Assembly: GCF_007097395.1 (NCBI RefSeq)
Contig: NZ_VKDC01000043.1
Span: forward strand, 1-64,000
From: Fulvivirga sp. M361
GTDB taxonomy: Bacteria; Bacteroidota; Bacteroidia; Cytophagales; Cyclobacteriaceae
Reading direction: 5' to 3'
DNA: 64,000 bases
Shown: positions 1-64,000 of the stretch, in pieces
Position numbering within the stretch: the stretch's first letter is position 1
Layout of the letters: every line of letters begins with the position of its first letter
Program-made: the position numbers and the translations under genes
The notes under the pieces: generated by a model
Databases searched by the model: none
What the model saw: the letters and a program-made list of their open reading frames with translations, nothing else
What the model was told of the DNA's origin: nothing

Positions 1-742
1 GAAATGGTTTTCAACTTATTCAACTCCGTTGAACTAAGTATTAATTTTGGTTTCTGTGTTGTACGCATCTTTGATAAGGTTTACCAAAGATATATATTGT
101 TTGTTTGTAATACTATTTATAGAACGAAGTACTAGTTTTCACTAAGATTCCAATTTTGAATTGGCAAGCCATACACCCAATGGTATTGATAAATTACAAG
201 CATGATATTATTAGAGCTTTGAATAAGTTAACCAAGGATAAAATCGACTCGATAATTGAGGTCATGGTTCAAACTTTAAGTCATATCGGTTAGCTTTGTT
301 CAATAAAGAGAAGTCACGCCAATTTCTCTTATTTATAGTTATCATATATTGTAATAAAGGATCGGCCAAGATAACCAAGGCTTGAAGTTTGTTGAGGACA
401 ATGGAATGACGAAATTGATTTTCGGGCCCTTGTTCCAGGTAGGCGGTTAGGTGTTTCAGCAGCTGGATTTTCAGTGCAGCTTATGGATATGGACAAAATA
501 GAAGAACAACAACTTGCAAATGATTCACACATTAGTGAACCTACCTGGCTACAGGTTTCTGAGCCCATTCATACGCCAGATCACAACATGATGATTACCA
601 ATACAATAACAGTCAACGGCTCAACTGACGCTAATGATAATTTTGAAGAGGTCTTCGGGTCCGGTCATCTCCCTGCTTCTGATACTCGCTTAACTGTTCA
701 CTTCATCATGCATAATTGTAAGGATTGGTTACATAAAGTAAA
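1..742. other. Upstream region with no convincing gene
   Basis: This AT-rich stretch precedes the M4 protease gene and presumably carries its promoter. Two short open frames occur. One is a 37-codon ATG frame at 180-293. The other runs from 396 to 746, starts only with GTG at 474 or ATG at 483, and overlaps the protease start by ATGA. Neither product resembles a family I recognise, so I do not call them genes. No RNA gene, repeat or mobile-element end was seen. Confidence 0.5.
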
Positions 743-3700
743 ATGATGGGCAGGCAAATTCTACTTTTAATTTTTATCAGCTTTTTGGCAAGCCAAATAA
801 AGGCACAGCAACCGTTAAGCGTAGCTAACGTCATTGCACCCAACCCAGGGACAGGTAAAATATACAATGCCAATAACCGCACCTATGAAGCGCCTCGGGC
901 AATAGTGTTTGATGGGCCAGCGGTGACAGGCACTGCCTTTCGTACCAATATTAACCACCATTTGAACATACCGGCCAAATTCTCTTTCGTTGAAACACAA
1001 TCTACTTCGGATGACCTTGGCATGAGGCATCATTTTATGCAACAGGTTTTTCAGGACATTCCCATAGCAGGGTTGGGGTATCGGGTTCATGAAAAGAATG
1101 GCTTTGTGACCTCCGCAAACGGCAAAGCCATGCTGGATATTGCTCTTGAAGATGTAAGCACCACGATTAGCGAAGAGCAGGCTTTTAATCTTGCCGTGAA
1201 ATATCTTGACACAGCCGATACACTGTTCAGGAATGGCAAGAAATTAATTGTTTCAAAAAATTTCACTTTTTCCCCTGAGAGCTTCTCGGTTGCCTTTCAA
1301 TTTGATGTAGATGTATCAATGATCGAACGATGGAGAATTTCCATCGATGCACAAACCGGGGAAATGATCAATAAAGAAAGCCTGGTAAACACTTGCTCCT
1401 CTGATACACCGCCCCCGGAATATGGGACCGGGACCGGGCTTACCCACTACTATGGTCAAAAGCCGATCAGGATCTTAAGCAGCAACAATTCATCGCGCCT
1501 GGAAGGTCTAACGGCCCACGGGGGGCGTATCGGAACGTATGACCTCAGAAACGTAGGATACCTGAAATTCCTCTTTTTATTCGGATCCGGGCAGGTAGGC
1601 GTATATGATATTTTTTCTTCTGGCAGCACCTACAATCTTGCTTCTCAAAGAGATGGTGTATCAGTCCATTGGGCGGCAGAACAGGCTTATGAATACTATT
1701 ACAATAACCATAACAGGAATAGTTATGATAATAAAGGCGCTAAAATCAATTCCTATGTACGCCTTGATAAGAATTTGAGAAATGCTTTTTGGACGGGCAA
1801 CGCCATGGCTTTTGGTGATGGTAGTGACATAAACCCTTTTGTAGACCTGGATATTGTAGGGCATGAACTGACCCATGGCGTTAACGATCATGAAGCCAAT
1901 CTTATTTACTACAACGAATCAGGAGCACTTGATGAATCGTTTGCAGATATCTTTGGTAAGGTCATAGAGTTTGAAACTTTTGGTAATACGGTCACTTGGC
2001 GGCTAGGTGCGCATAGCAGTACAGGGGGTATCAGAGATATGAGCCGGCCCAATCTTAAAGGTCAACCGGATACTTACCGGGGTAACATGTGGTATGAGGG
2101 GTATGAAGATAACGGAGGTGTTCATGTGAATTCCGGGGTTCAAAATTATTGGTTTTATCTTTTATGTGACGGAGGGAGTGGTGTAAATGACAGGGAGGTC
2201 AGCTATTCGGTCAATGCGATCGGTATGGACACGGCCGCAACCATTGCTTATCGTAATCTTACGGAGTATTTGCTACCCTCTTCCGATTACCTGGACAGCC
2301 GTATCGGGTCATTGTTAGCCACGGCAGACCTGTACGGAACAAACTCGGTGGCCTACCGGGAAGTAGATAAGGCCTGGGATGCGGTAGGTGTGATTGATGA
2401 ACCTATCATAACAAGCTTTGATCTTTATGATATAACGGCCACTACCGTTAAACTCAAAGGAAGTCTTATTCCAAGAGGAGATACCGTAACCTATCATTTT
2501 GAATACGGAACGACACCGGAATTTGGCAGTTCTACTTCCATTTATCAGTACACAGATAGCGTAAAGGGTATTATCACCGGATTACAAAGCGAAACCAAGT
2601 ACTATGTGAGGTTTGTAGCTACCAATGAAAACGGTAACTCATATGCCACAACAGAATTTACAACCCTTCCGTTGGTTCCCTTAGTAAAAATAAAACACAC
2701 CGTAGATGTGACAGACACCAGTGCCCTATTGTATGGCCAGGTAAACCCAAATAGTCTGCCCACGTCTTTTTACTTCGAGTATGGACCGACTCCTGAGATG
2801 GGTTTGGTTTCATCGTCCTATCCATTGCCGGATACTACAGAGTTTTTAAATGTGTCTGTGGCTGTGGCAGGATTACAACCGCGACAGCATTATTATTATA
2901 AGTTGATAGCCACTAATGATCTTGCCTCATCAACGACGGACTCTTTACGCTTTATTACCTCAATGAAACCCGTTATCCATTCTTTTTCTCCTGTAGCCGC
3001 TACTGTGGGTACGGAGGTAACGATTACTGGGCGGCACTTTAACCGGACAACTGGGATGAACTGGGTGAACTTTGGAGCTACCAGGGCAGAAGTGATATCA
3101 GCAAATGACACAGAAATAAGGGTAAAAGTACCTAAAGGAGCATCATTCGGACCTATATCCATACTAGATACCGAGTCGGGCCGGGTTGCTGAGTCTATAC
3201 GCGAATTTGTGCCTACGTTTACAGGCGAATTCAAGAGCAACAGCCTTCAGCTGCGGGCGGCTTTTAACAATATTTCAGCTTATGAGATGGCTGTCCACGA
3301 TATGGATGGTGATGGAAAGCCTGACATTATAGCATCTCACTATCAGGGCGTCACCGTTTTTCAGAATGTGAATACAGGAGGTGATATTACAAATGATTCA
3401 TTTGTACAATCTAACCTTCCTGTCACCGGCTTTAGTTTTAAATCACTAGTCGATTTTGATGGGAACGGACTCAAGGATATCGTTGGGGTTTATCAAAATG
3501 GATTACGAGTATATCCGAATTTGTCTGTCCCCGGTTCTGTTTTTTTTGGACCGCCTGTAGATCTATCCATTGGCAACTGGCCGCGTATGCAATTTGAAGA
3601 CTTTGATAATGATGGATATATTGATGTGGCATGCACTCGTCAATTGTCCGGAGATAGTAGCAATCTTACAATATTCAGGAATCAAAGTCCTCAAGGTACG

Positions 3701-5821
3701 TTATCTCCGGCGAGCTTAGAGCAACGTTACTCAAAAAACCTGTCGTTCAGTTATATGTGGTTTTTAACCACCGAAGACTTGAATAATGACGGCACACCTG
3801 ATATAATGGTTTCTATGCTCGATAAGGATTATTTTATAATACTCCGGAATAACAGCTCCCCGGGAGTTTTTGAATTTGAGGAGAACATTGTGCAAGACCC
3901 GAACAGGAGCAGATTAACGGATTATAAAGCCCAGGACCTGAACAATGACGGCTGGAAAGACATTGTCTCCCATTCATTCAATGATATAGGAAAGATGACC
4001 ATCTTCCAAAACGCAGGACCGGACATTACCTTACCACAACCTATTTCAGCAATGGATGAGCACGCCCAACGCTCATTACGGGCAGGTGACATAAATGGTG
4101 ATGGGAAAGCAGACCTGCTGGTAGGCGATTATGATGGAAGATTTATTTTGCTCAAAAACAATACGGATCCGGGTGAAGATCTATCGGATGCTTCTTTTGA
4201 ACTATTCGAACATTACGGTATCAATGAAAACAATCGTGAGGTCGGTTCGAAGGTTCTTCTTAATGACTTAAATGGAGATGGAAGGCCAGAAGTCATTAAC
4301 AGCCTTAGTTATGGCTTTCATCCTCGCAAGGGCAATCTAATGGAGATCTGGCAAAATGCGCCGAGTGACTGCCTCGATGCATCACTCATTGAACTGGAAG
4401 TATCAAGCACTACGGTAACTATCGTCTTGCCGCCTAATACAACCCTGGATGATTTTGAAATTGAATTTGCGTCTACCAGGTACAACCGGTGGGATAAAAT
4501 CTACTCAACGACCAGTAATATACGGACCGGTAGTTATAAGTTACGGGCCCGTGCCAAGTGTTACCTGGGCTATAACGACTATCATTACATAGAGTTTGCG
4601 ACTGAATGCGTCGACCTCTCGAGTTTTACTATCAACAATATTGGCAGCCGTTCCGCTTCCCTGTACGCATACGATCTCAGTTCCATGGAAGTACAGTATT
4701 CGGAAGCCGGTAAAAACCAGTGGACAGCGGTCTCCCGGTATGCCAATCAAATGGCAAATCTTTTGCCCGGCACGACATACGATCTACGATACAGGGGGCG
4801 ATGCTATACGCCTACCAATTTCAGATACCTCCAGTTCACAACACTTTGTCCTGCACCATCAGAATTAACGATAACTTCCTTAACCTTTAATAAGGCCATG
4901 GTGAGTACAAACCAGTTCGTGAGGGATGCTATTATTGAATATAGTACTGATAACACTACCTGGACTGCAGCCGATGAAACAGGAACCCTATTTCCGCTTA
5001 TTCCGGGAACACGCTATTTTGTCAGAGGAAGATTAGCATGCTCCGATGTTGATTCTGACTTCCTGCACACTTCCTTCACTACACCTTGCCCTAAAGTTTC
5101 CGGACTGATAACTCATACGATTACACCATTCAGCGCCAATATGACCTGGAATGATGCATCCGGTACGGGCGACTACTCGATCAAATATGGACCTACTGCT
5201 GGTGAAATGAAGACAACCTCTACAAACGCTACTTCATTCTACCTGGATGATTTAATTCCCGGAACACAATATACGGTATCCATTGCTCCCGAGTGTATGG
5301 GTGCTAAAGACTTTAGCTCAATAGCTTTTACTACTTCCTGTTATGTACCTTTTAATTTATCAGCAGACATTGTAAAACATACTACGGCAGAATTATCATG
5401 GGATGACAATGTTAATGGTCTTTCCTATTCGATTGATTATTCCATAGCAGGTGACGATGTTTGGCTGACAACAGAGTCTGTATTAACTAAGGTCTCACTG
5501 GAGGAACTAAGGCCTGGTACTCAATACGAGGCCAGGGTGCATATCAACTGCCAAAGTGAGATGTCACAACAGGCATCCGTATACTTTGAAACCAGTTTGT
5601 ATGAAGAAACAAAGATTGCTCCAAACCCAACCGCAAATATCATAACTATACATCCGTCAAAAGATTTAATAGGAAACTTATATACTATTTACGATGACAA
5701 AGGTAGGAGGGTAATCCATGGCGAACTGCTCGATTACACTTTTGACTTGTCACTTTTTCCTTCCGGCATTTATGTTTTGATGATAGAGCAGGAGAAACTT
5801 TTAAAAATTGTCAGGAAGTAG
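743..5821 (+). CDS. Secreted M4 (thermolysin-like) metalloprotease with FN3, IPT, VCBS repeats and T9SS sorting domain
   Basis: A 1692-aa extracellular protease. Residues 1-21 form a signal peptide ending in KAQ. An FTP-type propeptide follows, then an M4 catalytic domain with the zinc motif HELTH (His374-His378) and the downstream GALDE motif carrying the third ligand (Glu398). After it come two FN3-like domains (about 552-740), an IPT/TIG domain (about 742-825), a VCBS/FG-GAP region with repeated DxDGDGxxD-type loops (about 852-1202), several FN3-like repeats of about 90 residues, and a C-terminal type A sorting domain from about 1626, starting APNPT and ending in KIVRK. The family cleaves peptide bonds next to hydrophobic residues. 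Here it should be exported by T9SS and anchored or released at the cell surface. It is far longer than typical M4 enzymes (about 550 aa); the extra domains probably bind substrate. The start has tandem ATG codons at 743 and 746. Confidence 0.93.
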   Translation: MMGRQILLLIFISFLASQIKAQQPLSVANVIAPNPGTGKIYNANNRTYEAPRAIVFDGPAVTGTAFRTNINHHLNIPAKFSFVETQSTSDDLGMRHHFMQQVFQDIPIAGLGYRVHEKNGFVTSANGKAMLDIALEDVSTTISEEQAFNLAVKYLDTADTLFRNGKKLIVSKNFTFSPESFSVAFQFDVDVSMIERWRISIDAQTGEMINKESLVNTCSSDTPPPEYGTGTGLTHYYGQKPIRILSSNNSSRLEGLTAHGGRIGTYDLRNVGYLKFLFLFGSGQVGVYDIFSSGSTYNLASQRDGVSVHWAAEQAYEYYYNNHNRNSYDNKGAKINSYVRLDKNLRNAFWTGNAMAFGDGSDINPFVDLDIVGHELTHGVNDHEANLIYYNESGALDESFADIFGKVIEFETFGNTVTWRLGAHSSTGGIRDMSRPNLKGQPDTYRGNMWYEGYEDNGGVHVNSGVQNYWFYLLCDGGSGVNDREVSYSVNAIGMDTAATIAYRNLTEYLLPSSDYLDSRIGSLLATADLYGTNSVAYREVDKAWDAVGVIDEPIITSFDLYDITATTVKLKGSLIPRGDTVTYHFEYGTTPEFGSSTSIYQYTDSVKGIITGLQSETKYYVRFVATNENGNSYATTEFTTLPLVPLVKIKHTVDVTDTSALLYGQVNPNSLPTSFYFEYGPTPEMGLVSSSYPLPDTTEFLNVSVAVAGLQPRQHYYYKLIATNDLASSTTDSLRFITSMKPVIHSFSPVAATVGTEVTITGRHFNRTTGMNWVNFGATRAEVISANDTEIRVKVPKGASFGPISILDTESGRVAESIREFVPTFTGEFKSNSLQLRAAFNNISAYEMAVHDMDGDGKPDIIASHYQGVTVFQNVNTGGDITNDSFVQSNLPVTGFSFKSLVDFDGNGLKDIVGVYQNGLRVYPNLSVPGSVFFGPPVDLSIGNWPRMQFEDFDNDGYIDVACTRQLSGDSSNLTIFRNQSPQGTLSPASLEQRYSKNLSFSYMWFLTTEDLNNDGTPDIMVSMLDKDYFIILRNNSSPGVFEFEENIVQDPNRSRLTDYKAQDLNNDGWKDIVSHSFNDIGKMTIFQNAGPDITLPQPISAMDEHAQRSLRAGDINGDGKADLLVGDYDGRFILLKNNTDPGEDLSDASFELFEHYGINENNREVGSKVLLNDLNGDGRPEVINSLSYGFHPRKGNLMEIWQNAPSDCLDASLIELEVSSTTVTIVLPPNTTLDDFEIEFASTRYNRWDKIYSTTSNIRTGSYKLRARAKCYLGYNDYHYIEFATECVDLSSFTINNIGSRSASLYAYDLSSMEVQYSEAGKNQWTAVSRYANQMANLLPGTTYDLRYRGRCYTPTNFRYLQFTTLCPAPSELTITSLTFNKAMVSTNQFVRDAIIEYSTDNTTWTAADETGTLFPLIPGTRYFVRGRLACSDVDSDFLHTSFTTPCPKVSGLITHTITPFSANMTWNDASGTGDYSIKYGPTAGEMKTTSTNATSFYLDDLIPGTQYTVSIAPECMGAKDFSSIAFTTSCYVPFNLSADIVKHTTAELSWDDNVNGLSYSIDYSIAGDDVWLTTESVLTKVSLEELRPGTQYEARVHINCQSEMSQQASVYFETSLYEETKIAPNPTANIITIHPSKDLIGNLYTIYDDKGRRVIHGELLDYTFDLSLFPSGIYVLMIEQEKLLKIVRK

Positions 5822-5933
5822 ATCCGTCCTGTAAGAAATTAGAAGAAGCGAAGGGGAGTGTGAATGGCAAATGTGAGCAATAAATGGACTGGAATTGTTT
5901 CCAGGTTTTTTCCTCCATATCATCAGGGGTATT

Positions 5934-6632
5934 TTACAGCCACCTCGCCTTTATGTCTTTGTATTTTGTTCTTCCAATAGGGATACGTTCTCCATTTTTT
6001 AGCTCGGCCATATATTTACTCCCGGATTTTACGATAATTTCCTTTACTTCAGACATCTTCACCAGGTATGACTTGTGAATGCGTTCAAAAGAATGTGATA
6101 ACAGCTGTTCCAGCTTTTCGAGCGATTTATCATGCAGTTCTTTTGTTCCGTCGGCAAGAAAAAGTTCGGTATAGGCACCAGCTCCTTTAATAAAAAGTAA
6201 GTTTTCAATAGGTATGAGCCGTATTCTGCCTCTTTTTTTAATCGCCAAAAGTTTAATCTTGTGGGTTCCTGTTTTTTCTTTTGCAATTGCCCGGTTAAAA
6301 GCTTGTTCCAACCGATCTCTGTTAAAGGGTTTAGGTACAAAATCTAAAACTCCATACTCAAAAGCAGTAATTGCCTGATCCTTGTAGGCGGAAACAATGA
6401 TCGTATGAAACGACTCAGAAACCGCTGTAGTAAGAATGTCAAAACCATTGTCGCCGTTAAGGTTCAAATCCAGAAGAACCAGGTCCATTGAGTTATTTTG
6501 AATAAACTTCAATGCCTCATGGAGTGTATTAATATGCTTTATCGATTGTAAGGCATTGCCAAAAATATCATGAGCCATTCTTGCAATTCTTTTGGCTATT
6601 CTTGATTCGTCTTCAATGATTAAGATGTTCAT
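5934..6632 (-). CDS. LytTR-family response regulator
   Basis: A DNA-binding response regulator. An N-terminal receiver domain has the acidic pair in IIEDE, the phosphoacceptor Asp55 in LVLLDLNLNG, a conserved Ser/Ala switch in IIVSAYKD and the Lys of FVPKPF. The C-terminal LytTR domain includes FIKGAGAYTEL, a HKSYLV segment and IPIGRTK. I chose the ATG at 6632 (MNILIIEDE) because the receiver fold begins there and an AAGGA sequence lies just upstream; an in-frame ATG at 6668 would add 12 residues overlapping the kinase gene. It sits 5 bp downstream of the LytS-like kinase gene, so the two form a cognate pair. LytTR proteins bind direct repeats about 21-22 bp apart. Its targets are not evident from its immediate surroundings. 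Confidence 0.92.
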   Translation of the reverse strand: MNILIIEDESRIAKRIARMAHDIFGNALQSIKHINTLHEALKFIQNNSMDLVLLDLNLNGDNGFDILTTAVSESFHTIIVSAYKDQAITAFEYGVLDFVPKPFNRDRLEQAFNRAIAKEKTGTHKIKLLAIKKRGRIRLIPIENLLFIKGAGAYTELFLADGTKELHDKSLEKLEQLLSHSFERIHKSYLVKMSEVKEIIVKSGSKYMAELKNGERIPIGRTKYKDIKARWL

Positions 6633-6637
6633 GGTCC

Positions 6638-8320
6638 TTAGCAATATATTTTTATATTGTTTTTCCAACCATAAGCCGTTGCTTCAGAAGTAAAGTCCCA
6701 TTTCGAATGATAGCTTTCATTGAGTCTCGCCTTTATGTATTTAATTCCGGTACCTTCCTCTCTATTACTGGTAGTTTGCCTTACACCTCTTGAAAACGTT
6801 AAAAATTTGTAACACTTGTAATGGGCATTTGACTCAAAAATCAACTTAAACTTTATATTGTTGCCTTCGAGGGGCAAACTGTGGGTAATTCCATTTTCCA
6901 ATAAGGTGTGAAGTATTCCAGGTGGTATTTTTTGCTCAGGATCTATGCCTTCTTCTTCCCATGAATAGTTTATCTCTTTCCGGTATTCCATAATCTCAAG
7001 ATGTGTACGACAAAGCGCTATTTCTTGAGAAACAGGTATCAGTGTTTGGTTTTCTATCTGATTAAAAAGATCAAATTCTTTGGCTAGCGCTTCTATAAAC
7101 AAAACTCCTTTCTTAGGGGATTCTTCTACCCAATCTATTAACGATGTTAACGTATTCATCAGAAAATGAGGTTGAATATTTTTTTTTAGTAATTCCAGGC
7201 GCAGGCGCGTGGATTGAACCAGAGAGTTTTCATAAGCCAATCGTTGTTCTTTGATTCTAAGAGAAAGTAAATACAACATGCTAAGAAGAATAAGACCAAA
7301 ACCTGCGTAAAGGCTTTTGTCGAAAGAAGTGACAAAATTTATAAGCACACATAGGAGAAGTGTCAATAGTACGAGACGAGCGCCCCTTATTCTTTTATAA
7401 GCCCCAAAAACCACAATACCGAAGGAAAAAACACACATGCTTAAAGCCATAATACGGGCTGTAAAATCAAAGAAATCATATTTTATAAGGAAAATAAGTA
7501 ATAGAATACCAGCATAAATGATTAGGCAGAGTTTTCGTTTGGGGTAAGGAAATTGCATGGAAAAATAGAACGGAATCAAAAAAGAAATACCAAACATTAG
7601 AATACCGATGACTTGTAATCTTATATGATGAAGGCTGTAATGAATGGGCACATAGGCTTTAATGAATTCCGTCAATATCAAGATAAAAAAGAGAAAGCAA
7701 CTAATACTGAAAACAAGCATCGGATATTCTTTTTTGTCGCTCAAGAATAGAAAAAGAAAATAGAATGACGCAATTAGAAAGGCTCCTGCAAAAATGTGCA
7801 TATACGAAGTTTCAATGAGCCGGTCCGTTAATATGTCGTCATAATAATCTATCTCCAATCCAAATATTCCTACATGATCCGGAAAATAATGAAGGCTCGA
7901 TCGTATGGCCAACAGATGTTCTCCTTTTTCCGTCAGATGGGTAGGAATGATAAAAGTAGCCCACATTTTACCCTCAGGAGCAAGCATAGCCTCTTGTCCG
8001 GGGTTTCCGTTTTTCCCTATGAATACCCCATCCCAAAAAACCTCGTACTCTCCGTATACATGTAAACGAATACCATAAGGATGTAATGATTCCGGGGCTT
8101 CTAAAATGTCAATTTTGGTTCTGGACCAGAAAACCCGACCATCCGTTAATGCTATTTTTTTCTTCCAGTCCTGATCATTCCTGTTTTTTGCAGCCCATTC
8201 TTGTTGATCTCCTGGTTGGAATACCGGATCGTATTGCTTGAAAACAGGATGTTGAGAACAAGAAGTGACAAGTAGCATGGAGCCTACCCAAAAAAAGTTG
8301 CGCCAAGATTTCATGTGCAT
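6638..8320 (-). CDS. LytS-type sensor histidine kinase with 7TM domain
   Basis: A 560-aa membrane sensor kinase paired with the adjacent LytTR regulator. It begins with a lipoprotein-like signal (LLVTSCS). An extracellular sensor region (about 25-170) resembles the beta-sandwich in front of 7TM-DISM sensors, and about seven hydrophobic segments follow (about 175-355). The kinase part belongs to the His_kinase/LytS family: His385 lies in NIQPHFLMN, an N-box-like LLENG is at about 475, and a glycine motif GTGIKYIKARL is near the end. The usual D-box Asp-x-Gly is not recognisable; the equivalent strand reads TFSRG. ATP binding may therefore be altered, though this family is often degenerate there. 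The gene lies alone with its partner, so the signal is unknown. A start at residue 3 is also possible. Confidence 0.88.
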   Translation of the reverse strand: MHMKSWRNFFWVGSMLLVTSCSQHPVFKQYDPVFQPGDQQEWAAKNRNDQDWKKKIALTDGRVFWSRTKIDILEAPESLHPYGIRLHVYGEYEVFWDGVFIGKNGNPGQEAMLAPEGKMWATFIIPTHLTEKGEHLLAIRSSLHYFPDHVGIFGLEIDYYDDILTDRLIETSYMHIFAGAFLIASFYFLFLFLSDKKEYPMLVFSISCFLFFILILTEFIKAYVPIHYSLHHIRLQVIGILMFGISFLIPFYFSMQFPYPKRKLCLIIYAGILLLIFLIKYDFFDFTARIMALSMCVFSFGIVVFGAYKRIRGARLVLLTLLLCVLINFVTSFDKSLYAGFGLILLSMLYLLSLRIKEQRLAYENSLVQSTRLRLELLKKNIQPHFLMNTLTSLIDWVEESPKKGVLFIEALAKEFDLFNQIENQTLIPVSQEIALCRTHLEIMEYRKEINYSWEEEGIDPEQKIPPGILHTLLENGITHSLPLEGNNIKFKLIFESNAHYKCYKFLTFSRGVRQTTSNREEGTGIKYIKARLNESYHSKWDFTSEATAYGWKNNIKIYC

Positions 8321-8539
8321 AAACTGTAAGCTTACAAAAAGATTTGGAAATACGCGATTTAGTACTTTTTTTAACCATTTTCATTGAACCCGCTCAATGG
8401 CTTCAGGTTCACAATGATGAGATTTTTCACTCTTTAGAGCTGTTCATTCATACATAGAGCAGTTGGCATATTAAACCATGCAAATCAACAACTCCCATAT
8501 GAATTTTGATGTATAACCTGTAAAATTCAATGAAAGTTT

Positions 8540-9466
8540 ATGACCATTTTAGTCAGGTATATCAAACATATTAACAGTAGGAGGGGAATTCGGATCACGA
8601 CAATGCTACTATTGGCGAATGTCATATCCGCAAGTACGGCCTTTGCTCAGGAAAATATGGAAAACGAAAATACAAAAACGGAAGAAAGGTCTTATCTAAA
8701 ATTGCCCCGGGTACAGGTAATCTCTATAAAGGATACCAAGATGGACAGGCAATATAAACTTTATATTAAGCTACCAGAAGGGTATTCAGAAAATAATGCC
8801 ATCCAATATCCTGTGATTTACTTTACTGATGCGATGTGGCACGTTGAAATACTATCCGGTTCCGCCGAATACATAGTGGAAGAGGCTGTCCTGGTAGGAA
8901 TTTCCTGGCAAAAAGACATAAATGAAAATTTAAAAAAAGATGTGGGGGCACATGCAAGTAGATTTCGGGATTACTCAACAAAGAAATCAAGTAACCCGGA
9001 ACATCAGGCTAAATATCAATTTGGGCAGGCTGGTAATCATCTGACTTTTATTCGTAACGATGTAATTAAGTATATAGAAAATAACTACCGAGCCGACCCT
9101 GGCAGTCGCACTTATTTCGGGTATTCACTCGGCGGTGAATTTGGCGCTTACATGTTACTGACACAACCCGACACCTTCAAAAACTACATTCTGGGTAGTC
9201 CTTCGCTTAAGGGCGATATTGCCTATCTATCTGAGCTTGATGCAGCTTTAAAACATAAGGACCTAAATGCCAATGTTTTCATTTCATATGGTGCATTGGA
9301 GAAGGAATTGGGCAAGCATGCCGAAAAATTTATTACTCTACTGAAAACCAGAAACGATGAGCGTTTATTTTTAAAACATGTGGTGATTGAGGGTAGCCAT
9401 CAAACAGCGTTTCCTATGACGGCAGTACGCAGTATGTATTGGTTATCAGACTTGATAAAAGAATAA
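8540..9466 (+). CDS. Secreted alpha/beta hydrolase of the esterase D family
   Basis: A 308-aa predicted periplasmic or secreted serine esterase. The N-terminus contains a hydrophobic signal ending in AFAQE; an internal ATG at 8603 would give the shorter, more typical signal peptide MLLLANVISASTAFAQE. The core matches the putative esterase family (esterase D/BesA/Fes-like): YPVIYFTDA strand, a nucleophile elbow GYSLGG with the catalytic Ser, and a C-terminal GSHQTAF segment that carries the probable catalytic His. Relatives hydrolyse ester-linked siderophores, S-formylglutathione or feruloyl and acetyl esters; nothing here decides between these. The serine hydrolase gene 41 bp downstream may be co-transcribed. 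Confidence 0.82.
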   Translation: MTILVRYIKHINSRRGIRITTMLLLANVISASTAFAQENMENENTKTEERSYLKLPRVQVISIKDTKMDRQYKLYIKLPEGYSENNAIQYPVIYFTDAMWHVEILSGSAEYIVEEAVLVGISWQKDINENLKKDVGAHASRFRDYSTKKSSNPEHQAKYQFGQAGNHLTFIRNDVIKYIENNYRADPGSRTYFGYSLGGEFGAYMLLTQPDTFKNYILGSPSLKGDIAYLSELDAALKHKDLNANVFISYGALEKELGKHAEKFITLLKTRNDERLFLKHVVIEGSHQTAFPMTAVRSMYWLSDLIKE

Positions 9467-9507
9467 CCTATTAAAGCATAAACCGAACCTAAAACACAGT
9501 ACGTTTC

Positions 9508-10743
9508 ATGAAAAACCTCTGGATCATCTCAATTCTTCTTATCGCATGTAAAACCGAACCAAAAACCGAAGCTGGCACTTTAAACGTTACTGATCCAAAA
9601 TATGAAACTTATGATTATTCCGGGTTTACGAAAGAAGAGATTTACTCCTTTCATCAACACCTTTATAAAGGCGGTAGTTGGTACAAACAAGGGGGTGATC
9701 GTAACAGGTTTTATTTTCTAAACTTCTCCGAAATAGACAAACACTCACTCATACGCAGGTCAGATACACCAAAAATCCTCGAAGAAACACCTAGAAATGA
9801 TGTGAAGAATTTTATTACCGCAGCGGGTTTAGATCCGGGAGAGGGCCAACCATTAAACGAATATATACAGCAAGCAGAAGTTGACGGATTAATTATAATT
9901 CATAAAGGTAAAATCGTCTTTGAAGGCTATCCCAGAATGTTCCCAACTGACTTTCACGTTAATTTCTCAGTTACGAAGATCTACGTTAGTACTTCCATTG
10001 CTATTTTGGAGGATATGGACTTAATCGATACTAAGCTACCCATTGATAACTATCTTGAAGACCTCAAGGGTTCCGGGTGGGAAGGTGTTCCTATCGTCGA
10101 TATCCTTGCCATGAGTTCCGGAATTGCGTCAGATGGCCAATTGGTTAATGCAAGTTTTGAACCCATTAAAGATTTAGCTGCTGCTAAATCTGTCAAGCCT
10201 TCAGGCACACAGTACGAATATATGGGCGCCAATACTGCCATATTAACGTTACTGGTAGAAGAAATTAGTGGTCTTACCTTTAGCAATTTCTTAGAACAGG
10301 AAATATGGAGAAAGATTGGTTCCGAATACAATGGACTGATGAGGAAAGCGGACAATGGGAGGGATGCTACATCTTCTGTAGGCATGTCATCAACACTTCG
10401 GGATCTTGCCCGGTTTGGCCTTGCTTTTACTCCCAGTGGCAGAAAAAAGGCCAATCCAATCATTTCTAATGACCATTTAGCTAAAATTCGAAATGTGAAT
10501 GAGAATCTCAGAGAAAAATCATGGTATTCAGAAGAAATGAAACATGCTGGTTATCAATGGGACGAGATCTATGCAGATGGTGATTTTTACAAAGGGGGGC
10601 ATGCAGGTCAAGGTCTTTATATCTCCACTTCGAGAGATTTAGTGATTGCTTTTTACGGAACATACAATACCGATCTACAAGAACATCAACTCCCGGCCAT
10701 CAGTCGGCAACTTGCCAAATCCGGACTGTTCGACCCTGAATGA
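9508..10743 (+). CDS. Beta-lactamase-fold serine hydrolase lipoprotein (class C family)
   Basis: A 411-aa member of the serine hydrolase/beta-lactamase class C superfamily. It starts with a short lipoprotein signal with lipobox LLIAC (Cys14), so it should be anchored in the outer or inner membrane. The catalytic SxxK motif appears as SVTK in VNFSVTKIYV. The Tyr-x-Asn-like second motif lies around YEYMGAN. A C-terminal GGHAGQG stretch corresponds to the third active-site motif. The family contains D-aminopeptidases, esterases, penicillin-binding proteins and 6-aminohexanoate hydrolases, so the substrate cannot be given. It is probably co-transcribed with the upstream esterase gene. Confidence 0.82.
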   Translation: MKNLWIISILLIACKTEPKTEAGTLNVTDPKYETYDYSGFTKEEIYSFHQHLYKGGSWYKQGGDRNRFYFLNFSEIDKHSLIRRSDTPKILEETPRNDVKNFITAAGLDPGEGQPLNEYIQQAEVDGLIIIHKGKIVFEGYPRMFPTDFHVNFSVTKIYVSTSIAILEDMDLIDTKLPIDNYLEDLKGSGWEGVPIVDILAMSSGIASDGQLVNASFEPIKDLAAAKSVKPSGTQYEYMGANTAILTLLVEEISGLTFSNFLEQEIWRKIGSEYNGLMRKADNGRDATSSVGMSSTLRDLARFGLAFTPSGRKKANPIISNDHLAKIRNVNENLREKSWYSEEMKHAGYQWDEIYADGDFYKGGHAGQGLYISTSRDLVIAFYGTYNTDLQEHQLPAISRQLAKSGLFDPE

Positions 10744-11189
10744 ATTTGCTAGCCGCTTACATGAAATCGATATAGTATTTTTTTGATATTCAAGGGCAGA
10801 CAAGCCGTGGACTGGCATTCTTAATCAATAAGGTGCTCTTTTTGCATTTTCAGATGGTGTAATTGGGGTGAAGAGAATGGCAAATACGTGTGCATGAAAG
10901 GACTATATAGTTATTTATACTTCATAACAAAGTAATCTGCAATAAAAATAAGTTGATTTAAATCACCCTTATTCCTGTTATACTAGTTCTTCTTTCAATT
11001 GACCTGAAGATAATTTAGTGCCGGATTTCAATGAAAGAGTTGCATTAGAGTAATTTTAAGTCACTATTTAGCATTTACATAAAATAACTATGCTCAAAAA
11101 ATGGACTTAAAACTCCTTAATGACAAATCTTAAAACATCGAAAATCATTATGTTTCTAACTAAATGTACTAATAAATTCTATATAGATA
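10744..11189. other. Intergenic region upstream of the carboxyltransferase operon
   Basis: This AT-rich gap of about 450 bp separates the serine hydrolase gene from the carboxyltransferase operon. It should hold the operon promoter. I found no open frame with coding character, no strong hairpin followed by a T-run, and no recognisable repeat. Confidence 0.5.
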
Positions 11190-12746
11190 ATGACCGTATC
11201 TGAAAAAAATGAGCTATTAAAGCAAAAACGAGCACAAATTGAACAGATGGGAGGTGAAGATCGCGTCGCCAAACAGCACACAAAAGGCAAACTTACCGCA
11301 CGCGAAAGGATCAAACTGCTATTCGATGAGGGGACTTTTCGTGAGATTGATATGTTCGTGCAGCATCGTTCCACTTCTTTAGGAATGGAAAAAGTTGACG
11401 TTCCTTCCGACGGTGTTATTATAGGTCATGGCACTATCAATGGCCGTGTTGTTTTTGCGTTTTCTCAAGACTTCACTTCGAGAGGGGGTTCTTTGGGCGA
11501 GATGCATGCTTCTCAGATTTGTAAAATAATGGACATGGCCGTTACAGCCGGTGCACCCATAGTTGGACTCAATGATTCGGGTGGCGCTCGCGTAGAAGAA
11601 GGTGTAGATGCTTTAAAAGGTTACGGTGATGTCTTTATGCGTAATTCCCGTGCCTCCGGCGTGATACCTCAGATTTCTGCTATTATGGGCCCATGTGCAG
11701 GTGGAGCCGTTTATTCTCCCATCATGACGGACTTTGTATTTATGGTAAAAAAACAGTCGCACATGTTTATTACCAGTCCTTATGTGATCAAAACGGTAAC
11801 AGGAGAAGAAACAACATTTGAGGAACTGGGCGGCGCAATGGTCCATAATAGCAAAAGTGGTAACGCACATTTTGCATGTGAAAGCGACGAGGATGCCATT
11901 GAAGCTATACGTGACCTGCTTGATTTTTTACCTAGTAACAATTTGCAAGGAGCTCCAAAACTGGAGATGGAAGATGATCCTACCCGCGTTTGTGAAGAAC
12001 TTGATACGATTATACCCGATGAGGCTAATAGGCCTTACGACATGAAAGATGTGATCAGAGCGGTAATTGACTCTGATGATTTTGTTGAAGTTCATCAACA
12101 TTATGCCATGAATGCAATTGTAGGCTTTGGTCGATTGGATAACCGCTCAGTGGGCATCATTGCCAATCAACCCCTGATACAAGCGGGCTGTCTGGATATT
12201 GATGCTTCTGATAAAATCAGTCGTTTTATCCGTACATGTGATGCCTTCAATATCCCCTTGATCACCTTTGTGGATGTCCCTGGTTTTTTACCTGGTGTGG
12301 ATCAGGAATTGGGCGGTATTATCCGTCACGGAGCTAAGCTGTTGTGGTCATATGCTGAGGCCACTGTTCCGAAGTTTACAGTAATCACACGTAAAGACTA
12401 TGGTGGGGCTTACCTTGCTATGTGTGCCAAGCCTCTGGGAGCTGATCAGGTATTTGCCTGGCCAACTGCTGAAATTGCTGTAATGGGTGCCAAGGGGGCT
12501 GTTGAAGTGATTTCAAGCTATCGCAAAGAAATTGAAGCGGCAGAAAACAAAGAAGCAAAAACTCAGGAGAAAATTGAAGAATACGAAAACACATTCGGTG
12601 TTCCTTATCTGGCAGCAAATCGTGGGTATATTGATGATGTGATTTGCCCATGCGAAACCCGACTAAGGTTGGTAGATGCCCTTAGAGCATTTGAAAATAA
12701 GAGTGAGGTGCTTCCTCCTAAGAAACATGGTAATATTCCACTTTAA
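11190..12746 (+). CDS. Acyl-CoA carboxylase beta / methylmalonyl-CoA carboxyltransferase 12S-type subunit
   Basis: A 518-aa carboxyltransferase of the crotonase fold. It has two halves: an N-terminal half with GGARVEEGVDALKGYGD and MGPCAGGAVYSP (acyl-CoA oxyanion region), and a C-terminal half with IITFVDVPGFLPGV and GGAYLAMCAK. These match PccB/MmdA, which move the carboxyl group between biotin and propionyl-CoA. The size is typical. In Bacteroidota such a protein usually works with a biotin carboxylase and a separate biotin carrier. Here it is followed by a 60-aa protein and a 5S-like/biotinyl fusion, with no biotin carboxylase or sodium-pump beta subunit nearby. That arrangement would fit a methylmalonyl-CoA:pyruvate transcarboxylase as well as a propionyl-CoA carboxylase. 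Confidence 0.92.
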   Translation: MTVSEKNELLKQKRAQIEQMGGEDRVAKQHTKGKLTARERIKLLFDEGTFREIDMFVQHRSTSLGMEKVDVPSDGVIIGHGTINGRVVFAFSQDFTSRGGSLGEMHASQICKIMDMAVTAGAPIVGLNDSGGARVEEGVDALKGYGDVFMRNSRASGVIPQISAIMGPCAGGAVYSPIMTDFVFMVKKQSHMFITSPYVIKTVTGEETTFEELGGAMVHNSKSGNAHFACESDEDAIEAIRDLLDFLPSNNLQGAPKLEMEDDPTRVCEELDTIIPDEANRPYDMKDVIRAVIDSDDFVEVHQHYAMNAIVGFGRLDNRSVGIIANQPLIQAGCLDIDASDKISRFIRTCDAFNIPLITFVDVPGFLPGVDQELGGIIRHGAKLLWSYAEATVPKFTVITRKDYGGAYLAMCAKPLGADQVFAWPTAEIAVMGAKGAVEVISSYRKEIEAAENKEAKTQEKIEEYENTFGVPYLAANRGYIDDVICPCETRLRLVDALRAFENKSEVLPPKKHGNIPL

Positions 12747-12751
12747 AAAGT

Positions 12752-12934
12752 ATGGCTATGAATGTTGATAAGAAAAAAAAGGCCATTATGGTTGCCATTG
12801 CCTATTACCTGGAAAAGGAGAATGCCACAAAAAGCAACATGACGATCAATCAGGCCTGGAGTGAGCACGCCCGTATACGTACAATACAAGATCATGAAAA
12901 TGTTCAGCGGAGAGGTCGCCTTTTACTAAAATGA
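12752..12934 (+). CDS. Small OadG-tail-like protein in the carboxyltransferase operon
   Basis: A 60-aa charged protein, without signal or membrane segment, lying 5 bp downstream of the carboxyltransferase gene and 46 bp upstream of the biotinyl fusion gene. Its helix KKAIMVAIAYYLEKE resembles the cytoplasmic xAAIxAAIxxYL helix of gamma/delta subunits of biotin-dependent decarboxylases, and the later Trp/Arg-rich part recalls their C-terminal W-x-x-x-x-R tail. From position and this weak resemblance I infer an assembly or linker subunit holding the two catalytic subunits together. It lacks the transmembrane anchor of true OadG, consistent with a soluble complex. Confidence 0.65.
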   Translation: MAMNVDKKKKAIMVAIAYYLEKENATKSNMTINQAWSEHARIRTIQDHENVQRRGRLLLK

Positions 12935-12980
12935 TACACTATCTTATATCCTATTAAACTAAAACTTAGAAATCAATAAT

Positions 12981-14894
12981 ATGACTTACGATAAACATGG
13001 GGTTTTGGAAATGGCTGAAGTTAATTACGCCTCGAACCGACCGGCAGCCTCAAACCCGATAAAGATCAACGATGTTAGTTTGCGTGATGGACATCAGTCC
13101 CTTTTTGCGACAAGAGGGCGTACGGAGGATATGATCCCTGTTGCAGAAATGATAGATGAAATAGGCTACAATGCCGTAGAAGTCTGGGGAGGTGCCACTT
13201 TTGATACAATGCACCGTTTCCTGGGAGAAGATCCTTGGGAAAGACTCAGAACGCTTAAGAAATATATGCCCCAAACACCATTTTCAATGCTTTTAAGAGG
13301 GCAGAACATCGTTGGTTACAGAAACTATGCCGATGATGTAGTCAGGGCATTTGTACAGCGTTCTATTGACAATGGAATGGATATATTCCGTGTTTTCGAT
13401 GCGTTGAACGACTTTAGGAACTTTGAGATAGCCGCAGAAGTCATCAAAGAGAATAAAAAGCACCTGCAGGGAGCTGTTTGTTATACACTGACTGAGCAAC
13501 GTCTGGGGGGTGAGGTGTATAACATGGAATACTATCTAAACAAGGTGAAGGAGCTTGTAGAGATTGGTGTTGATTCGATCTGTCTCAAGGACATGGCAGG
13601 TTTGCTCGCACCTTACGACGCCTACAATATAATCCGTGAGATCAAGAAGATCACTGATATACCTTTGAATTTACATACTCATTTTACCTCAGGGATGGGG
13701 GATTTAGCGATCTTCAAGGCCATCGAAGCAGGGGTTGATATTGTGGACACTTGTATTGGTCCTTATGCATACCGTACATCTCACCCGGCAGTGGAACCAA
13801 TTGTAATCTCTTTGCTTGGGACAAACCGTGATTCAGGGATGAGCATCAAGAAAATTACTGCCATCGCTGACGAAATGGAGGTACATATTCCTAAGTATAA
13901 ACACCTGGACAACAATCCAAAATATGCTATTACGGATATCAGCGTAATCCTTCACCAAACTCCCGGAGGAATGCTTTCCAACCTGGTGAACCAGTTGAAA
14001 GCAATGGATTCATTACACAGACTTGAGGAAGTTTTCCAGATGCTTCCTAAAGTAAGAAAAGACCTTGGCAACGTGCCGTTAGTGACGCCTACCAGTCAGA
14101 TTGTTGGCGTTCAAACCGTCAATAATGTGCTGTTTGACAAAGAGGAAGGCGAATATGCCCAAATCACCGAGCAGGTAAAAGACCTTTGCTTCGGAATGTA
14201 CGGAAAAACCACCGACCCGATTAATCCGGAGGTTCAGAAAAAGGCCCTGGAAGGTTATCCAAAAGGTGAGAATCCCACAACAGAGCGTCCGGGCAGCATT
14301 CTTGAGCCTGAACTGGATGAGGCAAAAGAGAAAGCGAGTGGATTGGCCCGGGATATTGATGACGAACTCATTGTGGCACTTTACCCCGTTACAGGTAAAC
14401 GTTTCTTGAGATGGAAATATGGCCAGGAAGATATTCCACTGGAATTTAAACCTCGTACACTTGGCCAAGTGGAAAAAGAAGAACGATTGATCCGTAAGGC
14501 ATTGGCCGGTGAATTAACATCAAACGGTAATGGCAGGTCCAGGCGTGAACTGGAAGTGACCGTGGATGGAGAAAGATTCACCGTCGAAATTAATGATCCG
14601 TACAGCCAGGAATTGGCTAACCGATCACGTCGTTCTCACAGAGCGGTTGCCCAGGAAGTGGAAGAAGGCGGATCTGGTAAATTAATAGCTTCTATTCCGG
14701 CTATGATTGTAGAAATCAAGAAAAAGGTAGGAGACAAAGTGAACGCAGACGAAATAGTTGCCGTCTTTGAAGCAATGAAAATGATGAATAGCATGAAAGC
14801 CGGAATTGATGGTGTTGTAAAGGAAGTTAATTTCTCAGCTGGTGATAACATATCTAAGGGAGATGTCATCATGGTTATTGAACCCGAAGAATAA
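12981..14894 (+). CDS. Biotin-dependent carboxyltransferase: 5S/OadA-like domain fused to biotinyl domain
   Basis: A 637-aa fusion. Residues about 25-300 form the HMGL-like TIM barrel shared by oxaloacetate decarboxylase alpha, pyruvate carboxylase and transcarboxylase 5S: DVSLRDGHQSL, WGGATFDTMHRFL, EDPWERLR, MLLRGQNIVGY, FRVFDALND, the carboxybiotin-binding Lys in LKDMAGLL and metal ligands in LHTHFT. The conserved carboxylase domain PYC_OADA follows (about 320-500). The C-terminal biotinyl domain has the attachment motif EAMKM, with Lys600 as the biotinylated residue. It catalyses carboxyl transfer between pyruvate/oxaloacetate and biotin. ATG codons at 12981 and 13011 are both possible. 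It is the last gene of a three-gene operon, with a terminator 32 bp after the stop. Confidence 0.9.
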   Translation: MTYDKHGVLEMAEVNYASNRPAASNPIKINDVSLRDGHQSLFATRGRTEDMIPVAEMIDEIGYNAVEVWGGATFDTMHRFLGEDPWERLRTLKKYMPQTPFSMLLRGQNIVGYRNYADDVVRAFVQRSIDNGMDIFRVFDALNDFRNFEIAAEVIKENKKHLQGAVCYTLTEQRLGGEVYNMEYYLNKVKELVEIGVDSICLKDMAGLLAPYDAYNIIREIKKITDIPLNLHTHFTSGMGDLAIFKAIEAGVDIVDTCIGPYAYRTSHPAVEPIVISLLGTNRDSGMSIKKITAIADEMEVHIPKYKHLDNNPKYAITDISVILHQTPGGMLSNLVNQLKAMDSLHRLEEVFQMLPKVRKDLGNVPLVTPTSQIVGVQTVNNVLFDKEEGEYAQITEQVKDLCFGMYGKTTDPINPEVQKKALEGYPKGENPTTERPGSILEPELDEAKEKASGLARDIDDELIVALYPVTGKRFLRWKYGQEDIPLEFKPRTLGQVEKEERLIRKALAGELTSNGNGRSRRELEVTVDGERFTVEINDPYSQELANRSRRSHRAVAQEVEEGGSGKLIASIPAMIVEIKKKVGDKVNADEIVAVFEAMKMMNSMKAGIDGVVKEVNFSAGDNISKGDVIMVIEPEE

Positions 14895-14925
14895 GTATTA
14901 ATTTTTTCAGGATTATATCATTTTC

Positions 14926-14957
14926 AAAGGCACAGCTTACCGTTGTGCCTTTTTTTA
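14926..14957 (+). terminator. Rho-independent terminator of the carboxyltransferase operon
   Basis: A perfect stem AAGGCACA (14927-14934) pairs with TGTGCCTT (14944-14951) around a 9-nt loop. It is followed by an uninterrupted T-run to 14957. It lies directly downstream of the biotinyl-fusion gene and faces the convergent EF-hand gene. Confidence 0.85.
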
Positions 14958-14979
14958 TTGGCCAAGCGACTACCCTTTT

Positions 14980-15282
14980 CTAATTTCTACCTCTTTGCGG
15001 TCTCGGAGCATTTTCCATTTCACTGTCCGTAATAAACCCGTCACTGTTTGAGTCTATCCGGGAGAAGTCATTAACCAGACGGCCTTTTACTTCACTCTTT
15101 GATAGTTTTCCGTCCTTGTTGGCATCCATCTGAGATAGAAGTTGTGAAAAATTTGGTGCGCCACCCTGGCCTCCGGAACGCTGTTGGCCACCTGACCCGC
15201 CCTGACTCTGATTATTTTGAGAAGCACATGAAGCAAATAGTACCGATGCTCCGATAATTAAAGTTCTTATTGTTTTTTTCAT
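14980..15282 (-). CDS. EF-hand lipoprotein
   Basis: A 100-aa lipoprotein. The start at 15282 (MKKTIRT) gives a clean lipoprotein signal with lipobox LFASC; an upstream in-frame ATG at 15327 would add 15 residues and spoil it. A Gly/Gln-rich linker follows. Two calcium-binding EF-hand loops come next, DANKDGKLSKSE and DSNSDGFITDSE, both with canonical acidic positions. Its function is unknown; it probably binds calcium outside the cytoplasm. It is the distal gene of a leftward cluster with the SCO, SHD1-like and YHYH genes. Confidence 0.85.
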   Translation of the reverse strand: MKKTIRTLIIGASVLFASCASQNNQSQGGSGGQQRSGGQGGAPNFSQLLSQMDANKDGKLSKSEVKGRLVNDFSRIDSNSDGFITDSEMENAPRPQRGRN

Positions 15283-15351
15283 TACTCTGTTAATTTTCTC
15301 TTTTGACGTATTATGCTGCAAATACACTCGAAATAGATTTGAAATTAGATC

Positions 15352-16023
15352 CTATGACTTCTTCAAGATCTTTATATCAGCGATCAATTGCTGAACTGCC
15401 GTTTTATTTAGCCCGTTGTAAATACCACGTATATGCTGGCTCTGATCGATCAGGATAAAATTTTCTGTGTGAATAAAATCATCAGAATCTTTTTCCAGAC
15501 CGAGATCCTCTTCAACGAAATAGTGATTCCTTCCCAGGTCATAAATAGCTTCACGCTCTCCGGTCAAGAGATACCATTTGCTGTCTATCACGCCTTTAGC
15601 ATCTGCATAACCTCTAAGAATGGCAACACTATCAAACTCAGGAGTAACAGAGTGTGAGAGGAGTAATACACCCTGATCATTTATAAATTCACTCTGAACA
15701 ATGGCCATATTATTGGTCATTTTAGGACAAATACCTAGGCATGTCGTGAAGAAAAAATTTACCACAAATACTTTTCCAGCTACATCCCTTTCGGTTACTG
15801 TCTCGCCTAGTTGATTTTGTAAAGTAAAGGAAGGGATTTGATGAAAATCTGAAGGTACATCTCCATCAGATTCAAACCATTTTGGGGTAAAGGTGGCTTC
15901 TTCATAATAGGGCAAAACATTCACTCTGCTGGTTTGCTTAGGGTTGGAACTACACCCATTCAGAGCGATGAGCATACAGATAATAACAAATAGTCTAATC
16001 ATTGAAAGTAATTTTTTCATCAT
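15352..16023 (-). CDS. SCO1/SenC-family copper/redox lipoprotein
   Basis: A 223-aa thioredoxin-fold protein with lipobox ALNGC. The copper/redox motif Cys-x-x-x-Cys-Pro occurs in TTCLGICPKM. The distal conserved His is in DDFIHTENF, together completing the Cys-Cys-His copper site of Sco proteins. Family members deliver copper to the CuA site of cytochrome c oxidase or act as periplasmic thiol reductases. It lies among small periplasmic proteins and near a metal-sensor-like gene, which supports a role in metal handling. Tandem ATG codons at 16023 and 16020 are both possible starts. Confidence 0.9.
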   Translation of the reverse strand: MMKKLLSMIRLFVIICMLIALNGCSSNPKQTSRVNVLPYYEEATFTPKWFESDGDVPSDFHQIPSFTLQNQLGETVTERDVAGKVFVVNFFFTTCLGICPKMTNNMAIVQSEFINDQGVLLLSHSVTPEFDSVAILRGYADAKGVIDSKWYLLTGEREAIYDLGRNHYFVEEDLGLEKDSDDFIHTENFILIDQSQHIRGIYNGLNKTAVQQLIADIKILKKS

Positions 16024-16073
16024 TTAACGCATAACATAAATCAGCTCTTTTCAACCCGAAGATTCTACCGTTC

Positions 16074-16325
16074 TTAGCTTCGTAATTCATCTATAGTTTT
16101 TCGTTTTTTCTCCAGGCTCTCTGAAAGCTCATAAATGATGATTGTCCCTGAGCTGGTTTCCAGAAACACCTGATCTTCGTGTGATTTTAAAAAGGTAGCT
16201 TCTACTGTTTTGTCATCAATTCTCCACCTGGTCAGGTTTTCTGGTCCATGTCCTCCTTTATGCGCAAATGCGTTGAGGTTAAATAATGTAAAAAGGGCGG
16301 ATAGTAAAAATGAGAATCGTTTCAT
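16074..16325 (-). CDS. Small periplasmic SHD1-like protein
   Basis: An 83-aa exported protein with a signal peptide ending in AFAHK. The mature part, RWRIDDKTVEATFLKSHEDQ followed by VFLETSSGTIIIYELSESL, resembles the SHD1 (SLA1 homology domain 1) pattern of alternating strands, seen as a repeat in planctomycete and other proteins. A His-rich HKGGHGP lies right after the signal peptide and could bind metal. No function is known. It lies between the SCO and YHYH genes in the same orientation. Confidence 0.7.
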   Translation of the reverse strand: MKRFSFLLSALFTLFNLNAFAHKGGHGPENLTRWRIDDKTVEATFLKSHEDQVFLETSSGTIIIYELSESLEKKRKTIDELRS

Positions 16326-16394
16326 AGTTAGAAGAATTTTAACTTCCTTTTTTGGCGAGGATGAAGGTTAAATCCCTCGACGTCTTATTAAATA

Positions 16395-17342
16395 TTAATC
16401 ATGTGGATGACCATGGCCTTCACCTTTAGGTCTGTTCTGTCTGTCTCTACCTTTGGGCGGGTGGTTTCCAGGGGAAGGTTTATGCCTTTTCTCTTCTTCA
16501 AATTCACCTTTCAGGCATCTGCCTACATAGGGAAATTCATCCGTTACAAAATAGGCGTACGAATCATTGAGCATAATTCCGTTACACTCATCCAGGTTTC
16601 CAAGCCCAGGTACATACTCCCAGTCGCTACCAAATGTTCCATCGGGCAGGGTGTCTTCGATCATTATTTCTCTATTCAAGTGTGGGGTTGAATAGTCACA
16701 ATCTGTGCCTTCCCGATTTTCATCAAACAGGCGGTAGCTCGATTTATAAGTACCTTTCGCCGAGTAATAGATAGGAAACCCGTCTACTGCAAAACCAATA
16801 TGGATCGGATCCTGCTCCTTATCGAGCATTTCAATCAGGCTGATGGGTGTACCATGGTAGTGATATGCCCCGGTGGGCTGTACATGTGCATGATTAAAAT
16901 CCAGCCCAAGGTCAATTAAGTCCTGCAAGGCTTCCACCCAATAGTGCTCACCACTCCCACATTGAACTATTACGGCCGTTTGCGGTTCGAATTTGATTCC
17001 GTTAAGCGCTACCCCCGGTTCTCTTACCCACCTGGCCTGACCCTTGTAAACAGGACTTAATGGAAGTTCGTAAGTCCTTCTTTGCTCGGAAATGGTATTG
17101 GGATTACCAGGGTTTGGGAAATTACCCGTTTCGTGATTAGGCAGTGCGTTGGTGACTATTTTGCGAATATTCCCGGTAACTGTCACGATGGTTTTAGTGC
17201 CGTAAGTTTTGTCTATAAGCTCATAGCATCCGAAGTAGCCCTGACCTGTATCTTTCCAATGGTCAGGGCCGGCGGCGCTATAAAAAGCGACCACTAAAAA
17301 AAGAGTGTTTAGCGTCCCTATGGTTAGAAGTATGCTTTTCAT
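16395..17342 (-). CDS. YHYH-domain secreted protein
   Basis: A 315-aa exported protein with an N-terminal hydrophobic signal. It contains the YHYH domain signature GAYHYHGTP with nearby HAHVQPTG and the typical FAVDGFPIYY and GRCLKG segments. The C-terminal 30 residues are rich in His, Lys, Gly and Pro (GEGHGHPHD at the end) and look like a metal-binding tail. The biochemical role of YHYH proteins is not established. In Bacteroidota they often sit beside SCO and EF-hand genes, as here. Confidence 0.88.
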   Translation of the reverse strand: MKSILLTIGTLNTLFLVVAFYSAAGPDHWKDTGQGYFGCYELIDKTYGTKTIVTVTGNIRKIVTNALPNHETGNFPNPGNPNTISEQRRTYELPLSPVYKGQARWVREPGVALNGIKFEPQTAVIVQCGSGEHYWVEALQDLIDLGLDFNHAHVQPTGAYHYHGTPISLIEMLDKEQDPIHIGFAVDGFPIYYSAKGTYKSSYRLFDENREGTDCDYSTPHLNREIMIEDTLPDGTFGSDWEYVPGLGNLDECNGIMLNDSYAYFVTDEFPYVGRCLKGEFEEEKRHKPSPGNHPPKGRDRQNRPKGEGHGHPHD

Positions 17343-17508
17343 TAGTCTAAACCATTTGATTATGTTGATTTAGACGAAGACAGGATATCTATCCTTCGCT
17401 TCCGGCATAAAAACTTTTGAAGCATCCGAAAATTCTTATAGTATAAACTTTAACCGAGCGAGGGATTTTTCTCGATTATGCATCTAAAGAGAAAATCAAA
17501 GAAAAGAC

Positions 17509-17910
17509 ATGATAAAAAAAGGAATGAAAATTTTACTTTCTGTCTCTCTTTTGACCTTATCGCTGGCAACATTTAGCCAGCCCAGGGGAGACAGAAGGCC
17601 TGGTGGCAGCCCTGAAGAGATGGTTGCACGGGAAAAGCAAACTTTGTACACGAAGGTGACCGATTTGAGTGAGGATCAAAAGCTGCTTATCGATGGAATC
17701 TATGATGAGTTCACAGTGACGCTCAAAGAGACAATGGAAGAACTACGGCAAAGCAATGATCGGGAGAGCAGAAGAGAAAAGATGGAGGCGCTAACAGAAG
17801 AGAAAGATGCACTGATAGCAGATGTATTGAATGAAGAACAATACAAAATCTATCAAAGCATGGCTACTTCCCGTAGAGAACGAAGAGGACAGCGCGAGGA
17901 TTCACAGTAA
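17509..17910 (+). CDS. Small exported Spy/LTXXQ-like helical protein
   Basis: A 133-aa protein with a signal peptide ending in TFSQP. The mature chain is helical and charged, with VTDLSEDQKLLIDGI and VLNEEQYKIYQ. These two LSxxQ/LxxEQ-type segments resemble the paired motifs of Spy/CpxP-like periplasmic proteins. Such proteins act as chaperones or metal-responsive sensors. It is divergent from the YHYH gene and convergent with the CnrX-like gene, whose stop lies 8 bp away. Confidence 0.72.
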   Translation: MIKKGMKILLSVSLLTLSLATFSQPRGDRRPGGSPEEMVAREKQTLYTKVTDLSEDQKLLIDGIYDEFTVTLKETMEELRQSNDRESRREKMEALTEEKDALIADVLNEEQYKIYQSMATSRRERRGQREDSQ

Positions 17911-17917
17911 GATGGGA

Positions 17918-18370
17918 TTAGCGGTTTCGAGGCCTGTTTTGGCCCAATAATCTATAGATCATCTCATTGATAATTTCATCATAACGGGCCAGCTGGTCTT
18001 CGGTACAGATGGCCCTAAGTTCTTCAAAATGGGCGTAAGTAGTCTTGAGTTTCTTTTCTTCCAGGGCAAGAATTTGCACAAGAGTTTCTTCTTTGGCATT
18101 TCCCAATGGCTTATTACTTAATTGGCTGAAATACTCTTTGATAACAGCGCGCTGCTCACCTCGGATTTCCCTCATTTGCTGCCCATGCGCCCGGGCCATT
18201 TTGAAGAATAGCGTTTTCTGTTCTTCAGATAGATTCAGTTCCTGGCTTATCCGGTCTTTTGCGTCACGTGGAGCTGCGGGGTGGGGTGGGCGCTTTATGA
18301 TAAGAAATGCGAGAAAAGCATTTACGACTAATAAAACAAAAAAACCGATCGTATATATTTTTTTATCCAT
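17918..18370 (-). CDS. Periplasmic metal/stress sensor, CnrX/ZraP-like
   Basis: A 150-aa protein with one N-terminal membrane anchor (about residues 7-25) and a helical periplasmic domain. ELNLSEEQKTLFFKMARAH and TEDQLARYDEII are the characteristic paired heptad-rich motifs of the heavy-metal-resistance family (CnrX, ZraP, Spy). Its start overlaps the end of the upstream probable anti-sigma gene by 8 bp, and an ECF sigma gene precedes that. By analogy with CnrYXH it probably senses metal or envelope stress and feeds into sigma-factor release; that role is inferred from gene order. Confidence 0.78.
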   Translation of the reverse strand: MDKKIYTIGFFVLLVVNAFLAFLIIKRPPHPAAPRDAKDRISQELNLSEEQKTLFFKMARAHGQQMREIRGEQRAVIKEYFSQLSNKPLGNAKEETLVQILALEEKKLKTTYAHFEELRAICTEDQLARYDEIINEMIYRLLGQNRPRNR

Positions 18371-18653
18371 TTTCGTACAAATTAAAGTCCGAAGTTAGTT
18401 GCAGGTAATCACTGTGTTGGCTCCACGACTCGTTACTATAGTAGTTAGAAATGATGACCACATTAGAGCAAATGACAAGCAATATTACAGCTGCCACACC
18501 TAACCATCGATAGCTCGACGTTTCCTGTTCTTTAGGTGGATCTGCTAATTTCTGCCGGATTTTCGAAAAAGCGTCGGCGGGTGCCTTGGCTCTTTGCATA
18601 CCGCCCACACTGTGCATAATTTCTTCTATCCGATCTTTTTTGTTCATAGACAT
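18363..18653 (-). CDS. Probable anti-sigma factor, single-pass membrane protein
   Basis: A 96-aa protein with a charged cytoplasmic N-terminus (about 48 residues), one transmembrane segment (about 49-68, VAAVILLVICSNVVII) and a short extracytoplasmic tail. It starts 8 bp after the ECF sigma stop codon and overlaps the CnrX-like gene. This position and topology are typical of anti-sigma factors, though no zinc-binding HxxxCxxC motif is present. The assignment rests on context. Confidence 0.65.
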   Translation of the reverse strand: MSMNKKDRIEEIMHSVGGMQRAKAPADAFSKIRQKLADPPKEQETSSYRWLGVAAVILLVICSNVVIISNYYSNESWSQHSDYLQLTSDFNLYENG

Positions 18654-18661
18654 ACTGCTGT

Positions 18662-19264
18662 TTAATCAGACGTAATATTTTTAGATTTCCCTCGTTCCGG
18701 ATAGTATTTTTCTAATTCCTTTCGCAAATTCACTTTGGCCCGCTGCACTAACGATTCTACAGATTTCCGGGTTTGATTCATAATTTCTGCCACTTCCTTT
18801 TGTGGTAACCCTTCGATCTGGGTAAGAATAAAAGCAGTTTTCTGATGTTCAGAAAGGGTGTCAATCGCACGAAAAAGCAATTTGGCATCTTCCTTATTTT
18901 CCAGTTTAACCCCCGGATGTACAAAATCAGCCGATTCGTATTTGATTTCTGAAGTGTCTTTCACGTATAGAGACGTCAAGATCCCCTGGCGCTTTTGGCT
19001 CTTTTGTTTTCTAAGAAAATCCAACGATTTATTTACTGTGATCCGATAGATCCAGGTACTCACCGATGAGTTAAATTGAAATGTTCGTGCCGTATTATAG
19101 ATGGTAATAAAGACGTCGTGCAGCAACTCTTCTGAGTCTTCCGCATTTTTAGTGTAGCTGATAATCGTGTTATATACCCGATCACCATAATGATTATAAA
19201 GCTGCTCCAAGGCTTCTTCGCTTCCAAGAGCAATGGATTTCAGCAAACTTTTCTCATTCATCAT
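18662..19264 (-). CDS. ECF-type RNA polymerase sigma factor
   Basis: A 200-aa sigma-70 family protein. Region 2 includes LYNHYGDRVYNTIISYTKN, SEELLHDVFITIY and the WIYRITVN core. Region 4 is a helix-turn-helix: LSEHQKTAFILTQIEGLPQK, EVAEIMNQTRKSVESLVQRA. It has no extra domains, as expected for ECF sigma factors. It heads a leftward operon with the probable anti-sigma and CnrX-like genes. The promoter it recognises probably controls this operon and perhaps the nearby periplasmic genes. ATG codons occur at 19264 and 19261. Confidence 0.92.
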   Translation of the reverse strand: MMNEKSLLKSIALGSEEALEQLYNHYGDRVYNTIISYTKNAEDSEELLHDVFITIYNTARTFQFNSSVSTWIYRITVNKSLDFLRKQKSQKRQGILTSLYVKDTSEIKYESADFVHPGVKLENKEDAKLLFRAIDTLSEHQKTAFILTQIEGLPQKEVAEIMNQTRKSVESLVQRAKVNLRKELEKYYPERGKSKNITSD

Positions 19265-19835
19265 TTACTTAAAATTGTCATTTACCATTGGTCGCATGAA
19301 ATATAACATTAAATAACTCATTGCCTAGCTGAGTAATCTTCACTCCAGGCTATATCAACAATTTCATATAAATGATTTTCCACAAAAACTGAACGGACGG
19401 ACCAAAGATGTGGTATAAGCAGCAATAAGTATATTTCTTACGGGCGATATTGGATACGATTTCAAAACTTACTTAGTATGACTAAAAAAGTCCCTAACCA
19501 TAAGAGACTGAACAAGCACCGAACCGATGATCGCTATTCAGTCCATAGTATTGAGTGGTAAGTTTGAAGAGGCCGTGTAGAATATAGGGTCTAAATTTTA
19601 CCATGAAATAAAACCTGTTATGCTGCCAGCTCTCTATATCCCAGCGTTTTTGAGGTGAAAAATAGCCTGTTTAGCGGAGAAGCATGGCCTGTAAGTATGG
19701 TGCACCTAATACCCTTCGGAAAGGAAACAAATTTCACCGCTAGCCCGTAGCCTACTAAAGACTCACGACTCAATACTATGATCTAATTATCAATAACTTA
19801 AATCTAACAAAGTAGTGTTAGAGTAAAGTCGTTTA
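19265..19835. other. Intergenic region between sigma factor and hybrid sensor gene
   Basis: A 571-bp gap holds the promoter side of the sigma operon and the downstream side of the hybrid regulator gene. It contains no convincing gene. A long-range inverted repeat (19544-19556 and 19768-19780) bounds a 237-bp segment, described separately. Confidence 0.5.
19544..19780. repeat. Segment bounded by a 13-bp perfect inverted repeat
   Basis: CATAGTATTGAGT at 19544-19556 is exactly reverse-complemented at 19768-19780. The arms are 211 bp apart and the enclosed sequence has no coding potential. This layout resembles a short non-autonomous element, but no flanking target-site duplication was evident, so the nature is uncertain. 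Confidence 0.45.
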
Positions 19836-22800
19836 TCAAGTGGTCTGAATCTGCGATTTCACCCTATAATCCACAGGTGAGATATCATATTTCTTTTTGA
19901 AGGCTCTGCTAAAATAACTTGGATTACTAAATCCGCAAGAATAGGCAACACTCGATATAGAAATTTCCGGATGTGTTGAGATCAGTTGAGCGGCCTTTGT
20001 TAACCTTATATTTGTTATAAATTCATTGGGTGTTTGACCGGTGACACCTTTGATCTTTCTAAATAAGTTGGTCCTACCCAGGGACATGTCCCTGGCGAAG
20101 GACTCTACGCCATAAGAGGTATTTTCTATGTTGGTTAGGATCAAGTCGTGCGCTTTATCGAGAAATTCTTTATCAATTTTACGTTTTGCGAGATTCCGGG
20201 CAAACCGTATTGGACTTTCACCATATTTGTTTTGAAGCGCTTGCCGATTGTCCAGTATGTTATTGATCCTTGCAATCAAAACTTTGGAATTGAACGGTTT
20301 AGAGATGTAGTCATCTGCGCCTGTTTCTAACCCTTCTATTCGATGCTCATCTGAACCTCTGGCGGTCAACAGTATGATCGGAATATGTGATGTCAGGATG
20401 TCTGCCTTTAATTTAGCGCACATTTCTGTCCCATTCATCTTAGGCATCAGCACATCGCTCAGTATCAGGCCCGGAGGGTTTTCCTTGACATGCTCAATGG
20501 CTTCTAATCCGTTTGAGGCTTGTTTTACCTTGAAAAGAGGGCCTATCAATTCAATTAAAAAGTTCATTACTTCGACATTATCCTCCACAATTAATATGGT
20601 TTCCGAACGCTCCGGGAATTCGTTCAGTTGTGCACTTTTCATCGGTTTGTCAATGGTGATCCTCTTGACGGACGAACTGTGAAGTTCCTCTGGTTTAAAA
20701 TGTTCTTTACCTTTCCGGAGAGATACAGTAAAGGTAGTAAGGCTGTCCTGTGATGAACTGTTTACGGTTATCTTACCGCCGTGTGCGTCAACGACCCCTT
20801 TGGCAAGTGCAAGGCCGATACCCGTACCACGGGACTTTGCATTGGTAATGTTATCCAATTGATAGAAGCGATCAAAAACCCGCTCCATTTCCTCTTTTGG
20901 TATGGTAGAACCTGAGTTAATGACTGAAATATTTAATTGACTGTTGATTTCGGTTATGTTAGTAATAATTTGTCCACCCTCAGGTGTGAATTTGAATGCG
21001 TTGGCGAGCAGGTTGTAAAAAACCTTTTCCAATTGGTTGTGATCAAAGAAAAGCAGGTATTGTTCAAAATCCGAATTCAGGGAATAGTCTATTTGACTGT
21101 GTGATGCCAGTTCTTCAAAACTTGTATGCACCTCTTTTATAAAGGTGATGAAATCATGCTCTTCCACCTTCAGGTCCAGATTCCCCTGCTCCAGCTTCCG
21201 AAAGTTCAGGAGCTCTGAAATAAGACTTTTTAGCCGAAGTGTATTCTTTTGAATATTCAAAAGTTTACGATAGGTGAAATGCCCCAAATTACCGTTCTCG
21301 AGTAAAAGGTCAATTTGTCCGGCCATAATGGTTAGTGGAGTGCGGAACTCATGAGAGATATTGGTAAAGAAGCTGATTTTCTTCTGATTCAACTCTTCAT
21401 CTCTTTGATGTAATTCCTTCTCATTAGCAAGACTGTAAGTCAATTTGCTTTGTTTGATGTACTGGTAGTTAATAAGGATAACTAATATAACGGCAATAAA
21501 GATATACACTGCAATGGCCCAGGACGCAAGGTAGAAAGGTGGTCTTATAACGATCTCCAGCTCACGTATATGCTCAGGAGAGTTGCTGGCCCTTAGTCGG
21601 AAAGTATAAGTACCGTCATCCAAATTGGTATAGGTAATTTTACTTTGATCTATTGCCGATATCCATTTATCATCAAACCCTTTCATCTGGTATTCCAAGG
21701 CTTGCCGATTCGATTTGGTAAAGAGCATGTCGGAGATAGAAATGGTTATTGAAGAGTGTTCTCGACTTAATTCAATGTTATCCGTCTCCATGATAGAGTT
21801 TGATAAAATACGTGAATGGCTCCATGGTGATACTGCCTCATTATTGATAGATAGTCCGGTGATGGTAGGATTGGATTTTGGCTTAAAATCGATATAGTCC
21901 AGCTCATGGAAAGAAACCATGCCCTCAATCCCACTCACGAAAAAGGTGCCATCCCTTGCAAGAAAAATGCCGTTAGGGCTAAGCTCACGGAGCATTAGCC
22001 CGTTGTTATAAGAAATACTGCTGAAGCGTTCCTTTTCCTGATCATAGAAACTGATGCCTTTGTCTGTTTGTACTACTAATCCGCTGAAACGTGATTCTAC
22101 GATTCCATAAACGATGTTTCCCGGTAGTCCGTCATCAGAAGTGTAAACTTTAAATTTATCCACCTTGGGCATATATAACGCCAGCCCATTGGAAGAACCA
22201 ATCCAAATTTTTTGTTGCCTGTCCTTAAAAATAGCGTAGATCCGGTCACCAGGAACTTCTGGTGTACTGCCAAAATCACCCTGATAGTTTTTCAGAATAT
22301 CTTTATCCTTCTCATATTTAAATAGTCCCGTTCTTTCCGTCCCAATCCAGAATTCATTGTTGTCCACATTACGTATAGACATCACCGGTGAGGATATCAA
22401 CTCCTCGTGCTCAGGCTTAAGAAAGGGGCTAAACTTCTTTCTTTTGGTATTAAACAGTAAACACCCACTGCCACTGGCAACTAATAAATCCTCATCCATT
22501 CCAGTGATATAGTATATTTCCGTAGCAAAATTTATCTTTTCGCTGGTAATCCTAAAATTCTTGAATTCGCCCGAACTGACGTTAAACGAGTTGAGGCCCT
22601 CTCTGTGAGTACCTACCCATAACAACGAGTCACCATGCCAAAACAGGCTTTTGACATTATTGCCGGAAATGCTGTTTTGATCCGTTTTTGATACATGATA
22701 GGTAAATTTACCTTGTTTTCTATCATAGAAGTTCAAACCGCCACCATCAGTACAGATATATAAGTTCTCGTCTGCGTCCTCAATGACCTGTCCGACCACT

Positions 22801-23801
22801 CTGAAATTTACGCTGCGATTTTCTTTTGTATTCTCAGGAAAATAGGTGAATATATTTTGAGTAGGATGAAAAACATTTGCGCCTCCGTAATAGGTGCCGG
22901 CCCAAATAGCTCCATCCTTATCTTTAAAGAGCGACCAGATAGAATTGTGAGATATGCTTGTGGCAATACTTTTATCATTTTCGTAATGGGTGATGTTACC
23001 ATCCGGCCAAATGGCATCTAAACCGCGATAAGTACCCACCCATATTTTTCCTTCTTCATCTTCCTCTACACATCTGACAAAGTCGTTGCTTATTTCATCT
23101 TTCTCGTCGTATTTCTTGATCAGTTTGTCATTTCTGAATTTTAGCAGACCGCTATAATTGGTTCCTACCCATAGGTTTTCTTTTGAGTCAATGAAGAGAC
23201 TCATGGTTTGGTAGTTTTCCTGGGTGATTAAAGCGGTACTTCGGCCATTTTTTTTCCATACACCCATATTTGTACCTAAATAAAGATCACCTGATGAGGA
23301 CATAGTCATTGATTTTACAAACTCACCGGTACGAAACTTTATCTCTTGTTTTTCAAACTCACCAACTTGCTCATTAAGAATATACAGTGTCGATTTTGTA
23401 GCTACCCACACATTTTCAAGTCCCACGTAAAAGGTGGATATCCCGAATAAAGGATAACTTTTTAGTGTTTCATTATTCAGGTTGAAGGAGCTTATTGAAT
23501 TCGGAGTACTAATCCAGATCAGAGAGTCCCTGGCGTCTAATTTCTGGATTTGATTTTCTGCCAGACTGTTGCCGGACTGGGTAGACTTAAAAGCTGTAAT
23601 CTGTTTTCCATCATATCGGTTAAGTCCGTTTCTGGTACCAAGCCAAACAGCACCGTATTTATCCTGTGTAATAGCCATCACGGATATCTGACTCAGGCCG
23701 TCTTCTAAGCCTATTCTTTCAAATTGTATTCCTTGAGAGCTTACTGTCACAGTCTTTAACAGTAGGAGGAATATGGTCAAATATATTTTTTGATTTATCA
23801 T
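19836..23801 (-). CDS. Hybrid two-component system regulator (HTCS) of the PUL
   Basis: A 1321-aa one-protein signalling system typical of Bacteroidota glycan loci. After a signal peptide come many two-component-propeller repeats (VWLGTRNGLNRYDG, IWVGTYRGL and similar; about 25-640), a Y_Y_Y domain (about 680-745) and a transmembrane helix (about 757-777). The kinase domain has His817 in NISHEFRTPLT and the ATPase boxes NAFKFTPEGG and GTGIGLALAK. The receiver has Asp1116 in LSDVLMPKMNG. An AraC-type HTH domain ends the protein (SVAYSCGFSNPSYFSRAFKK). HTCS proteins bind an oligosaccharide in the periplasm and activate the adjacent PUL. It is divergent from the GH88 gene by a 357-bp gap. Confidence 0.96.
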   Translation of the reverse strand: MINQKIYLTIFLLLLKTVTVSSQGIQFERIGLEDGLSQISVMAITQDKYGAVWLGTRNGLNRYDGKQITAFKSTQSGNSLAENQIQKLDARDSLIWISTPNSISSFNLNNETLKSYPLFGISTFYVGLENVWVATKSTLYILNEQVGEFEKQEIKFRTGEFVKSMTMSSSGDLYLGTNMGVWKKNGRSTALITQENYQTMSLFIDSKENLWVGTNYSGLLKFRNDKLIKKYDEKDEISNDFVRCVEEDEEGKIWVGTYRGLDAIWPDGNITHYENDKSIATSISHNSIWSLFKDKDGAIWAGTYYGGANVFHPTQNIFTYFPENTKENRSVNFRVVGQVIEDADENLYICTDGGGLNFYDRKQGKFTYHVSKTDQNSISGNNVKSLFWHGDSLLWVGTHREGLNSFNVSSGEFKNFRITSEKINFATEIYYITGMDEDLLVASGSGCLLFNTKRKKFSPFLKPEHEELISSPVMSIRNVDNNEFWIGTERTGLFKYEKDKDILKNYQGDFGSTPEVPGDRIYAIFKDRQQKIWIGSSNGLALYMPKVDKFKVYTSDDGLPGNIVYGIVESRFSGLVVQTDKGISFYDQEKERFSSISYNNGLMLRELSPNGIFLARDGTFFVSGIEGMVSFHELDYIDFKPKSNPTITGLSINNEAVSPWSHSRILSNSIMETDNIELSREHSSITISISDMLFTKSNRQALEYQMKGFDDKWISAIDQSKITYTNLDDGTYTFRLRASNSPEHIRELEIVIRPPFYLASWAIAVYIFIAVILVILINYQYIKQSKLTYSLANEKELHQRDEELNQKKISFFTNISHEFRTPLTIMAGQIDLLLENGNLGHFTYRKLLNIQKNTLRLKSLISELLNFRKLEQGNLDLKVEEHDFITFIKEVHTSFEELASHSQIDYSLNSDFEQYLLFFDHNQLEKVFYNLLANAFKFTPEGGQIITNITEINSQLNISVINSGSTIPKEEMERVFDRFYQLDNITNAKSRGTGIGLALAKGVVDAHGGKITVNSSSQDSLTTFTVSLRKGKEHFKPEELHSSSVKRITIDKPMKSAQLNEFPERSETILIVEDNVEVMNFLIELIGPLFKVKQASNGLEAIEHVKENPPGLILSDVLMPKMNGTEMCAKLKADILTSHIPIILLTARGSDEHRIEGLETGADDYISKPFNSKVLIARINNILDNRQALQNKYGESPIRFARNLAKRKIDKEFLDKAHDLILTNIENTSYGVESFARDMSLGRTNLFRKIKGVTGQTPNEFITNIRLTKAAQLISTHPEISISSVAYSCGFSNPSYFSRAFKKKYDISPVDYRVKSQIQTT

Positions 23802-24158
23802 GAATGTCTATCTAATCTAGGCACAAAAGATTTTTTTATCACCATCCGGGCCGCTATGAGTAACCTGTTAAATTTCGTGCTATTGTGTCAGAATGGTTTT
23901 TCATATCATTCACGATCCTGTACAAATCGTACACACCATCCAAAGACAAATTGGTCTGAAATAGCAATTTTTTCGATACAAAAGAAGTACGATAAGTAAG
24001 GATTTGGGAATGATATTGAAATTACCTAGTGGCAAATACCCCTATATTGGCACCAGATAAAATCTTGATTATCACGTCAAAAAGATGGTTATTACTGTAT
24101 GAGTATGAAGTCCATTGATAGTATATGATAGATACAATTAATATAAATAAGCGTAATA
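23802..24158. other. Divergent promoter region of the HTCS and PUL operon
   Basis: A 357-bp AT-rich gap between the divergent HTCS and GH88 genes. It must contain both promoters and probably the AraC-type operator. I found one clear symmetric site (23919-23933) but no unambiguous Bacteroidota -7/-33 promoter pair and no coding frame. Confidence 0.6.
23919..23933. promoter_or_regulatory. Candidate operator: inverted repeat TGTAC-N5-GTACA
   Basis: TGTAC (23919-23923) and GTACA (23929-23933) form a perfect inverted repeat around a 5-nt spacer. It lies in the gap between the HTCS gene and the PUL operon, about 120 bp from the HTCS start and 225 bp from the GH88 start. A binding function is inferred from position only. 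Confidence 0.35.
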
Positions 24159-25433
24159 ATGAAAAAAGTACTGGGGCTAATTATACTATTAATTTGGTTT
24201 GGATGTGAGCAAACAAAAAAGACAACAGTTGATGAACCTGTATCCGTTTTAAGAGATTCAACAAGAACGGATAAGATCGTAGCTTTTGAGAAGAAGTCGA
24301 ATGAACTTCTAAGTTTGGCGCTACAGGAAAATAAGATTCCAAGAACTGAGGAGAATGGTGAAATCGTATGGGCCACCAGGTACAATGAGTCCGGTGAACC
24401 CATATTCGATTGGACCATAGGGTTCTTTCCCGGTACCTGCTGGTATTTATATGAGACTACCGGAGATGAAAAATGGAAAGACGCTGCCATCAAATTTCAG
24501 CAAGGCATTCAGCCCTTCAAAAGTAATACGGAATCACACGATTTAGGCTTTGTGTTTTATTGTTCATTTGGTAATGCATTTCGGTTGACAGGCAATGATG
24601 CCTATAAACAAGTACTTGTAGAAGCAGGCAATAGCTTGCTGCAGCGATTTAATCCTAAGGTGGGTTGTATTCAGAGCTGGAATGTTGATAGAGGTTGGCA
24701 GTCTAAGAGAGATTGGAAGTTTCCGGTTATCATAGATAACATGATGAACCTTGAATTACTCTTTGAGTTGACAGCGTTGACCGGGGATTCCACCTATCGG
24801 GAAATAGCCATATCGCATGCAGATGTTACACTGGAAAATCATTTTCGAACGGATAATAGCTCTTACCACGTTATTGATTACAATCCTGAAAATGGTGAAG
24901 TAAGAAAAAGGAATACTGCTCAAGGATATGCTCACGAAAGTGCCTGGGCCAGGGGGCAAGCCTGGGGACTATACGGTTACACGGTTTGTTATCGTTATAC
25001 AAAAGATAAAAAGTATCTGGATCAGGCTCATCAGATAGCCAACTTTATTATTAATAACCCAAATCTCCCGGATGATGGTATTCCATACTGGGATTATGAT
25101 GCTCCTAACATTCCCGATGAGCCAAGAGATGTATCAGCTGCTGCAATCACTGCCTCTGCCCTCATTGAATTAAATGGATATACAGATAACCAATTTAAAG
25201 GTTTTGCACATAAGCTGATAGATAACCTATCTTCTGATAAGTATTTAGTTCCCCTCGGAAGCAAAACAAAGTTTGTCCTCAATCACTCAGTTGGAAGCAT
25301 TCCGCATGGGGCCGAAATAGATAAACCATTGATTTATGCTGACTACTATTATTTGGAAGCGTTGCTACGAAGTTCCTCAGAAGGGGGTAGCGATTTACTG
25401 GCAATCAGTCCAAATCTTTCTATGATAAAATGA
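24159..25433 (+). CDS. GH88 unsaturated glucuronyl hydrolase lipoprotein
   Basis: A 424-aa enzyme of the GH88 (alpha/alpha)6-barrel family. It starts with a lipoprotein signal (lipobox WFGC). The two conserved catalytic Asp residues appear as Asp128 in SHDLGF and Asp193 in IIDNMMNLE. Further family motifs are DWTIGFFPG, YAHESAWARGQAWGLYG and DSAAA-like DVSAAAITASA. GH88 enzymes remove the 4,5-unsaturated uronic acid from oligosaccharides made by polysaccharide lyases. Its presence as the first gene of the PUL operon predicts that a lyase acts upstream in the pathway and that the substrate holds uronic acid. The lipobox suggests a membrane-anchored periplasmic location. Confidence 0.93.
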   Translation: MKKVLGLIILLIWFGCEQTKKTTVDEPVSVLRDSTRTDKIVAFEKKSNELLSLALQENKIPRTEENGEIVWATRYNESGEPIFDWTIGFFPGTCWYLYETTGDEKWKDAAIKFQQGIQPFKSNTESHDLGFVFYCSFGNAFRLTGNDAYKQVLVEAGNSLLQRFNPKVGCIQSWNVDRGWQSKRDWKFPVIIDNMMNLELLFELTALTGDSTYREIAISHADVTLENHFRTDNSSYHVIDYNPENGEVRKRNTAQGYAHESAWARGQAWGLYGYTVCYRYTKDKKYLDQAHQIANFIINNPNLPDDGIPYWDYDAPNIPDEPRDVSAAAITASALIELNGYTDNQFKGFAHKLIDNLSSDKYLVPLGSKTKFVLNHSVGSIPHGAEIDKPLIYADYYYLEALLRSSSEGGSDLLAISPNLSMIK

Positions 25434-25457
25434 TCTAATAAATAACAAATACAAACT

Positions 25458-27011
25458 ATGATGAAAAATCTACTGTTTATAGCTCTTACTTCGTCAATCA
25501 TTTTACTCGGTTGCGTTGAAGATGCTTTTGAAGACGGAGGGATCTCAAACTCTCCACAGGCGCCATCAGACCTGCAATATTCCCCGGTAGTTCAAGCCAG
25601 GGAGTTTGGTGTGCTGATTTCAGCTCCACCTACTTACAATTCATTTGGAGCTATCCCCTCATTCGAGATTGTGGCGGTTCATGATGAGGATGGAAATCCG
25701 TTAAGTGATACCACCATCGATGATTTCTTTTCAATTCTAAATGGTACTCCTGACACGATAATGGTAGCGCCGGAAGATGGCTTTATTAATGAAGACGGGG
25801 ACACCATCAGAACTTTTCCTATAGTTAATGTAAGTGACATCGGACGTATACAAATAGAAGGAGAAAACACCTTGGTGGAAGGTAGTTATTTCTTTGATAT
25901 TAAGATGACGACAGTATTTGATGACCAGTCATTCTCTGCCACATTTGAGCGGGTGTTCGAATTGTATCTGGGACCTCAACTGGCCTCAGGTTTGGTGTAC
26001 ATACCCGGGGGGCAGAATCTGCTCACTTCAGGGGGTACAACAAGCACTACGGAGCCTATTGTCATTGGGGCGAACCCCGATTTTCGATTTGAACTGGGTG
26101 ATAATACTGACAAGTTTACCATTGATGCTACAACAGGCGTGATCACCCTGAATAGTGGTTATACACCCACGGAGGAGCCGGAAATTGTTTCTCCGACTGT
26201 TAATGTGGTAAGTAATATTTCAGAAGAAATAGTATCCTTTAATTCCATTACCATTTACATCTCCAATAGTCCTTTTGATGTACCCAAGTTGGTCGTGAGT
26301 GTGTTCTATCCCACGTTTGAATTTGAAAACACTGAATTTGGTTATCGTATCCATACAGTGGAAGAAGGTGATCCAGGGATCTTTTGGAATCGACTCGCAG
26401 CACCAGGGATTGCCGATGACGATAGACCGGCGGAAAATGCGAATCAGAAAAGGTTAGAAATCAATTTGGTTAAACCTTCCGGAGGAAATCAAGTGCCCCA
26501 CGAATCCTGGGCCATTATGAATGCACAGGATTTAAGCGCCTATGAATTTGGTTACGACATAGAAGCTGAATTTTTCTCTGAAAATCGCTTTGTTGAGTAC
26601 TTAAGCACAGATGGATCCTCTCCGTCATTTTTAGCGGTGTATGTGTCTACAGATTATCGGGGAGATTTTAATAATGCCACCTGGGTTGAGGTAACGGATC
26701 AATTGGAATCCAATATCATTTCAGACGGTGAGTTTATTGAGGGTAATGAGTTTGAAGGTTATCCATATCCCGGTGACCAAAATCTCCGTGATTTTACAGA
26801 TACACCTTGGGGGAAAGACCCATCAAAGAATGCCGATGACAAATGGGTCAGAAGCACCTTCGATATGGTAGATTACATTGGTATGTCGAATGTGACGGTC
26901 GCATTTAGGGTGTACACGACATTTGAAGGTGCCATCAGTTCCTCCTTCCCTTACGACAGATCTGGCAGGTACCTCCTGTCTGACTTTAACATCACTGCTT
27001 ACGAACAATGA
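25458..27011 (+). CDS. Surface glycan-binding lipoprotein in SusE/F position
   Basis: A 517-aa lipoprotein (lipobox ILLGC) 24 bp after the GH88 gene and directly before susC. It has an N-terminal Ig-like domain (about 30-170), a cadherin-like segment with FTIDATTGVITL (about 190-270) and a C-terminal beta-sandwich (about 280-517) with LAVYVSTDYRGDF and NATWVEVTD of the type found in DUF5017/choice-of-anchor domains. No catalytic motif was seen. In PULs such lipoproteins capture the polysaccharide at the cell surface and hand it to the SusCD complex. The function is inferred from position and architecture. Confidence 0.78.
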   Translation: MMKNLLFIALTSSIILLGCVEDAFEDGGISNSPQAPSDLQYSPVVQAREFGVLISAPPTYNSFGAIPSFEIVAVHDEDGNPLSDTTIDDFFSILNGTPDTIMVAPEDGFINEDGDTIRTFPIVNVSDIGRIQIEGENTLVEGSYFFDIKMTTVFDDQSFSATFERVFELYLGPQLASGLVYIPGGQNLLTSGGTTSTTEPIVIGANPDFRFELGDNTDKFTIDATTGVITLNSGYTPTEEPEIVSPTVNVVSNISEEIVSFNSITIYISNSPFDVPKLVVSVFYPTFEFENTEFGYRIHTVEEGDPGIFWNRLAAPGIADDDRPAENANQKRLEINLVKPSGGNQVPHESWAIMNAQDLSAYEFGYDIEAEFFSENRFVEYLSTDGSSPSFLAVYVSTDYRGDFNNATWVEVTDQLESNIISDGEFIEGNEFEGYPYPGDQNLRDFTDTPWGKDPSKNADDKWVRSTFDMVDYIGMSNVTVAFRVYTTFEGAISSSFPYDRSGRYLLSDFNITAYEQ

Positions 27012-27019
27012 TATCAGAC

Positions 27020-30000
27020 ATGAAAAAATCAATACTATTTACTTTATTCTTCTGCGTTCTTACCATTATTTCACTTGGTCAGAACAGGATAACAGGTGTT
27101 GTCTCCGATGGTGAATCTGGCGAAGCGCTACCTGGCGCAGCTATAATTATAAAAGGCACAACAACCGGAACCATTTCCGATACAGACGGTAACTTCACAC
27201 TCATTGATGTACCGAATGATGCTGTTTTGACGGTTAGTTTTGTGGGTTACACATCATTAGAAATACCAGTTGCCGGTCAGACCAGATTTGACATCAAATT
27301 GGAATTGGATATTCAAAGTCTGGAAGCCGTAGTTGTGGTAGGGTACGGTACCGAAAGAAAGCGTGATCTTACCGGGTCTGTCGGAAGTGTAAAACCTGAA
27401 GAACTGGCAGTTGCACCCACCTCTAATTTTGATCAGGCTTTAGCTGGTCGTATTGCAGGTGTTCAGGTTTCTTCACCGGATGGTACCCCTGGAGGAGCGG
27501 CTCAAATTGTCATTAGAGGTGGTAACTCCATAACGGGAGACAATTCACCCCTTTATGTAATAGATGGGGTTCCGCTGGTGGATTTTGATCCTGCATCTAT
27601 TAATACAAATGATATAAAGTCTTTTGATGTGCTTAAGGATGCATCTGCCACCGCCATATATGGTTCAAGGGGTGCAAATGGTGTGATTTTGATCACAACG
27701 AAAGGTGGAAGAACAGATGGTACTACAGAAGTGAGTTTTGGTGCGAATATGGGGGTACAGTACGCTCCTCGAAGGCTCAAGGTGATGAATCCATACCAAT
27801 ACGTTAGCTTTTTAGAGGAGCAAGCTCTGATATTAGATGACTATACGCCTGGTAGTGAAACCGGCAATTTTTATGGAGTTTGGGGAGATCCGGAGAACTA
27901 CAGGAATATCGAGGGCACCAGTTGGCAAGATGAAATTTTCGAACAGGGCAGATTTGAAGATTACAACCTTTCGGTTAGTGGCGGTGGTGATATAACGCAA
28001 TTTTACTATAGCGGACAATACCTGGATCAGGGGGGTACAGTGACAAACACAGGCTTCAACAAAGCCGTGAATAATCTAAGAGTTAAACACGAAGTGAATG
28101 ACTGGATGAAGTTGGATGCCAACCTCGTATACAGCCTGTCTAATCGGACAGGTTCAACCGTAGATGGAAATGGTTTTAGTGGTAATATTATTCGCGATGC
28201 ACTGGTTTTCCGACCGGTGGAACCATTAAATGATGACGGGTTAGATGGATTCGATCCCGATGAGGAATCAGGCAGGTTTCTTTTTAACCCCATAGACAAT
28301 CTAAACAATACAGATCGCATAGACCGTAGAGAGCTGTTTAGAGGAACGCTGACAGGACGTTTCAAGATCCTGCCCGGACTTACCTTTAACACGGTGGGAA
28401 GTTTTCAAACTGAGAATAGAAGAAGAACATTATTTTATGGTGAGAACACCTTTCAGGGCACCCGCGGAAATGACGGGATTAGTGGTAGCATCAGAACCGG
28501 ACGTGTGCAAGTGGCCTCTGGTTCCGGGGTAATAAACTATGCTCCGAAATTAGGCAGTAATCAACGGCTTAGGTTAATGGCGGGAACAGAAGCACAAACA
28601 AGAACTTTTGAAGATTCGCAATTAAGCGCCACTCAACTTCCAACAGATGTATTTGGTATAGACAATCTCAGTATAGGATTAATATCGCCTATTCCAACTA
28701 GTTTACTTTCAGAAAATACTTTGCTGTCTTATTTCGGTAGAGTTAACTACTCTCTGAATAATCGCTATCTGGTCACTGTAAACTTCAGAGCAGATGGATC
28801 TTCTAAATTCAGAGAAGAGAACCGATGGGGTTATTTTCCCTCGTTTTCCCTCGGTTGGATTGTATCAGATGAGCCATTTATGAGCTCGACCGGAGTTTTA
28901 TCAAATTTGAAAGTAAGAGGAGGGTGGGGAGTCACCGGTAATAACCGAATAGGTGATTTTGATGCATTCACTACGCTCGCTTCGAACACAGGTTCAGGAT
29001 ACGTTTGGGGCAGTGGAGAGAACTATGCAGTTGGTGCTATCATCAATAATTTAGGGGTACCTGATCTGCGATGGGAAACCACAGAACAATTAAATATTGG
29101 AGCTGAGTTTGGAATACTTGACGGACGAATTCAAGGAGAAGTGGACTATTATTTGAAGCGAACAAAAGACCTTTTGTTGAATGCCGATATGGCTTCCAGC
29201 ACAGGGTTTGAGCGAGTACAACAAAATGTTGGGGAGGTAGAAAACAGTGGAGTTGAGATCACACTAAGGTCTTTCAACCTGGATTCGAAAAACTTCAAAT
29301 GGACCACCAATTTTAATATCGCATTTAACAGAAATAAAGTCATTAATTTGAATCAGGGGCAGGACGCTATTTTCACTAACCCTGAACGTATAAACCTGGG
29401 TAACGAATTCTCCTACATTACCCGGGTCGGTCAGTCTGTAGGTCAGATATACGGGTTACAATTCGATGGTTTGTACCAGTTGGATGATTTTAACTGGAAC
29501 AATGACCTGGGCATATATGAACTTAAGGATGGTATTCCTGATAATGGCGGGACACCTGGTCCTGGTAGTGTTAAATACATTGATGTGAATGGCGATGGTA
29601 CCATTACAGAAGAAGATAGAGATATAATTGGTAATACAGTTCCTGACTTTATAGGAGGTATAACCAATAATTTTGAATATAAAGGTTTTGAACTGCAGGT
29701 GTTTTTTCAGTGGTCTTATGGTGCGGAAATTCTTAACCTGAACAGAGTGGAATTGGAATCTCCTTCAGGTTCCAGGCAAAATAGATTGGTGGCAGTGCTT
29801 GATCAATGGACACCTGCTAACACGGATACCGACATCCACTCATTGACCTATGCAAGGACGTTCGGCAGACCAATACTGGGTACAAGAATCAGTGATTTTT
29901 ATGTGGAAGATGCTTCTTTCCTACGGTTAAAGACTATTTCCCTGGGATATAGACTTCCGGAGAGGTACCTGACCAACATATTCGCAAAATCATTACGTGT

Positions 30001-30169
30001 TTTTATGTCCGCCCAGAACCTGGTGACCTGGACAAACTACTCGGGGTACGATCCGGAAGTCTCCGTAGCGCCAAGAAATGGTGTTTCCAGGGCCCTCGCT
30101 CCAAACCTGGACTGGTCGGCCTACCCACAAAGCGTAACCATTACAGGTGGAATTAATGTAACCTTTTAA
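27020..30169 (+). CDS. SusC-like TonB-dependent outer-membrane transporter
   Basis: A roughly 1050-aa SusC/RagA transporter. I prefer the ATG at 27020 (MKKSILFTLFF), which gives a clean signal peptide ending in SLGQ; an ATG at 27008 overlaps the preceding stop and is possible. After the signal comes a carboxypeptidase-regulatory-like domain (ITGVVSDGESGEALPGA), then the TonB-box-like VVVGYGTERKRDLTGSV, a plug domain with AIYGSRGANGVILITTKGG, and a 22-strand beta-barrel ending in an aromatic strand (TGGINVTF). It imports oligosaccharides across the outer membrane in a complex with the SusD protein encoded just downstream. Confidence 0.96.
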   Translation: MKKSILFTLFFCVLTIISLGQNRITGVVSDGESGEALPGAAIIIKGTTTGTISDTDGNFTLIDVPNDAVLTVSFVGYTSLEIPVAGQTRFDIKLELDIQSLEAVVVVGYGTERKRDLTGSVGSVKPEELAVAPTSNFDQALAGRIAGVQVSSPDGTPGGAAQIVIRGGNSITGDNSPLYVIDGVPLVDFDPASINTNDIKSFDVLKDASATAIYGSRGANGVILITTKGGRTDGTTEVSFGANMGVQYAPRRLKVMNPYQYVSFLEEQALILDDYTPGSETGNFYGVWGDPENYRNIEGTSWQDEIFEQGRFEDYNLSVSGGGDITQFYYSGQYLDQGGTVTNTGFNKAVNNLRVKHEVNDWMKLDANLVYSLSNRTGSTVDGNGFSGNIIRDALVFRPVEPLNDDGLDGFDPDEESGRFLFNPIDNLNNTDRIDRRELFRGTLTGRFKILPGLTFNTVGSFQTENRRRTLFYGENTFQGTRGNDGISGSIRTGRVQVASGSGVINYAPKLGSNQRLRLMAGTEAQTRTFEDSQLSATQLPTDVFGIDNLSIGLISPIPTSLLSENTLLSYFGRVNYSLNNRYLVTVNFRADGSSKFREENRWGYFPSFSLGWIVSDEPFMSSTGVLSNLKVRGGWGVTGNNRIGDFDAFTTLASNTGSGYVWGSGENYAVGAIINNLGVPDLRWETTEQLNIGAEFGILDGRIQGEVDYYLKRTKDLLLNADMASSTGFERVQQNVGEVENSGVEITLRSFNLDSKNFKWTTNFNIAFNRNKVINLNQGQDAIFTNPERINLGNEFSYITRVGQSVGQIYGLQFDGLYQLDDFNWNNDLGIYELKDGIPDNGGTPGPGSVKYIDVNGDGTITEEDRDIIGNTVPDFIGGITNNFEYKGFELQVFFQWSYGAEILNLNRVELESPSGSRQNRLVAVLDQWTPANTDTDIHSLTYARTFGRPILGTRISDFYVEDASFLRLKTISLGYRLPERYLTNIFAKSLRVFMSAQNLVTWTNYSGYDPEVSVAPRNGVSRALAPNLDWSAYPQSVTITGGINVTF

Positions 30170-30178
30170 TTGACCAAG

Positions 30179-31873
30179 ATGAACGAGTTAATAAAAATGA
30201 AATTCAATAAATTAAATGTAGCTATCATCCTTCTGTCAATAATGGTAATAGGATGTGACGACTACCTCGACGTAACACCGGAGTCTGTTTGGGAATCCGC
30301 AAGTTTTTACTCTACGCCCCAGGAAGCTGAGATTGCCCTGGCAGGTATTTATGGTGTGCTTGCCAGTGATGAAAGTTATGGAAGAGAGCAATTGATCTTA
30401 GGCGCCGGAACCGATGAATATTACTACAACAGGCGTTTCAATGAGAATTGGGCTGTGTCATTATTCAGGAATACACCGGCTGATCAATTCAGCTTCAACT
30501 ATTGGACAAACCAGTACCAGGCGATCAACCTGGCCAACCTCTTCATTGAAAGTATAGACCGATCTAGCTTTGAAACAGAAGAGGCTTTTAATGCATTGGT
30601 GGCTGAGGTACGTTTTTTAAGAGCGCTATGCTACTTTAACCTATCTAATTACTGGAATGAGGTGCCTTTGAGACTTTCTTCTTCAAAAGATCAAGAGGAT
30701 AATAACGTGCCGCCTGCACCTTTGGCTGATGTGTATGACGCCATTGTGGAAGACTTTACTTTCGCCTCGGAGAATTTGCCTCATCCCGTAGATGCAGGCT
30801 ATGTCCAGGGAAGGGCGCATAAGCTTGCCGCTCACGGTTTACTCGCCAGGGTTTACATGAAGATGTCCGGCTATCCGTTCAAACAGCCACATTACCAGGA
30901 AGCAATAACCCACTGCGAAGCGGTGATAAATGACGGGTTCCATAGTCTTATCACCACCAGTGATACTACGGGCTACAGAGAAGTATTCCTGGATGTCATA
31001 GGAGGGGTTTATAATATGACAGAGGTGATATTTGAGATATCTTTTCAAAACCTTCGTGACCAGGGCCTGACAGGAACTACCGTAGGCCGGCTGGGTGCCT
31101 TGAACGGCTTGAACTTCGGGTCTAACAATAATCTGGGAGATCCGAATGGATTCGCCCAAGCCGGGGTATATCCGATACTCTCCGGGTTGTATGATCAGAA
31201 CAATGATAAACGATACCTATGGAATATTGCAACATTCAAGAGAACAGGGGCCGGAGATATTATACGAGTTACGAATGAAATGGCCACCAGAGATTTTTGT
31301 CCGGCAAAGTACAAAAGGTGGGAGCCGTTAGATTATGCTGACATAGATATTGAAGGCACCAATGAGAACTTTGTCATCTTAGAAAACAGTGCCAGTGAAC
31401 TCAATAGAAATTTCACAAGCGTCAATTTCCCCGTATTACGATACTCGGATATATTGCTCATGTATGCAGAGGCTTCTAATGAGCTGAACAACGGACCCTC
31501 GGCCTTGGCTATTGAATACCTTAATGAGGTCAGGAATCGTGCCGGCCTGGTGAACATTGAAGTTGAAAAACCTACGGTAGCTGCTGATAAAGTGTTATTC
31601 TTTGATGAGTTAGTGGATGAACGCACGAGAGAACTTTGCTTTGAAGGTGTACGAAGGCATGACCTTATCAGATGGGAACTGTTAGATGAAAAACTTGCCG
31701 AGGTAAAGGCTTTTGTTGAAGGTCATCCTGATTTTGTTGCCAGCAATGCGGATCACCAGGCTGCCTTGAGAGGCCCCAACAACTTTGATGTTAATATTCA
31801 CCTGTCATTACCCTATCCTTTGGTAGAGGTAACCGTAAATCAATCGCTTGATCAAAAACCGGAATGGCAATAA
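30179..31873 (+). CDS. SusD/RagB-family glycan-binding lipoprotein
   Basis: A SusD-like surface lipoprotein of about 564 aa, encoded directly after susC. The signal has lipobox VIGC followed by DDYLDVTPES, the usual SusD N-terminus. FYSTPQEAEIALAGIYG, EVRFLRALCYFNLSNYWNEVPL and the C-terminal ELVDERTRELCFEGVRRHDLIRW are classic SusD/RagB motifs. It closes over the SusC barrel and binds the glycan on the cell surface. The ATG at 30179 is preferred over an upstream TTG at 30170; an ATG at 30197 is another option. Confidence 0.95.
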   Translation: MNELIKMKFNKLNVAIILLSIMVIGCDDYLDVTPESVWESASFYSTPQEAEIALAGIYGVLASDESYGREQLILGAGTDEYYYNRRFNENWAVSLFRNTPADQFSFNYWTNQYQAINLANLFIESIDRSSFETEEAFNALVAEVRFLRALCYFNLSNYWNEVPLRLSSSKDQEDNNVPPAPLADVYDAIVEDFTFASENLPHPVDAGYVQGRAHKLAAHGLLARVYMKMSGYPFKQPHYQEAITHCEAVINDGFHSLITTSDTTGYREVFLDVIGGVYNMTEVIFEISFQNLRDQGLTGTTVGRLGALNGLNFGSNNNLGDPNGFAQAGVYPILSGLYDQNNDKRYLWNIATFKRTGAGDIIRVTNEMATRDFCPAKYKRWEPLDYADIDIEGTNENFVILENSASELNRNFTSVNFPVLRYSDILLMYAEASNELNNGPSALAIEYLNEVRNRAGLVNIEVEKPTVAADKVLFFDELVDERTRELCFEGVRRHDLIRWELLDEKLAEVKAFVEGHPDFVASNADHQAALRGPNNFDVNIHLSLPYPLVEVTVNQSLDQKPEWQ

Positions 31874-31940
31874 TCGCATTCTACTACCTGGTGTCTCATT
31901 TTTTGAAGACACCATTTTACCATCTAACCGCACCTTTTAC

Positions 31941-33485
31941 ATGAAACAGCCGTCTATATATTTTTTAAAATTCACCCCGCTTCTGGTGCTGATAATCATG
32001 GCATGCGGGCGATTTAATGATCAAAGTCAAAATGAAAAGCCCCCAAACGTGATTTTTGTTTTTCCGGATCAGTATAGAAACAGCAGTCTGGGCATTTGGT
32101 CCCAATCAGCGTACGGAGAACACCTCCAGGGAAAAGGAGACCCGGTAAATACCCCTGCTCTTGATAAACTAGCCTCTGAGAGTGTTCTTTTCAATAACGC
32201 GTTGAGCAATTTTCCTTTGTGCAGTCCCTATCGCGCTATGTTAATTTCAGGCATGTATCCTCATGTGAATGGGGTCGCGGCGAATTGCAGGAAAGACCGA
32301 GACGCATCTTTACGTAGCGATATCAAAGGAATGACAGATGTTTTTTCAGAAAATGGCTATGACGTATCTTACTTTGGGAAAATTCACTGGCTAAAAAATG
32401 ATCCTTTATTTGACGAAAAAGGAACCTACAAGGGAACGACCGAACCTCCTGGAGGGCACTATATCAATCGATATGATACCTATGTGCCTCCTGGACCGGA
32501 TCGCCATAGTATTGACTACTTCTATCAAGTAATAAAGGATGTGCATTTTGATCCATTGGTATATTCCAATGATCCCTTACTCATAGATGGAAAAACGGAC
32601 GGTGAACAATACAAGCCAGGCCGGTTCAATGCAGAAATAGAATCTGAAGCCATTATTAAATATTTAGAGGTCACTCACGAGCAACGTGATCCTGATAAGC
32701 CCTTCTTTATGATGTGGTCATTGAACCCGCCACACAATCCCTGGACAGAGGAAAGTACTAAAATGGAGTACTTTGGTCAGTACACAGAGGATGGCAAAGT
32801 CAATCTGGATCATCTGCTTACACATGATAATGCCGATCACACCGTTGGACATTATGCGCCTTATTATTTCGCTAATGTCAGCGCCGTGGATCACTATATA
32901 GGCCTGGTGCTGGACAAGCTGGAGGAACTGGAACTCGATGATAATACGATCATCGTTTTTTCATCCGATCATGGCGAAATGTTAGGTAGTCATGGATTAG
33001 AAGGTAAGCTCGTTCCCGAAATGGAATCACTCAACATTCCGTTCTTGATCAGATGGGGAGACCGACTTAAGCATAGAGTGGAAGACCGTATCGTGAATGT
33101 GCCGGATGTTATGCCTACGTTGCTGGGATTAGCCGGGCTGGAGGACAAAATACCTGATGGAGTACAGGGAACGAACTTTTCAGCATTGATAAGGGATACT
33201 GAATCTAATCAGAAAAAGCCGGAGGCTGCACTGATTATGGGATACACGTACAGAGGCGTTTATACGGGCAAGTACACCTTTGTTGTGGAGGAAAAAAAGG
33301 GTGAAATCGATAACATTTTCTGCTATGACAATGAGAAAGATCCCTTCCAGCTAAACAAAATAAAGCCGGAAGAACTAGGCAAAAAGAAAGAGAGAGAACT
33401 TAAGACCCATCTGGCCAGACTACTAAAGGAAACTCAAGATAGTTGGGTGTCAAAGGGAATAGGTAGTAATTATTTGAAGTATTGA
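31941..33485 (+). CDS. Family S1 sulfatase lipoprotein (PUL sulfatase 1)
   Basis: A roughly 514-aa formylglycine-dependent sulfatase. The start at 31941 (MKQPSIYF) gives a lipoprotein signal with lipobox IIMAC; an earlier ATG at 31848 would overlap the susD end. The formylglycine motif is C-S-P-Y-R (Cys94) in FPLCSPYRAMLISG. Metal-binding residues are in VIFVFPDQYR, with Asp-Gln in place of the usual Asp-Asp, and in IIVFSSDHGEMLGSHG. The enzyme removes sulfate esters from sugars. Maturation needs a formylglycine-generating or anaerobic sulfatase-maturating enzyme, not in the window. It follows susD, so sulfate removal is part of the core pathway. Confidence 0.93.
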   Translation: MKQPSIYFLKFTPLLVLIIMACGRFNDQSQNEKPPNVIFVFPDQYRNSSLGIWSQSAYGEHLQGKGDPVNTPALDKLASESVLFNNALSNFPLCSPYRAMLISGMYPHVNGVAANCRKDRDASLRSDIKGMTDVFSENGYDVSYFGKIHWLKNDPLFDEKGTYKGTTEPPGGHYINRYDTYVPPGPDRHSIDYFYQVIKDVHFDPLVYSNDPLLIDGKTDGEQYKPGRFNAEIESEAIIKYLEVTHEQRDPDKPFFMMWSLNPPHNPWTEESTKMEYFGQYTEDGKVNLDHLLTHDNADHTVGHYAPYYFANVSAVDHYIGLVLDKLEELELDDNTIIVFSSDHGEMLGSHGLEGKLVPEMESLNIPFLIRWGDRLKHRVEDRIVNVPDVMPTLLGLAGLEDKIPDGVQGTNFSALIRDTESNQKKPEAALIMGYTYRGVYTGKYTFVVEEKKGEIDNIFCYDNEKDPFQLNKIKPEELGKKKERELKTHLARLLKETQDSWVSKGIGSNYLKY

Positions 33486-33500
33486 GCATTCTTAAGGTCA

Positions 33501-36500
33501 ATGATTAGAGGTAAGCACAGTTTATTAATAGTCTTGATATTTATCATATCTGGTGTCATTGTTTCACCGGGTTACACACAATTACAAATTGCTGATCCTG
33601 GTATTTCTATTGATCAGGAAAAGATCGCTGCCAACCAGGATAATTATCCTCAGATGGAGTGCTGGGCTCAGGCCGGTGTCCGGGGAGGTATTCCGTTTTT
33701 AAATTCATTTAGCACTACAAAAATAATCGAGGCCGGAACTAGTGCAGATATTAATGCCGCATTAACAGAATTAAATGCAAGCCTGAAGGATGGAGAAATG
33801 GGTCTTCTGATCTTAAGAAATGGAGAATATGATCTTCAAAGTGAGGTCACCATGAAATCCAATGTTTCCATTCTTGGAGAGACCAGAGATGGGGTCGTCT
33901 GTACCATAAACTTTTTAGATGGATTCGGTTTTCACTTTCGGGATGGAGTTGAAAAGTCAGGAATGTACAGGCTCACCATTCAAGGAGGTTGGGGAGAGCC
34001 AAAATACGATTGGAACTATAGCATTCCAGAAAATGATGAAATGCCTAATAATGGTAATATATCTGTCAAGTTCACAAGATCTACAGATTGCTGGTTGGAC
34101 AAAATAAATATCTATAACAGTGGCAGAGATCCCATGCGCTGCGATGCTTCTCATACTACCTTTCGTGATCTGAAGGTGAAGGGGGCACACCGAAAAGCAG
34201 GAGGGGCTCAGGGTTACTTCTTTATTCAGGACGGCGATAACCTGATTACCGGTTGTGAGATGACGCATCTTCGTCATATCTCGCTCCAGGGAGGTGGTGT
34301 GGAGTACAATGTGGTGTATGACAATGACTTTTACCAGGAAGTCAGTTTCCATACCGGTGATGATGGAAACAATCTGATAGAGGCCAATCGGATCACCCTA
34401 CCGGAAGATATGCCTCCGGTGGAATCAGGGGGGCCTTATCTGGAAACCAATACCAATGCACCTAACTATTTTGCCATTATGGGGCCATGGTCTATCATTC
34501 ATGAAGTGTCTGCAAATCCCAATTTCCTGTTTAACAATCGCTGCTTGCAGCTCAATCATGATTTCGGGTCGAAAACGCCATGGTCAGACCCTAATAAAGT
34601 GTATTCAGGACCTATTAAAATTGGAAGAAACCCTGATGATCATATCAATAACTTTCCTGTTTTAGCTGATAACGCACCCGTAGGAAATACACTTTACGCA
34701 ATTTCAGGAGCTAATCCACCTGCCGTATCAGGTCTTAATAAAAGTCCTAAGGTCCAGTTTTTGCAACCACTTGATACTGAAATCAGGCAAGGTTCAATCA
34801 TGTTAGTTGAATTGGACGTTGAGGATGATTTTGGAGTAGGCCAGGTGTCACTTTATGTTGACGATGTACCCATAGGAACCCGGACTGATGCTCCCTTCAT
34901 ATGGCATGACGAATCCATTTTAAATGGATTAGACATGGGTTCCCATCAATTACGTGCCGTAGTGATTGATGATGACGGGCTTGAAACAGAAAGGCTCATG
35001 AATTTTGAAATCACAGATAGTAGCAATGCGCCTTCGCAATACACGGAGACCTTTTCAAATATGGTATTGGATGGATGGGGTACTGAAACGTTTCAAGGTG
35101 ATGATAACTGGATATGGAATGTCAATGGCAAGGGAATCAATGGTGATATTGAGGGTAGGGGTGTTTATTTTCATAAGCAAGTTACCGGCATTACTTCATC
35201 AACATTTCAGGGCGGAATTACCAGGTTATCCGTTGAGTGCCTGAACAAGTTCAACGGAAATGAGCGTACTGTTGAGTTGTATGTAAATGATGCACTGGTA
35301 AAGACGCATACTCAGACAGGTCAGGATCAAAAGTATACGGTGGATGTGGATGACTTGAATATTGAAGGGGATTTCAGCATTCAAATAAGGAATGCCAGTA
35401 GTACCTCTGACCCGGATGATCGCAGGACGGTATCTTTCGATAATATATCATGGACCACGCTTGGTAATGCGCAGAATGCCGCACCTGTACTGAGTTTTGG
35501 TACACCCATTAAAGGTAAGAGTCTTCAGGAAAATGAATTATTAGAAGTAGAAGTATTCGCCTATGACGATGAAAATATAGCCAAAGTAGAGCTTTTTCTT
35601 AATGACCAGTTAATTTCAGCAGATAACGAAGCTCCCTATTTCTGGGGAACGGATGTGGTCGGGTTGCAAAACCTGGTAAAAGGCGATAATATCCTGAAAG
35701 CCATCGCATATGATAATGAATCCCTTTCATCGCAAAGGCAAGTGACTGTATTCTATGCGGTGAATGAGGCACCTGTGATCCGATTTATTTCTCCCGTTAA
35801 TGGAGCAAAAATGAAAAGTATTACGAGTGTGGATATCGAAGTGACCGATGACATCGGTTTATCTAAAACGGAGTTGTACCTGAATGATCAGTTGATCAGT
35901 ACGAAATCAGACGCTCCCTTTGGTTGGTCTCCCTCCGAAACGTTTGAAGAACTCTCGAGTTTGACACAAGATACGTACATGATCAAGGTGATGGCAGAGG
36001 ACGTTTCCGGAAAGCGAACCGAAAGCCAGATAATCGTAACGTTGAATGAACCTCCAACGATCAATGTCATTTCTCCAACAAGCGGGTCCGTTTTTGATAA
36101 TGGCAGCGCTATCAATCTGAATATTTCCGTGATGGATGATTTCTCCGAAATAAAGCAGGTGGAGCTTTTTCTGGATGATGTATTGATCGATGAAAAAACC
36201 ACTGCTCCTTTTTCATGGGATTCTCAGGATCAACTAACCGCCCTTCTTGCCCTGGAGCCAGGCGTTTATACGTTGAAAGTAATTGCCACTGACCTTGAGG
36301 AGCTGTCATCAACAGCCTCTGTGGTATTTGAAGTAAATAGGGTGATTTTAGGAAATGAAACGTTGAATAAAGACGTATTGGTTTTTCCTAACCCGGTTGA
36401 CAATGTACTTCGTATTCAGGCAAGTGGGTCCGCTCCATTTCAATTTGTACTTTACGATGTATTTGGAAAAGAACTGGTAAGAAGCTCCACTGAGGGTCTC

Positions 36501-36602
36501 GAAACGAATATCAATATGTCGGTGTACAAACCGGGCCTGTATTACCTTCATCTTACGAATAGTGTTGTGGATAAAACATTCAAAGTTTTTCGAAAGAATT
36601 AA
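33501..36602 (+). CDS. Secreted beta-helix protein, candidate polysaccharide lyase, with Ig repeats and T9SS domain
   Basis: A 1033-aa secreted protein. Signal peptide (about 1-27), then a right-handed beta-helix domain (about 50-400): WAQAGVRGGIPF, LRNGEYDL, NVSILGETRDGV, INIYNSGRDPM, LKVKGAHRKAGGAQGYFF, EMTHLRHISLQGG. After this come four Ig-like repeats of about 90 residues with recurring VSLYVDD or VELFLND motifs, interrupted after the first by a 140-aa beta-sandwich (YTETFSNMVLDGWG to DNISWTTLG) shared with the DUF4955-like protein at 42088. A type A T9SS sorting domain starts at VFPNP. The beta-helix is homologous to that encoded at 49801 and to no lyase family I can name. It is predicted to cut the polysaccharide at the cell surface; catalysis is inferred from fold and context. 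Confidence 0.8.
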   Translation: MIRGKHSLLIVLIFIISGVIVSPGYTQLQIADPGISIDQEKIAANQDNYPQMECWAQAGVRGGIPFLNSFSTTKIIEAGTSADINAALTELNASLKDGEMGLLILRNGEYDLQSEVTMKSNVSILGETRDGVVCTINFLDGFGFHFRDGVEKSGMYRLTIQGGWGEPKYDWNYSIPENDEMPNNGNISVKFTRSTDCWLDKINIYNSGRDPMRCDASHTTFRDLKVKGAHRKAGGAQGYFFIQDGDNLITGCEMTHLRHISLQGGGVEYNVVYDNDFYQEVSFHTGDDGNNLIEANRITLPEDMPPVESGGPYLETNTNAPNYFAIMGPWSIIHEVSANPNFLFNNRCLQLNHDFGSKTPWSDPNKVYSGPIKIGRNPDDHINNFPVLADNAPVGNTLYAISGANPPAVSGLNKSPKVQFLQPLDTEIRQGSIMLVELDVEDDFGVGQVSLYVDDVPIGTRTDAPFIWHDESILNGLDMGSHQLRAVVIDDDGLETERLMNFEITDSSNAPSQYTETFSNMVLDGWGTETFQGDDNWIWNVNGKGINGDIEGRGVYFHKQVTGITSSTFQGGITRLSVECLNKFNGNERTVELYVNDALVKTHTQTGQDQKYTVDVDDLNIEGDFSIQIRNASSTSDPDDRRTVSFDNISWTTLGNAQNAAPVLSFGTPIKGKSLQENELLEVEVFAYDDENIAKVELFLNDQLISADNEAPYFWGTDVVGLQNLVKGDNILKAIAYDNESLSSQRQVTVFYAVNEAPVIRFISPVNGAKMKSITSVDIEVTDDIGLSKTELYLNDQLISTKSDAPFGWSPSETFEELSSLTQDTYMIKVMAEDVSGKRTESQIIVTLNEPPTINVISPTSGSVFDNGSAINLNISVMDDFSEIKQVELFLDDVLIDEKTTAPFSWDSQDQLTALLALEPGVYTLKVIATDLEELSSTASVVFEVNRVILGNETLNKDVLVFPNPVDNVLRIQASGSAPFQFVLYDVFGKELVRSSTEGLETNINMSVYKPGLYYLHLTNSVVDKTFKVFRKN

Positions 36603-36657
36603 TGGTCAAAAACAGAAACCTGTGTGACATGATTTTTCAACGATAAATAACTATATT

Positions 36658-38232
36658 ATGAAATCAAACCAAGCTATTTTTCACCTACTCCTTTCCGCCA
36701 TACTTTTTTCTTGTGCTTCAAATAGCGTGGCTCAAACAGGTGAAGGTTTATTAGAAGAATTAGACCTGATAGATTACTCCTATGCCGGTTACAATTTTGG
36801 TGAAAGTGAACTTCCGGTAACGTACGACTTACCCGTATTTAATGTTGAGGATTTCGGAGCGGTGGCAAATGATGACATTTCCGACCAGGAGGCTATACAA
36901 AAGGCAATTCGCAAGGCAGAAGCAGCTAAGGGTGGAATAGTACTTTTTGGCAGTGGGAAATACATCATTAACGAAATCAAAGGAAAGAAGAAAGGAATCC
37001 TGATAAGTGCGAGTAATGTAATTCTCAAGGGGGCGGGAAGTGGAGAAAATGGCACTATTCTTCACATGAAAGAACCTCTTGCGCAAAAGTATCCGGATAA
37101 GCTTTGGACGACTCCCCCGATGATTTCATTTAGAGGCAAGGGGGGTGAACCGATCAAAGGGTCCCTGGCAGGAGATGTGAAGCTTGGCGATAAGTCTATT
37201 ATGCTTAAAGGGTCTCATGGACTAAAGAAGGGGGACTTATTGCTTATTAGGGCGCAAGGCACCTTTCTCAATGACAGACTATTGGAAGGCAAGAAAACCC
37301 GGAAAATTTGGACCACTATTAATGAAAAAGGAGCTGTTATTCATGAAATCCACCAGGTAGCAAAAGTCTCAGGTAAGAAAGTAACGTTCAAGGCGCCTGT
37401 TCTTGTAGATATGTATACTAAGGAGCCTTGGCAGTTAGAAAAGCTTTCATTTATAGAGAACTGTGGATTTGAGGATATTCGGTTTGAAGGAAACTTTGAT
37501 GAACCTTTCATTCACCATAAAAACGCTTACCATGATGGGGGGTTCACAGCAGTAAACATGTCCAGAACTCATAATTCCTGGGTTCGGAACTGTACCTTTC
37601 AAGATGTAAACAGGGCCGTATCTTTCTCCGAATCATTGACAGGAACGATCCTCAATTGTCAGGTAGATGGAAATGGCGGCCACAGTAGTTTTGTTTCTTC
37701 CAGAAGCACAAGGGTATTAATGGCATATTGTTCGGATAATGCGAATCAGTGGCATGGGCCGGATTCTTCTCATGAAGCCGTGGGTACGGTTATTTTACGC
37801 TTTACAGGTATCAATCGTGGAATAGACGCACACGGGAATGTTCCCCGGTTTACATTATGGGATGAATGTGAAATGGCAGGTTTTGATGGAGACAGTGTAG
37901 GCCGGGCGAGTCACGGCGCTAACTATAAGAATTTGCCAAACCATTCCGTAGGCCTGGTGTTTTGGAATTTTACACAAACTGCCCGTCCGAGACCGGGTTT
38001 TGATTTTTGGGATTTGATGGAAGATACGCCAACTGATAAGTACGGACCATTGACGGCTGTCAATCCAGTTATTGTTGGCTTTCAGGGAGAGGGAACTTCA
38101 TTTATGAATGCCGGAGTGGTCAAATCACTTGGACGAGCTGTAGAACCTTCGTCCTTGTACTTGTACCAACTACGGAAAAGGCTAGGCGATATACCCGCTT
38201 ACCTGAATGAAGAAATTAACTCAATAAAATAG
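36658..38232 (+). CDS. DUF4955-like pectate-lyase-superfamily beta-helix protein
   Basis: A 524-aa exported protein with a signal peptide (lipoprotein-like LFSCAS or cleavage near VAQT). Its N-terminal part starts with the DYSYAGY motif, then VEDFGAVANDDISDQEAIQK, the entry motif of the pectate lyase 3/Pectate_lyase_3 superfamily. The beta-helix carries HHKNAYHDGGF, SHGANYKNLPNHSVG and FWDLMEDTPTDKYGPLTAVN. These match the protein encoded at 42088 over the full helix. I believe both belong to the DUF4955 group. No known catalytic residues can be assigned, but clustered His, Asn, Lys and Asp would suit a lyase or hydrolase. It has no T9SS domain, so it may act in the periplasm, unlike its partner. 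Confidence 0.8.
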   Translation: MKSNQAIFHLLLSAILFSCASNSVAQTGEGLLEELDLIDYSYAGYNFGESELPVTYDLPVFNVEDFGAVANDDISDQEAIQKAIRKAEAAKGGIVLFGSGKYIINEIKGKKKGILISASNVILKGAGSGENGTILHMKEPLAQKYPDKLWTTPPMISFRGKGGEPIKGSLAGDVKLGDKSIMLKGSHGLKKGDLLLIRAQGTFLNDRLLEGKKTRKIWTTINEKGAVIHEIHQVAKVSGKKVTFKAPVLVDMYTKEPWQLEKLSFIENCGFEDIRFEGNFDEPFIHHKNAYHDGGFTAVNMSRTHNSWVRNCTFQDVNRAVSFSESLTGTILNCQVDGNGGHSSFVSSRSTRVLMAYCSDNANQWHGPDSSHEAVGTVILRFTGINRGIDAHGNVPRFTLWDECEMAGFDGDSVGRASHGANYKNLPNHSVGLVFWNFTQTARPRPGFDFWDLMEDTPTDKYGPLTAVNPVIVGFQGEGTSFMNAGVVKSLGRAVEPSSLYLYQLRKRLGDIPAYLNEEINSIK

Positions 38233-38233
38233 A

Positions 38234-40033
38234 ATGATATTCGCCCGGGTAAAAGACGATTTGATTTCATTCTTACAAACTGTAAGCAGAAAAGCCCTGA
38301 TAATAGGTTTGAAAGTAAACCTGATCTTCTGCGGTGTAATAGTGATCACTTCTTGTGGGGGTTCTGATACTTTAGATAAGGGTTCGGGTATTGTGGTTAA
38401 AACAATTTGCAACCCGATCGATGTAAGCTATCGTTTCATGCCGGAAACACCATCAAGAAGGGAGGCTGCAGACCCTACTATAATTTCATTTAAGGGAAAT
38501 TACTTTCTCTTTGCTTCTAAATCAGGAGGCTATTGGTTTTCGGATGACCTGGCCAAATGGCAACTCGTGGAAACAGATCAGATACCAACGGAAGAGTATG
38601 CGCCAACAGCCATTGTACTTAGAGATACGGTGTTTTTTCTAGCCTCATCAAAAGAAAAAAGTGTGATTTATAAGTCCGCTGACCCAATTTCCGGCATGTG
38701 GGAAATGGCCAATGACTCATTGGAAATACCTGTCTGGGACCCGGCATTTTTCCAGGATGATGATGGTAAACTCTACCTGTATTGGGGATGCTCAAATGTC
38801 GATCCTCTTTACGGGGTTAAAATTAATGATATGACATTCAAATTTGAAGGACCCATTCAAGAAATCATATACCCTAATCCGGAACAGTTGGGGTGGGAAA
38901 TCCGTGGTGACTATAACAAAAAAAAGGATGTATCTCCCTGGTTAGAAGGCCCATGGATGAATAAGCATAATGGAAAATACTACTTGCAATATGCTGCCCC
39001 TGGAACACTGGAGAAGTCATATTCCGATGGTGTGTATGTCGGCAATGCACCATTAGGCCCTTTTGAACTGGCAGCGCATAACCCCTTCGCTTATAAGCCT
39101 GAAGGGTTCATTTGTGGGGCAGGCCATGGAAGTACTTTCAAAGACGCCTTCGATAACTATTGGCATGCCGGCACCTTAGTGATTTCTCAAAAACACAAGT
39201 TCGAAAGACGAGTAGGCATTTACCCGACCTTCTTTGATAAAGACGATGTGCTCTATGCATATACCCGGTTCGGTGACTACCCTATGAAGGTTCCACAGCA
39301 AAAAGTAACCGATCAGGACCTGTTCACAGGATGGATGTTGCTTTCCTATAAAAAGCCGGCATACGCGTCATCTACGTTGAATGGATTTCCAATAGCTAAC
39401 GTGAATGATGAAGAAGTGAGAACCAGTTGGTCGGCCTCATCCGGGGAACCCGATAAGTGGATTAAACTGGACCTGCTTTCGACTTCAACCGTTCATGCCG
39501 TTCAACTCAATTTTGCTGAAGTAAACACCGAACTCTATGGTCGTTCTTCTGACAAAAGACACGCTTTCATTCTGGAGGGATCTGAAGATGGCGAGAATTG
39601 GTTTACGGTTGAAGACTACAGCAGAAATACATCGGATCGATCTCACATTTACCTTACCTTTGATCCAATACAGGTAAGATATTTGAAACTAACGAATGTA
39701 GCCGTGCCGGATGGCAATTTTGCTATGTCTGGTTTTCGCGTATTTGGCCTAAAGCCCGGAGCAGTACCTGACAAAAGTGAAATTATAGAAGCGAATCGCG
39801 ATTCAAACGACAAAAGGGATGTACATCTTGACTGGAAAGCAATTCCTGAATCCATGGGCTATAATATCAGGTTTGGGACCGACGCCGGTAAGCTTTACCA
39901 GAATTACCTGGTCTATGATAAGTCCGGGTTAACGATTCGCAGCTTAAATAAGGATATAGACTACTTTTTTGCCGTAGAGCCATTTAACGAGTCAGGAGTT
40001 GGTGAATTATCGGAAATAGCAGGCCCATTTTAA
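38234..40033 (+). CDS. GH43-like beta-propeller glycosidase with discoidin (F5/8C) and FN3 domains
   Basis: A 599-aa enzyme starting 1 bp after the previous stop codon, suggesting translational coupling. A long N-terminus precedes a lipobox-like VITSC (Cys41). The five-bladed propeller has the GH43-type triad: Asp80 in AADPTI, Asp169 in WDPAFF and Glu238 in WLEGPWM. GH43 enzymes are inverting arabinosidases, xylosidases or galactosidases. A discoidin/CBM32-like domain follows (about 375-510, RTSWSAS, RYLKLTNV), then an FN3-like domain (about 520-599). It probably removes a side-chain or terminal sugar in the periplasm; the sugar cannot be predicted. Confidence 0.85.
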   Translation: MIFARVKDDLISFLQTVSRKALIIGLKVNLIFCGVIVITSCGGSDTLDKGSGIVVKTICNPIDVSYRFMPETPSRREAADPTIISFKGNYFLFASKSGGYWFSDDLAKWQLVETDQIPTEEYAPTAIVLRDTVFFLASSKEKSVIYKSADPISGMWEMANDSLEIPVWDPAFFQDDDGKLYLYWGCSNVDPLYGVKINDMTFKFEGPIQEIIYPNPEQLGWEIRGDYNKKKDVSPWLEGPWMNKHNGKYYLQYAAPGTLEKSYSDGVYVGNAPLGPFELAAHNPFAYKPEGFICGAGHGSTFKDAFDNYWHAGTLVISQKHKFERRVGIYPTFFDKDDVLYAYTRFGDYPMKVPQQKVTDQDLFTGWMLLSYKKPAYASSTLNGFPIANVNDEEVRTSWSASSGEPDKWIKLDLLSTSTVHAVQLNFAEVNTELYGRSSDKRHAFILEGSEDGENWFTVEDYSRNTSDRSHIYLTFDPIQVRYLKLTNVAVPDGNFAMSGFRVFGLKPGAVPDKSEIIEANRDSNDKRDVHLDWKAIPESMGYNIRFGTDAGKLYQNYLVYDKSGLTIRSLNKDIDYFFAVEPFNESGVGELSEIAGPF

Positions 40034-40053
40034 TATGCCAAAGTGTTTTTCAA

Positions 40054-41622
40054 ATGAATAGTATAAAACGATTTAAATCAGAATGGAAAGCGGTTTACGC
40101 TTTTTCAATCCTTTTTGTAGCTACCATTGGCTGCCAAAAAAGCGCTGAGAAAGAAGAAACCATAAAGGTCCGGCCTAACATCATCGTTATTTATTTAGAT
40201 GATTTAGGCTATGGTGACCTTAGCTCGTATGGAGCCACTGAACTGCAAACTCCTAATATCGACAAACTGGCCAATGAAGGCATGAAATTTACCAACGGCT
40301 ATGCTACTTCAGCCACGTGCACTCCCAGTCGGTACGCTTTGCTAACAGGCGAGTACCCCTGGAGGCGCAAAAGCGCAAAGATCCTTCCCGGTACGGCTCC
40401 GCTTATTATTGATACTGCGCAGCAAACACTACCTAAACTATTAAGAAGCGCAGGCTATCAAACAGGCATTGTTGGTAAGTGGCATCTTGGTTTAGGAAAT
40501 GGAAGTGCGAATTGGAATGAACTCATTTCTCCTGGCCCTAACGAGGTAGGATTTGATTACTCCTATATTATGGCGGCTACCCAGGACAGGGTGCCTACTG
40601 TTTACCTTGAAGATGGTTTGGTGGTGGGATTAGATCCAAATGATCCTATACAGGTTAATTACGCTCAAAATTTTGATGGAGAGCCTACAGGACTAGACAA
40701 CCCCGAATTGCTTAAAATGAAGTGGCACCATGGTCACAACAGCAGTATTGTTAATGGCATACCCAGGATTGGTTACATGAAAGGCGGTGAAGCTGCCAGG
40801 TGGGTAGATGAAGAAATGGCGGATCACTTTCTAACCAAGGCCCGAGAGTACATTAAAGGCCACAAAGACGACCCTTTCTTCTTGTATTTGCCCATGCAGC
40901 AACCCCATGTTCCCAGAACACCACATCCAAGGTTTGTAGGGAAGTCCGGCTTAGGCCCGCGTGGAGATGTCATAGTAGAAGCAGATTGGTGCATTGGCGA
41001 AATAATGAAGGCTTTGGAAGAAGAAGGTATACTGGAAAGCACGCTTATTATTTTTTCTAGTGATAACGGCCCCGTACTAAATGATGGCTACTATGATGAT
41101 GCAGTTGAAAAACTTGGTACCCACGATCCGAAGGGTGGATTAAGAGGAGGAAAATACAGTTTGTTTGAAGCAGGCACAAGGGTGCCGTTTATTAGTTACT
41201 GGAAGGGTAAGATCAACCCGGGTCAATCGGATGCCCTTATTTGCCAGATGGATTTACTGGCCTCAATAGGCCGTTTAGTAGGGAAAAAGGTAGAAAAGAG
41301 TGACAGTGAAGACATGCTCGACTTATTGCTTGGAAATTCTGACAAAGGGAGGGAGTCGCTCGTTATAGAAGCCAACACGCGTACCGCTTTCAAGAAGGGT
41401 GATTGGGTTATGATCCCACCATACAATGGTGAGGCTATCGCCAAGGACGTAAATATTGAATTAGGAAATTCAGAGAACTTCATGCTCTTCAATCTAAAAG
41501 ACGATCCGGGGCAATTGAATAATCTTGCAGATTCAAACCCTGCTAAACTGAAAGAGTTGAAAAAGGAGTTTTACGAAATTCGTGGCGACTATTCCGGCTT
41601 TGAAAAGCTGGAGTTGAAATAA
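40054..41622 (+). CDS. Family S1 sulfatase lipoprotein (PUL sulfatase 2)
   Basis: A 522-aa arylsulfatase-type enzyme with a lipoprotein signal (lipobox TIGC). Metal ligands are in IIVIYLDDLGYGD. The formylglycine motif is C-T-P-S-R (Cys89) in ATCTPSRYALLTG. KWHLG and IIFSSDNGPV are the other conserved active-site segments. It differs clearly from the first PUL sulfatase (classic C-T-P-S-R and LDD), so it probably removes sulfate from another position or sugar. It is the last gene of the main PUL operon and is followed by a terminator at 41897-41946. Confidence 0.93.
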   Translation: MNSIKRFKSEWKAVYAFSILFVATIGCQKSAEKEETIKVRPNIIVIYLDDLGYGDLSSYGATELQTPNIDKLANEGMKFTNGYATSATCTPSRYALLTGEYPWRRKSAKILPGTAPLIIDTAQQTLPKLLRSAGYQTGIVGKWHLGLGNGSANWNELISPGPNEVGFDYSYIMAATQDRVPTVYLEDGLVVGLDPNDPIQVNYAQNFDGEPTGLDNPELLKMKWHHGHNSSIVNGIPRIGYMKGGEAARWVDEEMADHFLTKAREYIKGHKDDPFFLYLPMQQPHVPRTPHPRFVGKSGLGPRGDVIVEADWCIGEIMKALEEEGILESTLIIFSSDNGPVLNDGYYDDAVEKLGTHDPKGGLRGGKYSLFEAGTRVPFISYWKGKINPGQSDALICQMDLLASIGRLVGKKVEKSDSEDMLDLLLGNSDKGRESLVIEANTRTAFKKGDWVMIPPYNGEAIAKDVNIELGNSENFMLFNLKDDPGQLNNLADSNPAKLKELKKEFYEIRGDYSGFEKLELK

Positions 41623-42087
41623 ATCATGGTAGGAGGCTATCATAGTTCATTTGACTTCATATGCATAAAAGTGTAAAACCCCCTTCAAAATTAATGGTTC
41701 TTAGTAATGCTTTATTTCCGGAAGGAAGGCAGTTGCGAGTCTCTTGCCACTATTGTGCTCCTTGCAACAAAATTTATGATACCATTTTCTTATCCGAAGA
41801 AACATGTTAAGGAATTTTCTAAGCAAAGGGAAATCATCATTGTACTATTATTTCTTGGCATCCTGTTTTCGTTTGACCTGGCGAAGGCCAGGTTAACCCA
41901 TCTTTAGAGCCAAAAAAGGCTCGCAGTGACGATGGGAGTCTTTTTTATGGATTGTTATCTCGAACTCACGTTAGTTAGGATGGGTGAGTTGATATGTGTA
42001 TGATTTTGATCATGATATGTACTATTTTGACAGACTTCTATAGAGCCATACAATAAATTAGTTAGCATGATCCAAACGTAAATTAAT
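41623..42087. other. Intergenic region separating the two PUL transcription units
   Basis: A 465-bp gap with strong hairpins and a terminator (41876-41946) followed by AT-rich sequence that should carry the promoter of the second PUL block. A 66-codon open frame at 41707-41907 runs through the hairpins and is not considered a gene. Confidence 0.6.
41897..41946 (+). terminator. Rho-independent terminator after the main PUL operon
   Basis: A nested structure: outer arms CCCATC (41897-41902) and GATGGG (41931-41936), inner hairpin GAGCC (41907-41911) and GGCTC (41918-41922) around six A residues, then a T6 run at 41941-41946. A second tight hairpin, ACCTGGC and GCCAGGT around GAAG (41876-41893), lies just upstream. 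Confidence 0.75.
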
Positions 42088-44883
42088 ATGAAGACCAAAC
42101 CGTTATTTGCCAACGTGATGCTCGTTACATTCTTCTGCTTTTCCTTTTCCGTTGATTCAGCATTTTCTCAGGATGCGCTGATATGGCAGAAATATACCGG
42201 AGTCATTTCAAACCCAAATATCCCTTTGCTTCCGGATTACTCTTATGCCGGCTATATGAGAGGTGAGGTAGGTATTCCGGATGTCAATCACCAGGTTTTC
42301 GATGTCACAGATCCGGCATACGGTGCAATTCCCGATGACGGCCTCTCCGATAAAGCAGCCATACAGGCGGCTATTGATGCTGCAGAGGCCAATGGCAGCG
42401 GAGTTGTTTTTTTCCCTCCCGGAGAGTACACGGTCAATACGGTGGTCTTAAATAATCAACCTATAACGATAAATTCATCCAACATAGTACTAAGAGGAAG
42501 CGGGTCGGCCTATGGTGGAACCGTCATTAATATGCTCAATCACATGGATACCACAAATGGTTCCCAAAGTCGTGCGTTGTTCAATTTCTCTCAAGTAAGT
42601 GGGCTGAATAATAAAACCAGTTTAGGTGTAGGTACGGCTAACCGTGGAGACCAGGTCGTGACGGTAGCAAATGCAGACCGTTTTGTGGGAGTTAAATATT
42701 GCCGGATTTTTATGGATGCTACCACCGTTGCCAATAGCGACTTTCTTGAAGGACGGCCTACAAAGGTCATATGGACTCAGATCAATAATGGCGTGTTGCT
42801 TGATGAAACACATGAAATTGACTCTTTGGATCTGGTAAATAACAAAATCTACCTGAAGGATCCATTAATAGATACATTTAAGGCCACTTATAACTGGAAA
42901 GTACGGACGAATTATTTGTTGGAAAATTGTGGGTTTGAAGACATCCATATAAAGGGCAACTTTCTGGATCAGTTTGTCCATCATAAGAATAATTACCATG
43001 ATTACGGATGGAACGGTGTTGATTTGAGAAACGTAGCACACTCCTGGGTAAGAAGGTGTCGGTTTACCAATGTTACTATGGGCGCCAAGATTACCGCCAG
43101 GTCTTATGCATCAAGTATTCTGAATATCCTGGTAGATGGTAATGCGGGACACGCACTGACACAGGCTGGATACAGATCCTCAAGAATACTTCAGGGATTG
43201 ATTTGGGACAATACCAATAACGGTCAATTTCATGGCGCTGATATGAGCGGAGGTGTAGCAGGGTCGGTGGTTTGGAGAGTAGATGCCAGAAAAGGGAAAG
43301 GATTCGATTTACATGCCTCAATGCCCAGGACGAACCTTATAGACCTCTACGTCCAGGTAGAAACGGATAATGTAGGGGGTAATTATAAAAACTTGCCACA
43401 TCACCTGACCGGACTTACTATGTGGAATATAGAGCAGGTAGGCACACAGAATCAAACCTTGGATTTTTGGAACCTATGTTCGGGCAACTACTGTGGTCTG
43501 ACCGTGGTAAATCCCATGGTGGTTGGATACCACGGAGCAGCCAATACCAACTTTATCAATACCAAATATGAAGAAAGTAACGGAACAAAAGTATCTCCGG
43601 AATCTTTGTTCGAAGCTCAGCTTATAGAACGAACGGATAGTGTTCCAAGCTGGATTGCAGAGGCCATTAATGAATGGGAGGGCCTGAAACAAGACTGGTA
43701 CTTTACACCTGTTATTCACAATTATGTCGAAACTTTCAATAATCTAACACTTGTCGGTTGGGGGAATGATATAACCTATGAAGGGGATCATGGATTCACA
43801 TGGACAGTGAGCGGTAAAGGCGAATCCGGACGTATTGACAGTACCAAAAACATCTATATGAGGAGTGGCAAGGTTGGGGCTAAATCCGACTTGATCCAAG
43901 GAGGGATCAGGAACTTTAAAGTGACTTGTAAAAACCTCTGGCATACAGAAAATGAGCGGAAAATCAAACTTTTGATCAATGGTAATGAGGTGGATTCTCT
44001 CGTGCATACTGGTACGGATATTTACGACTTTTCGGTTAATAATATCAACGTGCCGGGAGATTTTACGATAGCCATCAAAAATGCATCAGACACATCTGAC
44101 AATAATTCAATTGCCATGGACAATATTGAGTGGAGTTCTTATTCACCTCCTCCTTCTTATTTTGATTATATTGAGACCTTCAATAACCTAACACTTGTCG
44201 GTTGGGGGAATGATATAACCTATGAAGGAGATCATGGATTCATGTGGACAGTGAACGGGAAAGGTGAATCCGGACGTATTGACGGTACCAAAAACATTTA
44301 TATGCGGAGCGGTAAAGTTGGCGCATCTGCTACAATTAACGGTGGGATTGGGAATTTTATGGTGACTTGTAAAAATCTTTGGGACACAGGAAACGAGCGG
44401 AAAATCAGACTCCTTATCGATGGTGAACCGGAAGACTCACTGTATTATTCAGAAGAAGGTTTATACACGTTTGAAGTGTACGGTATCAATAAGCCAGGAG
44501 GTGTTACAATTGCCATAGAAAATGCATCGGATATATCTGTCAATAATTCAATTGCTATAGATAATATTTCATGGACAAGTTATAGCAACAGCAATGCCAG
44601 ACACAAACAACAAAGTGAAGTTTCCACCGTTTTGAATGTCGCTGTTGAACAATTCAGGACGTATCCAAATCCAATGAAGGATCGTTTGGTCATTACAGGT
44701 ATACCGGAAAGAGCAAACCTGGAGCTGTTAGACGCCTCTGGCCGGCAAATAAAGCTTCTGAATATGGAAAACCAAAGCGGGAATGATTTGCAGCTTGATG
44801 TTTCAGGTCTCCAACCAGGTATCTATTTAATGAACATAAAAAGCTCAGATTATTATTATACATTCAGGTTGATAAAAGAATAA
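42088..44883 (+). CDS. DUF4955-like beta-helix protein with duplicated beta-sandwich module and T9SS domain
   Basis: A 931-aa secreted protein. After a signal peptide (cleavage near AFSQD) it starts with DYSYAGY and VTDPAYGAIPDDGLSDKAAI, as in its paralogue at 36658. The beta-helix has HHKNNYHDYGWNGVD, FHGADMSGGVAGSVVW, NYKNLPHHLTGLTMWN and LDFWNL. Residues 546-693 and 694-832 are two nearly identical copies of a beta-sandwich module (YVETFNNLTLVGWGNDITYE and YIETFNNLTLVGWGNDITYE), followed by a type A T9SS sorting domain from TYPNP. The module also occurs in the beta-helix protein at 33501 and may bind the substrate. The protein is predicted to act at the cell surface as a lyase-like enzyme; the reaction is inferred. 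Confidence 0.8.
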   Translation: MKTKPLFANVMLVTFFCFSFSVDSAFSQDALIWQKYTGVISNPNIPLLPDYSYAGYMRGEVGIPDVNHQVFDVTDPAYGAIPDDGLSDKAAIQAAIDAAEANGSGVVFFPPGEYTVNTVVLNNQPITINSSNIVLRGSGSAYGGTVINMLNHMDTTNGSQSRALFNFSQVSGLNNKTSLGVGTANRGDQVVTVANADRFVGVKYCRIFMDATTVANSDFLEGRPTKVIWTQINNGVLLDETHEIDSLDLVNNKIYLKDPLIDTFKATYNWKVRTNYLLENCGFEDIHIKGNFLDQFVHHKNNYHDYGWNGVDLRNVAHSWVRRCRFTNVTMGAKITARSYASSILNILVDGNAGHALTQAGYRSSRILQGLIWDNTNNGQFHGADMSGGVAGSVVWRVDARKGKGFDLHASMPRTNLIDLYVQVETDNVGGNYKNLPHHLTGLTMWNIEQVGTQNQTLDFWNLCSGNYCGLTVVNPMVVGYHGAANTNFINTKYEESNGTKVSPESLFEAQLIERTDSVPSWIAEAINEWEGLKQDWYFTPVIHNYVETFNNLTLVGWGNDITYEGDHGFTWTVSGKGESGRIDSTKNIYMRSGKVGAKSDLIQGGIRNFKVTCKNLWHTENERKIKLLINGNEVDSLVHTGTDIYDFSVNNINVPGDFTIAIKNASDTSDNNSIAMDNIEWSSYSPPPSYFDYIETFNNLTLVGWGNDITYEGDHGFMWTVNGKGESGRIDGTKNIYMRSGKVGASATINGGIGNFMVTCKNLWDTGNERKIRLLIDGEPEDSLYYSEEGLYTFEVYGINKPGGVTIAIENASDISVNNSIAIDNISWTSYSNSNARHKQQSEVSTVLNVAVEQFRTYPNPMKDRLVITGIPERANLELLDASGRQIKLLNMENQSGNDLQLDVSGLQPGIYLMNIKSSDYYYTFRLIKE
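43723..44583 (+). repeat. In-gene tandem duplication with 444-bp period
   Basis: Copy 1 (43723-44166) and copy 2 (44167-44583) encode the same module at a 148-codon period. Long stretches of nucleotide identity remain, for example from 43744 and 44188 onward around TTGTCGGTTGGGGG. The duplication is in frame and appears recent. Confidence 0.85.
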
Positions 44884-44987
44884 CTCAACCCCACGGACTA
44901 TAGGATTTGAGATATCTTTAGCCATTTAAGCGATTTATTGCATCAAGTGAGTTGACCTTGTTCATACACGTTTTTAAGTATTTTTTT

Positions 44988-46424
44988 ATGTTGAAGTATA
45001 CGGTTCAAACTACCTTCATATTGTTGATGTTAGTGGCCTGCCAGCAAACCGAACATCCGGCTGGCCGACCTAATGTCCTACTTATTATGGTTGATGATCT
45101 AAACGATTGGACGGCATACCTGGGAGGTCATCCGCAAGCAAAAACACCCAATATTGATGTACTGGCGAATCGAGGAATGGCATTTACGAATGCCCACTCC
45201 AATTCGCCACTTTGTGGTCCGTCAAGGTCTTCCATGCTCACCGGGTTACGACCATCCACTTCCGGGGTTTATTTTCATATCCAGGACAAGAGTTTGGTAA
45301 ACCAGGTAAGAAACGGAGACCTGAAGGCAAAGCTACTGCCTGATTACTTTGCAAAAAATGGCTACAAAACCATGGGGGTGGGCAAAGTCTTCCACTTAGG
45401 AGATCAGGCAAGGGTGTTTAACCAATATGGAGGGTATTGCGATTTTGATCCGAGACCGGAGGAGCATTTTGTATATGACCCGGTTTGGTTTGATAAACCG
45501 CCCGGCACTTCAACAGATTGGGGAGCTTATCCGGCCCATGATTCTTTAACATTTGACCAGCAAATAGCAGATTGGACCATGGCCCGTCTTGAAGAGCAAC
45601 ATGACAAACCGTTTTTTATGGTCACAGGTTTTATGCGTCCGCATGTACCCTGGTATGTTCCTCAAAAATGGTTGGATGCATTTAATAGTGACAGTATTCA
45701 GACCCCAGCGTATTTACCCGAAGATTGGAAGGATGTGCCCGAGATAGGCAAAAAGATCACCGAATGGCCCGCTATGCCAGATATGGACTGGATGTTAGAG
45801 GAAAGCAGGTGGGAGGATGCTGTAAAAGCCTATTTGGCCAGCATGTATTTTGTAGACTACCAAATCGGGAGGGTACTTAAAAAATTGGAATCCAGCCCAT
45901 ATGCTGAAAACACCATCGTCGTCCTTGTTTCCGACCATGGTTACCACCTGGGGGAGAAGGGACTGTTTCAGAAAGGCACTCTTTGGGAACGGTCATCTCA
46001 TATTCCGATGATATGGGCCGGTCGGGGCATTAAGAGCGCAAAAACCGATGAACCGGTTAGTCTTTTGGATGTGTATCCTACGCTGGCAAAGATCTGTGAA
46101 CTGATACCCCCTGACCATCTTGAAGGCAATAGCCTTTTGCCATTACTTCAGGGAGAAAAATCCGGTAGGGATTATAGCGTTGTGACCACCTATGGTCCCA
46201 ACAATCATTCGGTCTTTTATGAAAACTGGCACTACATTCGGTACAATGATGGATCAGAAGAGTTGTACGATCTTAAAGAAGATGAACACGAGTGGGTTAA
46301 TCTGCTAAGCGATAACAAGAAACATAGCTCGGTTGATCAATTAGTGCAATTACTTCCAAATGTAAACGAACCTAACCATGTGCACAGCCATAACTCGGCT
46401 GTTCCTTATTTCACGAATGAATAG
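44988..46424 (+). CDS. Iduronate-2-sulfatase-like S1 sulfatase lipoprotein (PUL sulfatase 3)
   Basis: A roughly 478-aa sulfatase. The start at 44988 (MLKYTVQTT) gives a lipoprotein signal with lipobox LVAC; an ATG at 44952 would add 12 residues. LLIMVDDLNDW carries the metal ligands, C-G-P-S-R (Cys76) in LCGPSRSSMLTG is the formylglycine motif, and GFMRPHVPWYVP, SDHGYHLGEKG and WERSSHIPMIW match the iduronate-2-sulfatase-like group (S1_7 in the SulfAtlas scheme, as I judge it). This group acts on 2-O-sulfated uronic acids among other substrates, which fits GH88 in the same locus. It lies in the second PUL block, 104 bp after the DUF4955-like gene. Confidence 0.9.
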   Translation: MLKYTVQTTFILLMLVACQQTEHPAGRPNVLLIMVDDLNDWTAYLGGHPQAKTPNIDVLANRGMAFTNAHSNSPLCGPSRSSMLTGLRPSTSGVYFHIQDKSLVNQVRNGDLKAKLLPDYFAKNGYKTMGVGKVFHLGDQARVFNQYGGYCDFDPRPEEHFVYDPVWFDKPPGTSTDWGAYPAHDSLTFDQQIADWTMARLEEQHDKPFFMVTGFMRPHVPWYVPQKWLDAFNSDSIQTPAYLPEDWKDVPEIGKKITEWPAMPDMDWMLEESRWEDAVKAYLASMYFVDYQIGRVLKKLESSPYAENTIVVLVSDHGYHLGEKGLFQKGTLWERSSHIPMIWAGRGIKSAKTDEPVSLLDVYPTLAKICELIPPDHLEGNSLLPLLQGEKSGRDYSVVTTYGPNNHSVFYENWHYIRYNDGSEELYDLKEDEHEWVNLLSDNKKHSSVDQLVQLLPNVNEPNHVHSHNSAVPYFTNE

Positions 46425-46434
46425 ATAATTTGGG

Positions 46435-47886
46435 TTATTTGCTTCTCTTCACCTCTTGGTCCAATTCCCAATCATCGGTTCTAAAGGAGGACACAGGTAG
46501 CATATTCGTACCGTATAGTGAACCGTCCACCCAGTTCTGCCATGCGTAGCGGACCGCCACCGGTTTTTTCACTTCTTCACTCCATACCAATAACTTTTGA
46601 CGCTTTTCAATTTTGGCCTGTGCCGGATAGAATACTTTGTCTTCACCGGCTATTTCTATGTTCCTGATCTCACCCTCGTAGGCATAGAGACCGTTTTCAG
46701 CATGCTTGAAGTGCAATTGAATTTTATCTTCCCGGATTTCCATACTATCGTACCGTGGAGCATCGGGATTGATTCCACCTAAACCGTAAGTTTTGGCTAA
46801 AGCCTGATACAAGAGCCGGTCCGCAACTTCTTTTTTCTTTGGTGGATGGATCCATATGGAATCACCCAGATCCATAGTGATGGCTATTCCTGAGTTTGGT
46901 ATCAGATCTGCGCATTCAAGTTGTGCCTCACGAATGAAAGCAGTATTTTGAACATCCTGATAGACATCATTACCTGTATACATGTAAGGTGCTATCTGCG
47001 CGAAGTAAAAGGGCATATTTCCTCCCCAACGTACTCTCCAGTCTTTCACCATTGCAGGGAATAGTTCTTTGTACTCATTGGGCTTGAAACGGTTGGCTTC
47101 ACCTTGATACCACAGAAATCCTTTTAAGGTGTAAGGAATCAGAGGATTGATCATGGCATTGAACAGCATCGTTTGCGTTTTGTTCATTTTGGTGTCTTCA
47201 TTTGTGCCGCTCAGGTCTACACGTTGAAATTCAGAAAGCACCTCTTCGCTCATCCAGGCTTCCACAAAGCTGCCACCCCAGGAGGTGTGGATAATACCAA
47301 CCGGAACATCCAGTACTTGCTGAAGCTTGCTGGCAAAAAAATAGCCAACCGCACTAAACTTCGAAACTAATACGGGTGATGCTTCTGCCCAGGATTCATA
47401 GCTTTTTACGTTTTCTAAGGGAGTGGTAGATCCGTGTTTTTTTACATTGAACAATCTTATATTCGGATTTCGTGCATTTACGATCGCCTCCAGACCTCCA
47501 TATGTTGGCTGTGCGCTGTAGCCTTTCACTGGCTGCTGCATATTGGACTGACCAGAACATAACCACACCTCTCCGAAGAGGATATTTTCAAGATAAAGTT
47601 CATTTTTCGCAGTAATTCGTATTGACTGTGCTGCCTTTGAATTGGTTGTTGTTAATTCGATTCTCCAATGGCCTTCCTTATCAGCTTGCGTCTTGATGGC
47701 ATCCCTTAGCCAGGAGGTTTGAATCGTAATTTTCTCTTTAGGATCCGCCCATCCCCAAAGAGTCACTTCGGTATTCCGTTGTAGTACCATATTGGAAGAA
47801 ATAATGGCGGGTAAGGTGATCTCTGCATTTGAGATGCAAATAATGCTAATGTAAAAGAGCAGGGTGAATGTTATTTTCTTCAACAT
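46435..47886 (-). CDS. Sialate O-acetylesterase-like carbohydrate esterase
   Basis: A 483-aa exported esterase of the SASA/SGNH family. The start at 47886 (MLKKITFTLLF) gives a signal peptide ending in SNAE. A beta-sandwich domain (LPAIISSNMVLQRNTEV) precedes the catalytic domain with block I GEVWLCSGQSNMQ (nucleophile Ser), the GIIHTSWGGSFVEAWM block, LWYQGEAN and a late Asp/His segment in GDSIWIHPPKKKEVADRL. Such enzymes remove O-acetyl groups from sugars. It is the last gene of a leftward trio with the DUF1961 and alpha/beta hydrolase genes and implies an acetylated substrate. Confidence 0.9.
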   Translation of the reverse strand: MLKKITFTLLFYISIICISNAEITLPAIISSNMVLQRNTEVTLWGWADPKEKITIQTSWLRDAIKTQADKEGHWRIELTTTNSKAAQSIRITAKNELYLENILFGEVWLCSGQSNMQQPVKGYSAQPTYGGLEAIVNARNPNIRLFNVKKHGSTTPLENVKSYESWAEASPVLVSKFSAVGYFFASKLQQVLDVPVGIIHTSWGGSFVEAWMSEEVLSEFQRVDLSGTNEDTKMNKTQTMLFNAMINPLIPYTLKGFLWYQGEANRFKPNEYKELFPAMVKDWRVRWGGNMPFYFAQIAPYMYTGNDVYQDVQNTAFIREAQLECADLIPNSGIAITMDLGDSIWIHPPKKKEVADRLLYQALAKTYGLGGINPDAPRYDSMEIREDKIQLHFKHAENGLYAYEGEIRNIEIAGEDKVFYPAQAKIEKRQKLLVWSEEVKKPVAVRYAWQNWVDGSLYGTNMLPVSSFRTDDWELDQEVKRSK

Positions 47887-47899
47887 GGATTGTTCCGTT

Positions 47900-48679
47900 T
47901 TATTTGTCGATACTCCAAACTTTAAAATTCTTATATCGGGCACTTCGCGTGTACATGTGTCGCAATCCGATTCTTCCGTTGTCACAATCAGGAAAATCAC
48001 TCACATCCCATTGACAGATAAGTCGGTGCCCGGCGTATTCCTTGTGCTGAATATGCATCTCAATCTGGCTTTCAAATTTGATGACTTTAATGTGATAGGT
48101 CTCATTGGGGTGGAACAGACCGGTTTTGAAGATATCACCACTTACATCGGTTCCATTCAGGCCCGTGCCGTTTGGATCATACCTTCTTAATCGTATGTAA
48201 TCATTATCTCCCGAAAATTCTTTAGCCCCAAAAGCTGCATAACTGATATGGTAGGTGTTCATAGTATTGAAATACGTTTTCATACGGGGAACCCGTCGTT
48301 GATCATTCCATAAGGAAATATCTTCCGGATGCTCTTTATCGCCTTTGCCCGTAGCAAGAAAATACAAGATGTTAACACATCGCGTGGTGGTATCCGTTCG
48401 TGTATAATCGTATTCAATGAGCAAATTCCCTTCAAAAACCTTTTTCGTCCATAAGACGGTGTGGCAGGTGTCATTCCCATGTTCCGGACCTGCTATAAGT
48501 TCCATGCCTTCAGGTGTGTTAATCACCTGAGACCGCTCTCCGTCCAGCATCCATTGGTCCTTCCAGTTATGGGTCCCTGTATCTTCGAAGAGTAGTTCCG
48601 ACCTGGTGAAGTTGTGATTTCCTTGCGACTGGCAGGTAAAATACATGAAAGCTGTAAAGAGTAATAAGAATAATTTCAT
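47900..48679 (-). CDS. DUF1961 (YesU-like) lipoprotein
   Basis: A 259-aa lipoprotein (lipobox FTCQ). The chain matches the DUF1961 family: LLFEDTGTHNWKDQWMLDGE, HTVLWTKKVFEGNLLIEYDY, LRRYDPNGTG and GRIGLRHMYTRSARYKNFKVW. The fold is a concanavalin-like beta-sandwich. Bacillus subtilis YesU belongs to this family and sits in a rhamnogalacturonan locus; its reaction is not established. It lies 13 bp upstream of the esterase gene, and its start overlaps the stop of the preceding hydrolase gene by 4 bp, indicating a tight operon. It may be a glycosidase, lyase or binding protein. Confidence 0.83.
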   Translation of the reverse strand: MKLFLLLFTAFMYFTCQSQGNHNFTRSELLFEDTGTHNWKDQWMLDGERSQVINTPEGMELIAGPEHGNDTCHTVLWTKKVFEGNLLIEYDYTRTDTTTRCVNILYFLATGKGDKEHPEDISLWNDQRRVPRMKTYFNTMNTYHISYAAFGAKEFSGDNDYIRLRRYDPNGTGLNGTDVSGDIFKTGLFHPNETYHIKVIKFESQIEMHIQHKEYAGHRLICQWDVSDFPDCDNGRIGLRHMYTRSARYKNFKVWSIDK

Positions 48680-49617
48680 GGTCGCCTTTTTTGCAGGGAT
48701 ACTAACCAGTCAGCCATCCGGTCCGTCCAGTTTTGTAAGTAGCCTTTTCCAATAGCAAGGGAGTAACCATGGCCTCCCTCCGGATAGATATGCATTTCGG
48801 CAGAAACATTGGCTTTCCGGAGAGCTTCATAAAAGAGTAGACTGTTCTTTACAGGAACTGCCTTATCATCAGACGAATGAACAATAAAAGTGGGAGGGGT
48901 TCTATGGGTTACCTGTAGTTCATTTGAAAAAAGATCTATCGTTTCCTTTTTTGGATTTGGGCCAATTAAGTTCTTTCGACTTCCGCTATGCGTAAAATCT
49001 GCGTTCATAGTAATTACCGGGTAAATGAGTGCCACAAAGTCCGGTCGTGCGCTTAAAGCATCGACAGGCTCAGTACTACCGAAGACTTTCTGATCATACT
49101 GAGTTGCCAGAGTTGAAGCCAGATGACCTCCCGCCGAAAACCCTATCACTCCAACCTGGTCGGTATTTATATTCCATTGATTTGAATGATATCGTATTAG
49201 TCTCAAAGCACGTTGCGCGTCCTGAAGTGCATAAGTTGACTCATCCTTTTCGGAAGTAGTCCTGGGCAGGCGATATTTTAAAACAAAGGCTGCTATTCCC
49301 TGAGTATTCAGCCATTTGGCGATATCCGTACCCTCCCAATCGTAAGCCAGGCCGCTGTAACCACCTCCGGGACAAACTAAAAGCGCCATTCCTGTGGAGT
49401 GTCGCCTGACTGGCAGAAAGACTTCTATGGTAGGAATCTGTACATGCTCTATCCAAAGGATATCTCTGTTCGGATCTGTTTTTTCAGATTTACTTGTGTT
49501 GACGGCATCACTGTTCGATGGCCATAGAGGAATTAGATTAGGCTGACCACTGACTTCACTCATAAAAGTTACACTGATCAGGAAAATCAAAATGAAGTTT
49601 ATGTAGCAGTAATTCAT
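48676..49617 (-). CDS. Alpha/beta hydrolase, predicted carbohydrate esterase
   Basis: A 313-aa secreted alpha/beta hydrolase with a signal peptide (cleavage near VSGQP). The oxyanion segment reads VCPGGGYSGLAYDWEG, the nucleophile elbow is GFSAGGHLAS, the acid is in VHSSDDKAVP and the catalytic His in EGGHGYSL. This matches the acetyl-xylan/feruloyl esterase-like (BD-FAE/endo-1,4-xylanase-associated) group. It heads the leftward trio and should remove acetyl or acyl groups from the PUL substrate. The stop overlaps the DUF1961 start (ATGA-type overlap). Confidence 0.88.
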   Translation of the reverse strand: MNYCYINFILIFLISVTFMSEVSGQPNLIPLWPSNSDAVNTSKSEKTDPNRDILWIEHVQIPTIEVFLPVRRHSTGMALLVCPGGGYSGLAYDWEGTDIAKWLNTQGIAAFVLKYRLPRTTSEKDESTYALQDAQRALRLIRYHSNQWNINTDQVGVIGFSAGGHLASTLATQYDQKVFGSTEPVDALSARPDFVALIYPVITMNADFTHSGSRKNLIGPNPKKETIDLFSNELQVTHRTPPTFIVHSSDDKAVPVKNSLLFYEALRKANVSAEMHIYPEGGHGYSLAIGKGYLQNWTDRMADWLVSLQKRRP

Positions 49618-49711
49618 TAATTATCAAGTTTAATAAATCTTAACGCCAAGTCGGTCTGGCTTACAAAACTAAATCAAATCTAAGGACTGTTTTTCTCCCA
49701 AAAAAAAGAAC

Positions 49712-49723
49712 GAACAATTGTTC
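49712..49723. promoter_or_regulatory. Candidate operator palindrome GAACAATTGTTC
   Basis: A perfect 12-bp palindrome in the 183-bp divergent gap between the leftward esterase trio and the rightward beta-helix gene (start 49801). It lies 95 bp from one start and 78 bp from the other. It is a plausible shared regulator site; the regulator is unknown. Confidence 0.35.
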
Positions 49724-49800
49724 AAAAAGTCTGAATGATAGTGAAAGAGTTTTTAAACGTGCATAAGCATTTTAGATGTACTAACTATCAGAAAAATTAT

Positions 49801-52251
49801 ATGAGAAATCTTACTTTTATTTTAATATCAGTATGTCTTTGTAGTCAAATTGCCTTTGGCCAATTGCCGGTTTTACCAGACTCGCTTATTACCAGATGGA
49901 ATATGGCAGGAGTAAACGGCGGCATTCCCTTTGTGCCGGATTCCTTTACAAGTGCTAATGCTGTCCATGTTACCGCTTTTACCAGCGCAGGTATACAGGA
50001 AGCGATAGACTCTGCCAAATCAGAAGGCAAAAACTGGGTTTATTTACCCAATGGCACCTATGACCTGACAGCAGCTATAAAAATGACAACAGGGGTTTCC
50101 CTTGTAGGAGAAAGTCGCTCCGGAACAGAACTTTTGATAAAATTTAATTCCGGAAACGCTATCGCTATGTTTAATGACAATAACTGCGGTGTTTATAGAA
50201 TGACACTTAGAGGAATGTTTCCGGTAGGAGATGGGACCTACCATACAACACCTATCAATAAATGGGGATGTGATACATGTAACGAACTTCCCGATGTAAC
50301 AAATCGGAGTATTTCGATTAGCCAGTCTTATAATTGTTGGGTCGATGATGTCAGTATCTACAATAGTGGCCGGCACCCTTTATGGATTTCAGGTAATGCG
50401 TATCATAATACCATCAGAAATGTAAGGGTCAAAGGAGCCTTTAATAAAGGAGGAGGGGCCATGGGATACTTTATGATTGGAGGACGGGATAACTTGGTAA
50501 CGGAATGTAGCGTCACAGAGATCAGGCATATCACTATGCAAGGGACAGGATCTACGTTTAACGTGTTGAATAACAACGATTTTGACCAGGAGATAAGTTT
50601 TCATGTAGAAGACTCGGGATACAATCTGGTAGAGGGTAACCGAGTAACTCTGCCGGCTGATATGCCGGTCGGTTATTACGCTATAATGGGCACATGGTCC
50701 GTCAAGCATGACATGTCTTTGAATGACAACTATGTTTACAATAATTACTTCAAAGAAAATAACCATGGTGGAGATACCCTATTCCTGGGTCAATATGGGG
50801 CAAATGCCGATGTTTTTGCAGGACCGATTGACGGTAAGAAAGAAGCTCAAGCTGCCGGAAGAACATATGATCACACGCAAAATTTTGAGGCAGGCTACGC
50901 AGCGCCACCGTCGGGTCGAGTCTATATGGGAACGAGCCATCTGTCTTCTTTATCTGTTCAAGATGCTTATATAAGAAGAGGGACTTACGAAAGCAATAAT
51001 TACAACACTTCGACCTTGGTGATCAAAAGAGCCAACGATAACTCTTATGACCGTGAAACCCTGCTATTATTTAATGTCAGCGATATCAGCATAATTCCCA
51101 AAAAAGTGGTTTTAAAGATGTATTTAAACTCATTTGGTCAACAAAACGCTTCAACAAGTGAGATTCAGGTTTTTAAAGCCGGTATTTCCGATTGGGATGA
51201 AACCACAGTCACAGGTGCTGATATTGATACCACAGGCAATGTCATTTCCTCAACAACCGTATCGTCAGCATTGGGGCTTTATGAATGGGACGTGACCAGT
51301 GCGGTTCAGGATGTATTAAATAATGGAGATACGCTGGTTTCTCTCTTACTAAAATGTGCCACTAATGATGCCAATTACTTATCATTCGACAGCAAGGAAA
51401 GTGATTTTGCCCCAAGGCTGGACATCCGGCAAGAAATAAATCCTTTGGTATCTGATCATGATACATTTGTCAGGCGCGGCAGCTATTCGGGAAATAATTA
51501 TAACTCATCCTTACTTACCATCAAGAATGTGACAAACCCCTCTTTTGATCGTGACGTTGTGGTTTCTTTTGATGTGTCTGCAATCGTTGGCGCCCCTGAA
51601 TCCATAACGCTTAAAATGCACCTTAACACCTTCACCATTCAGGGCTCGGGGGGGAGTATGTCTGAGGTTAATGTGTTTAACACGAACTCACATGATTGGG
51701 ATGAAACTAACGTCACAGGAAATGATATTGATTCGCTTGGGACTCTGGTATCATCAACTGTGGTGAATTCAACAACCGGTTTTTACCAGTGGGACGTCAC
51801 TAGCGCCGTGCTTCAAGCCATTTATAATGGTACAAAAGTATCTCTCCTTTTAAGAACTAAAACTGCGGATGGTAATTATATGAACTTTACCAGTAGAGAG
51901 AGCGATTATGAGTTGGCGCCCAGGCTGGTGATTGATCAGGTTACCCCTCCACCAAGTGGGGCCCGTGTAGCTGGGGCCTGGGAGTTACACGAAGTTTTTG
52001 ATTCATCTGAAAATCCTTTTAATATTTATCCAAATCCGACCCAAGATTACCTGAATATTCTTGGCATTCCACAAGGGTCAGAACTCAGTATATATAATAT
52101 AAGTGGCTTAAATCTCATCAAAAAAACAGTCAATCGATCGAATAACTATCAGTTTGATGTAAGCTTACTCAAAAGGGGTCTTTACATCCTGACAATATGG
52201 GAATCAGGGACCAATCAAAGTCGATCTTATAAATTTCTAAAGTCTGAATAG
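49801..52251 (+). CDS. Secreted beta-helix protein with two DNRLRE/CBM96-like modules and T9SS domain
   Basis: An 816-aa secreted protein. The ATG at 49801 (MRNLTFIL) gives a signal peptide ending in AFGQL; an ATG at 49735 would add 22 residues. The beta-helix domain (about 25-350) is homologous to that encoded at 33501: NMAGVNGGIPF, LPNGTYDL, GVSLVGESRSGT, VSIYNSGRHPLW, VRVKGAFNKGGGAMGYF, EIRHITMQG. Two tandem modules follow (about 388-550 and 552-720) with DAYIRRGTYESNNYN, SDWDETTVTG and YEWDVTSAV motifs, the DNRLRE/CBM96 fold whose members bind alginate-like glycans. A type A T9SS domain starts at IYPNP. It is likely a surface lyase-like enzyme of the same pathway. Confidence 0.82.
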   Translation: MRNLTFILISVCLCSQIAFGQLPVLPDSLITRWNMAGVNGGIPFVPDSFTSANAVHVTAFTSAGIQEAIDSAKSEGKNWVYLPNGTYDLTAAIKMTTGVSLVGESRSGTELLIKFNSGNAIAMFNDNNCGVYRMTLRGMFPVGDGTYHTTPINKWGCDTCNELPDVTNRSISISQSYNCWVDDVSIYNSGRHPLWISGNAYHNTIRNVRVKGAFNKGGGAMGYFMIGGRDNLVTECSVTEIRHITMQGTGSTFNVLNNNDFDQEISFHVEDSGYNLVEGNRVTLPADMPVGYYAIMGTWSVKHDMSLNDNYVYNNYFKENNHGGDTLFLGQYGANADVFAGPIDGKKEAQAAGRTYDHTQNFEAGYAAPPSGRVYMGTSHLSSLSVQDAYIRRGTYESNNYNTSTLVIKRANDNSYDRETLLLFNVSDISIIPKKVVLKMYLNSFGQQNASTSEIQVFKAGISDWDETTVTGADIDTTGNVISSTTVSSALGLYEWDVTSAVQDVLNNGDTLVSLLLKCATNDANYLSFDSKESDFAPRLDIRQEINPLVSDHDTFVRRGSYSGNNYNSSLLTIKNVTNPSFDRDVVVSFDVSAIVGAPESITLKMHLNTFTIQGSGGSMSEVNVFNTNSHDWDETNVTGNDIDSLGTLVSSTVVNSTTGFYQWDVTSAVLQAIYNGTKVSLLLRTKTADGNYMNFTSRESDYELAPRLVIDQVTPPPSGARVAGAWELHEVFDSSENPFNIYPNPTQDYLNILGIPQGSELSIYNISGLNLIKKTVNRSNNYQFDVSLLKRGLYILTIWESGTNQSRSYKFLKSE

Positions 52252-52698
52252 CCTTCTGAGGTAATTGAGGTCTTGTTACTACATAATGCTCATCGTGTTA
52301 GGTTAAATGGCTTAGACGCTTTTCACTGGGTTATTTTTCCTAACCAGGAGAGGGTCGAGCGTTAAGAAACCATCCGGTGAATGGTCTTAGTGATGGGCCA
52401 GGGAGCAAAGCGGGCAGGGGGAAACGAGCCGTGGTCGGCATAAAGTTTTGGAGGGAAGGGGGGTAACCCTGTTATTAAAAGTATCACTTTCATTCCATTG
52501 AAAATCACAGCACTCTTTTGCCACTCCCGCGGAGCGAGGAATTACCATGCTGTAGCAAGGGACGTAGGACAGGAGGGAAGGAGAGTAGTAGATGTGTGCG
52601 GAATTTATTATCAATATTATGCGGCATTGTTGAAATAGAACAACTCTCCCAAGGTCGAGTTGTTTCCAGTTCAACAAGCATTTCACCATCATTTTTTC
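52252..52698. other. Intergenic region with atypical composition and a hairpin
   Basis: A 447-bp gap between convergent genes. The segment about 52375-52600 is richer in G and purines than its surroundings and has no credible gene. A nested inverted repeat lies at 52629-52675. It may contain a degraded repeat element. Confidence 0.45.
52629..52675 (-). terminator. Nested hairpin downstream of the lipocalin-like gene, possible terminator
   Basis: Outer arms GTTGAA (52629-52634) and TTCAAC (52670-52675) enclose inner arms AACAACTC (52639-52646) and GAGTTGTT (52657-52664) with a 10-nt loop. It lies just beyond the stop of the leftward gene at 52699. There is no good T-run, so a terminator role is uncertain. 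Confidence 0.4.
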
Positions 52699-53682
52699 TT
52701 ATGTTTTTATATAAACAAATTGAATTATCTGTTCATCGGGACATTCGCATATTAAATTTATGGTAGTATCATCTATAATCTTAAAAGTCAGTCTGGAAGA
52801 TTCTTGGATTAGTATGGTTTCGGCATCTTGAACCTGATAACTTAATCTACTTTTCTTTATAAACTTGCAATCCGCAGTATTATCAAACGTTATAGTGTTA
52901 AATCCTTGTATTACGACACCCGAAAAATCTGATTGTAGAGGATAACTTACACTAACATTGTATTCCAGTAGGTCATTTCTATTGAACGTTTTTTGATGTT
53001 GTGTGAAAATAACTTCATCAGAACCTACAAATTCAAGCGTGTTCTTTTTTAGGCAATCATCCGATACATTGGTTATCTCCCATTTTCCTTGTATCCGGGC
53101 TATGATTGCTGAACCATCATAGGAAGAATTCGGTGGGTTTGAACTGTCATCTTCGTCGCCCTCTAATAGATTCCCGCTACTTTCTTCATCATCCGCAAAT
53201 TCCTCATTATCAGCTCTAATAAAAATGTCAACCCGCGCTTTGTCATCATCTGTATTGAAGGTGATTTGTAGCGCATCATCTATTAATTCAATGTCAGATG
53301 CGGAATTAAAAAAAGTTACGCTATTTACATCATCAACTGTATATGTTCCGGCTAAAATCGATGTTGAGGATGAATTACCGTTACGTTTGATATAAACAAG
53401 CTCATAAGTATTATCTGCATTAAAAGTTGCTGTTGATTCTTGTAGATATGAAAAATCTTCTGTCCCTACCGCTTCTCCCTCAATTGTACTGCTCACAAGC
53501 CTCCATTCTCCAATTAATTTTTGCTTTGTAGCTGCATGTTCAGTTTCAATACTATTTGCAGGATCATCATCGTCCCCACAAGAGATCAGACCAATAAATA
53601 AAATGCTTAATAGTAAAAGAGTCCAATTTTTTCTTTCCAGTATTTTTTTTATTTTCTTAATTCGTTTATTAAAGTTTACCAT
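52699..53682 (-). CDS. Lipoprotein with two lipocalin-like domains
   Basis: A 327-aa lipoprotein with an unusually long charged N-terminus before the hydrophobic segment and lipobox LISC, followed by acidic GDDDD. Two lipocalin-like beta-barrel domains can be seen. The first starts with LIGEWRLVSSTIEG (about 55-150) and the second with IQGKWEITNVSDD (about 200-325). They are joined by an acidic, Asp/Glu/Ser-rich linker. Bacteroidota encode many such surface lipoproteins; ligands are unknown. It lies alone, facing the PUL end. Confidence 0.72.
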   Translation of the reverse strand: MVNFNKRIKKIKKILERKNWTLLLLSILFIGLISCGDDDDPANSIETEHAATKQKLIGEWRLVSSTIEGEAVGTEDFSYLQESTATFNADNTYELVYIKRNGNSSSTSILAGTYTVDDVNSVTFFNSASDIELIDDALQITFNTDDDKARVDIFIRADNEEFADDEESSGNLLEGDEDDSSNPPNSSYDGSAIIARIQGKWEITNVSDDCLKKNTLEFVGSDEVIFTQHQKTFNRNDLLEYNVSVSYPLQSDFSGVVIQGFNTITFDNTADCKFIKKSRLSYQVQDAETILIQESSRLTFKIIDDTTINLICECPDEQIIQFVYIKT

Positions 53683-53779
53683 ACTTTTTCAAGAAGCAAT
53701 AAGATATCTTAGTTATTGAAAGTGCAACGAAAATAATCGTCCGTTATTATTTGTAATACTATAGTGTAGATAACCGTAT

Positions 53780-53877
53780 TTATGCTCCCATTTTTGCCGG
53801 TTCTTCTAAGGTTTGCTCTGCCATCTGCCGGTTGAGTGCCTGGTAGACGTTCTTTAAATCAGCCGTAAACAGCTTTT
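53780..53877 (-). pseudogene. Out-of-frame C-terminal tail of the coiled-coil gene
   Basis: About 32 codons (KKLFTADLKNVYQALNRQ and following, ending KMGA then TAA at 53780-53782) lie in the +1 frame relative to the coiled-coil gene. The composition, length and direct continuation make this its former C-terminus, separated by loss of one base in an A-run. Confidence 0.6.
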
Positions 53878-54390
53878 TGTCTTTTCATACCACTTTGTCT
53901 TTTCATACCACATAGCGAATTCGGCTATAGCTTTTAACTCTGTTGCATAGTCGTCTAGTTCATCGAGCTTTTCATTTCTGAGACGGGCTGCTTCCTGAGC
54001 TTGTCCTTTCTCAGCGGTGGCTTCATTGTGCAGTTTTTTAAGGTTTTCAATGGCCATTTTCACTGCATTCAGTTGGTCAGTAGTTGCTTTGAAATTCCCA
54101 AGTTTAGCTACAAAATCAGATTCTTTGAGTAACCGATTATATTCTTTGAGTAACCGATTATAAAAGCTTGTAGAGCTTTCAATCCATGATTCAATCGCAT
54201 AGATTCTACCATTTTGTAACCCCCATCTATTCTGTAAGTCTTTATCATTTTGGGACAGAACTTTCATTAGTTTCAATGTTCGATCAAAGTTTGCTTCGGC
54301 ATCATCCTTCTCTGAGTATAACTTGTCATAAGCAAGGCTCTGTTCCTGGTATTCCTTTTCAAGTTTTTCGGTGAGTGTTTTTATTGCCAT
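53854..54390 (-). CDS. Coiled-coil hypothetical protein with frameshifted C-terminus
   Basis: A roughly 178-aa cytoplasmic, strongly helical protein starting at the ATG at 54390 (MAIKTLTEKLEKEY); an ATG at 54420 is also in frame. It has long heptad-rich segments and no recognised family. Two perfect in-frame tandem microduplications occur: 21 bp encoding YNRLLKE twice and 18 bp encoding WYEKTK twice. Right after the second, the frame ends with KSCLRLI and a stop. Another frame continues without interruption through KKLFTADLKNVYQALNRQ to a stop at 53780. Adding one A to the five-A run (minus strand, 53874-53878) would join them. The listed protein is therefore probably a truncated product of a frameshifted gene. 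Confidence 0.6.
   Translation of the reverse strand: MAIKTLTEKLEKEYQEQSLAYDKLYSEKDDAEANFDRTLKLMKVLSQNDKDLQNRWGLQNGRIYAIESWIESSTSFYNRLLKEYNRLLKESDFVAKLGNFKATTDQLNAVKMAIENLKKLHNEATAEKGQAQEAARLRNEKLDELDDYATELKAIAEFAMWYEKTKWYEKTKSCLRLI
53876..53911. repeat. 18-bp perfect tandem duplication
   Basis: The unit TTTGTCTTTTCATACCAC occurs at 53876-53893 and again at 53894-53911. It lies inside the coiled-coil gene and repeats six residues (WYEKTK). It directly touches the T-run where the reading frame is lost. Confidence 0.85.
54121..54162. repeat. 21-bp perfect tandem duplication
   Basis: A 21-bp unit beginning TTCTTTGAGTAACCG occurs at 54121-54141 and 54142-54162 without mismatch. It repeats seven residues (YNRLLKE) in the coiled coil and so preserves the heptad. 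Confidence 0.85.
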
Positions 54391-54462
54391 GAAATAGTAT
54401 TTAAGAATACGTTGTGTCAAATATTTTTATTCAAAGATGAAAAAGAGGGGGGCAAATCATGC

Positions 54463-54493
54463 ATGCGAAAAACATTAAAATCTATGCGAAAAC
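54463..54493 (+). repeat. Direct repeat ATGCGAAAA, 21-bp spacing (copy A)
   Basis: ATGCGAAAAAC at 54463-54473 and ATGCGAAAAC at 54484-54493 are spaced exactly 21 bp apart. The same pair recurs at 60792 and a single half at 61125. It lies about 75-105 bp upstream of the coiled-coil gene (leftward). It may be a regulator site, or the start of a tiny open frame (54463-54573, 36 codons, MRKTLKSMRKPS at its start). Confidence 0.5.
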
Positions 54494-54970
54494 CCTCATC
54501 ATATTGTTTTTTTTGTGTTGTTTCACTTTTGAAGTATTTATTTTTACATATCAGAATAGAGTTTCTTTTTTAACAATCCTTTTTCCCCGATGAAATTATG
54601 CATTTGTACGCCATGAGTGTACACTTTGAAGTGACTTGTCCTGAATAGCTTGATGTACAGTCCAATAAGTTGACAGGGTTTTACTTAATCTCTGATATTG
54701 GTTTACAATGATTAATCTTAATTGCTAACTATTGATTTATGTAAGGTTAGCTGTACTTAAAAAATTATTTTTTCACCAGTTCTTGTAGATCTCCGGAATT
54801 GATCTCATAGGCTTGAGCGCGTAATTCCATTCAAACTCAGAAAATAAAAGGTAATGAGTGATCAACTTCAGTCAACCCTATTTTAATTCAAGCGAGATGA
54901 TCACCCTATCAGATGATGAAGGAGGCTAAGGATGAATGATTTAAAATAAGGGGCCACTGTCACTTACAGT

Positions 54971-55030
54971 CGCTCCCTTAAGCCGGAACATACCAAAAAT
55001 CGGTCCCTTAAGTCGGAGCATACCAAAGAA
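54971..55030. repeat. Two adjacent 30-bp imperfect direct repeats
   Basis: Units at 54971-55000 and 55001-55030 share the pattern CSSTCCCTTAAGYCGGARCATACCAAA with few mismatches. A 5-bp inverted repeat (ACTGT-N5-ACAGT) precedes them. Multiple terminal repeats next to each other are seen at ends of IS21-like elements, so a decayed element end is one possibility. Confidence 0.5.
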
Positions 55031-55279
55031 CCGCATGTGTGCTCACAGTTTAACCGTTAAAAGCTATCTATGTATGAACCAGAGAGTAATTTAACAACTA
55101 CGCATCTTGGTTAGTGTGAAGCTCAGAGGTCAGGTGTTATAAATATTACTTTGACCTATAACCTCACACTCGCCTTAGTTAACAGTGACCTATTAAAGAA
55201 CTTTTTGAGGGAGCGTGGTCTCCATATTCCCTCATAGACCCCCCGCTCATCGGGGGAGGTTTACTCAACTTCCGGAGAA

Positions 55280-58200
55280 TTATTGTTTAAAGAATTTGGT
55301 CCTGAAAATGGAGCTGGTTCCGATTCCTTGTACTTCCAATAAGTAGAGGCCTGTTGCCAGGTTCGATATATCCACGAAAAGCACTCCTTCATCAGCCAGG
55401 TCGCCTTGCGAAACTGTCTTTCTTCTTAGTACCTGGCCAGAAACCATTCGGATGACCATCTGCTGTATCTTTCCATGATTCGAGTCCAGGACGATGTTCA
55501 GCTGTTCCTTTACCGGGTTTGGATAAACCTGCACGCTTCCCGCATTAGGCGGAGTGACCGTTCCAGTGACCAATTCGTGATCGATCTCAAAAGGCAAACA
55601 TTTGCCACCAGAACTTGTGTGATCATTAATGACCCAGTTACGATTAGTTATTAGTTCATTGATTAAGTCAGAGACATCGGTCCCGTATTCCATGCCATCA
55701 GCTCCCAGGTGGACATCGCTTGCGCTCGTATTATTCGTCCATCCAAAAAGGGTTAGCGAATAGTTGGTACAGTCCAAACCTGAGTCATCGAACATGTCAC
55801 GTCTATTGATAGCATGAGACTTCCAGCTGCCCAGGTCCTGATTGAACGAAGTAGCTCCTTCGAACATCCCGGTCATGTCTATTACCTTGCTCACATCCCA
55901 ACCATTGATATCCTGATTGAATGAAGTTGCATTTTGAAACATTTTAGACATGTCTTTCACAGCAGACAGGTCAGGGGCATCCGTGGCGATGATTTCCAGG
56001 TTACTACATCCTTCAAAGGCCTCCTTCATACTTTTCCACCGGATGTCTCCCCACTGTGTTATCGCCTGTATCTTACCTGATCCCTCACGACCATTAAAAT
56101 GGATATGAGGAAAATTTCCAGTGATTTTTACCACGTGCTCTCCCGGGGTGGAATATTCGTGGGTAGCATTTCCGGTTTGGTCAGTAACAGTTCCATCCCC
56201 CCAATCGACCGTGTAGTTGTAAGGGCCACTGTCGCTATTGGTAGGGATGGTAATTTCTTTGTGATCCGCTGTAGTCTGCCAGATGGTGATAAAAGGTCGT
56301 GTTTCATTGCTACAACCTGGGCATGAAACCGGTGTGGTGAAATCCAGTGGCCCTACCCAAGGACTATCATTATCCCCGGTATTCGGACCGCAAACAGCTT
56401 TAAGGTAGACCTCATAATCTGTATCTGCAGACAACTCTGTTAATGAGTGCGGGTTGGTGTCGGTTAAAACCCTGGTGCCTTGACCTTGTGCAAATCCTGC
56501 TTCTCCATATTCCAATTCCCATTGTGGTTCACTTCCATTACTGGTCCAGGACAGATCAACAGTATTGGCGGTTGTATTATCTGCAACAAAACCTGAAGGC
56601 ATTGGACAACTCAGAGCCCCACAAATCACGGTAGCATCCCAGCCAGCGCTTGTTTCACTATCACTCGCGACAAACCAAACAGTTATCCTACCTTTTTCTG
56701 AGGTAATTGTTCCCGGGCTATCTGTTCCACTGTAGATTTCACGAGAAACATCTGGTCCAAAGATCCACATAAGATCACCTTCTGCCAAATCGAAAGCATT
56801 GAATGCAACTGTCACCGGAATATTTTCTCCTGATGAATAAATATCCATCACAAGACGCTCATTTTCTCCATAATTCTCTTGAGGTCCTCCGGTATCATAA
56901 AACTTACCTATTTCGCAATAATTGATAGGGAACTTAAATTGTACCGGGCCAATTATAAAACTATCATCATCTCCGGTATTCGGACCACAAACAGCGGTAA
57001 GGTAGACCTCATAATTTACGCCTTCATCCAATCCTTCCAGCTCATAAGGGTTAGTAGTGGTTAAAATCTTAGTCCCTGTTCCGGGTGCAAATCCTTCCAA
57101 TCCGTATTCCAACTCCCATGCTGTCTCGCTTCCGTGACTGATCCACGATAAATTAACAGCGTCAGAAGTGATGTCCTCTACCACAAAATCTGAAGGTGCC
57201 GGGCATGAAACTGGTGTGGTGAATTTTTGAGGTCCTATCCAACTGCTAAAATCACTTCCACATAATGATCTTACAAAAACGTCATAATCAGTACTGGAAT
57301 TTAGTACTGAAATATTGTATGACCTGGCGCTGGACATTATGTTTCTTTCTATTGGTGTTGGGGCATTTTCAATAATTCTGATCTCCCAATCTGAAGAAAA
57401 ATCATCTGTCCACGAAATAGTCGCTGATTGATGGGTAATGTCGGTGATTGTGATATTAGCCGGATCTTTGCATGATGTCTTGAACGTAAACACCTCTGAA
57501 AAATTACTTGCTCCGCATTCATTATCACTTTTTACCCGCCAGTAGTAACTTGTATAAAATTCAGTTTGAGAAGGTGTAAATGTATTTTCATTTGTAGTGG
57601 TGTTTTCTATTATATTAGAAAAACCGGGATCGGTGGCTAGCTCAATGGTGTAGGTCTCTGCATTCTGGTCAGTCTCCCAAACTAAGGTTGAATTGGGAAT
57701 TATTTGTGATGCATTATGTTCCGGAGATACTAAAGCAGGCTCAGACAAATCCTCAAATAGATTTAACTTAATGCGAGCATTTCGCTGTGCAGATGTTGTG
57801 TTTCCAACAATAATAGGCTCATAAAAACCTTGATTTGAATTTTCTAATCCTGAAATGCTTAGGGTGACCTCCGTATCGTTGTTTACTGCGGTAGCAGGAT
57901 CAAATGTAGCTATAGCGCCACCTGGTAAGTTATCTACACCAAACGTTGCAGTTTCATTAAAACCTGAGAACGTTTTATAATTAAAAACAAAAACAGCCTC
58001 ATCACCTTTACAAACATCCTTTTCTATTTCAGAAAAATGCATTGAAAACCCTGATAAATCAATGTTAATATCAGAAGCGTTTATCGAGTAGAAAATGTTA
58101 TTTTCAGCTTTTACCATCAATCTGGCAGAAGCAGTTGATTCAGGAACCTCGGGAACAATAATATCATAACTTCCGCTATTAGGTACATTTGTTGCAACGG

Positions 58201-60004
58201 TAATGGGGTAAGTATATCCGCCATCAGTGGATAAATACACGGCTACTGTACCGGCATTGACAGGTGCTTGATTTGTATTGGCGACATTCCATGTAATTGT
58301 TCTAAGTTCTCCTACCTGCCACGTGATATTCGAATTTTGTGAGGTCACTGCAAAAGGTCCTGAACTACCATCTACCGTTACGGTCATTTCATCTGAAGCG
58401 GTTTTGGGGCCAAAAGCGGCATTGTCTCTTACCGTTAAAACAAAATTCATTATTCTGGATACCGATGGTAACACCTCCCAGGTTGGTGTTAAATTTCCGG
58501 ATATAACATCTTCGAGTTTTGGTATATAGCGCAAAGGAACATTGGTAGGTGGTAGACTTCTAAATAGCGGTCCCCGAGTCCAGTCAGGTTCCGGAAAACT
58601 ACTTGAGTTAGGATTTTCAGGATCGTTTTGCTCCCAACAATAGGATAAGTTTGAATTGTTATCAACATCATCTGCGGTACCTTCTAAAATAAATGGCGTT
58701 GACTTTGGAATCGTATAATTACTCCCCGCATTTACGGTAGGTGAATTATTCCCAGTACTGATTAATTCCCCGCAACCTCTAAGAGAAGTAACTTCTATAA
58801 CATCTCGAATGTTAACATAATTAAAGTAACTATCTAGGCCACTTTGAACACTAGGAGAGCATATCCCCGCATAACTCATAATAGTGCTTCCACTTCCTGG
58901 TTCTACTGCTGTATCCCATTCAAAAGTTGATCTACATGAAGAACTACTTTGTACATGATCCGTTCCCAATTGATGTCCTAATTCATGTGCAAAGACCATA
59001 TAAAAATCATCAGAGGCCAGATTAGGACCTGATGAAAATGCACTCCCCTTCCCAGGAAAGCCATCAAAACAAATTGCCACATAGGCAATTCCGTAATTCC
59101 TGAATCGATGCGCCAGAACATGTCCTATATCATAATTCGCAGCGCCAATCTCAGCGTCCAAATGACTTTGAACTACATTGGGCAATGAGGGGCCAATGGT
59201 TGTAAAAGGATCTGTACTGGCATTCAAATGTATTATCCTATCATTTGTTGGAATTAATTCCAGTGTTACACCAAAGTCCCGTTCAAAAATTCCGTTAATT
59301 CTTGTTAGCGTAGTATTTAAAGCAGCTAAAACGACAGCTTTTCTTTCAGCATCACTGGTTTCACTCCCTTTTAAGAAATAATTTGAATATTCTCCGGTGG
59401 TTGCCAGTGCCAGACGGTACTTCCTTAAATACCCATCACCGGACGATATCCTGGCTTTTGCATGATTTTTATTTAAAACCTCATGTGCTTTTTCTGTTAC
59501 GTCACATTCAAAGGGAGATAAGGGTTCACTATCTCTTTTATTGAATGCCACATATGCGTTAGCTTTTAAGTTGGTGGGTTTAACCAATACCGTGCCATTA
59601 TTGTTTGTCGTTATAAACGCCGTTAACCCATTGTACTTAGAATAACTGAAACGAGCCACTTTATTACTGCTCGTACTTTTGCCAATGTAGGATTTTATTG
59701 CCGGGAATTTTAAAGCTAATTCTTCACTGAAATTTGGCGCCTCTAATATTTCAAAAGCTTCAAAAGTATTATTTTCAACAGGAAGTAAAATTGTTGAGGA
59801 TTTCTTCTTTGAGCTTGTTCTACCGGATACATTTTTTAGAATAGATAAAAACAGTTTTTTATCTAAAGTTAACGTTTTATGTTTTTTAGGATTTTCAGCA
59901 ATCTGTGCTTGGAAATCTTTCGTGTTTTGTTTCCAGATTTGCTGCGAAAAACCATTAAAAATAAAGGCAAAAATGCTAATGAATAATAATAGTTTTGTTT
60001 TCAT
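55280..60004 (-). CDS. T9SS-exported reprolysin-like (M12B) metalloprotease with FN3 and BspA-like repeats
   Basis: A 1574-aa secreted protease. A signal peptide (cleavage near GFSQQ) and propeptide precede the metzincin domain (about 190-410) with HELGHQLGTDH (His340 first ligand) and Met-turn TIMSYAGIC. PKD/Ig-like domains (about 420-700), two or three FN3 repeats and a CUB-like segment follow. The region about 1225-1435 has a PKD-type WGDGTVTDQTGN and DUF285/BspA-like repeats (MFQNATSFNQDINGWDVS). A type A T9SS sorting domain (from VYPNP) ends the protein. It should digest proteins outside the cell. The 1225-1400 module is duplicated, in decayed form, immediately upstream (60032-60592). 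Confidence 0.92.
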   Translation of the reverse strand: MKTKLLLFISIFAFIFNGFSQQIWKQNTKDFQAQIAENPKKHKTLTLDKKLFLSILKNVSGRTSSKKKSSTILLPVENNTFEAFEILEAPNFSEELALKFPAIKSYIGKSTSSNKVARFSYSKYNGLTAFITTNNNGTVLVKPTNLKANAYVAFNKRDSEPLSPFECDVTEKAHEVLNKNHAKARISSGDGYLRKYRLALATTGEYSNYFLKGSETSDAERKAVVLAALNTTLTRINGIFERDFGVTLELIPTNDRIIHLNASTDPFTTIGPSLPNVVQSHLDAEIGAANYDIGHVLAHRFRNYGIAYVAICFDGFPGKGSAFSSGPNLASDDFYMVFAHELGHQLGTDHVQSSSSCRSTFEWDTAVEPGSGSTIMSYAGICSPSVQSGLDSYFNYVNIRDVIEVTSLRGCGELISTGNNSPTVNAGSNYTIPKSTPFILEGTADDVDNNSNLSYCWEQNDPENPNSSSFPEPDWTRGPLFRSLPPTNVPLRYIPKLEDVISGNLTPTWEVLPSVSRIMNFVLTVRDNAAFGPKTASDEMTVTVDGSSGPFAVTSQNSNITWQVGELRTITWNVANTNQAPVNAGTVAVYLSTDGGYTYPITVATNVPNSGSYDIIVPEVPESTASARLMVKAENNIFYSINASDINIDLSGFSMHFSEIEKDVCKGDEAVFVFNYKTFSGFNETATFGVDNLPGGAIATFDPATAVNNDTEVTLSISGLENSNQGFYEPIIVGNTTSAQRNARIKLNLFEDLSEPALVSPEHNASQIIPNSTLVWETDQNAETYTIELATDPGFSNIIENTTTNENTFTPSQTEFYTSYYWRVKSDNECGASNFSEVFTFKTSCKDPANITITDITHQSATISWTDDFSSDWEIRIIENAPTPIERNIMSSARSYNISVLNSSTDYDVFVRSLCGSDFSSWIGPQKFTTPVSCPAPSDFVVEDITSDAVNLSWISHGSETAWELEYGLEGFAPGTGTKILTTTNPYELEGLDEGVNYEVYLTAVCGPNTGDDDSFIIGPVQFKFPINYCEIGKFYDTGGPQENYGENERLVMDIYSSGENIPVTVAFNAFDLAEGDLMWIFGPDVSREIYSGTDSPGTITSEKGRITVWFVASDSETSAGWDATVICGALSCPMPSGFVADNTTANTVDLSWTSNGSEPQWELEYGEAGFAQGQGTRVLTDTNPHSLTELSADTDYEVYLKAVCGPNTGDNDSPWVGPLDFTTPVSCPGCSNETRPFITIWQTTADHKEITIPTNSDSGPYNYTVDWGDGTVTDQTGNATHEYSTPGEHVVKITGNFPHIHFNGREGSGKIQAITQWGDIRWKSMKEAFEGCSNLEIIATDAPDLSAVKDMSKMFQNATSFNQDINGWDVSKVIDMTGMFEGATSFNQDLGSWKSHAINRRDMFDDSGLDCTNYSLTLFGWTNNTSASDVHLGADGMEYGTDVSDLINELITNRNWVINDHTSSGGKCLPFEIDHELVTGTVTPPNAGSVQVYPNPVKEQLNIVLDSNHGKIQQMVIRMVSGQVLRRKTVSQGDLADEGVLFVDISNLATGLYLLEVQGIGTSSIFRTKFFKQ

Positions 60005-60031
60005 ATGAGTTTAGGATTCATAATAATTTAT

Positions 60032-60592
60032 CTATCTTGATTGAAAGGCGGTGTCTCCACTGAACATCCCCGATAAGCTTTTTACATTACCGATGTCCCA
60101 ATCACCTATGTCACCGTTGAACGAAGTAGCATCACTAAACATCTCTGTCATAAATATTACTTGTGACAAATCAGGGGCATCTGTAGCGGTAACCTCCAGG
60201 TTGCTACATCGTGCAAAGGATTTCTGCATACTTTTCCACTGGATGTCTCCCCACTATGTTACCGCATGTATCTTGTCCGATCCCTCACGACCACCGAAAT
60301 AAATATGAGGAAAACCCCCAGTGATTTTCACCTTGTACTCTTTTGCGTCGGCATACCTATGAGTAGCATCTCTGGTTTGGTCAGTATCTATAGTTCCATC
60401 CCCCCAATCAACCGTGTAGTTGTAAGGACCGCTATTACTGTTGGTAGGGATGGTGATTCCTTCATTATCCACAGTTGTCTTCCAGATAGTGATAAAAGGT
60501 TGTGTTGTTTGAGTTTGCACTAGGGAAAGGAAAAAGAGAACTACTATGAGTAGTACTAACTTTTCGAAATACAAGATGGTAGTTTGGTTCAT
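60032..60592 (-). pseudogene. Nonsense-interrupted copy of the protease PKD/BspA-like module
   Basis: Starting at 60592 with a signal-peptide-like N-terminus (MNQTTILYFEKLVLLIV), the frame encodes QPFITIWKTTVDNEGITIPT, then YTVDWGDGTIDTDQTRDATH and FPHIYFGGREGSDKIHAVT before a TAG at 60254-60256. The same frame continues WGDIQWKSMQKSFARCSNLE to MFSGDTAFQSR and stops at 60032. The intact paralogous module in the neighbouring protease has CAG where this copy has TAG, so a single substitution broke it. It also lacks the T9SS domain. It is 28 bp upstream of the protease start and must derive from it or a common source. Confidence 0.75.
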
Positions 60593-60791
60593 ATCTAATG
60601 ACGTTTATTTCAACGATGAAATAGAATGTTTTAAAACTGATTCAGCATCAAAGATCAATTTTGATACCGCCCTGATTTAGTATGGCCCGGCTTATGGACA
60701 TTTCATAGTTTTCAATGGTTAGATTTTACTAAATTGAATTTTTAAATTATTTAAAAGATCTAAAGGTAGGAGAGGGAAGGCGAAAACAACT

Positions 60792-60822
60792 ATGCGAAAA
60801 ACACTAAAAAATATGCGGAAAA
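60792..60822 (+). repeat. Direct repeat ATGCGAAAA, 21-bp spacing (copy B)
   Basis: ATGCGAAAAAC at 60792-60802 and ATGCGGAAAA at 60813-60822, again exactly 21 bp apart, match copy A at 54463 closely. As a frame it would read MRKTLKNMRKTS before a stop 20 codons on. It lies about 200 bp upstream of the leftward pseudogene and 420 bp upstream of the kinase gene. Confidence 0.5.
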
Positions 60823-60859
60823 CGTCGAATCAAGGATTGGTTGGAGAATGACGGCACCC

Positions 60860-60883
60860 AAAAAAAAAACAGGCTAAACCTGT
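60860..60883 (-). terminator. Orphan rho-independent terminator reading leftward
   Basis: On the minus strand ACAGG-TTTAG-CCTGT (60883-60869) is followed by an unbroken T-run (complement of the ten A residues at 60860-60869). No leftward gene lies to its right; the next gene there, at 61243, points the other way. A short leftward transcript would explain it. Confidence 0.6.
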
Positions 60884-61242
60884 CCTAATAATATGATGAT
60901 CATCAAGTTATAAATTTTATTTCATGTGTACGTTATCAAATTTCAGTTTCAAATGTGAGAGAATAGAGGGTAAAGCATTTGTACTAAAAACACCGAAATC
61001 AACGCGGGAACCATCAAATGAACGATTCGAGGTTACGTCGATCCATTATATTTATACCAAATTATATCCTAAAACGAGACATAGAAATTAGCCAAATTGT
61101 TCCGACAAAATAAAATAGAGAATTATGCGAAAACCGTCATAATATAGGTTAAAATCATCATTAATCGAGGAATACCTTCAAAGCTTGTTTGGAAACAATT
61201 AAATAAAAATAATTTCGAAGCGATTAACCGGATATTGTTACC

Positions 61243-64000
61243 ATGACTTTCAAATTATTCAACTTTATTCTGCATCTTATTCTATGTAATGTTCTGATGT
61301 CTTATAGTTTCTCCGGATTTAGTCAAGAGTCTCATCGACTTGACAGTCTCTTGCAGGAATTGGAAAAACCTAAAAAAGATACGAACAGGGCGAATTCGAT
61401 GGGGCTAGTTGCCAGAATGCTTTATCGTTCGGATGTGCCCAGAGCTAAATCGTACGCCACAGAGGCATTAGCTTTATCCGAAGCGTTATCTTACACGAAG
61501 GGTTTAGCCGAGATCAGTCGGATAATGGGTAATATTCATCAGTCCAAGGCGCTGGATTCTGCTCTCTACTATTACCTGGAATCATTAAAGTATTATGAAG
61601 TCTTAGACGATTCATTGGGCTGTATTGATGCTTACTACAACATTGCTAACGTCTACTTACAGCTATCCAATTTCGAAGCGGCCAAAAAAAACCAAGTCCT
61701 ATGTTATGAGCTCGCGAAAAAAGTAAATAATCATGCGTATTTATTTCGTGCAAAAAACGGAATGGGCGTCTACTACATTGGACTGGGACTGCATCATGAA
61801 GAAAATAAAGACTCACTAACAGCCATAGCGAGTTACCAGAAAGGTATCCCTTTCCTCCTGGAAGCACTGCAACATGCTGATAGTATCGATTCCGAATATT
61901 ATAAATCTCAGGCTTATGGAAATCTTGCCTATGTCAAGACGGCACTGGGTGATTTTGATACGGCGCTTACGTATGCCTTACGTATGCTGAAGACCTATGA
62001 ACTCCATGGCTATGAGGCTTATTACCCCATTTCTTATACTCAGATCGCTGATATATACTTAAAGATGGGAAACCATCAGCAAGCCATTTCTTATGCTAAT
62101 TCTGCTCTTGAATGGATCAACGAATCCGATGGACTCTATGGAATGAAACAGGCATATGAGACATTGTACAAAGCTCATAAAGCCATTGGCGACTATGAAG
62201 CAGCCGTAGGTTTTGGACAGCGCATGTTCGATATTTCTACGAGGATCTTCAATAAAGAACGTGAAGAACAAATCGCTCGTGTACAATCAGAGTTTGATAC
62301 TAAACAGATGGAGAAGGAAAACGAGCTGTTGAAAAAGGAAGCAGAAATAGCTGAAAGCAGTATGAAAAAACAGCGTGTTTATGTCGTGCTCGCCTTAAGT
62401 TTACTGGCGTTAATTATTGTCATTACAACACTTGTTTATCGAAACCTGTTGGACAAAAAAAGCTTTGCCCGGAAAGTACAGGACCTTCAGGATGCCAAGA
62501 CCCGTTGGTTTACTAATATTGCTCATGAGCTACGTACTCCGCTTACGTTGATTTTGGGCCCGGTCTGCAAAATGATCAATCACCAAATCCCGGAGGATTC
62601 CATGATGGATGAGTTGAAAATGGTTCAGAAAAACAGTGAACAATTGGTCAATAGGGTCAATGAAATTCTGGATGTTTCACGTATGGAATTCCAGGAACTC
62701 ACGGTAAACCGTCAACCGGAAGGCCTTACTGTCCTTGTCAGAGAAATTATAGATTCCTTTCAGTCCCTCGCGAGGCAAAAAAGTATTTTTCTGAAATTCT
62801 CTTATAATGCCTGTCTTATGCTAAATATTGATCGATCTAAGATCAGTACGATTCTCAACAATCTGATATCCAATGCTTTAAAATTTACTTCTTCGGGGGG
62901 AACTGTGAGCGTGGACCTGGACTATGACCCAGACTCTCTCGATTTTGTGAATATTAAAGTACGGGATACAGGGATAGGAATCCCGGAACAAGACTTACCT
63001 TATATTTTTGACCGTTTTTACCAGGTTTCTCATTCTCAACAGCCTCAAAGTGGCGGTTCTGGAGTAGGGTTGGCCCTGGCCCAGGAATTGGCCAGACTTC
63101 ACGGAGGGCTTATCTCTGTATCCAGTCTGGAAAATCATGGGAGTGTTTTTGAGCTTTCGCTTCCTAAAAGCCTGATCACGAAAACGGATTCTTATTCCTC
63201 TTTCCAATCTTATATAATAGAACATACTAATGAACCAACTTTGAAGCCTGAACAAAACATGACTTCAGGCAAACCCTCTATATTGCTTGTAGAAGATCAC
63301 CCGGATATGAGGCAATACATTGGAAAGCTCCTTGGGAATCACTATCACGTGGTTGAGGCCACCGAAGGACAACAGGCAATGGAAATAATCAAGGAATATA
63401 CGCCTGATCTGATTATCTCTGATGTAATGATGCCAGTAATGGGAGGGCTCACCTTTGCTAAAAAACTGAAGGAAGACCCTAAGTATAAGCTTACTCCGTT
63501 TATCGCCTTAACGGCTCATGCCAATGACCGGGATAAACTGATGGCCTATCGGACTGGAATAGATGATTATATGGTGAAGCCATTTAATGCTGAGGAGCTT
63601 ATGGCACGTATCCAAAACCTGCTGACCAATACATTGGAACGGAAGAAAGCTACACAAGAATTATTGGTCACCACCGAAAAGGACAAGCAGATGCCACTTA
63701 CCTATGGAGAGAAGCTGATCGAAGAGTTGGAAAAAATGGTGAGGGAACATTTATCAGAGGGCTGTTCCATTAACTCACTGGCTACTCATGCAGCCATGAG
63801 TGAGAGTAGTCTGAATCGTTTTTTGAAGAAAATAACAGGGTTAACTCCCGGCCAGTTTATCCGGGATATACGGTTACAGGAAGCCATTTTTTTACTGGAA
63901 AGCCAGAAATATAAGACAATCTCTGAAGTGGTATATGCTGTTGGATTTGAAGATGCGTCCAGTTTTACCCGGTTATTTAAGAAGCGATTCGGAAAGAACC
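61243..64000 (+). CDS. TPR-type hybrid sensor kinase / AraC response regulator (partial, cut by window end)
   Basis: The first 919 codons of a large one-protein regulator; the frame is still open at 64000. A signal peptide (about 1-28, near FSGFSQE) precedes TPR repeats (about 50-340, for example YYNIANVYLQLSNFEAAKKN), a coiled coil and one transmembrane helix (about 381-401). The kinase has His428 in NIAHELRTPLTLILGP and ATPase motifs NALKFTSSGG and GVGLALAQELA. The receiver has Asp727 in IISDVMMPVMGG and Lys in MVKPFNAEEL. An AraC HTH domain (about 830 on) contains VVYAVGFEDASSFTRLFKKR. It resembles the PUL HTCS but has TPRs instead of a propeller, so it senses a different signal. Start ATG at 61243 gives the signal peptide. 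Confidence 0.9.
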   Translation, partial: MTFKLFNFILHLILCNVLMSYSFSGFSQESHRLDSLLQELEKPKKDTNRANSMGLVARMLYRSDVPRAKSYATEALALSEALSYTKGLAEISRIMGNIHQSKALDSALYYYLESLKYYEVLDDSLGCIDAYYNIANVYLQLSNFEAAKKNQVLCYELAKKVNNHAYLFRAKNGMGVYYIGLGLHHEENKDSLTAIASYQKGIPFLLEALQHADSIDSEYYKSQAYGNLAYVKTALGDFDTALTYALRMLKTYELHGYEAYYPISYTQIADIYLKMGNHQQAISYANSALEWINESDGLYGMKQAYETLYKAHKAIGDYEAAVGFGQRMFDISTRIFNKEREEQIARVQSEFDTKQMEKENELLKKEAEIAESSMKKQRVYVVLALSLLALIIVITTLVYRNLLDKKSFARKVQDLQDAKTRWFTNIAHELRTPLTLILGPVCKMINHQIPEDSMMDELKMVQKNSEQLVNRVNEILDVSRMEFQELTVNRQPEGLTVLVREIIDSFQSLARQKSIFLKFSYNACLMLNIDRSKISTILNNLISNALKFTSSGGTVSVDLDYDPDSLDFVNIKVRDTGIGIPEQDLPYIFDRFYQVSHSQQPQSGGSGVGLALAQELARLHGGLISVSSLENHGSVFELSLPKSLITKTDSYSSFQSYIIEHTNEPTLKPEQNMTSGKPSILLVEDHPDMRQYIGKLLGNHYHVVEATEGQQAMEIIKEYTPDLIISDVMMPVMGGLTFAKKLKEDPKYKLTPFIALTAHANDRDKLMAYRTGIDDYMVKPFNAEELMARIQNLLTNTLERKKATQELLVTTEKDKQMPLTYGEKLIEELEKMVREHLSEGCSINSLATHAAMSESSLNRFLKKITGLTPGQFIRDIRLQEAIFLLESQKYKTISEVVYAVGFEDASSFTRLFKKRFGKN

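What the first reader, a model, noticed from the sequence alone, without database searches (positions are those of the whole stretch)
19836..52251. PUL for a sulfated, acetylated, uronate-containing polysaccharide with no recognisable classical lyase
Seen: HTCS, GH88, SusCD, three different S1 sulfatases, a GH43-like enzyme, two esterases and a YesU-like protein in one locus. Known: GH88 acts only on unsaturated uronates produced by polysaccharide lyases. Yet no product resembles a classical lyase family I know. Inference: one or more of the four beta-helix proteins (33501, 36658, 42088, 49801) is the missing lyase, so this locus may degrade its glycan through uncharacterised lyase families.
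Basis: partly seen in the sequence, partly recalled or inferred. Interest (0 to 1): 0.75.

Follow-up and report, generated by a model that had tools for sequence, protein, structure and literature searches.

The report
Chondroitin-type sugar locus with PL29-like lyases
This bacterial gene cluster probably digests a chondroitin-like sulfated sugar; its 'missing' cutting enzymes are recognisable relatives of a lyase family described in 2018, and only one companion protein family in it remains unexplained.

Summary
The gene inventory is right: HTCS, GH88, SusCD, three S1 sulfatases, GH43, two esterases, a DUF1961 (YesU-like) protein and four beta-helix proteins lie at 19836-52251. The claim that no lyase is recognisable is wrong. 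Two of the four beta-helix proteins (36658, 42088) match NCBIfam NF058554, the BT3328 (PL29) endo-lyase family (E 7.6e-87, 7.2e-80; beta-helix part only, below the equivalog cut-off). Nine putative active-site residues are unchanged in 11 of 11 aligned members, one of them a full equivalog. GH88 lies within 15 kb of the PL29-like gene in 8 of 11 loci examined. A same-genus genome (G013) holds a minimal version: HTCS, GH88, binding protein, SusCD, one sulfatase and the PL29-like gene, with no PL8 and no full-length copy of the other beta-helix family in that genome. Two sulfatases are nearest to chondroitin 4-O- and GalNAc-6-O-sulfatases of known structure. So this is most likely a chondroitin/dermatan-type PUL using PL29-like lyases instead of PL8; the substrate is inferred. 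The other two beta-helix proteins (33501, 49735/49801) form a second, uncharacterised family (46 loci found), in 8 of the 46 beside lyase or GH88 genes of this kind; it is accessory, and its activity is open.

The parts
19836..23801 (-). Hybrid two-component system sensor/regulator (HTCS)
   Evidence: Pfam Reg_prop, Y_Y_Y, HisKA, HATPase_c, Response_reg, HTH_18; 90% identical in G013
24159..25433 (+). GH88 unsaturated glucuronyl hydrolase, lipoprotein-like N-terminus (by eye)
   Evidence: PF07470 E 1.4e-10, 41.2 bits against a cut-off of 26.6; PDB 3wiw 334 bits, 1vd5 179 bits; 88% identical in G013
25458..27011 (+). Putative surface glycan-binding lipoprotein, no Pfam match
   Evidence: same place in G013 (76%) and, by its N-terminus, in G021. 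Binding role inferred from position
27008..30169 (+). SusC-like TonB-dependent transporter
   Evidence: Pfam Plug, CarbopepD_reg_2
30170..31873 (+). SusD-like protein
   Evidence: PF07980, PF14322
31848..33485 (+). S1 sulfatase A, S1_27-like 4-O-endosulfatase candidate; the sulfatase kept in the smaller loci
   Evidence: PDB 8di0 337 bits, 6s21 'Endo-4-O-sulfatase' 311 bits, 6j66 'CS/DS 4-O-endosulfatase' 221 bits; homologues in G013 88%, L019 75%, L021 66%, G237 50%
33501..36602 (+). Family B beta-helix protein with 4 Big_7 domains and T9SS tail
   Evidence: model of the domain pLDDT 92.3; no close solved relative
36658..38232 (+). PL29-like (BT3328 family) beta-helix lyase candidate a, DUF4955
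   Evidence: NF058554 E 7.6e-87, 292 bits; DUF4955; residues conserved; its orthologue is the only PL29-, PL8- or family-B-type gene found in the G013 locus
38234..40033 (+). GH43 with F5/8C domain
   Evidence: PF04616, PF00754; 53% identical homologue in the Labilibaculum locus L027 with two Chondroitinas_B and one PL8 protein
40054..41622 (+). S1 sulfatase B, S1_15-like GalNAc/Gal-6-O-sulfatase candidate
   Evidence: PDB 7ozc 702 bits, 7oze 566 bits, 6s20 'N-acetylgalactosamine-6-O-sulfatase' 548 bits
42088..44883 (+). PL29-like lyase candidate b with T9SS tail
   Evidence: NF058554 E 7.2e-80, 269 bits; DUF4955, Por_Secre_tail
44952..46424 (+). S1 sulfatase C, position specificity unclear (uronate 2-O possible)
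   Evidence: PDB 6hhm 170 bits; choline sulfatases 118-131 bits, iduronate-2-sulfatases 115-116 bits
46435..48000 (-). SASA-type carbohydrate esterase (true start probably near 47886)
   Evidence: PF03629; translation
47900..48679 (-). DUF1961 (YesU-like) protein
   Evidence: PF09224; 43% identical homologue beside a PL8 and a sulfatase-A homologue in L043
48676..49617 (-). BD-FAE / PaeX-like esterase
   Evidence: PF20434, NF041902 249 bits, below its cut-off of 550
49735..52251 (+). Family B beta-helix protein with two CBM96/DNRLRE domains and T9SS tail; start probably 49801
   Evidence: 38% identical to the 33501 domain; PF12708 33.2 bits against a cut-off of 27

Best explanation
The locus is a polysaccharide utilisation locus for a chondroitin/dermatan-sulfate-like glycosaminoglycan, built on the plan of the B. 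thetaiotaomicron CS/DS/HA locus but with PL29-like lyases (36658, 42088) in place of PL8. Proposed working: T9SS-tailed PL29b (42088) cuts the chain by beta-elimination outside the cell; SusCD and the binding lipoprotein take up the pieces; PL29a (36658) shortens them; sulfatase A removes 4-O-sulfate, which otherwise blocks GH88; GH88 removes the unsaturated uronate; sulfatase B removes 6-O-sulfate from the freed sugar; sulfatase C, GH43, the esterases and the two family B proteins handle substitutions or extra linkages. Shown: gene content, family assignments, conserved residues, repeated linkage of GH88 with PL29-like genes (and often sulfatase A). Inferred: activities, localisation, exact substrate.
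For: In NCBIfam, NF058554 is the one strong match of 36658 and of the beta-helix part of 42088; apart from the T9SS tail of 42088 (42.6 bits) the next models score 29 and 26 bits. H262, H263, H318, H342, H368, D378, H405, W284, N413 (numbering of the first row of A4) are identical in 11 of 11 aligned members including L065, a 1247-bit equivalog. G013 carries HTCS-GH88-SGBP-SusC-SusD-sulfatase A-PL29a and, by BLAST over the 40 kb read, nothing else of the locus; that genome shows no PL8 and no full-length family B. G237: HTCS, GH88, PL29-like, sulfatase A side by side. GH88 within 15 kb of the PL29-like gene in 8 of 11 loci, against 10 GH88 matches in the whole 8.13 Mb own genome. Sulfatases A and B are nearest to enzymes named as CS/DS 4-O- and GalNAc-6-O-sulfatases. 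PMC6994673 (passages seen): BT3348 GH88 was inactive on the 4-O-sulfated and active on the 6-O-sulfated disaccharide, which fits sulfatase A being the sulfatase kept in the smallest loci.
Against: Scores are far below the NF058554 equivalog cut-off (292 and 269 against 1100 bits) and the first ~300 model positions are missing; if the PL29 catalytic centre lay there, the window proteins would not be lyases. No PL29 structure or catalytic residue was found to test against. O-acetyl esterases are not expected for plain chondroitin sulfate. The second PL29-like locus of the same genome (C105) and the G307 locus showed no sulfatase-A homologue, and only 5 of 11 loci did, so the PL29-like group need not be tied to sulfated GAGs. 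Three of 11 loci had no GH88 within 15 kb, among them the two with the highest PL29 scores (G284: about 28 kb away; G405 and G053: none near). The GH88 is nearest to 3wiw (recalled as a heparin-type enzyme), not shown to be CS-type. The own genome holds PL8, PF14592 and PF07940 matches elsewhere. The PL29a structure prediction failed (pLDDT 43).
Confidence: 0.66

Rival explanations
1. The PL29-like proteins are the lyases, but the substrate is another sulfated, O-acetylated uronate polysaccharide (algal or bacterial), not chondroitin/dermatan sulfate.
For: Two esterases and GH43 in the locus; PL29-like genes with GH88 but without a sulfatase-A homologue in C105, G307 and L032; sulfatase C closest to 6hhm, not to a CS enzyme; CBM96 on 49735.
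Against: Sulfatases A and B are nearest to CS/DS 4-O- and GalNAc-6-O-sulfatases among solved structures; the G013 and G237 loci pair PL29-like with sulfatase A and GH88.
Confidence: 0.3
2. Family B (33501, 49735) is the main lyase, a new PL family, and the PL29-like proteins are secondary.
For: Two copies in the window and in Marinoscillum L019; near PL8 or Chondroitinas_B (PL6-type) proteins in L025, L026, L027, L043, L047; confident beta-helix model and near-invariant R, H, K, D, N residues.
Against: G013 has the minimal locus with PL29a and no full-length family B; G237 has its full-length family B gene on another contig than its PL29-like locus; in 38 of the 46 family B loci no such lyase or GH88 neighbour was found with the limited tests made.
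Confidence: 0.12
3. The lyase that feeds GH88 is encoded elsewhere in the genome and all four beta-helix proteins do something else.
For: PL8 at C72:16618, three PF14592 matches at C98 and C59, six PF07940 matches in the own genome; G013, G021, G237 and G307 also have PF07940 matches.
Against: A PL29-like gene lies within 15 kb of GH88 in 8 of 11 loci; G013, G021, G237, G307 showed no PL8.
Confidence: 0.08

Closest known systems
B. thetaiotaomicron CS/DS/HA PUL (BT3324-BT3350; PMC6994673 and PMC9067506, passages seen)
   Same: HTCS, SusCD, further surface proteins, PL29, S1_15 and S1_27 sulfatases, GH88
   Different: No PL8 in the window locus; two short PL29-like proteins without the N-terminal ~300 positions; third sulfatase, GH43, two esterases, DUF1961 and family B added
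PL29 / NF058554 BT3328 family endo-lyase
   Same: Strong homology over the beta-helix part, conserved histidines and aspartate
   Different: 33% and 31% identity to the domain of the equivalog L065; model positions 1-305 not matched; below the equivalog cut-off
Marinoscillum furvescens DSM 4134 locus (L019 / G021)
   Same: HTCS, GH88, binding protein, SusCD, sulfatase A, family B, PL29a, family B in the same order
   Different: No homologue of sulfatases B and C, GH43, PL29b or the esterase block in the stretch read
Roseihalotalea indica GAG-PUL (PMC13027841, part 1 of 5 of the text read)
   Same: Marine Bacteroidetes locus upregulated on chondroitin sulfate
   Different: Uses PL8, PL35, PL38 and a CE19 esterase

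Membership tests
PL29 (BT3328 family) for 36658 and 42088 | Significant homology to the family model over the beta-helix part | tested here: met
   E 7.6e-87 and 7.2e-80, model positions 323-837 and 306-837 of 840
PL29 (BT3328 family) for 36658 and 42088 | Score above the NCBIfam equivalog cut-off (1100 bits) | tested here: not met
   292 and 269 bits; N-terminal third absent. They are homologues, not equivalogs
PL29 (BT3328 family) for 36658 and 42088 | Conserved polar and aromatic residues shared with a true equivalog | tested here: met
   Nine named positions identical in 11 of 11 rows incl. L065; that they are catalytic is inferred
PL29 (BT3328 family) for 36658 and 42088 | Endolytic beta-elimination on CS, DS, HA | not testable with these tools
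   Needs an assay; activity of BT3328 itself from PMC9067506 (passages)
PL29 (BT3328 family) for 36658 and 42088 | CAZy/dbCAN PL29 profile | not testable with these tools
   dbCAN not on hand
GH88 for 24159 | Family homology and both Asp stretches | tested here: met
   PF07470 above cut-off; aligned to 3wiw and 1vd5; that these Asp are catalytic is recalled
CS/DS PUL of B. thetaiotaomicron type | PL8 lyase in the locus | tested here: not met
   No PL8 match among the 18 window proteins scanned; the one PL8 match of the genome is on another contig
CS/DS PUL of B. thetaiotaomicron type | S1_27-like and S1_15-like sulfatases with GH88 | tested here: met
   by nearest solved structure only; SulfAtlas subfamily not tested; that 6s21 and 6s20 are BT3349 and BT3333 is inferred from molecule names and PMC6994673
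PL29 for family B (33501, 49735) | Homology to PL29 beyond the shared beta-helix fold | tested here: inconclusive
   Profile-profile match prob 97.8, but with single sequences a GH28 protein scores as well (95.2) as PL29a (93.6), and the true PL29 scores less (61.9)
PL6 and other solved beta-helix families for family B | Close sequence or fold match | tested here: not met
   PDB profile search best 1.1e-7, over profile positions 71-189 only; Foldseek best E-value row TM 0.40; single PL6-type sequence prob 51

The most novel reading that the evidence does not exclude
Family B is a new beta-helix enzyme family, a polysaccharide lyase or uronate C5-epimerase for chondroitin/dermatan-type chains, in the window exported by T9SS, that works outside the cell before PL29-like or PL8 lyases; its members beside GAG-type lyases in Bacteroidota, a Verrucomicrobia bin and Colwellia relatives share this role.
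Probability: 0.3. Interest if true: 0.6.

Novelty: new variant of a known kind. Interest (0 to 1): 0.42.

Why it matters
It extends PL29, which the papers seen here describe from gut Bacteroides, to short relatives that are the only lyase-type gene found in small GH88/sulfatase loci of other Bacteroidota. A three-enzyme set (PL29-like, 4-O-sulfatase, GH88) can therefore be tested directly as a chondroitin-type pathway without PL8. It also isolates one beta-helix family (46 loci found) as a concrete candidate for a new carbohydrate-active family.

Tried and rejected
Rejected: that all four beta-helix proteins are unknown. Rejected: that GH88 is spurious because the Pfam score is weak (38.7 bits, 41.2); phmmer to a solved GH88 gives 334 bits. 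Considered and not upheld: family B as a PL29 subfamily; the profile match is not specific by the GH28 control. Led nowhere: structure of PL29a (pLDDT 43, five sequences only); Foldseek against viral models for family B (generic beta-helix proteins with low TM-scores); paper searches for Marinoscillum with chondroitin, marine, PUL and sulfatase (0 papers) and for DUF4955 (0 papers). The second structural aligner was not available.

Limits: PL29-like matches weaker than E 1e-40 were not examined for neighbours, and one search scored at most two candidates a genome in 395 genomes drawn from a larger group. Neighbours were found by BLAST to a small query set at E 1e-8, so other lyase classes can be missed; Pfam was run on only some neighbours. 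The 48-row family B alignment holds 2 window rows and 46 of the 51 stretches listed; five were left out (L053, near-identical to L052; L062, L063 and two L047 pieces, short or broken).

Full report
Observation. The GH88 is weak in Pfam but strong against a solved GH88 enzyme (3wiw, 334 bits), with the HD.GF and IID..NLE stretches kept. No PL8 or other Pfam lyase family is among the 18 proteins scanned.

The missing lyase. NCBIfam model NF058554 ('BT3328 family hyaluronic acid endo-lyase'; BT3328 is the founding PL29 enzyme, PMC9067506, passages) matches 36658 (E 7.6e-87, 292 bits) and 42088 (E 7.2e-80, 269 bits) over model positions 323-837 and 306-837 of 840. Apart from the T9SS tail of 42088 (42.6 bits), the next NCBIfam model for each is a rhamnogalacturonidase at 29 and 26 bits. 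In Pfam both carry DUF4955 and a general pectate-lyase-like match. Both scores are well under the equivalog cut-off of 1100 bits, so they are PL29 homologues, not equivalogs. In an alignment of 11 members, which includes L065 from G284, a 1247-bit equivalog, nine positions (W284, H262, H263, H318, H342, H368, D378, H405, N413 in the first row's numbering) are identical in 11 of 11. The window domains are 33% and 31% identical to the L065 domain.

Second family. 33501 and 49735 are 38% identical to each other over their N-terminal domains. They match no NCBIfam family well; in Pfam only the general beta-helix family PF12708 passes its cut-off for 49735 (33.2 against 27 bits). One genome-contig scan found 46 loci, 16 of them at E of 3e-38 or better. 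In 48 aligned sequences T200, L228, R238 and L272 are in 48 of 48, R202, H239, H264 and D267 in 47, K212, N271 and H314 in 46 (add 20 for residue numbers in 33501). The model is confident (mean pLDDT 92.3) and Foldseek finds beta-helix proteins, but the best row has TM 0.40 (pectin methylesterase), with a Vibrio polysaccharide lyase, C5 epimerases and a PL6 enzyme close behind: no family assignment. A profile comparison with PL29 looked good (prob 97.8), but with single sequences a GH28 protein (95.2) scores as well as PL29a (93.6), and the true PL29 lower (61.9), so it shows shared fold only.

Which family is the lyase? Comparative anatomy separates them. G013, of the same genus, has HTCS (90%), GH88 (88%), binding lipoprotein (76%), SusC (91%), SusD (88%), sulfatase A (88%) and PL29a (78%), and by BLAST over 40 kb nothing else of the locus. 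That genome shows no PL8, no match to the 49735 domain and only weak partial beta-helix matches to the family B profile (best E 2.6e-6). G237 has HTCS (29%), GH88 (54%), PL29-like (34%) and sulfatase A (50%) side by side, with no SusC or SusD match in the 20 kb read; its full-length family B gene lies on another contig. L019 (Marinoscillum furvescens) and L021 (Echinicola pacifica) have GH88, SusCD, sulfatase A, PL29-like and family B (for the GH88 of the first); L032 (Algibacter mikhailovii) has HTCS, GH88, PL29-like and family B.

Counts. Loci with an NF058554 match at E of 1e-40 or better are nine: window, C105, G013, G021, G053, G237, G284, G307, G405. Two more (L021, L032) came through family B. 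GH88 lies within 15 kb of the PL29-like gene in 8 of these 11: window, C105, G013, G021, G237, G307, L021, L032. It does not in G053 and G405; in G284 it lies about 28 kb away, and a PL8 about 24 kb away, on the same contig. A sulfatase-A homologue was found in 5 of the 11: window, G013, G021, L021, G237. Ten GH88 matches in 8.13 Mb would put about 0.04 in 30 kb by chance.

Family B neighbourhoods. Of the 46 loci, eight carry a GAG-lyase-type, GH88 or PL29-like neighbour by the tests made: L019, L021, L025 (PL8), L026 (PL8 homologue by BLAST), L027 (two Chondroitinas_B, one PL8, and a GH43 53% identical to the window's), L032, L043 (PL8, sulfatase A 41%, DUF1961 43%), L047 (PL8, sulfatase A 39%). 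The neighbours given to Pfam from L022, L023, L024, L031, L034, L035, L036, L037, L045, L048, L052, L054, L056 and L060 were not of that kind or had no match; one of L031 is a GH28. The remaining loci showed none by BLAST. So family B is broader than GAGs and is dispensable for the core locus.

Substrate. Among solved structures sulfatase A is nearest to 8di0, then to 6s21 ('Endo-4-O-sulfatase') and 6j66 ('CS/DS 4-O-endosulfatase'); sulfatase B to 7ozc, 7oze and 6s20 ('N-acetylgalactosamine-6-O-sulfatase'); sulfatase C to 6hhm and then choline and iduronate-2-sulfatases. The B. thetaiotaomicron CS/DS/HA locus has BT3328 PL29, two PL8, S1_15, S1_27 and GH88 (passages of PMC9067506, and PMC6994673). 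There the GH88 was inactive on the 4-O-sulfated disaccharide but active on the 6-O-sulfated one, which would explain why a 4-O-sulfatase type is the one sulfatase kept in the smallest loci. Against a plain CS substrate stand the esterases, the GH43, and the C105, G307 and L032 loci without a sulfatase-A homologue.

Other lyases in the genome. One PL8 match at C72:16618, three PF14592 matches at C98 and C59, six PF07940 matches. None lies in the window contig. They leave a distant helper possible. Lyase families without these Pfam domains were not searched genome-wide.

Novelty. The lyase family is known; PL29 appears in a current list of GAG lyase families (PMC13027841, part 1 of 5 read), and BT3328 homologues in other Bacteroides are discussed in PMC12877422 (passages). 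The PL8-free locus type and family B were not met in the listings or in the passages read; these searches cover only open-licence papers and none was aimed at family B by name, since it has none. The founding PL29 paper is not held and is cited from the review's reference list.

Noticed in passing
G000:C105:527372-545351 (L006, L007, L003, L004): A second PUL in the same genome: HTCS, SusCD, GH88, GH2, PL29-like with Big_7 and a sub-threshold T9SS tail, PaeX-like esterase, and a more divergent PL29-like protein; no sulfatase-A homologue found.
   Followed up: partly
L043:93-11038 and L047:6459-18129: Colwellia-type clusters with PL8, sulfatase-A homologues and family B twice (the second L047 copy is split over two ORFs) and, in L043, a DUF1961 protein 43% identical to the window's; a gammaproteobacterial counterpart of part of the locus.
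   Followed up: partly
window 47900-48679 (-): DUF1961 (YesU-like) protein recurs in a PL8 cluster (L043); its role there is unexplained.
   Followed up: no
window 46435-48000 and 47900-48679 (-): The two ORFs overlap only because the GTG start of the longest esterase ORF is too far upstream; a signal-peptide-like stretch begins near 47886.
   Followed up: no
G405:C45:53998-58504: Two adjacent PL29 genes (786 and 773 bits for their beta-helix parts) beside SusCD; no GH88 match on that contig.
   Followed up: no
L048, L056, L060: More distant family B members sit near FAD_oxidored proteins with golvesin-type C-terminal domains, a quite different setting.
   Followed up: no
window 55280-60004 (-): 1574-aa M12B reprolysin-like protein with DUF285, fn3 and PKD domains and a T9SS tail.
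   Followed up: no
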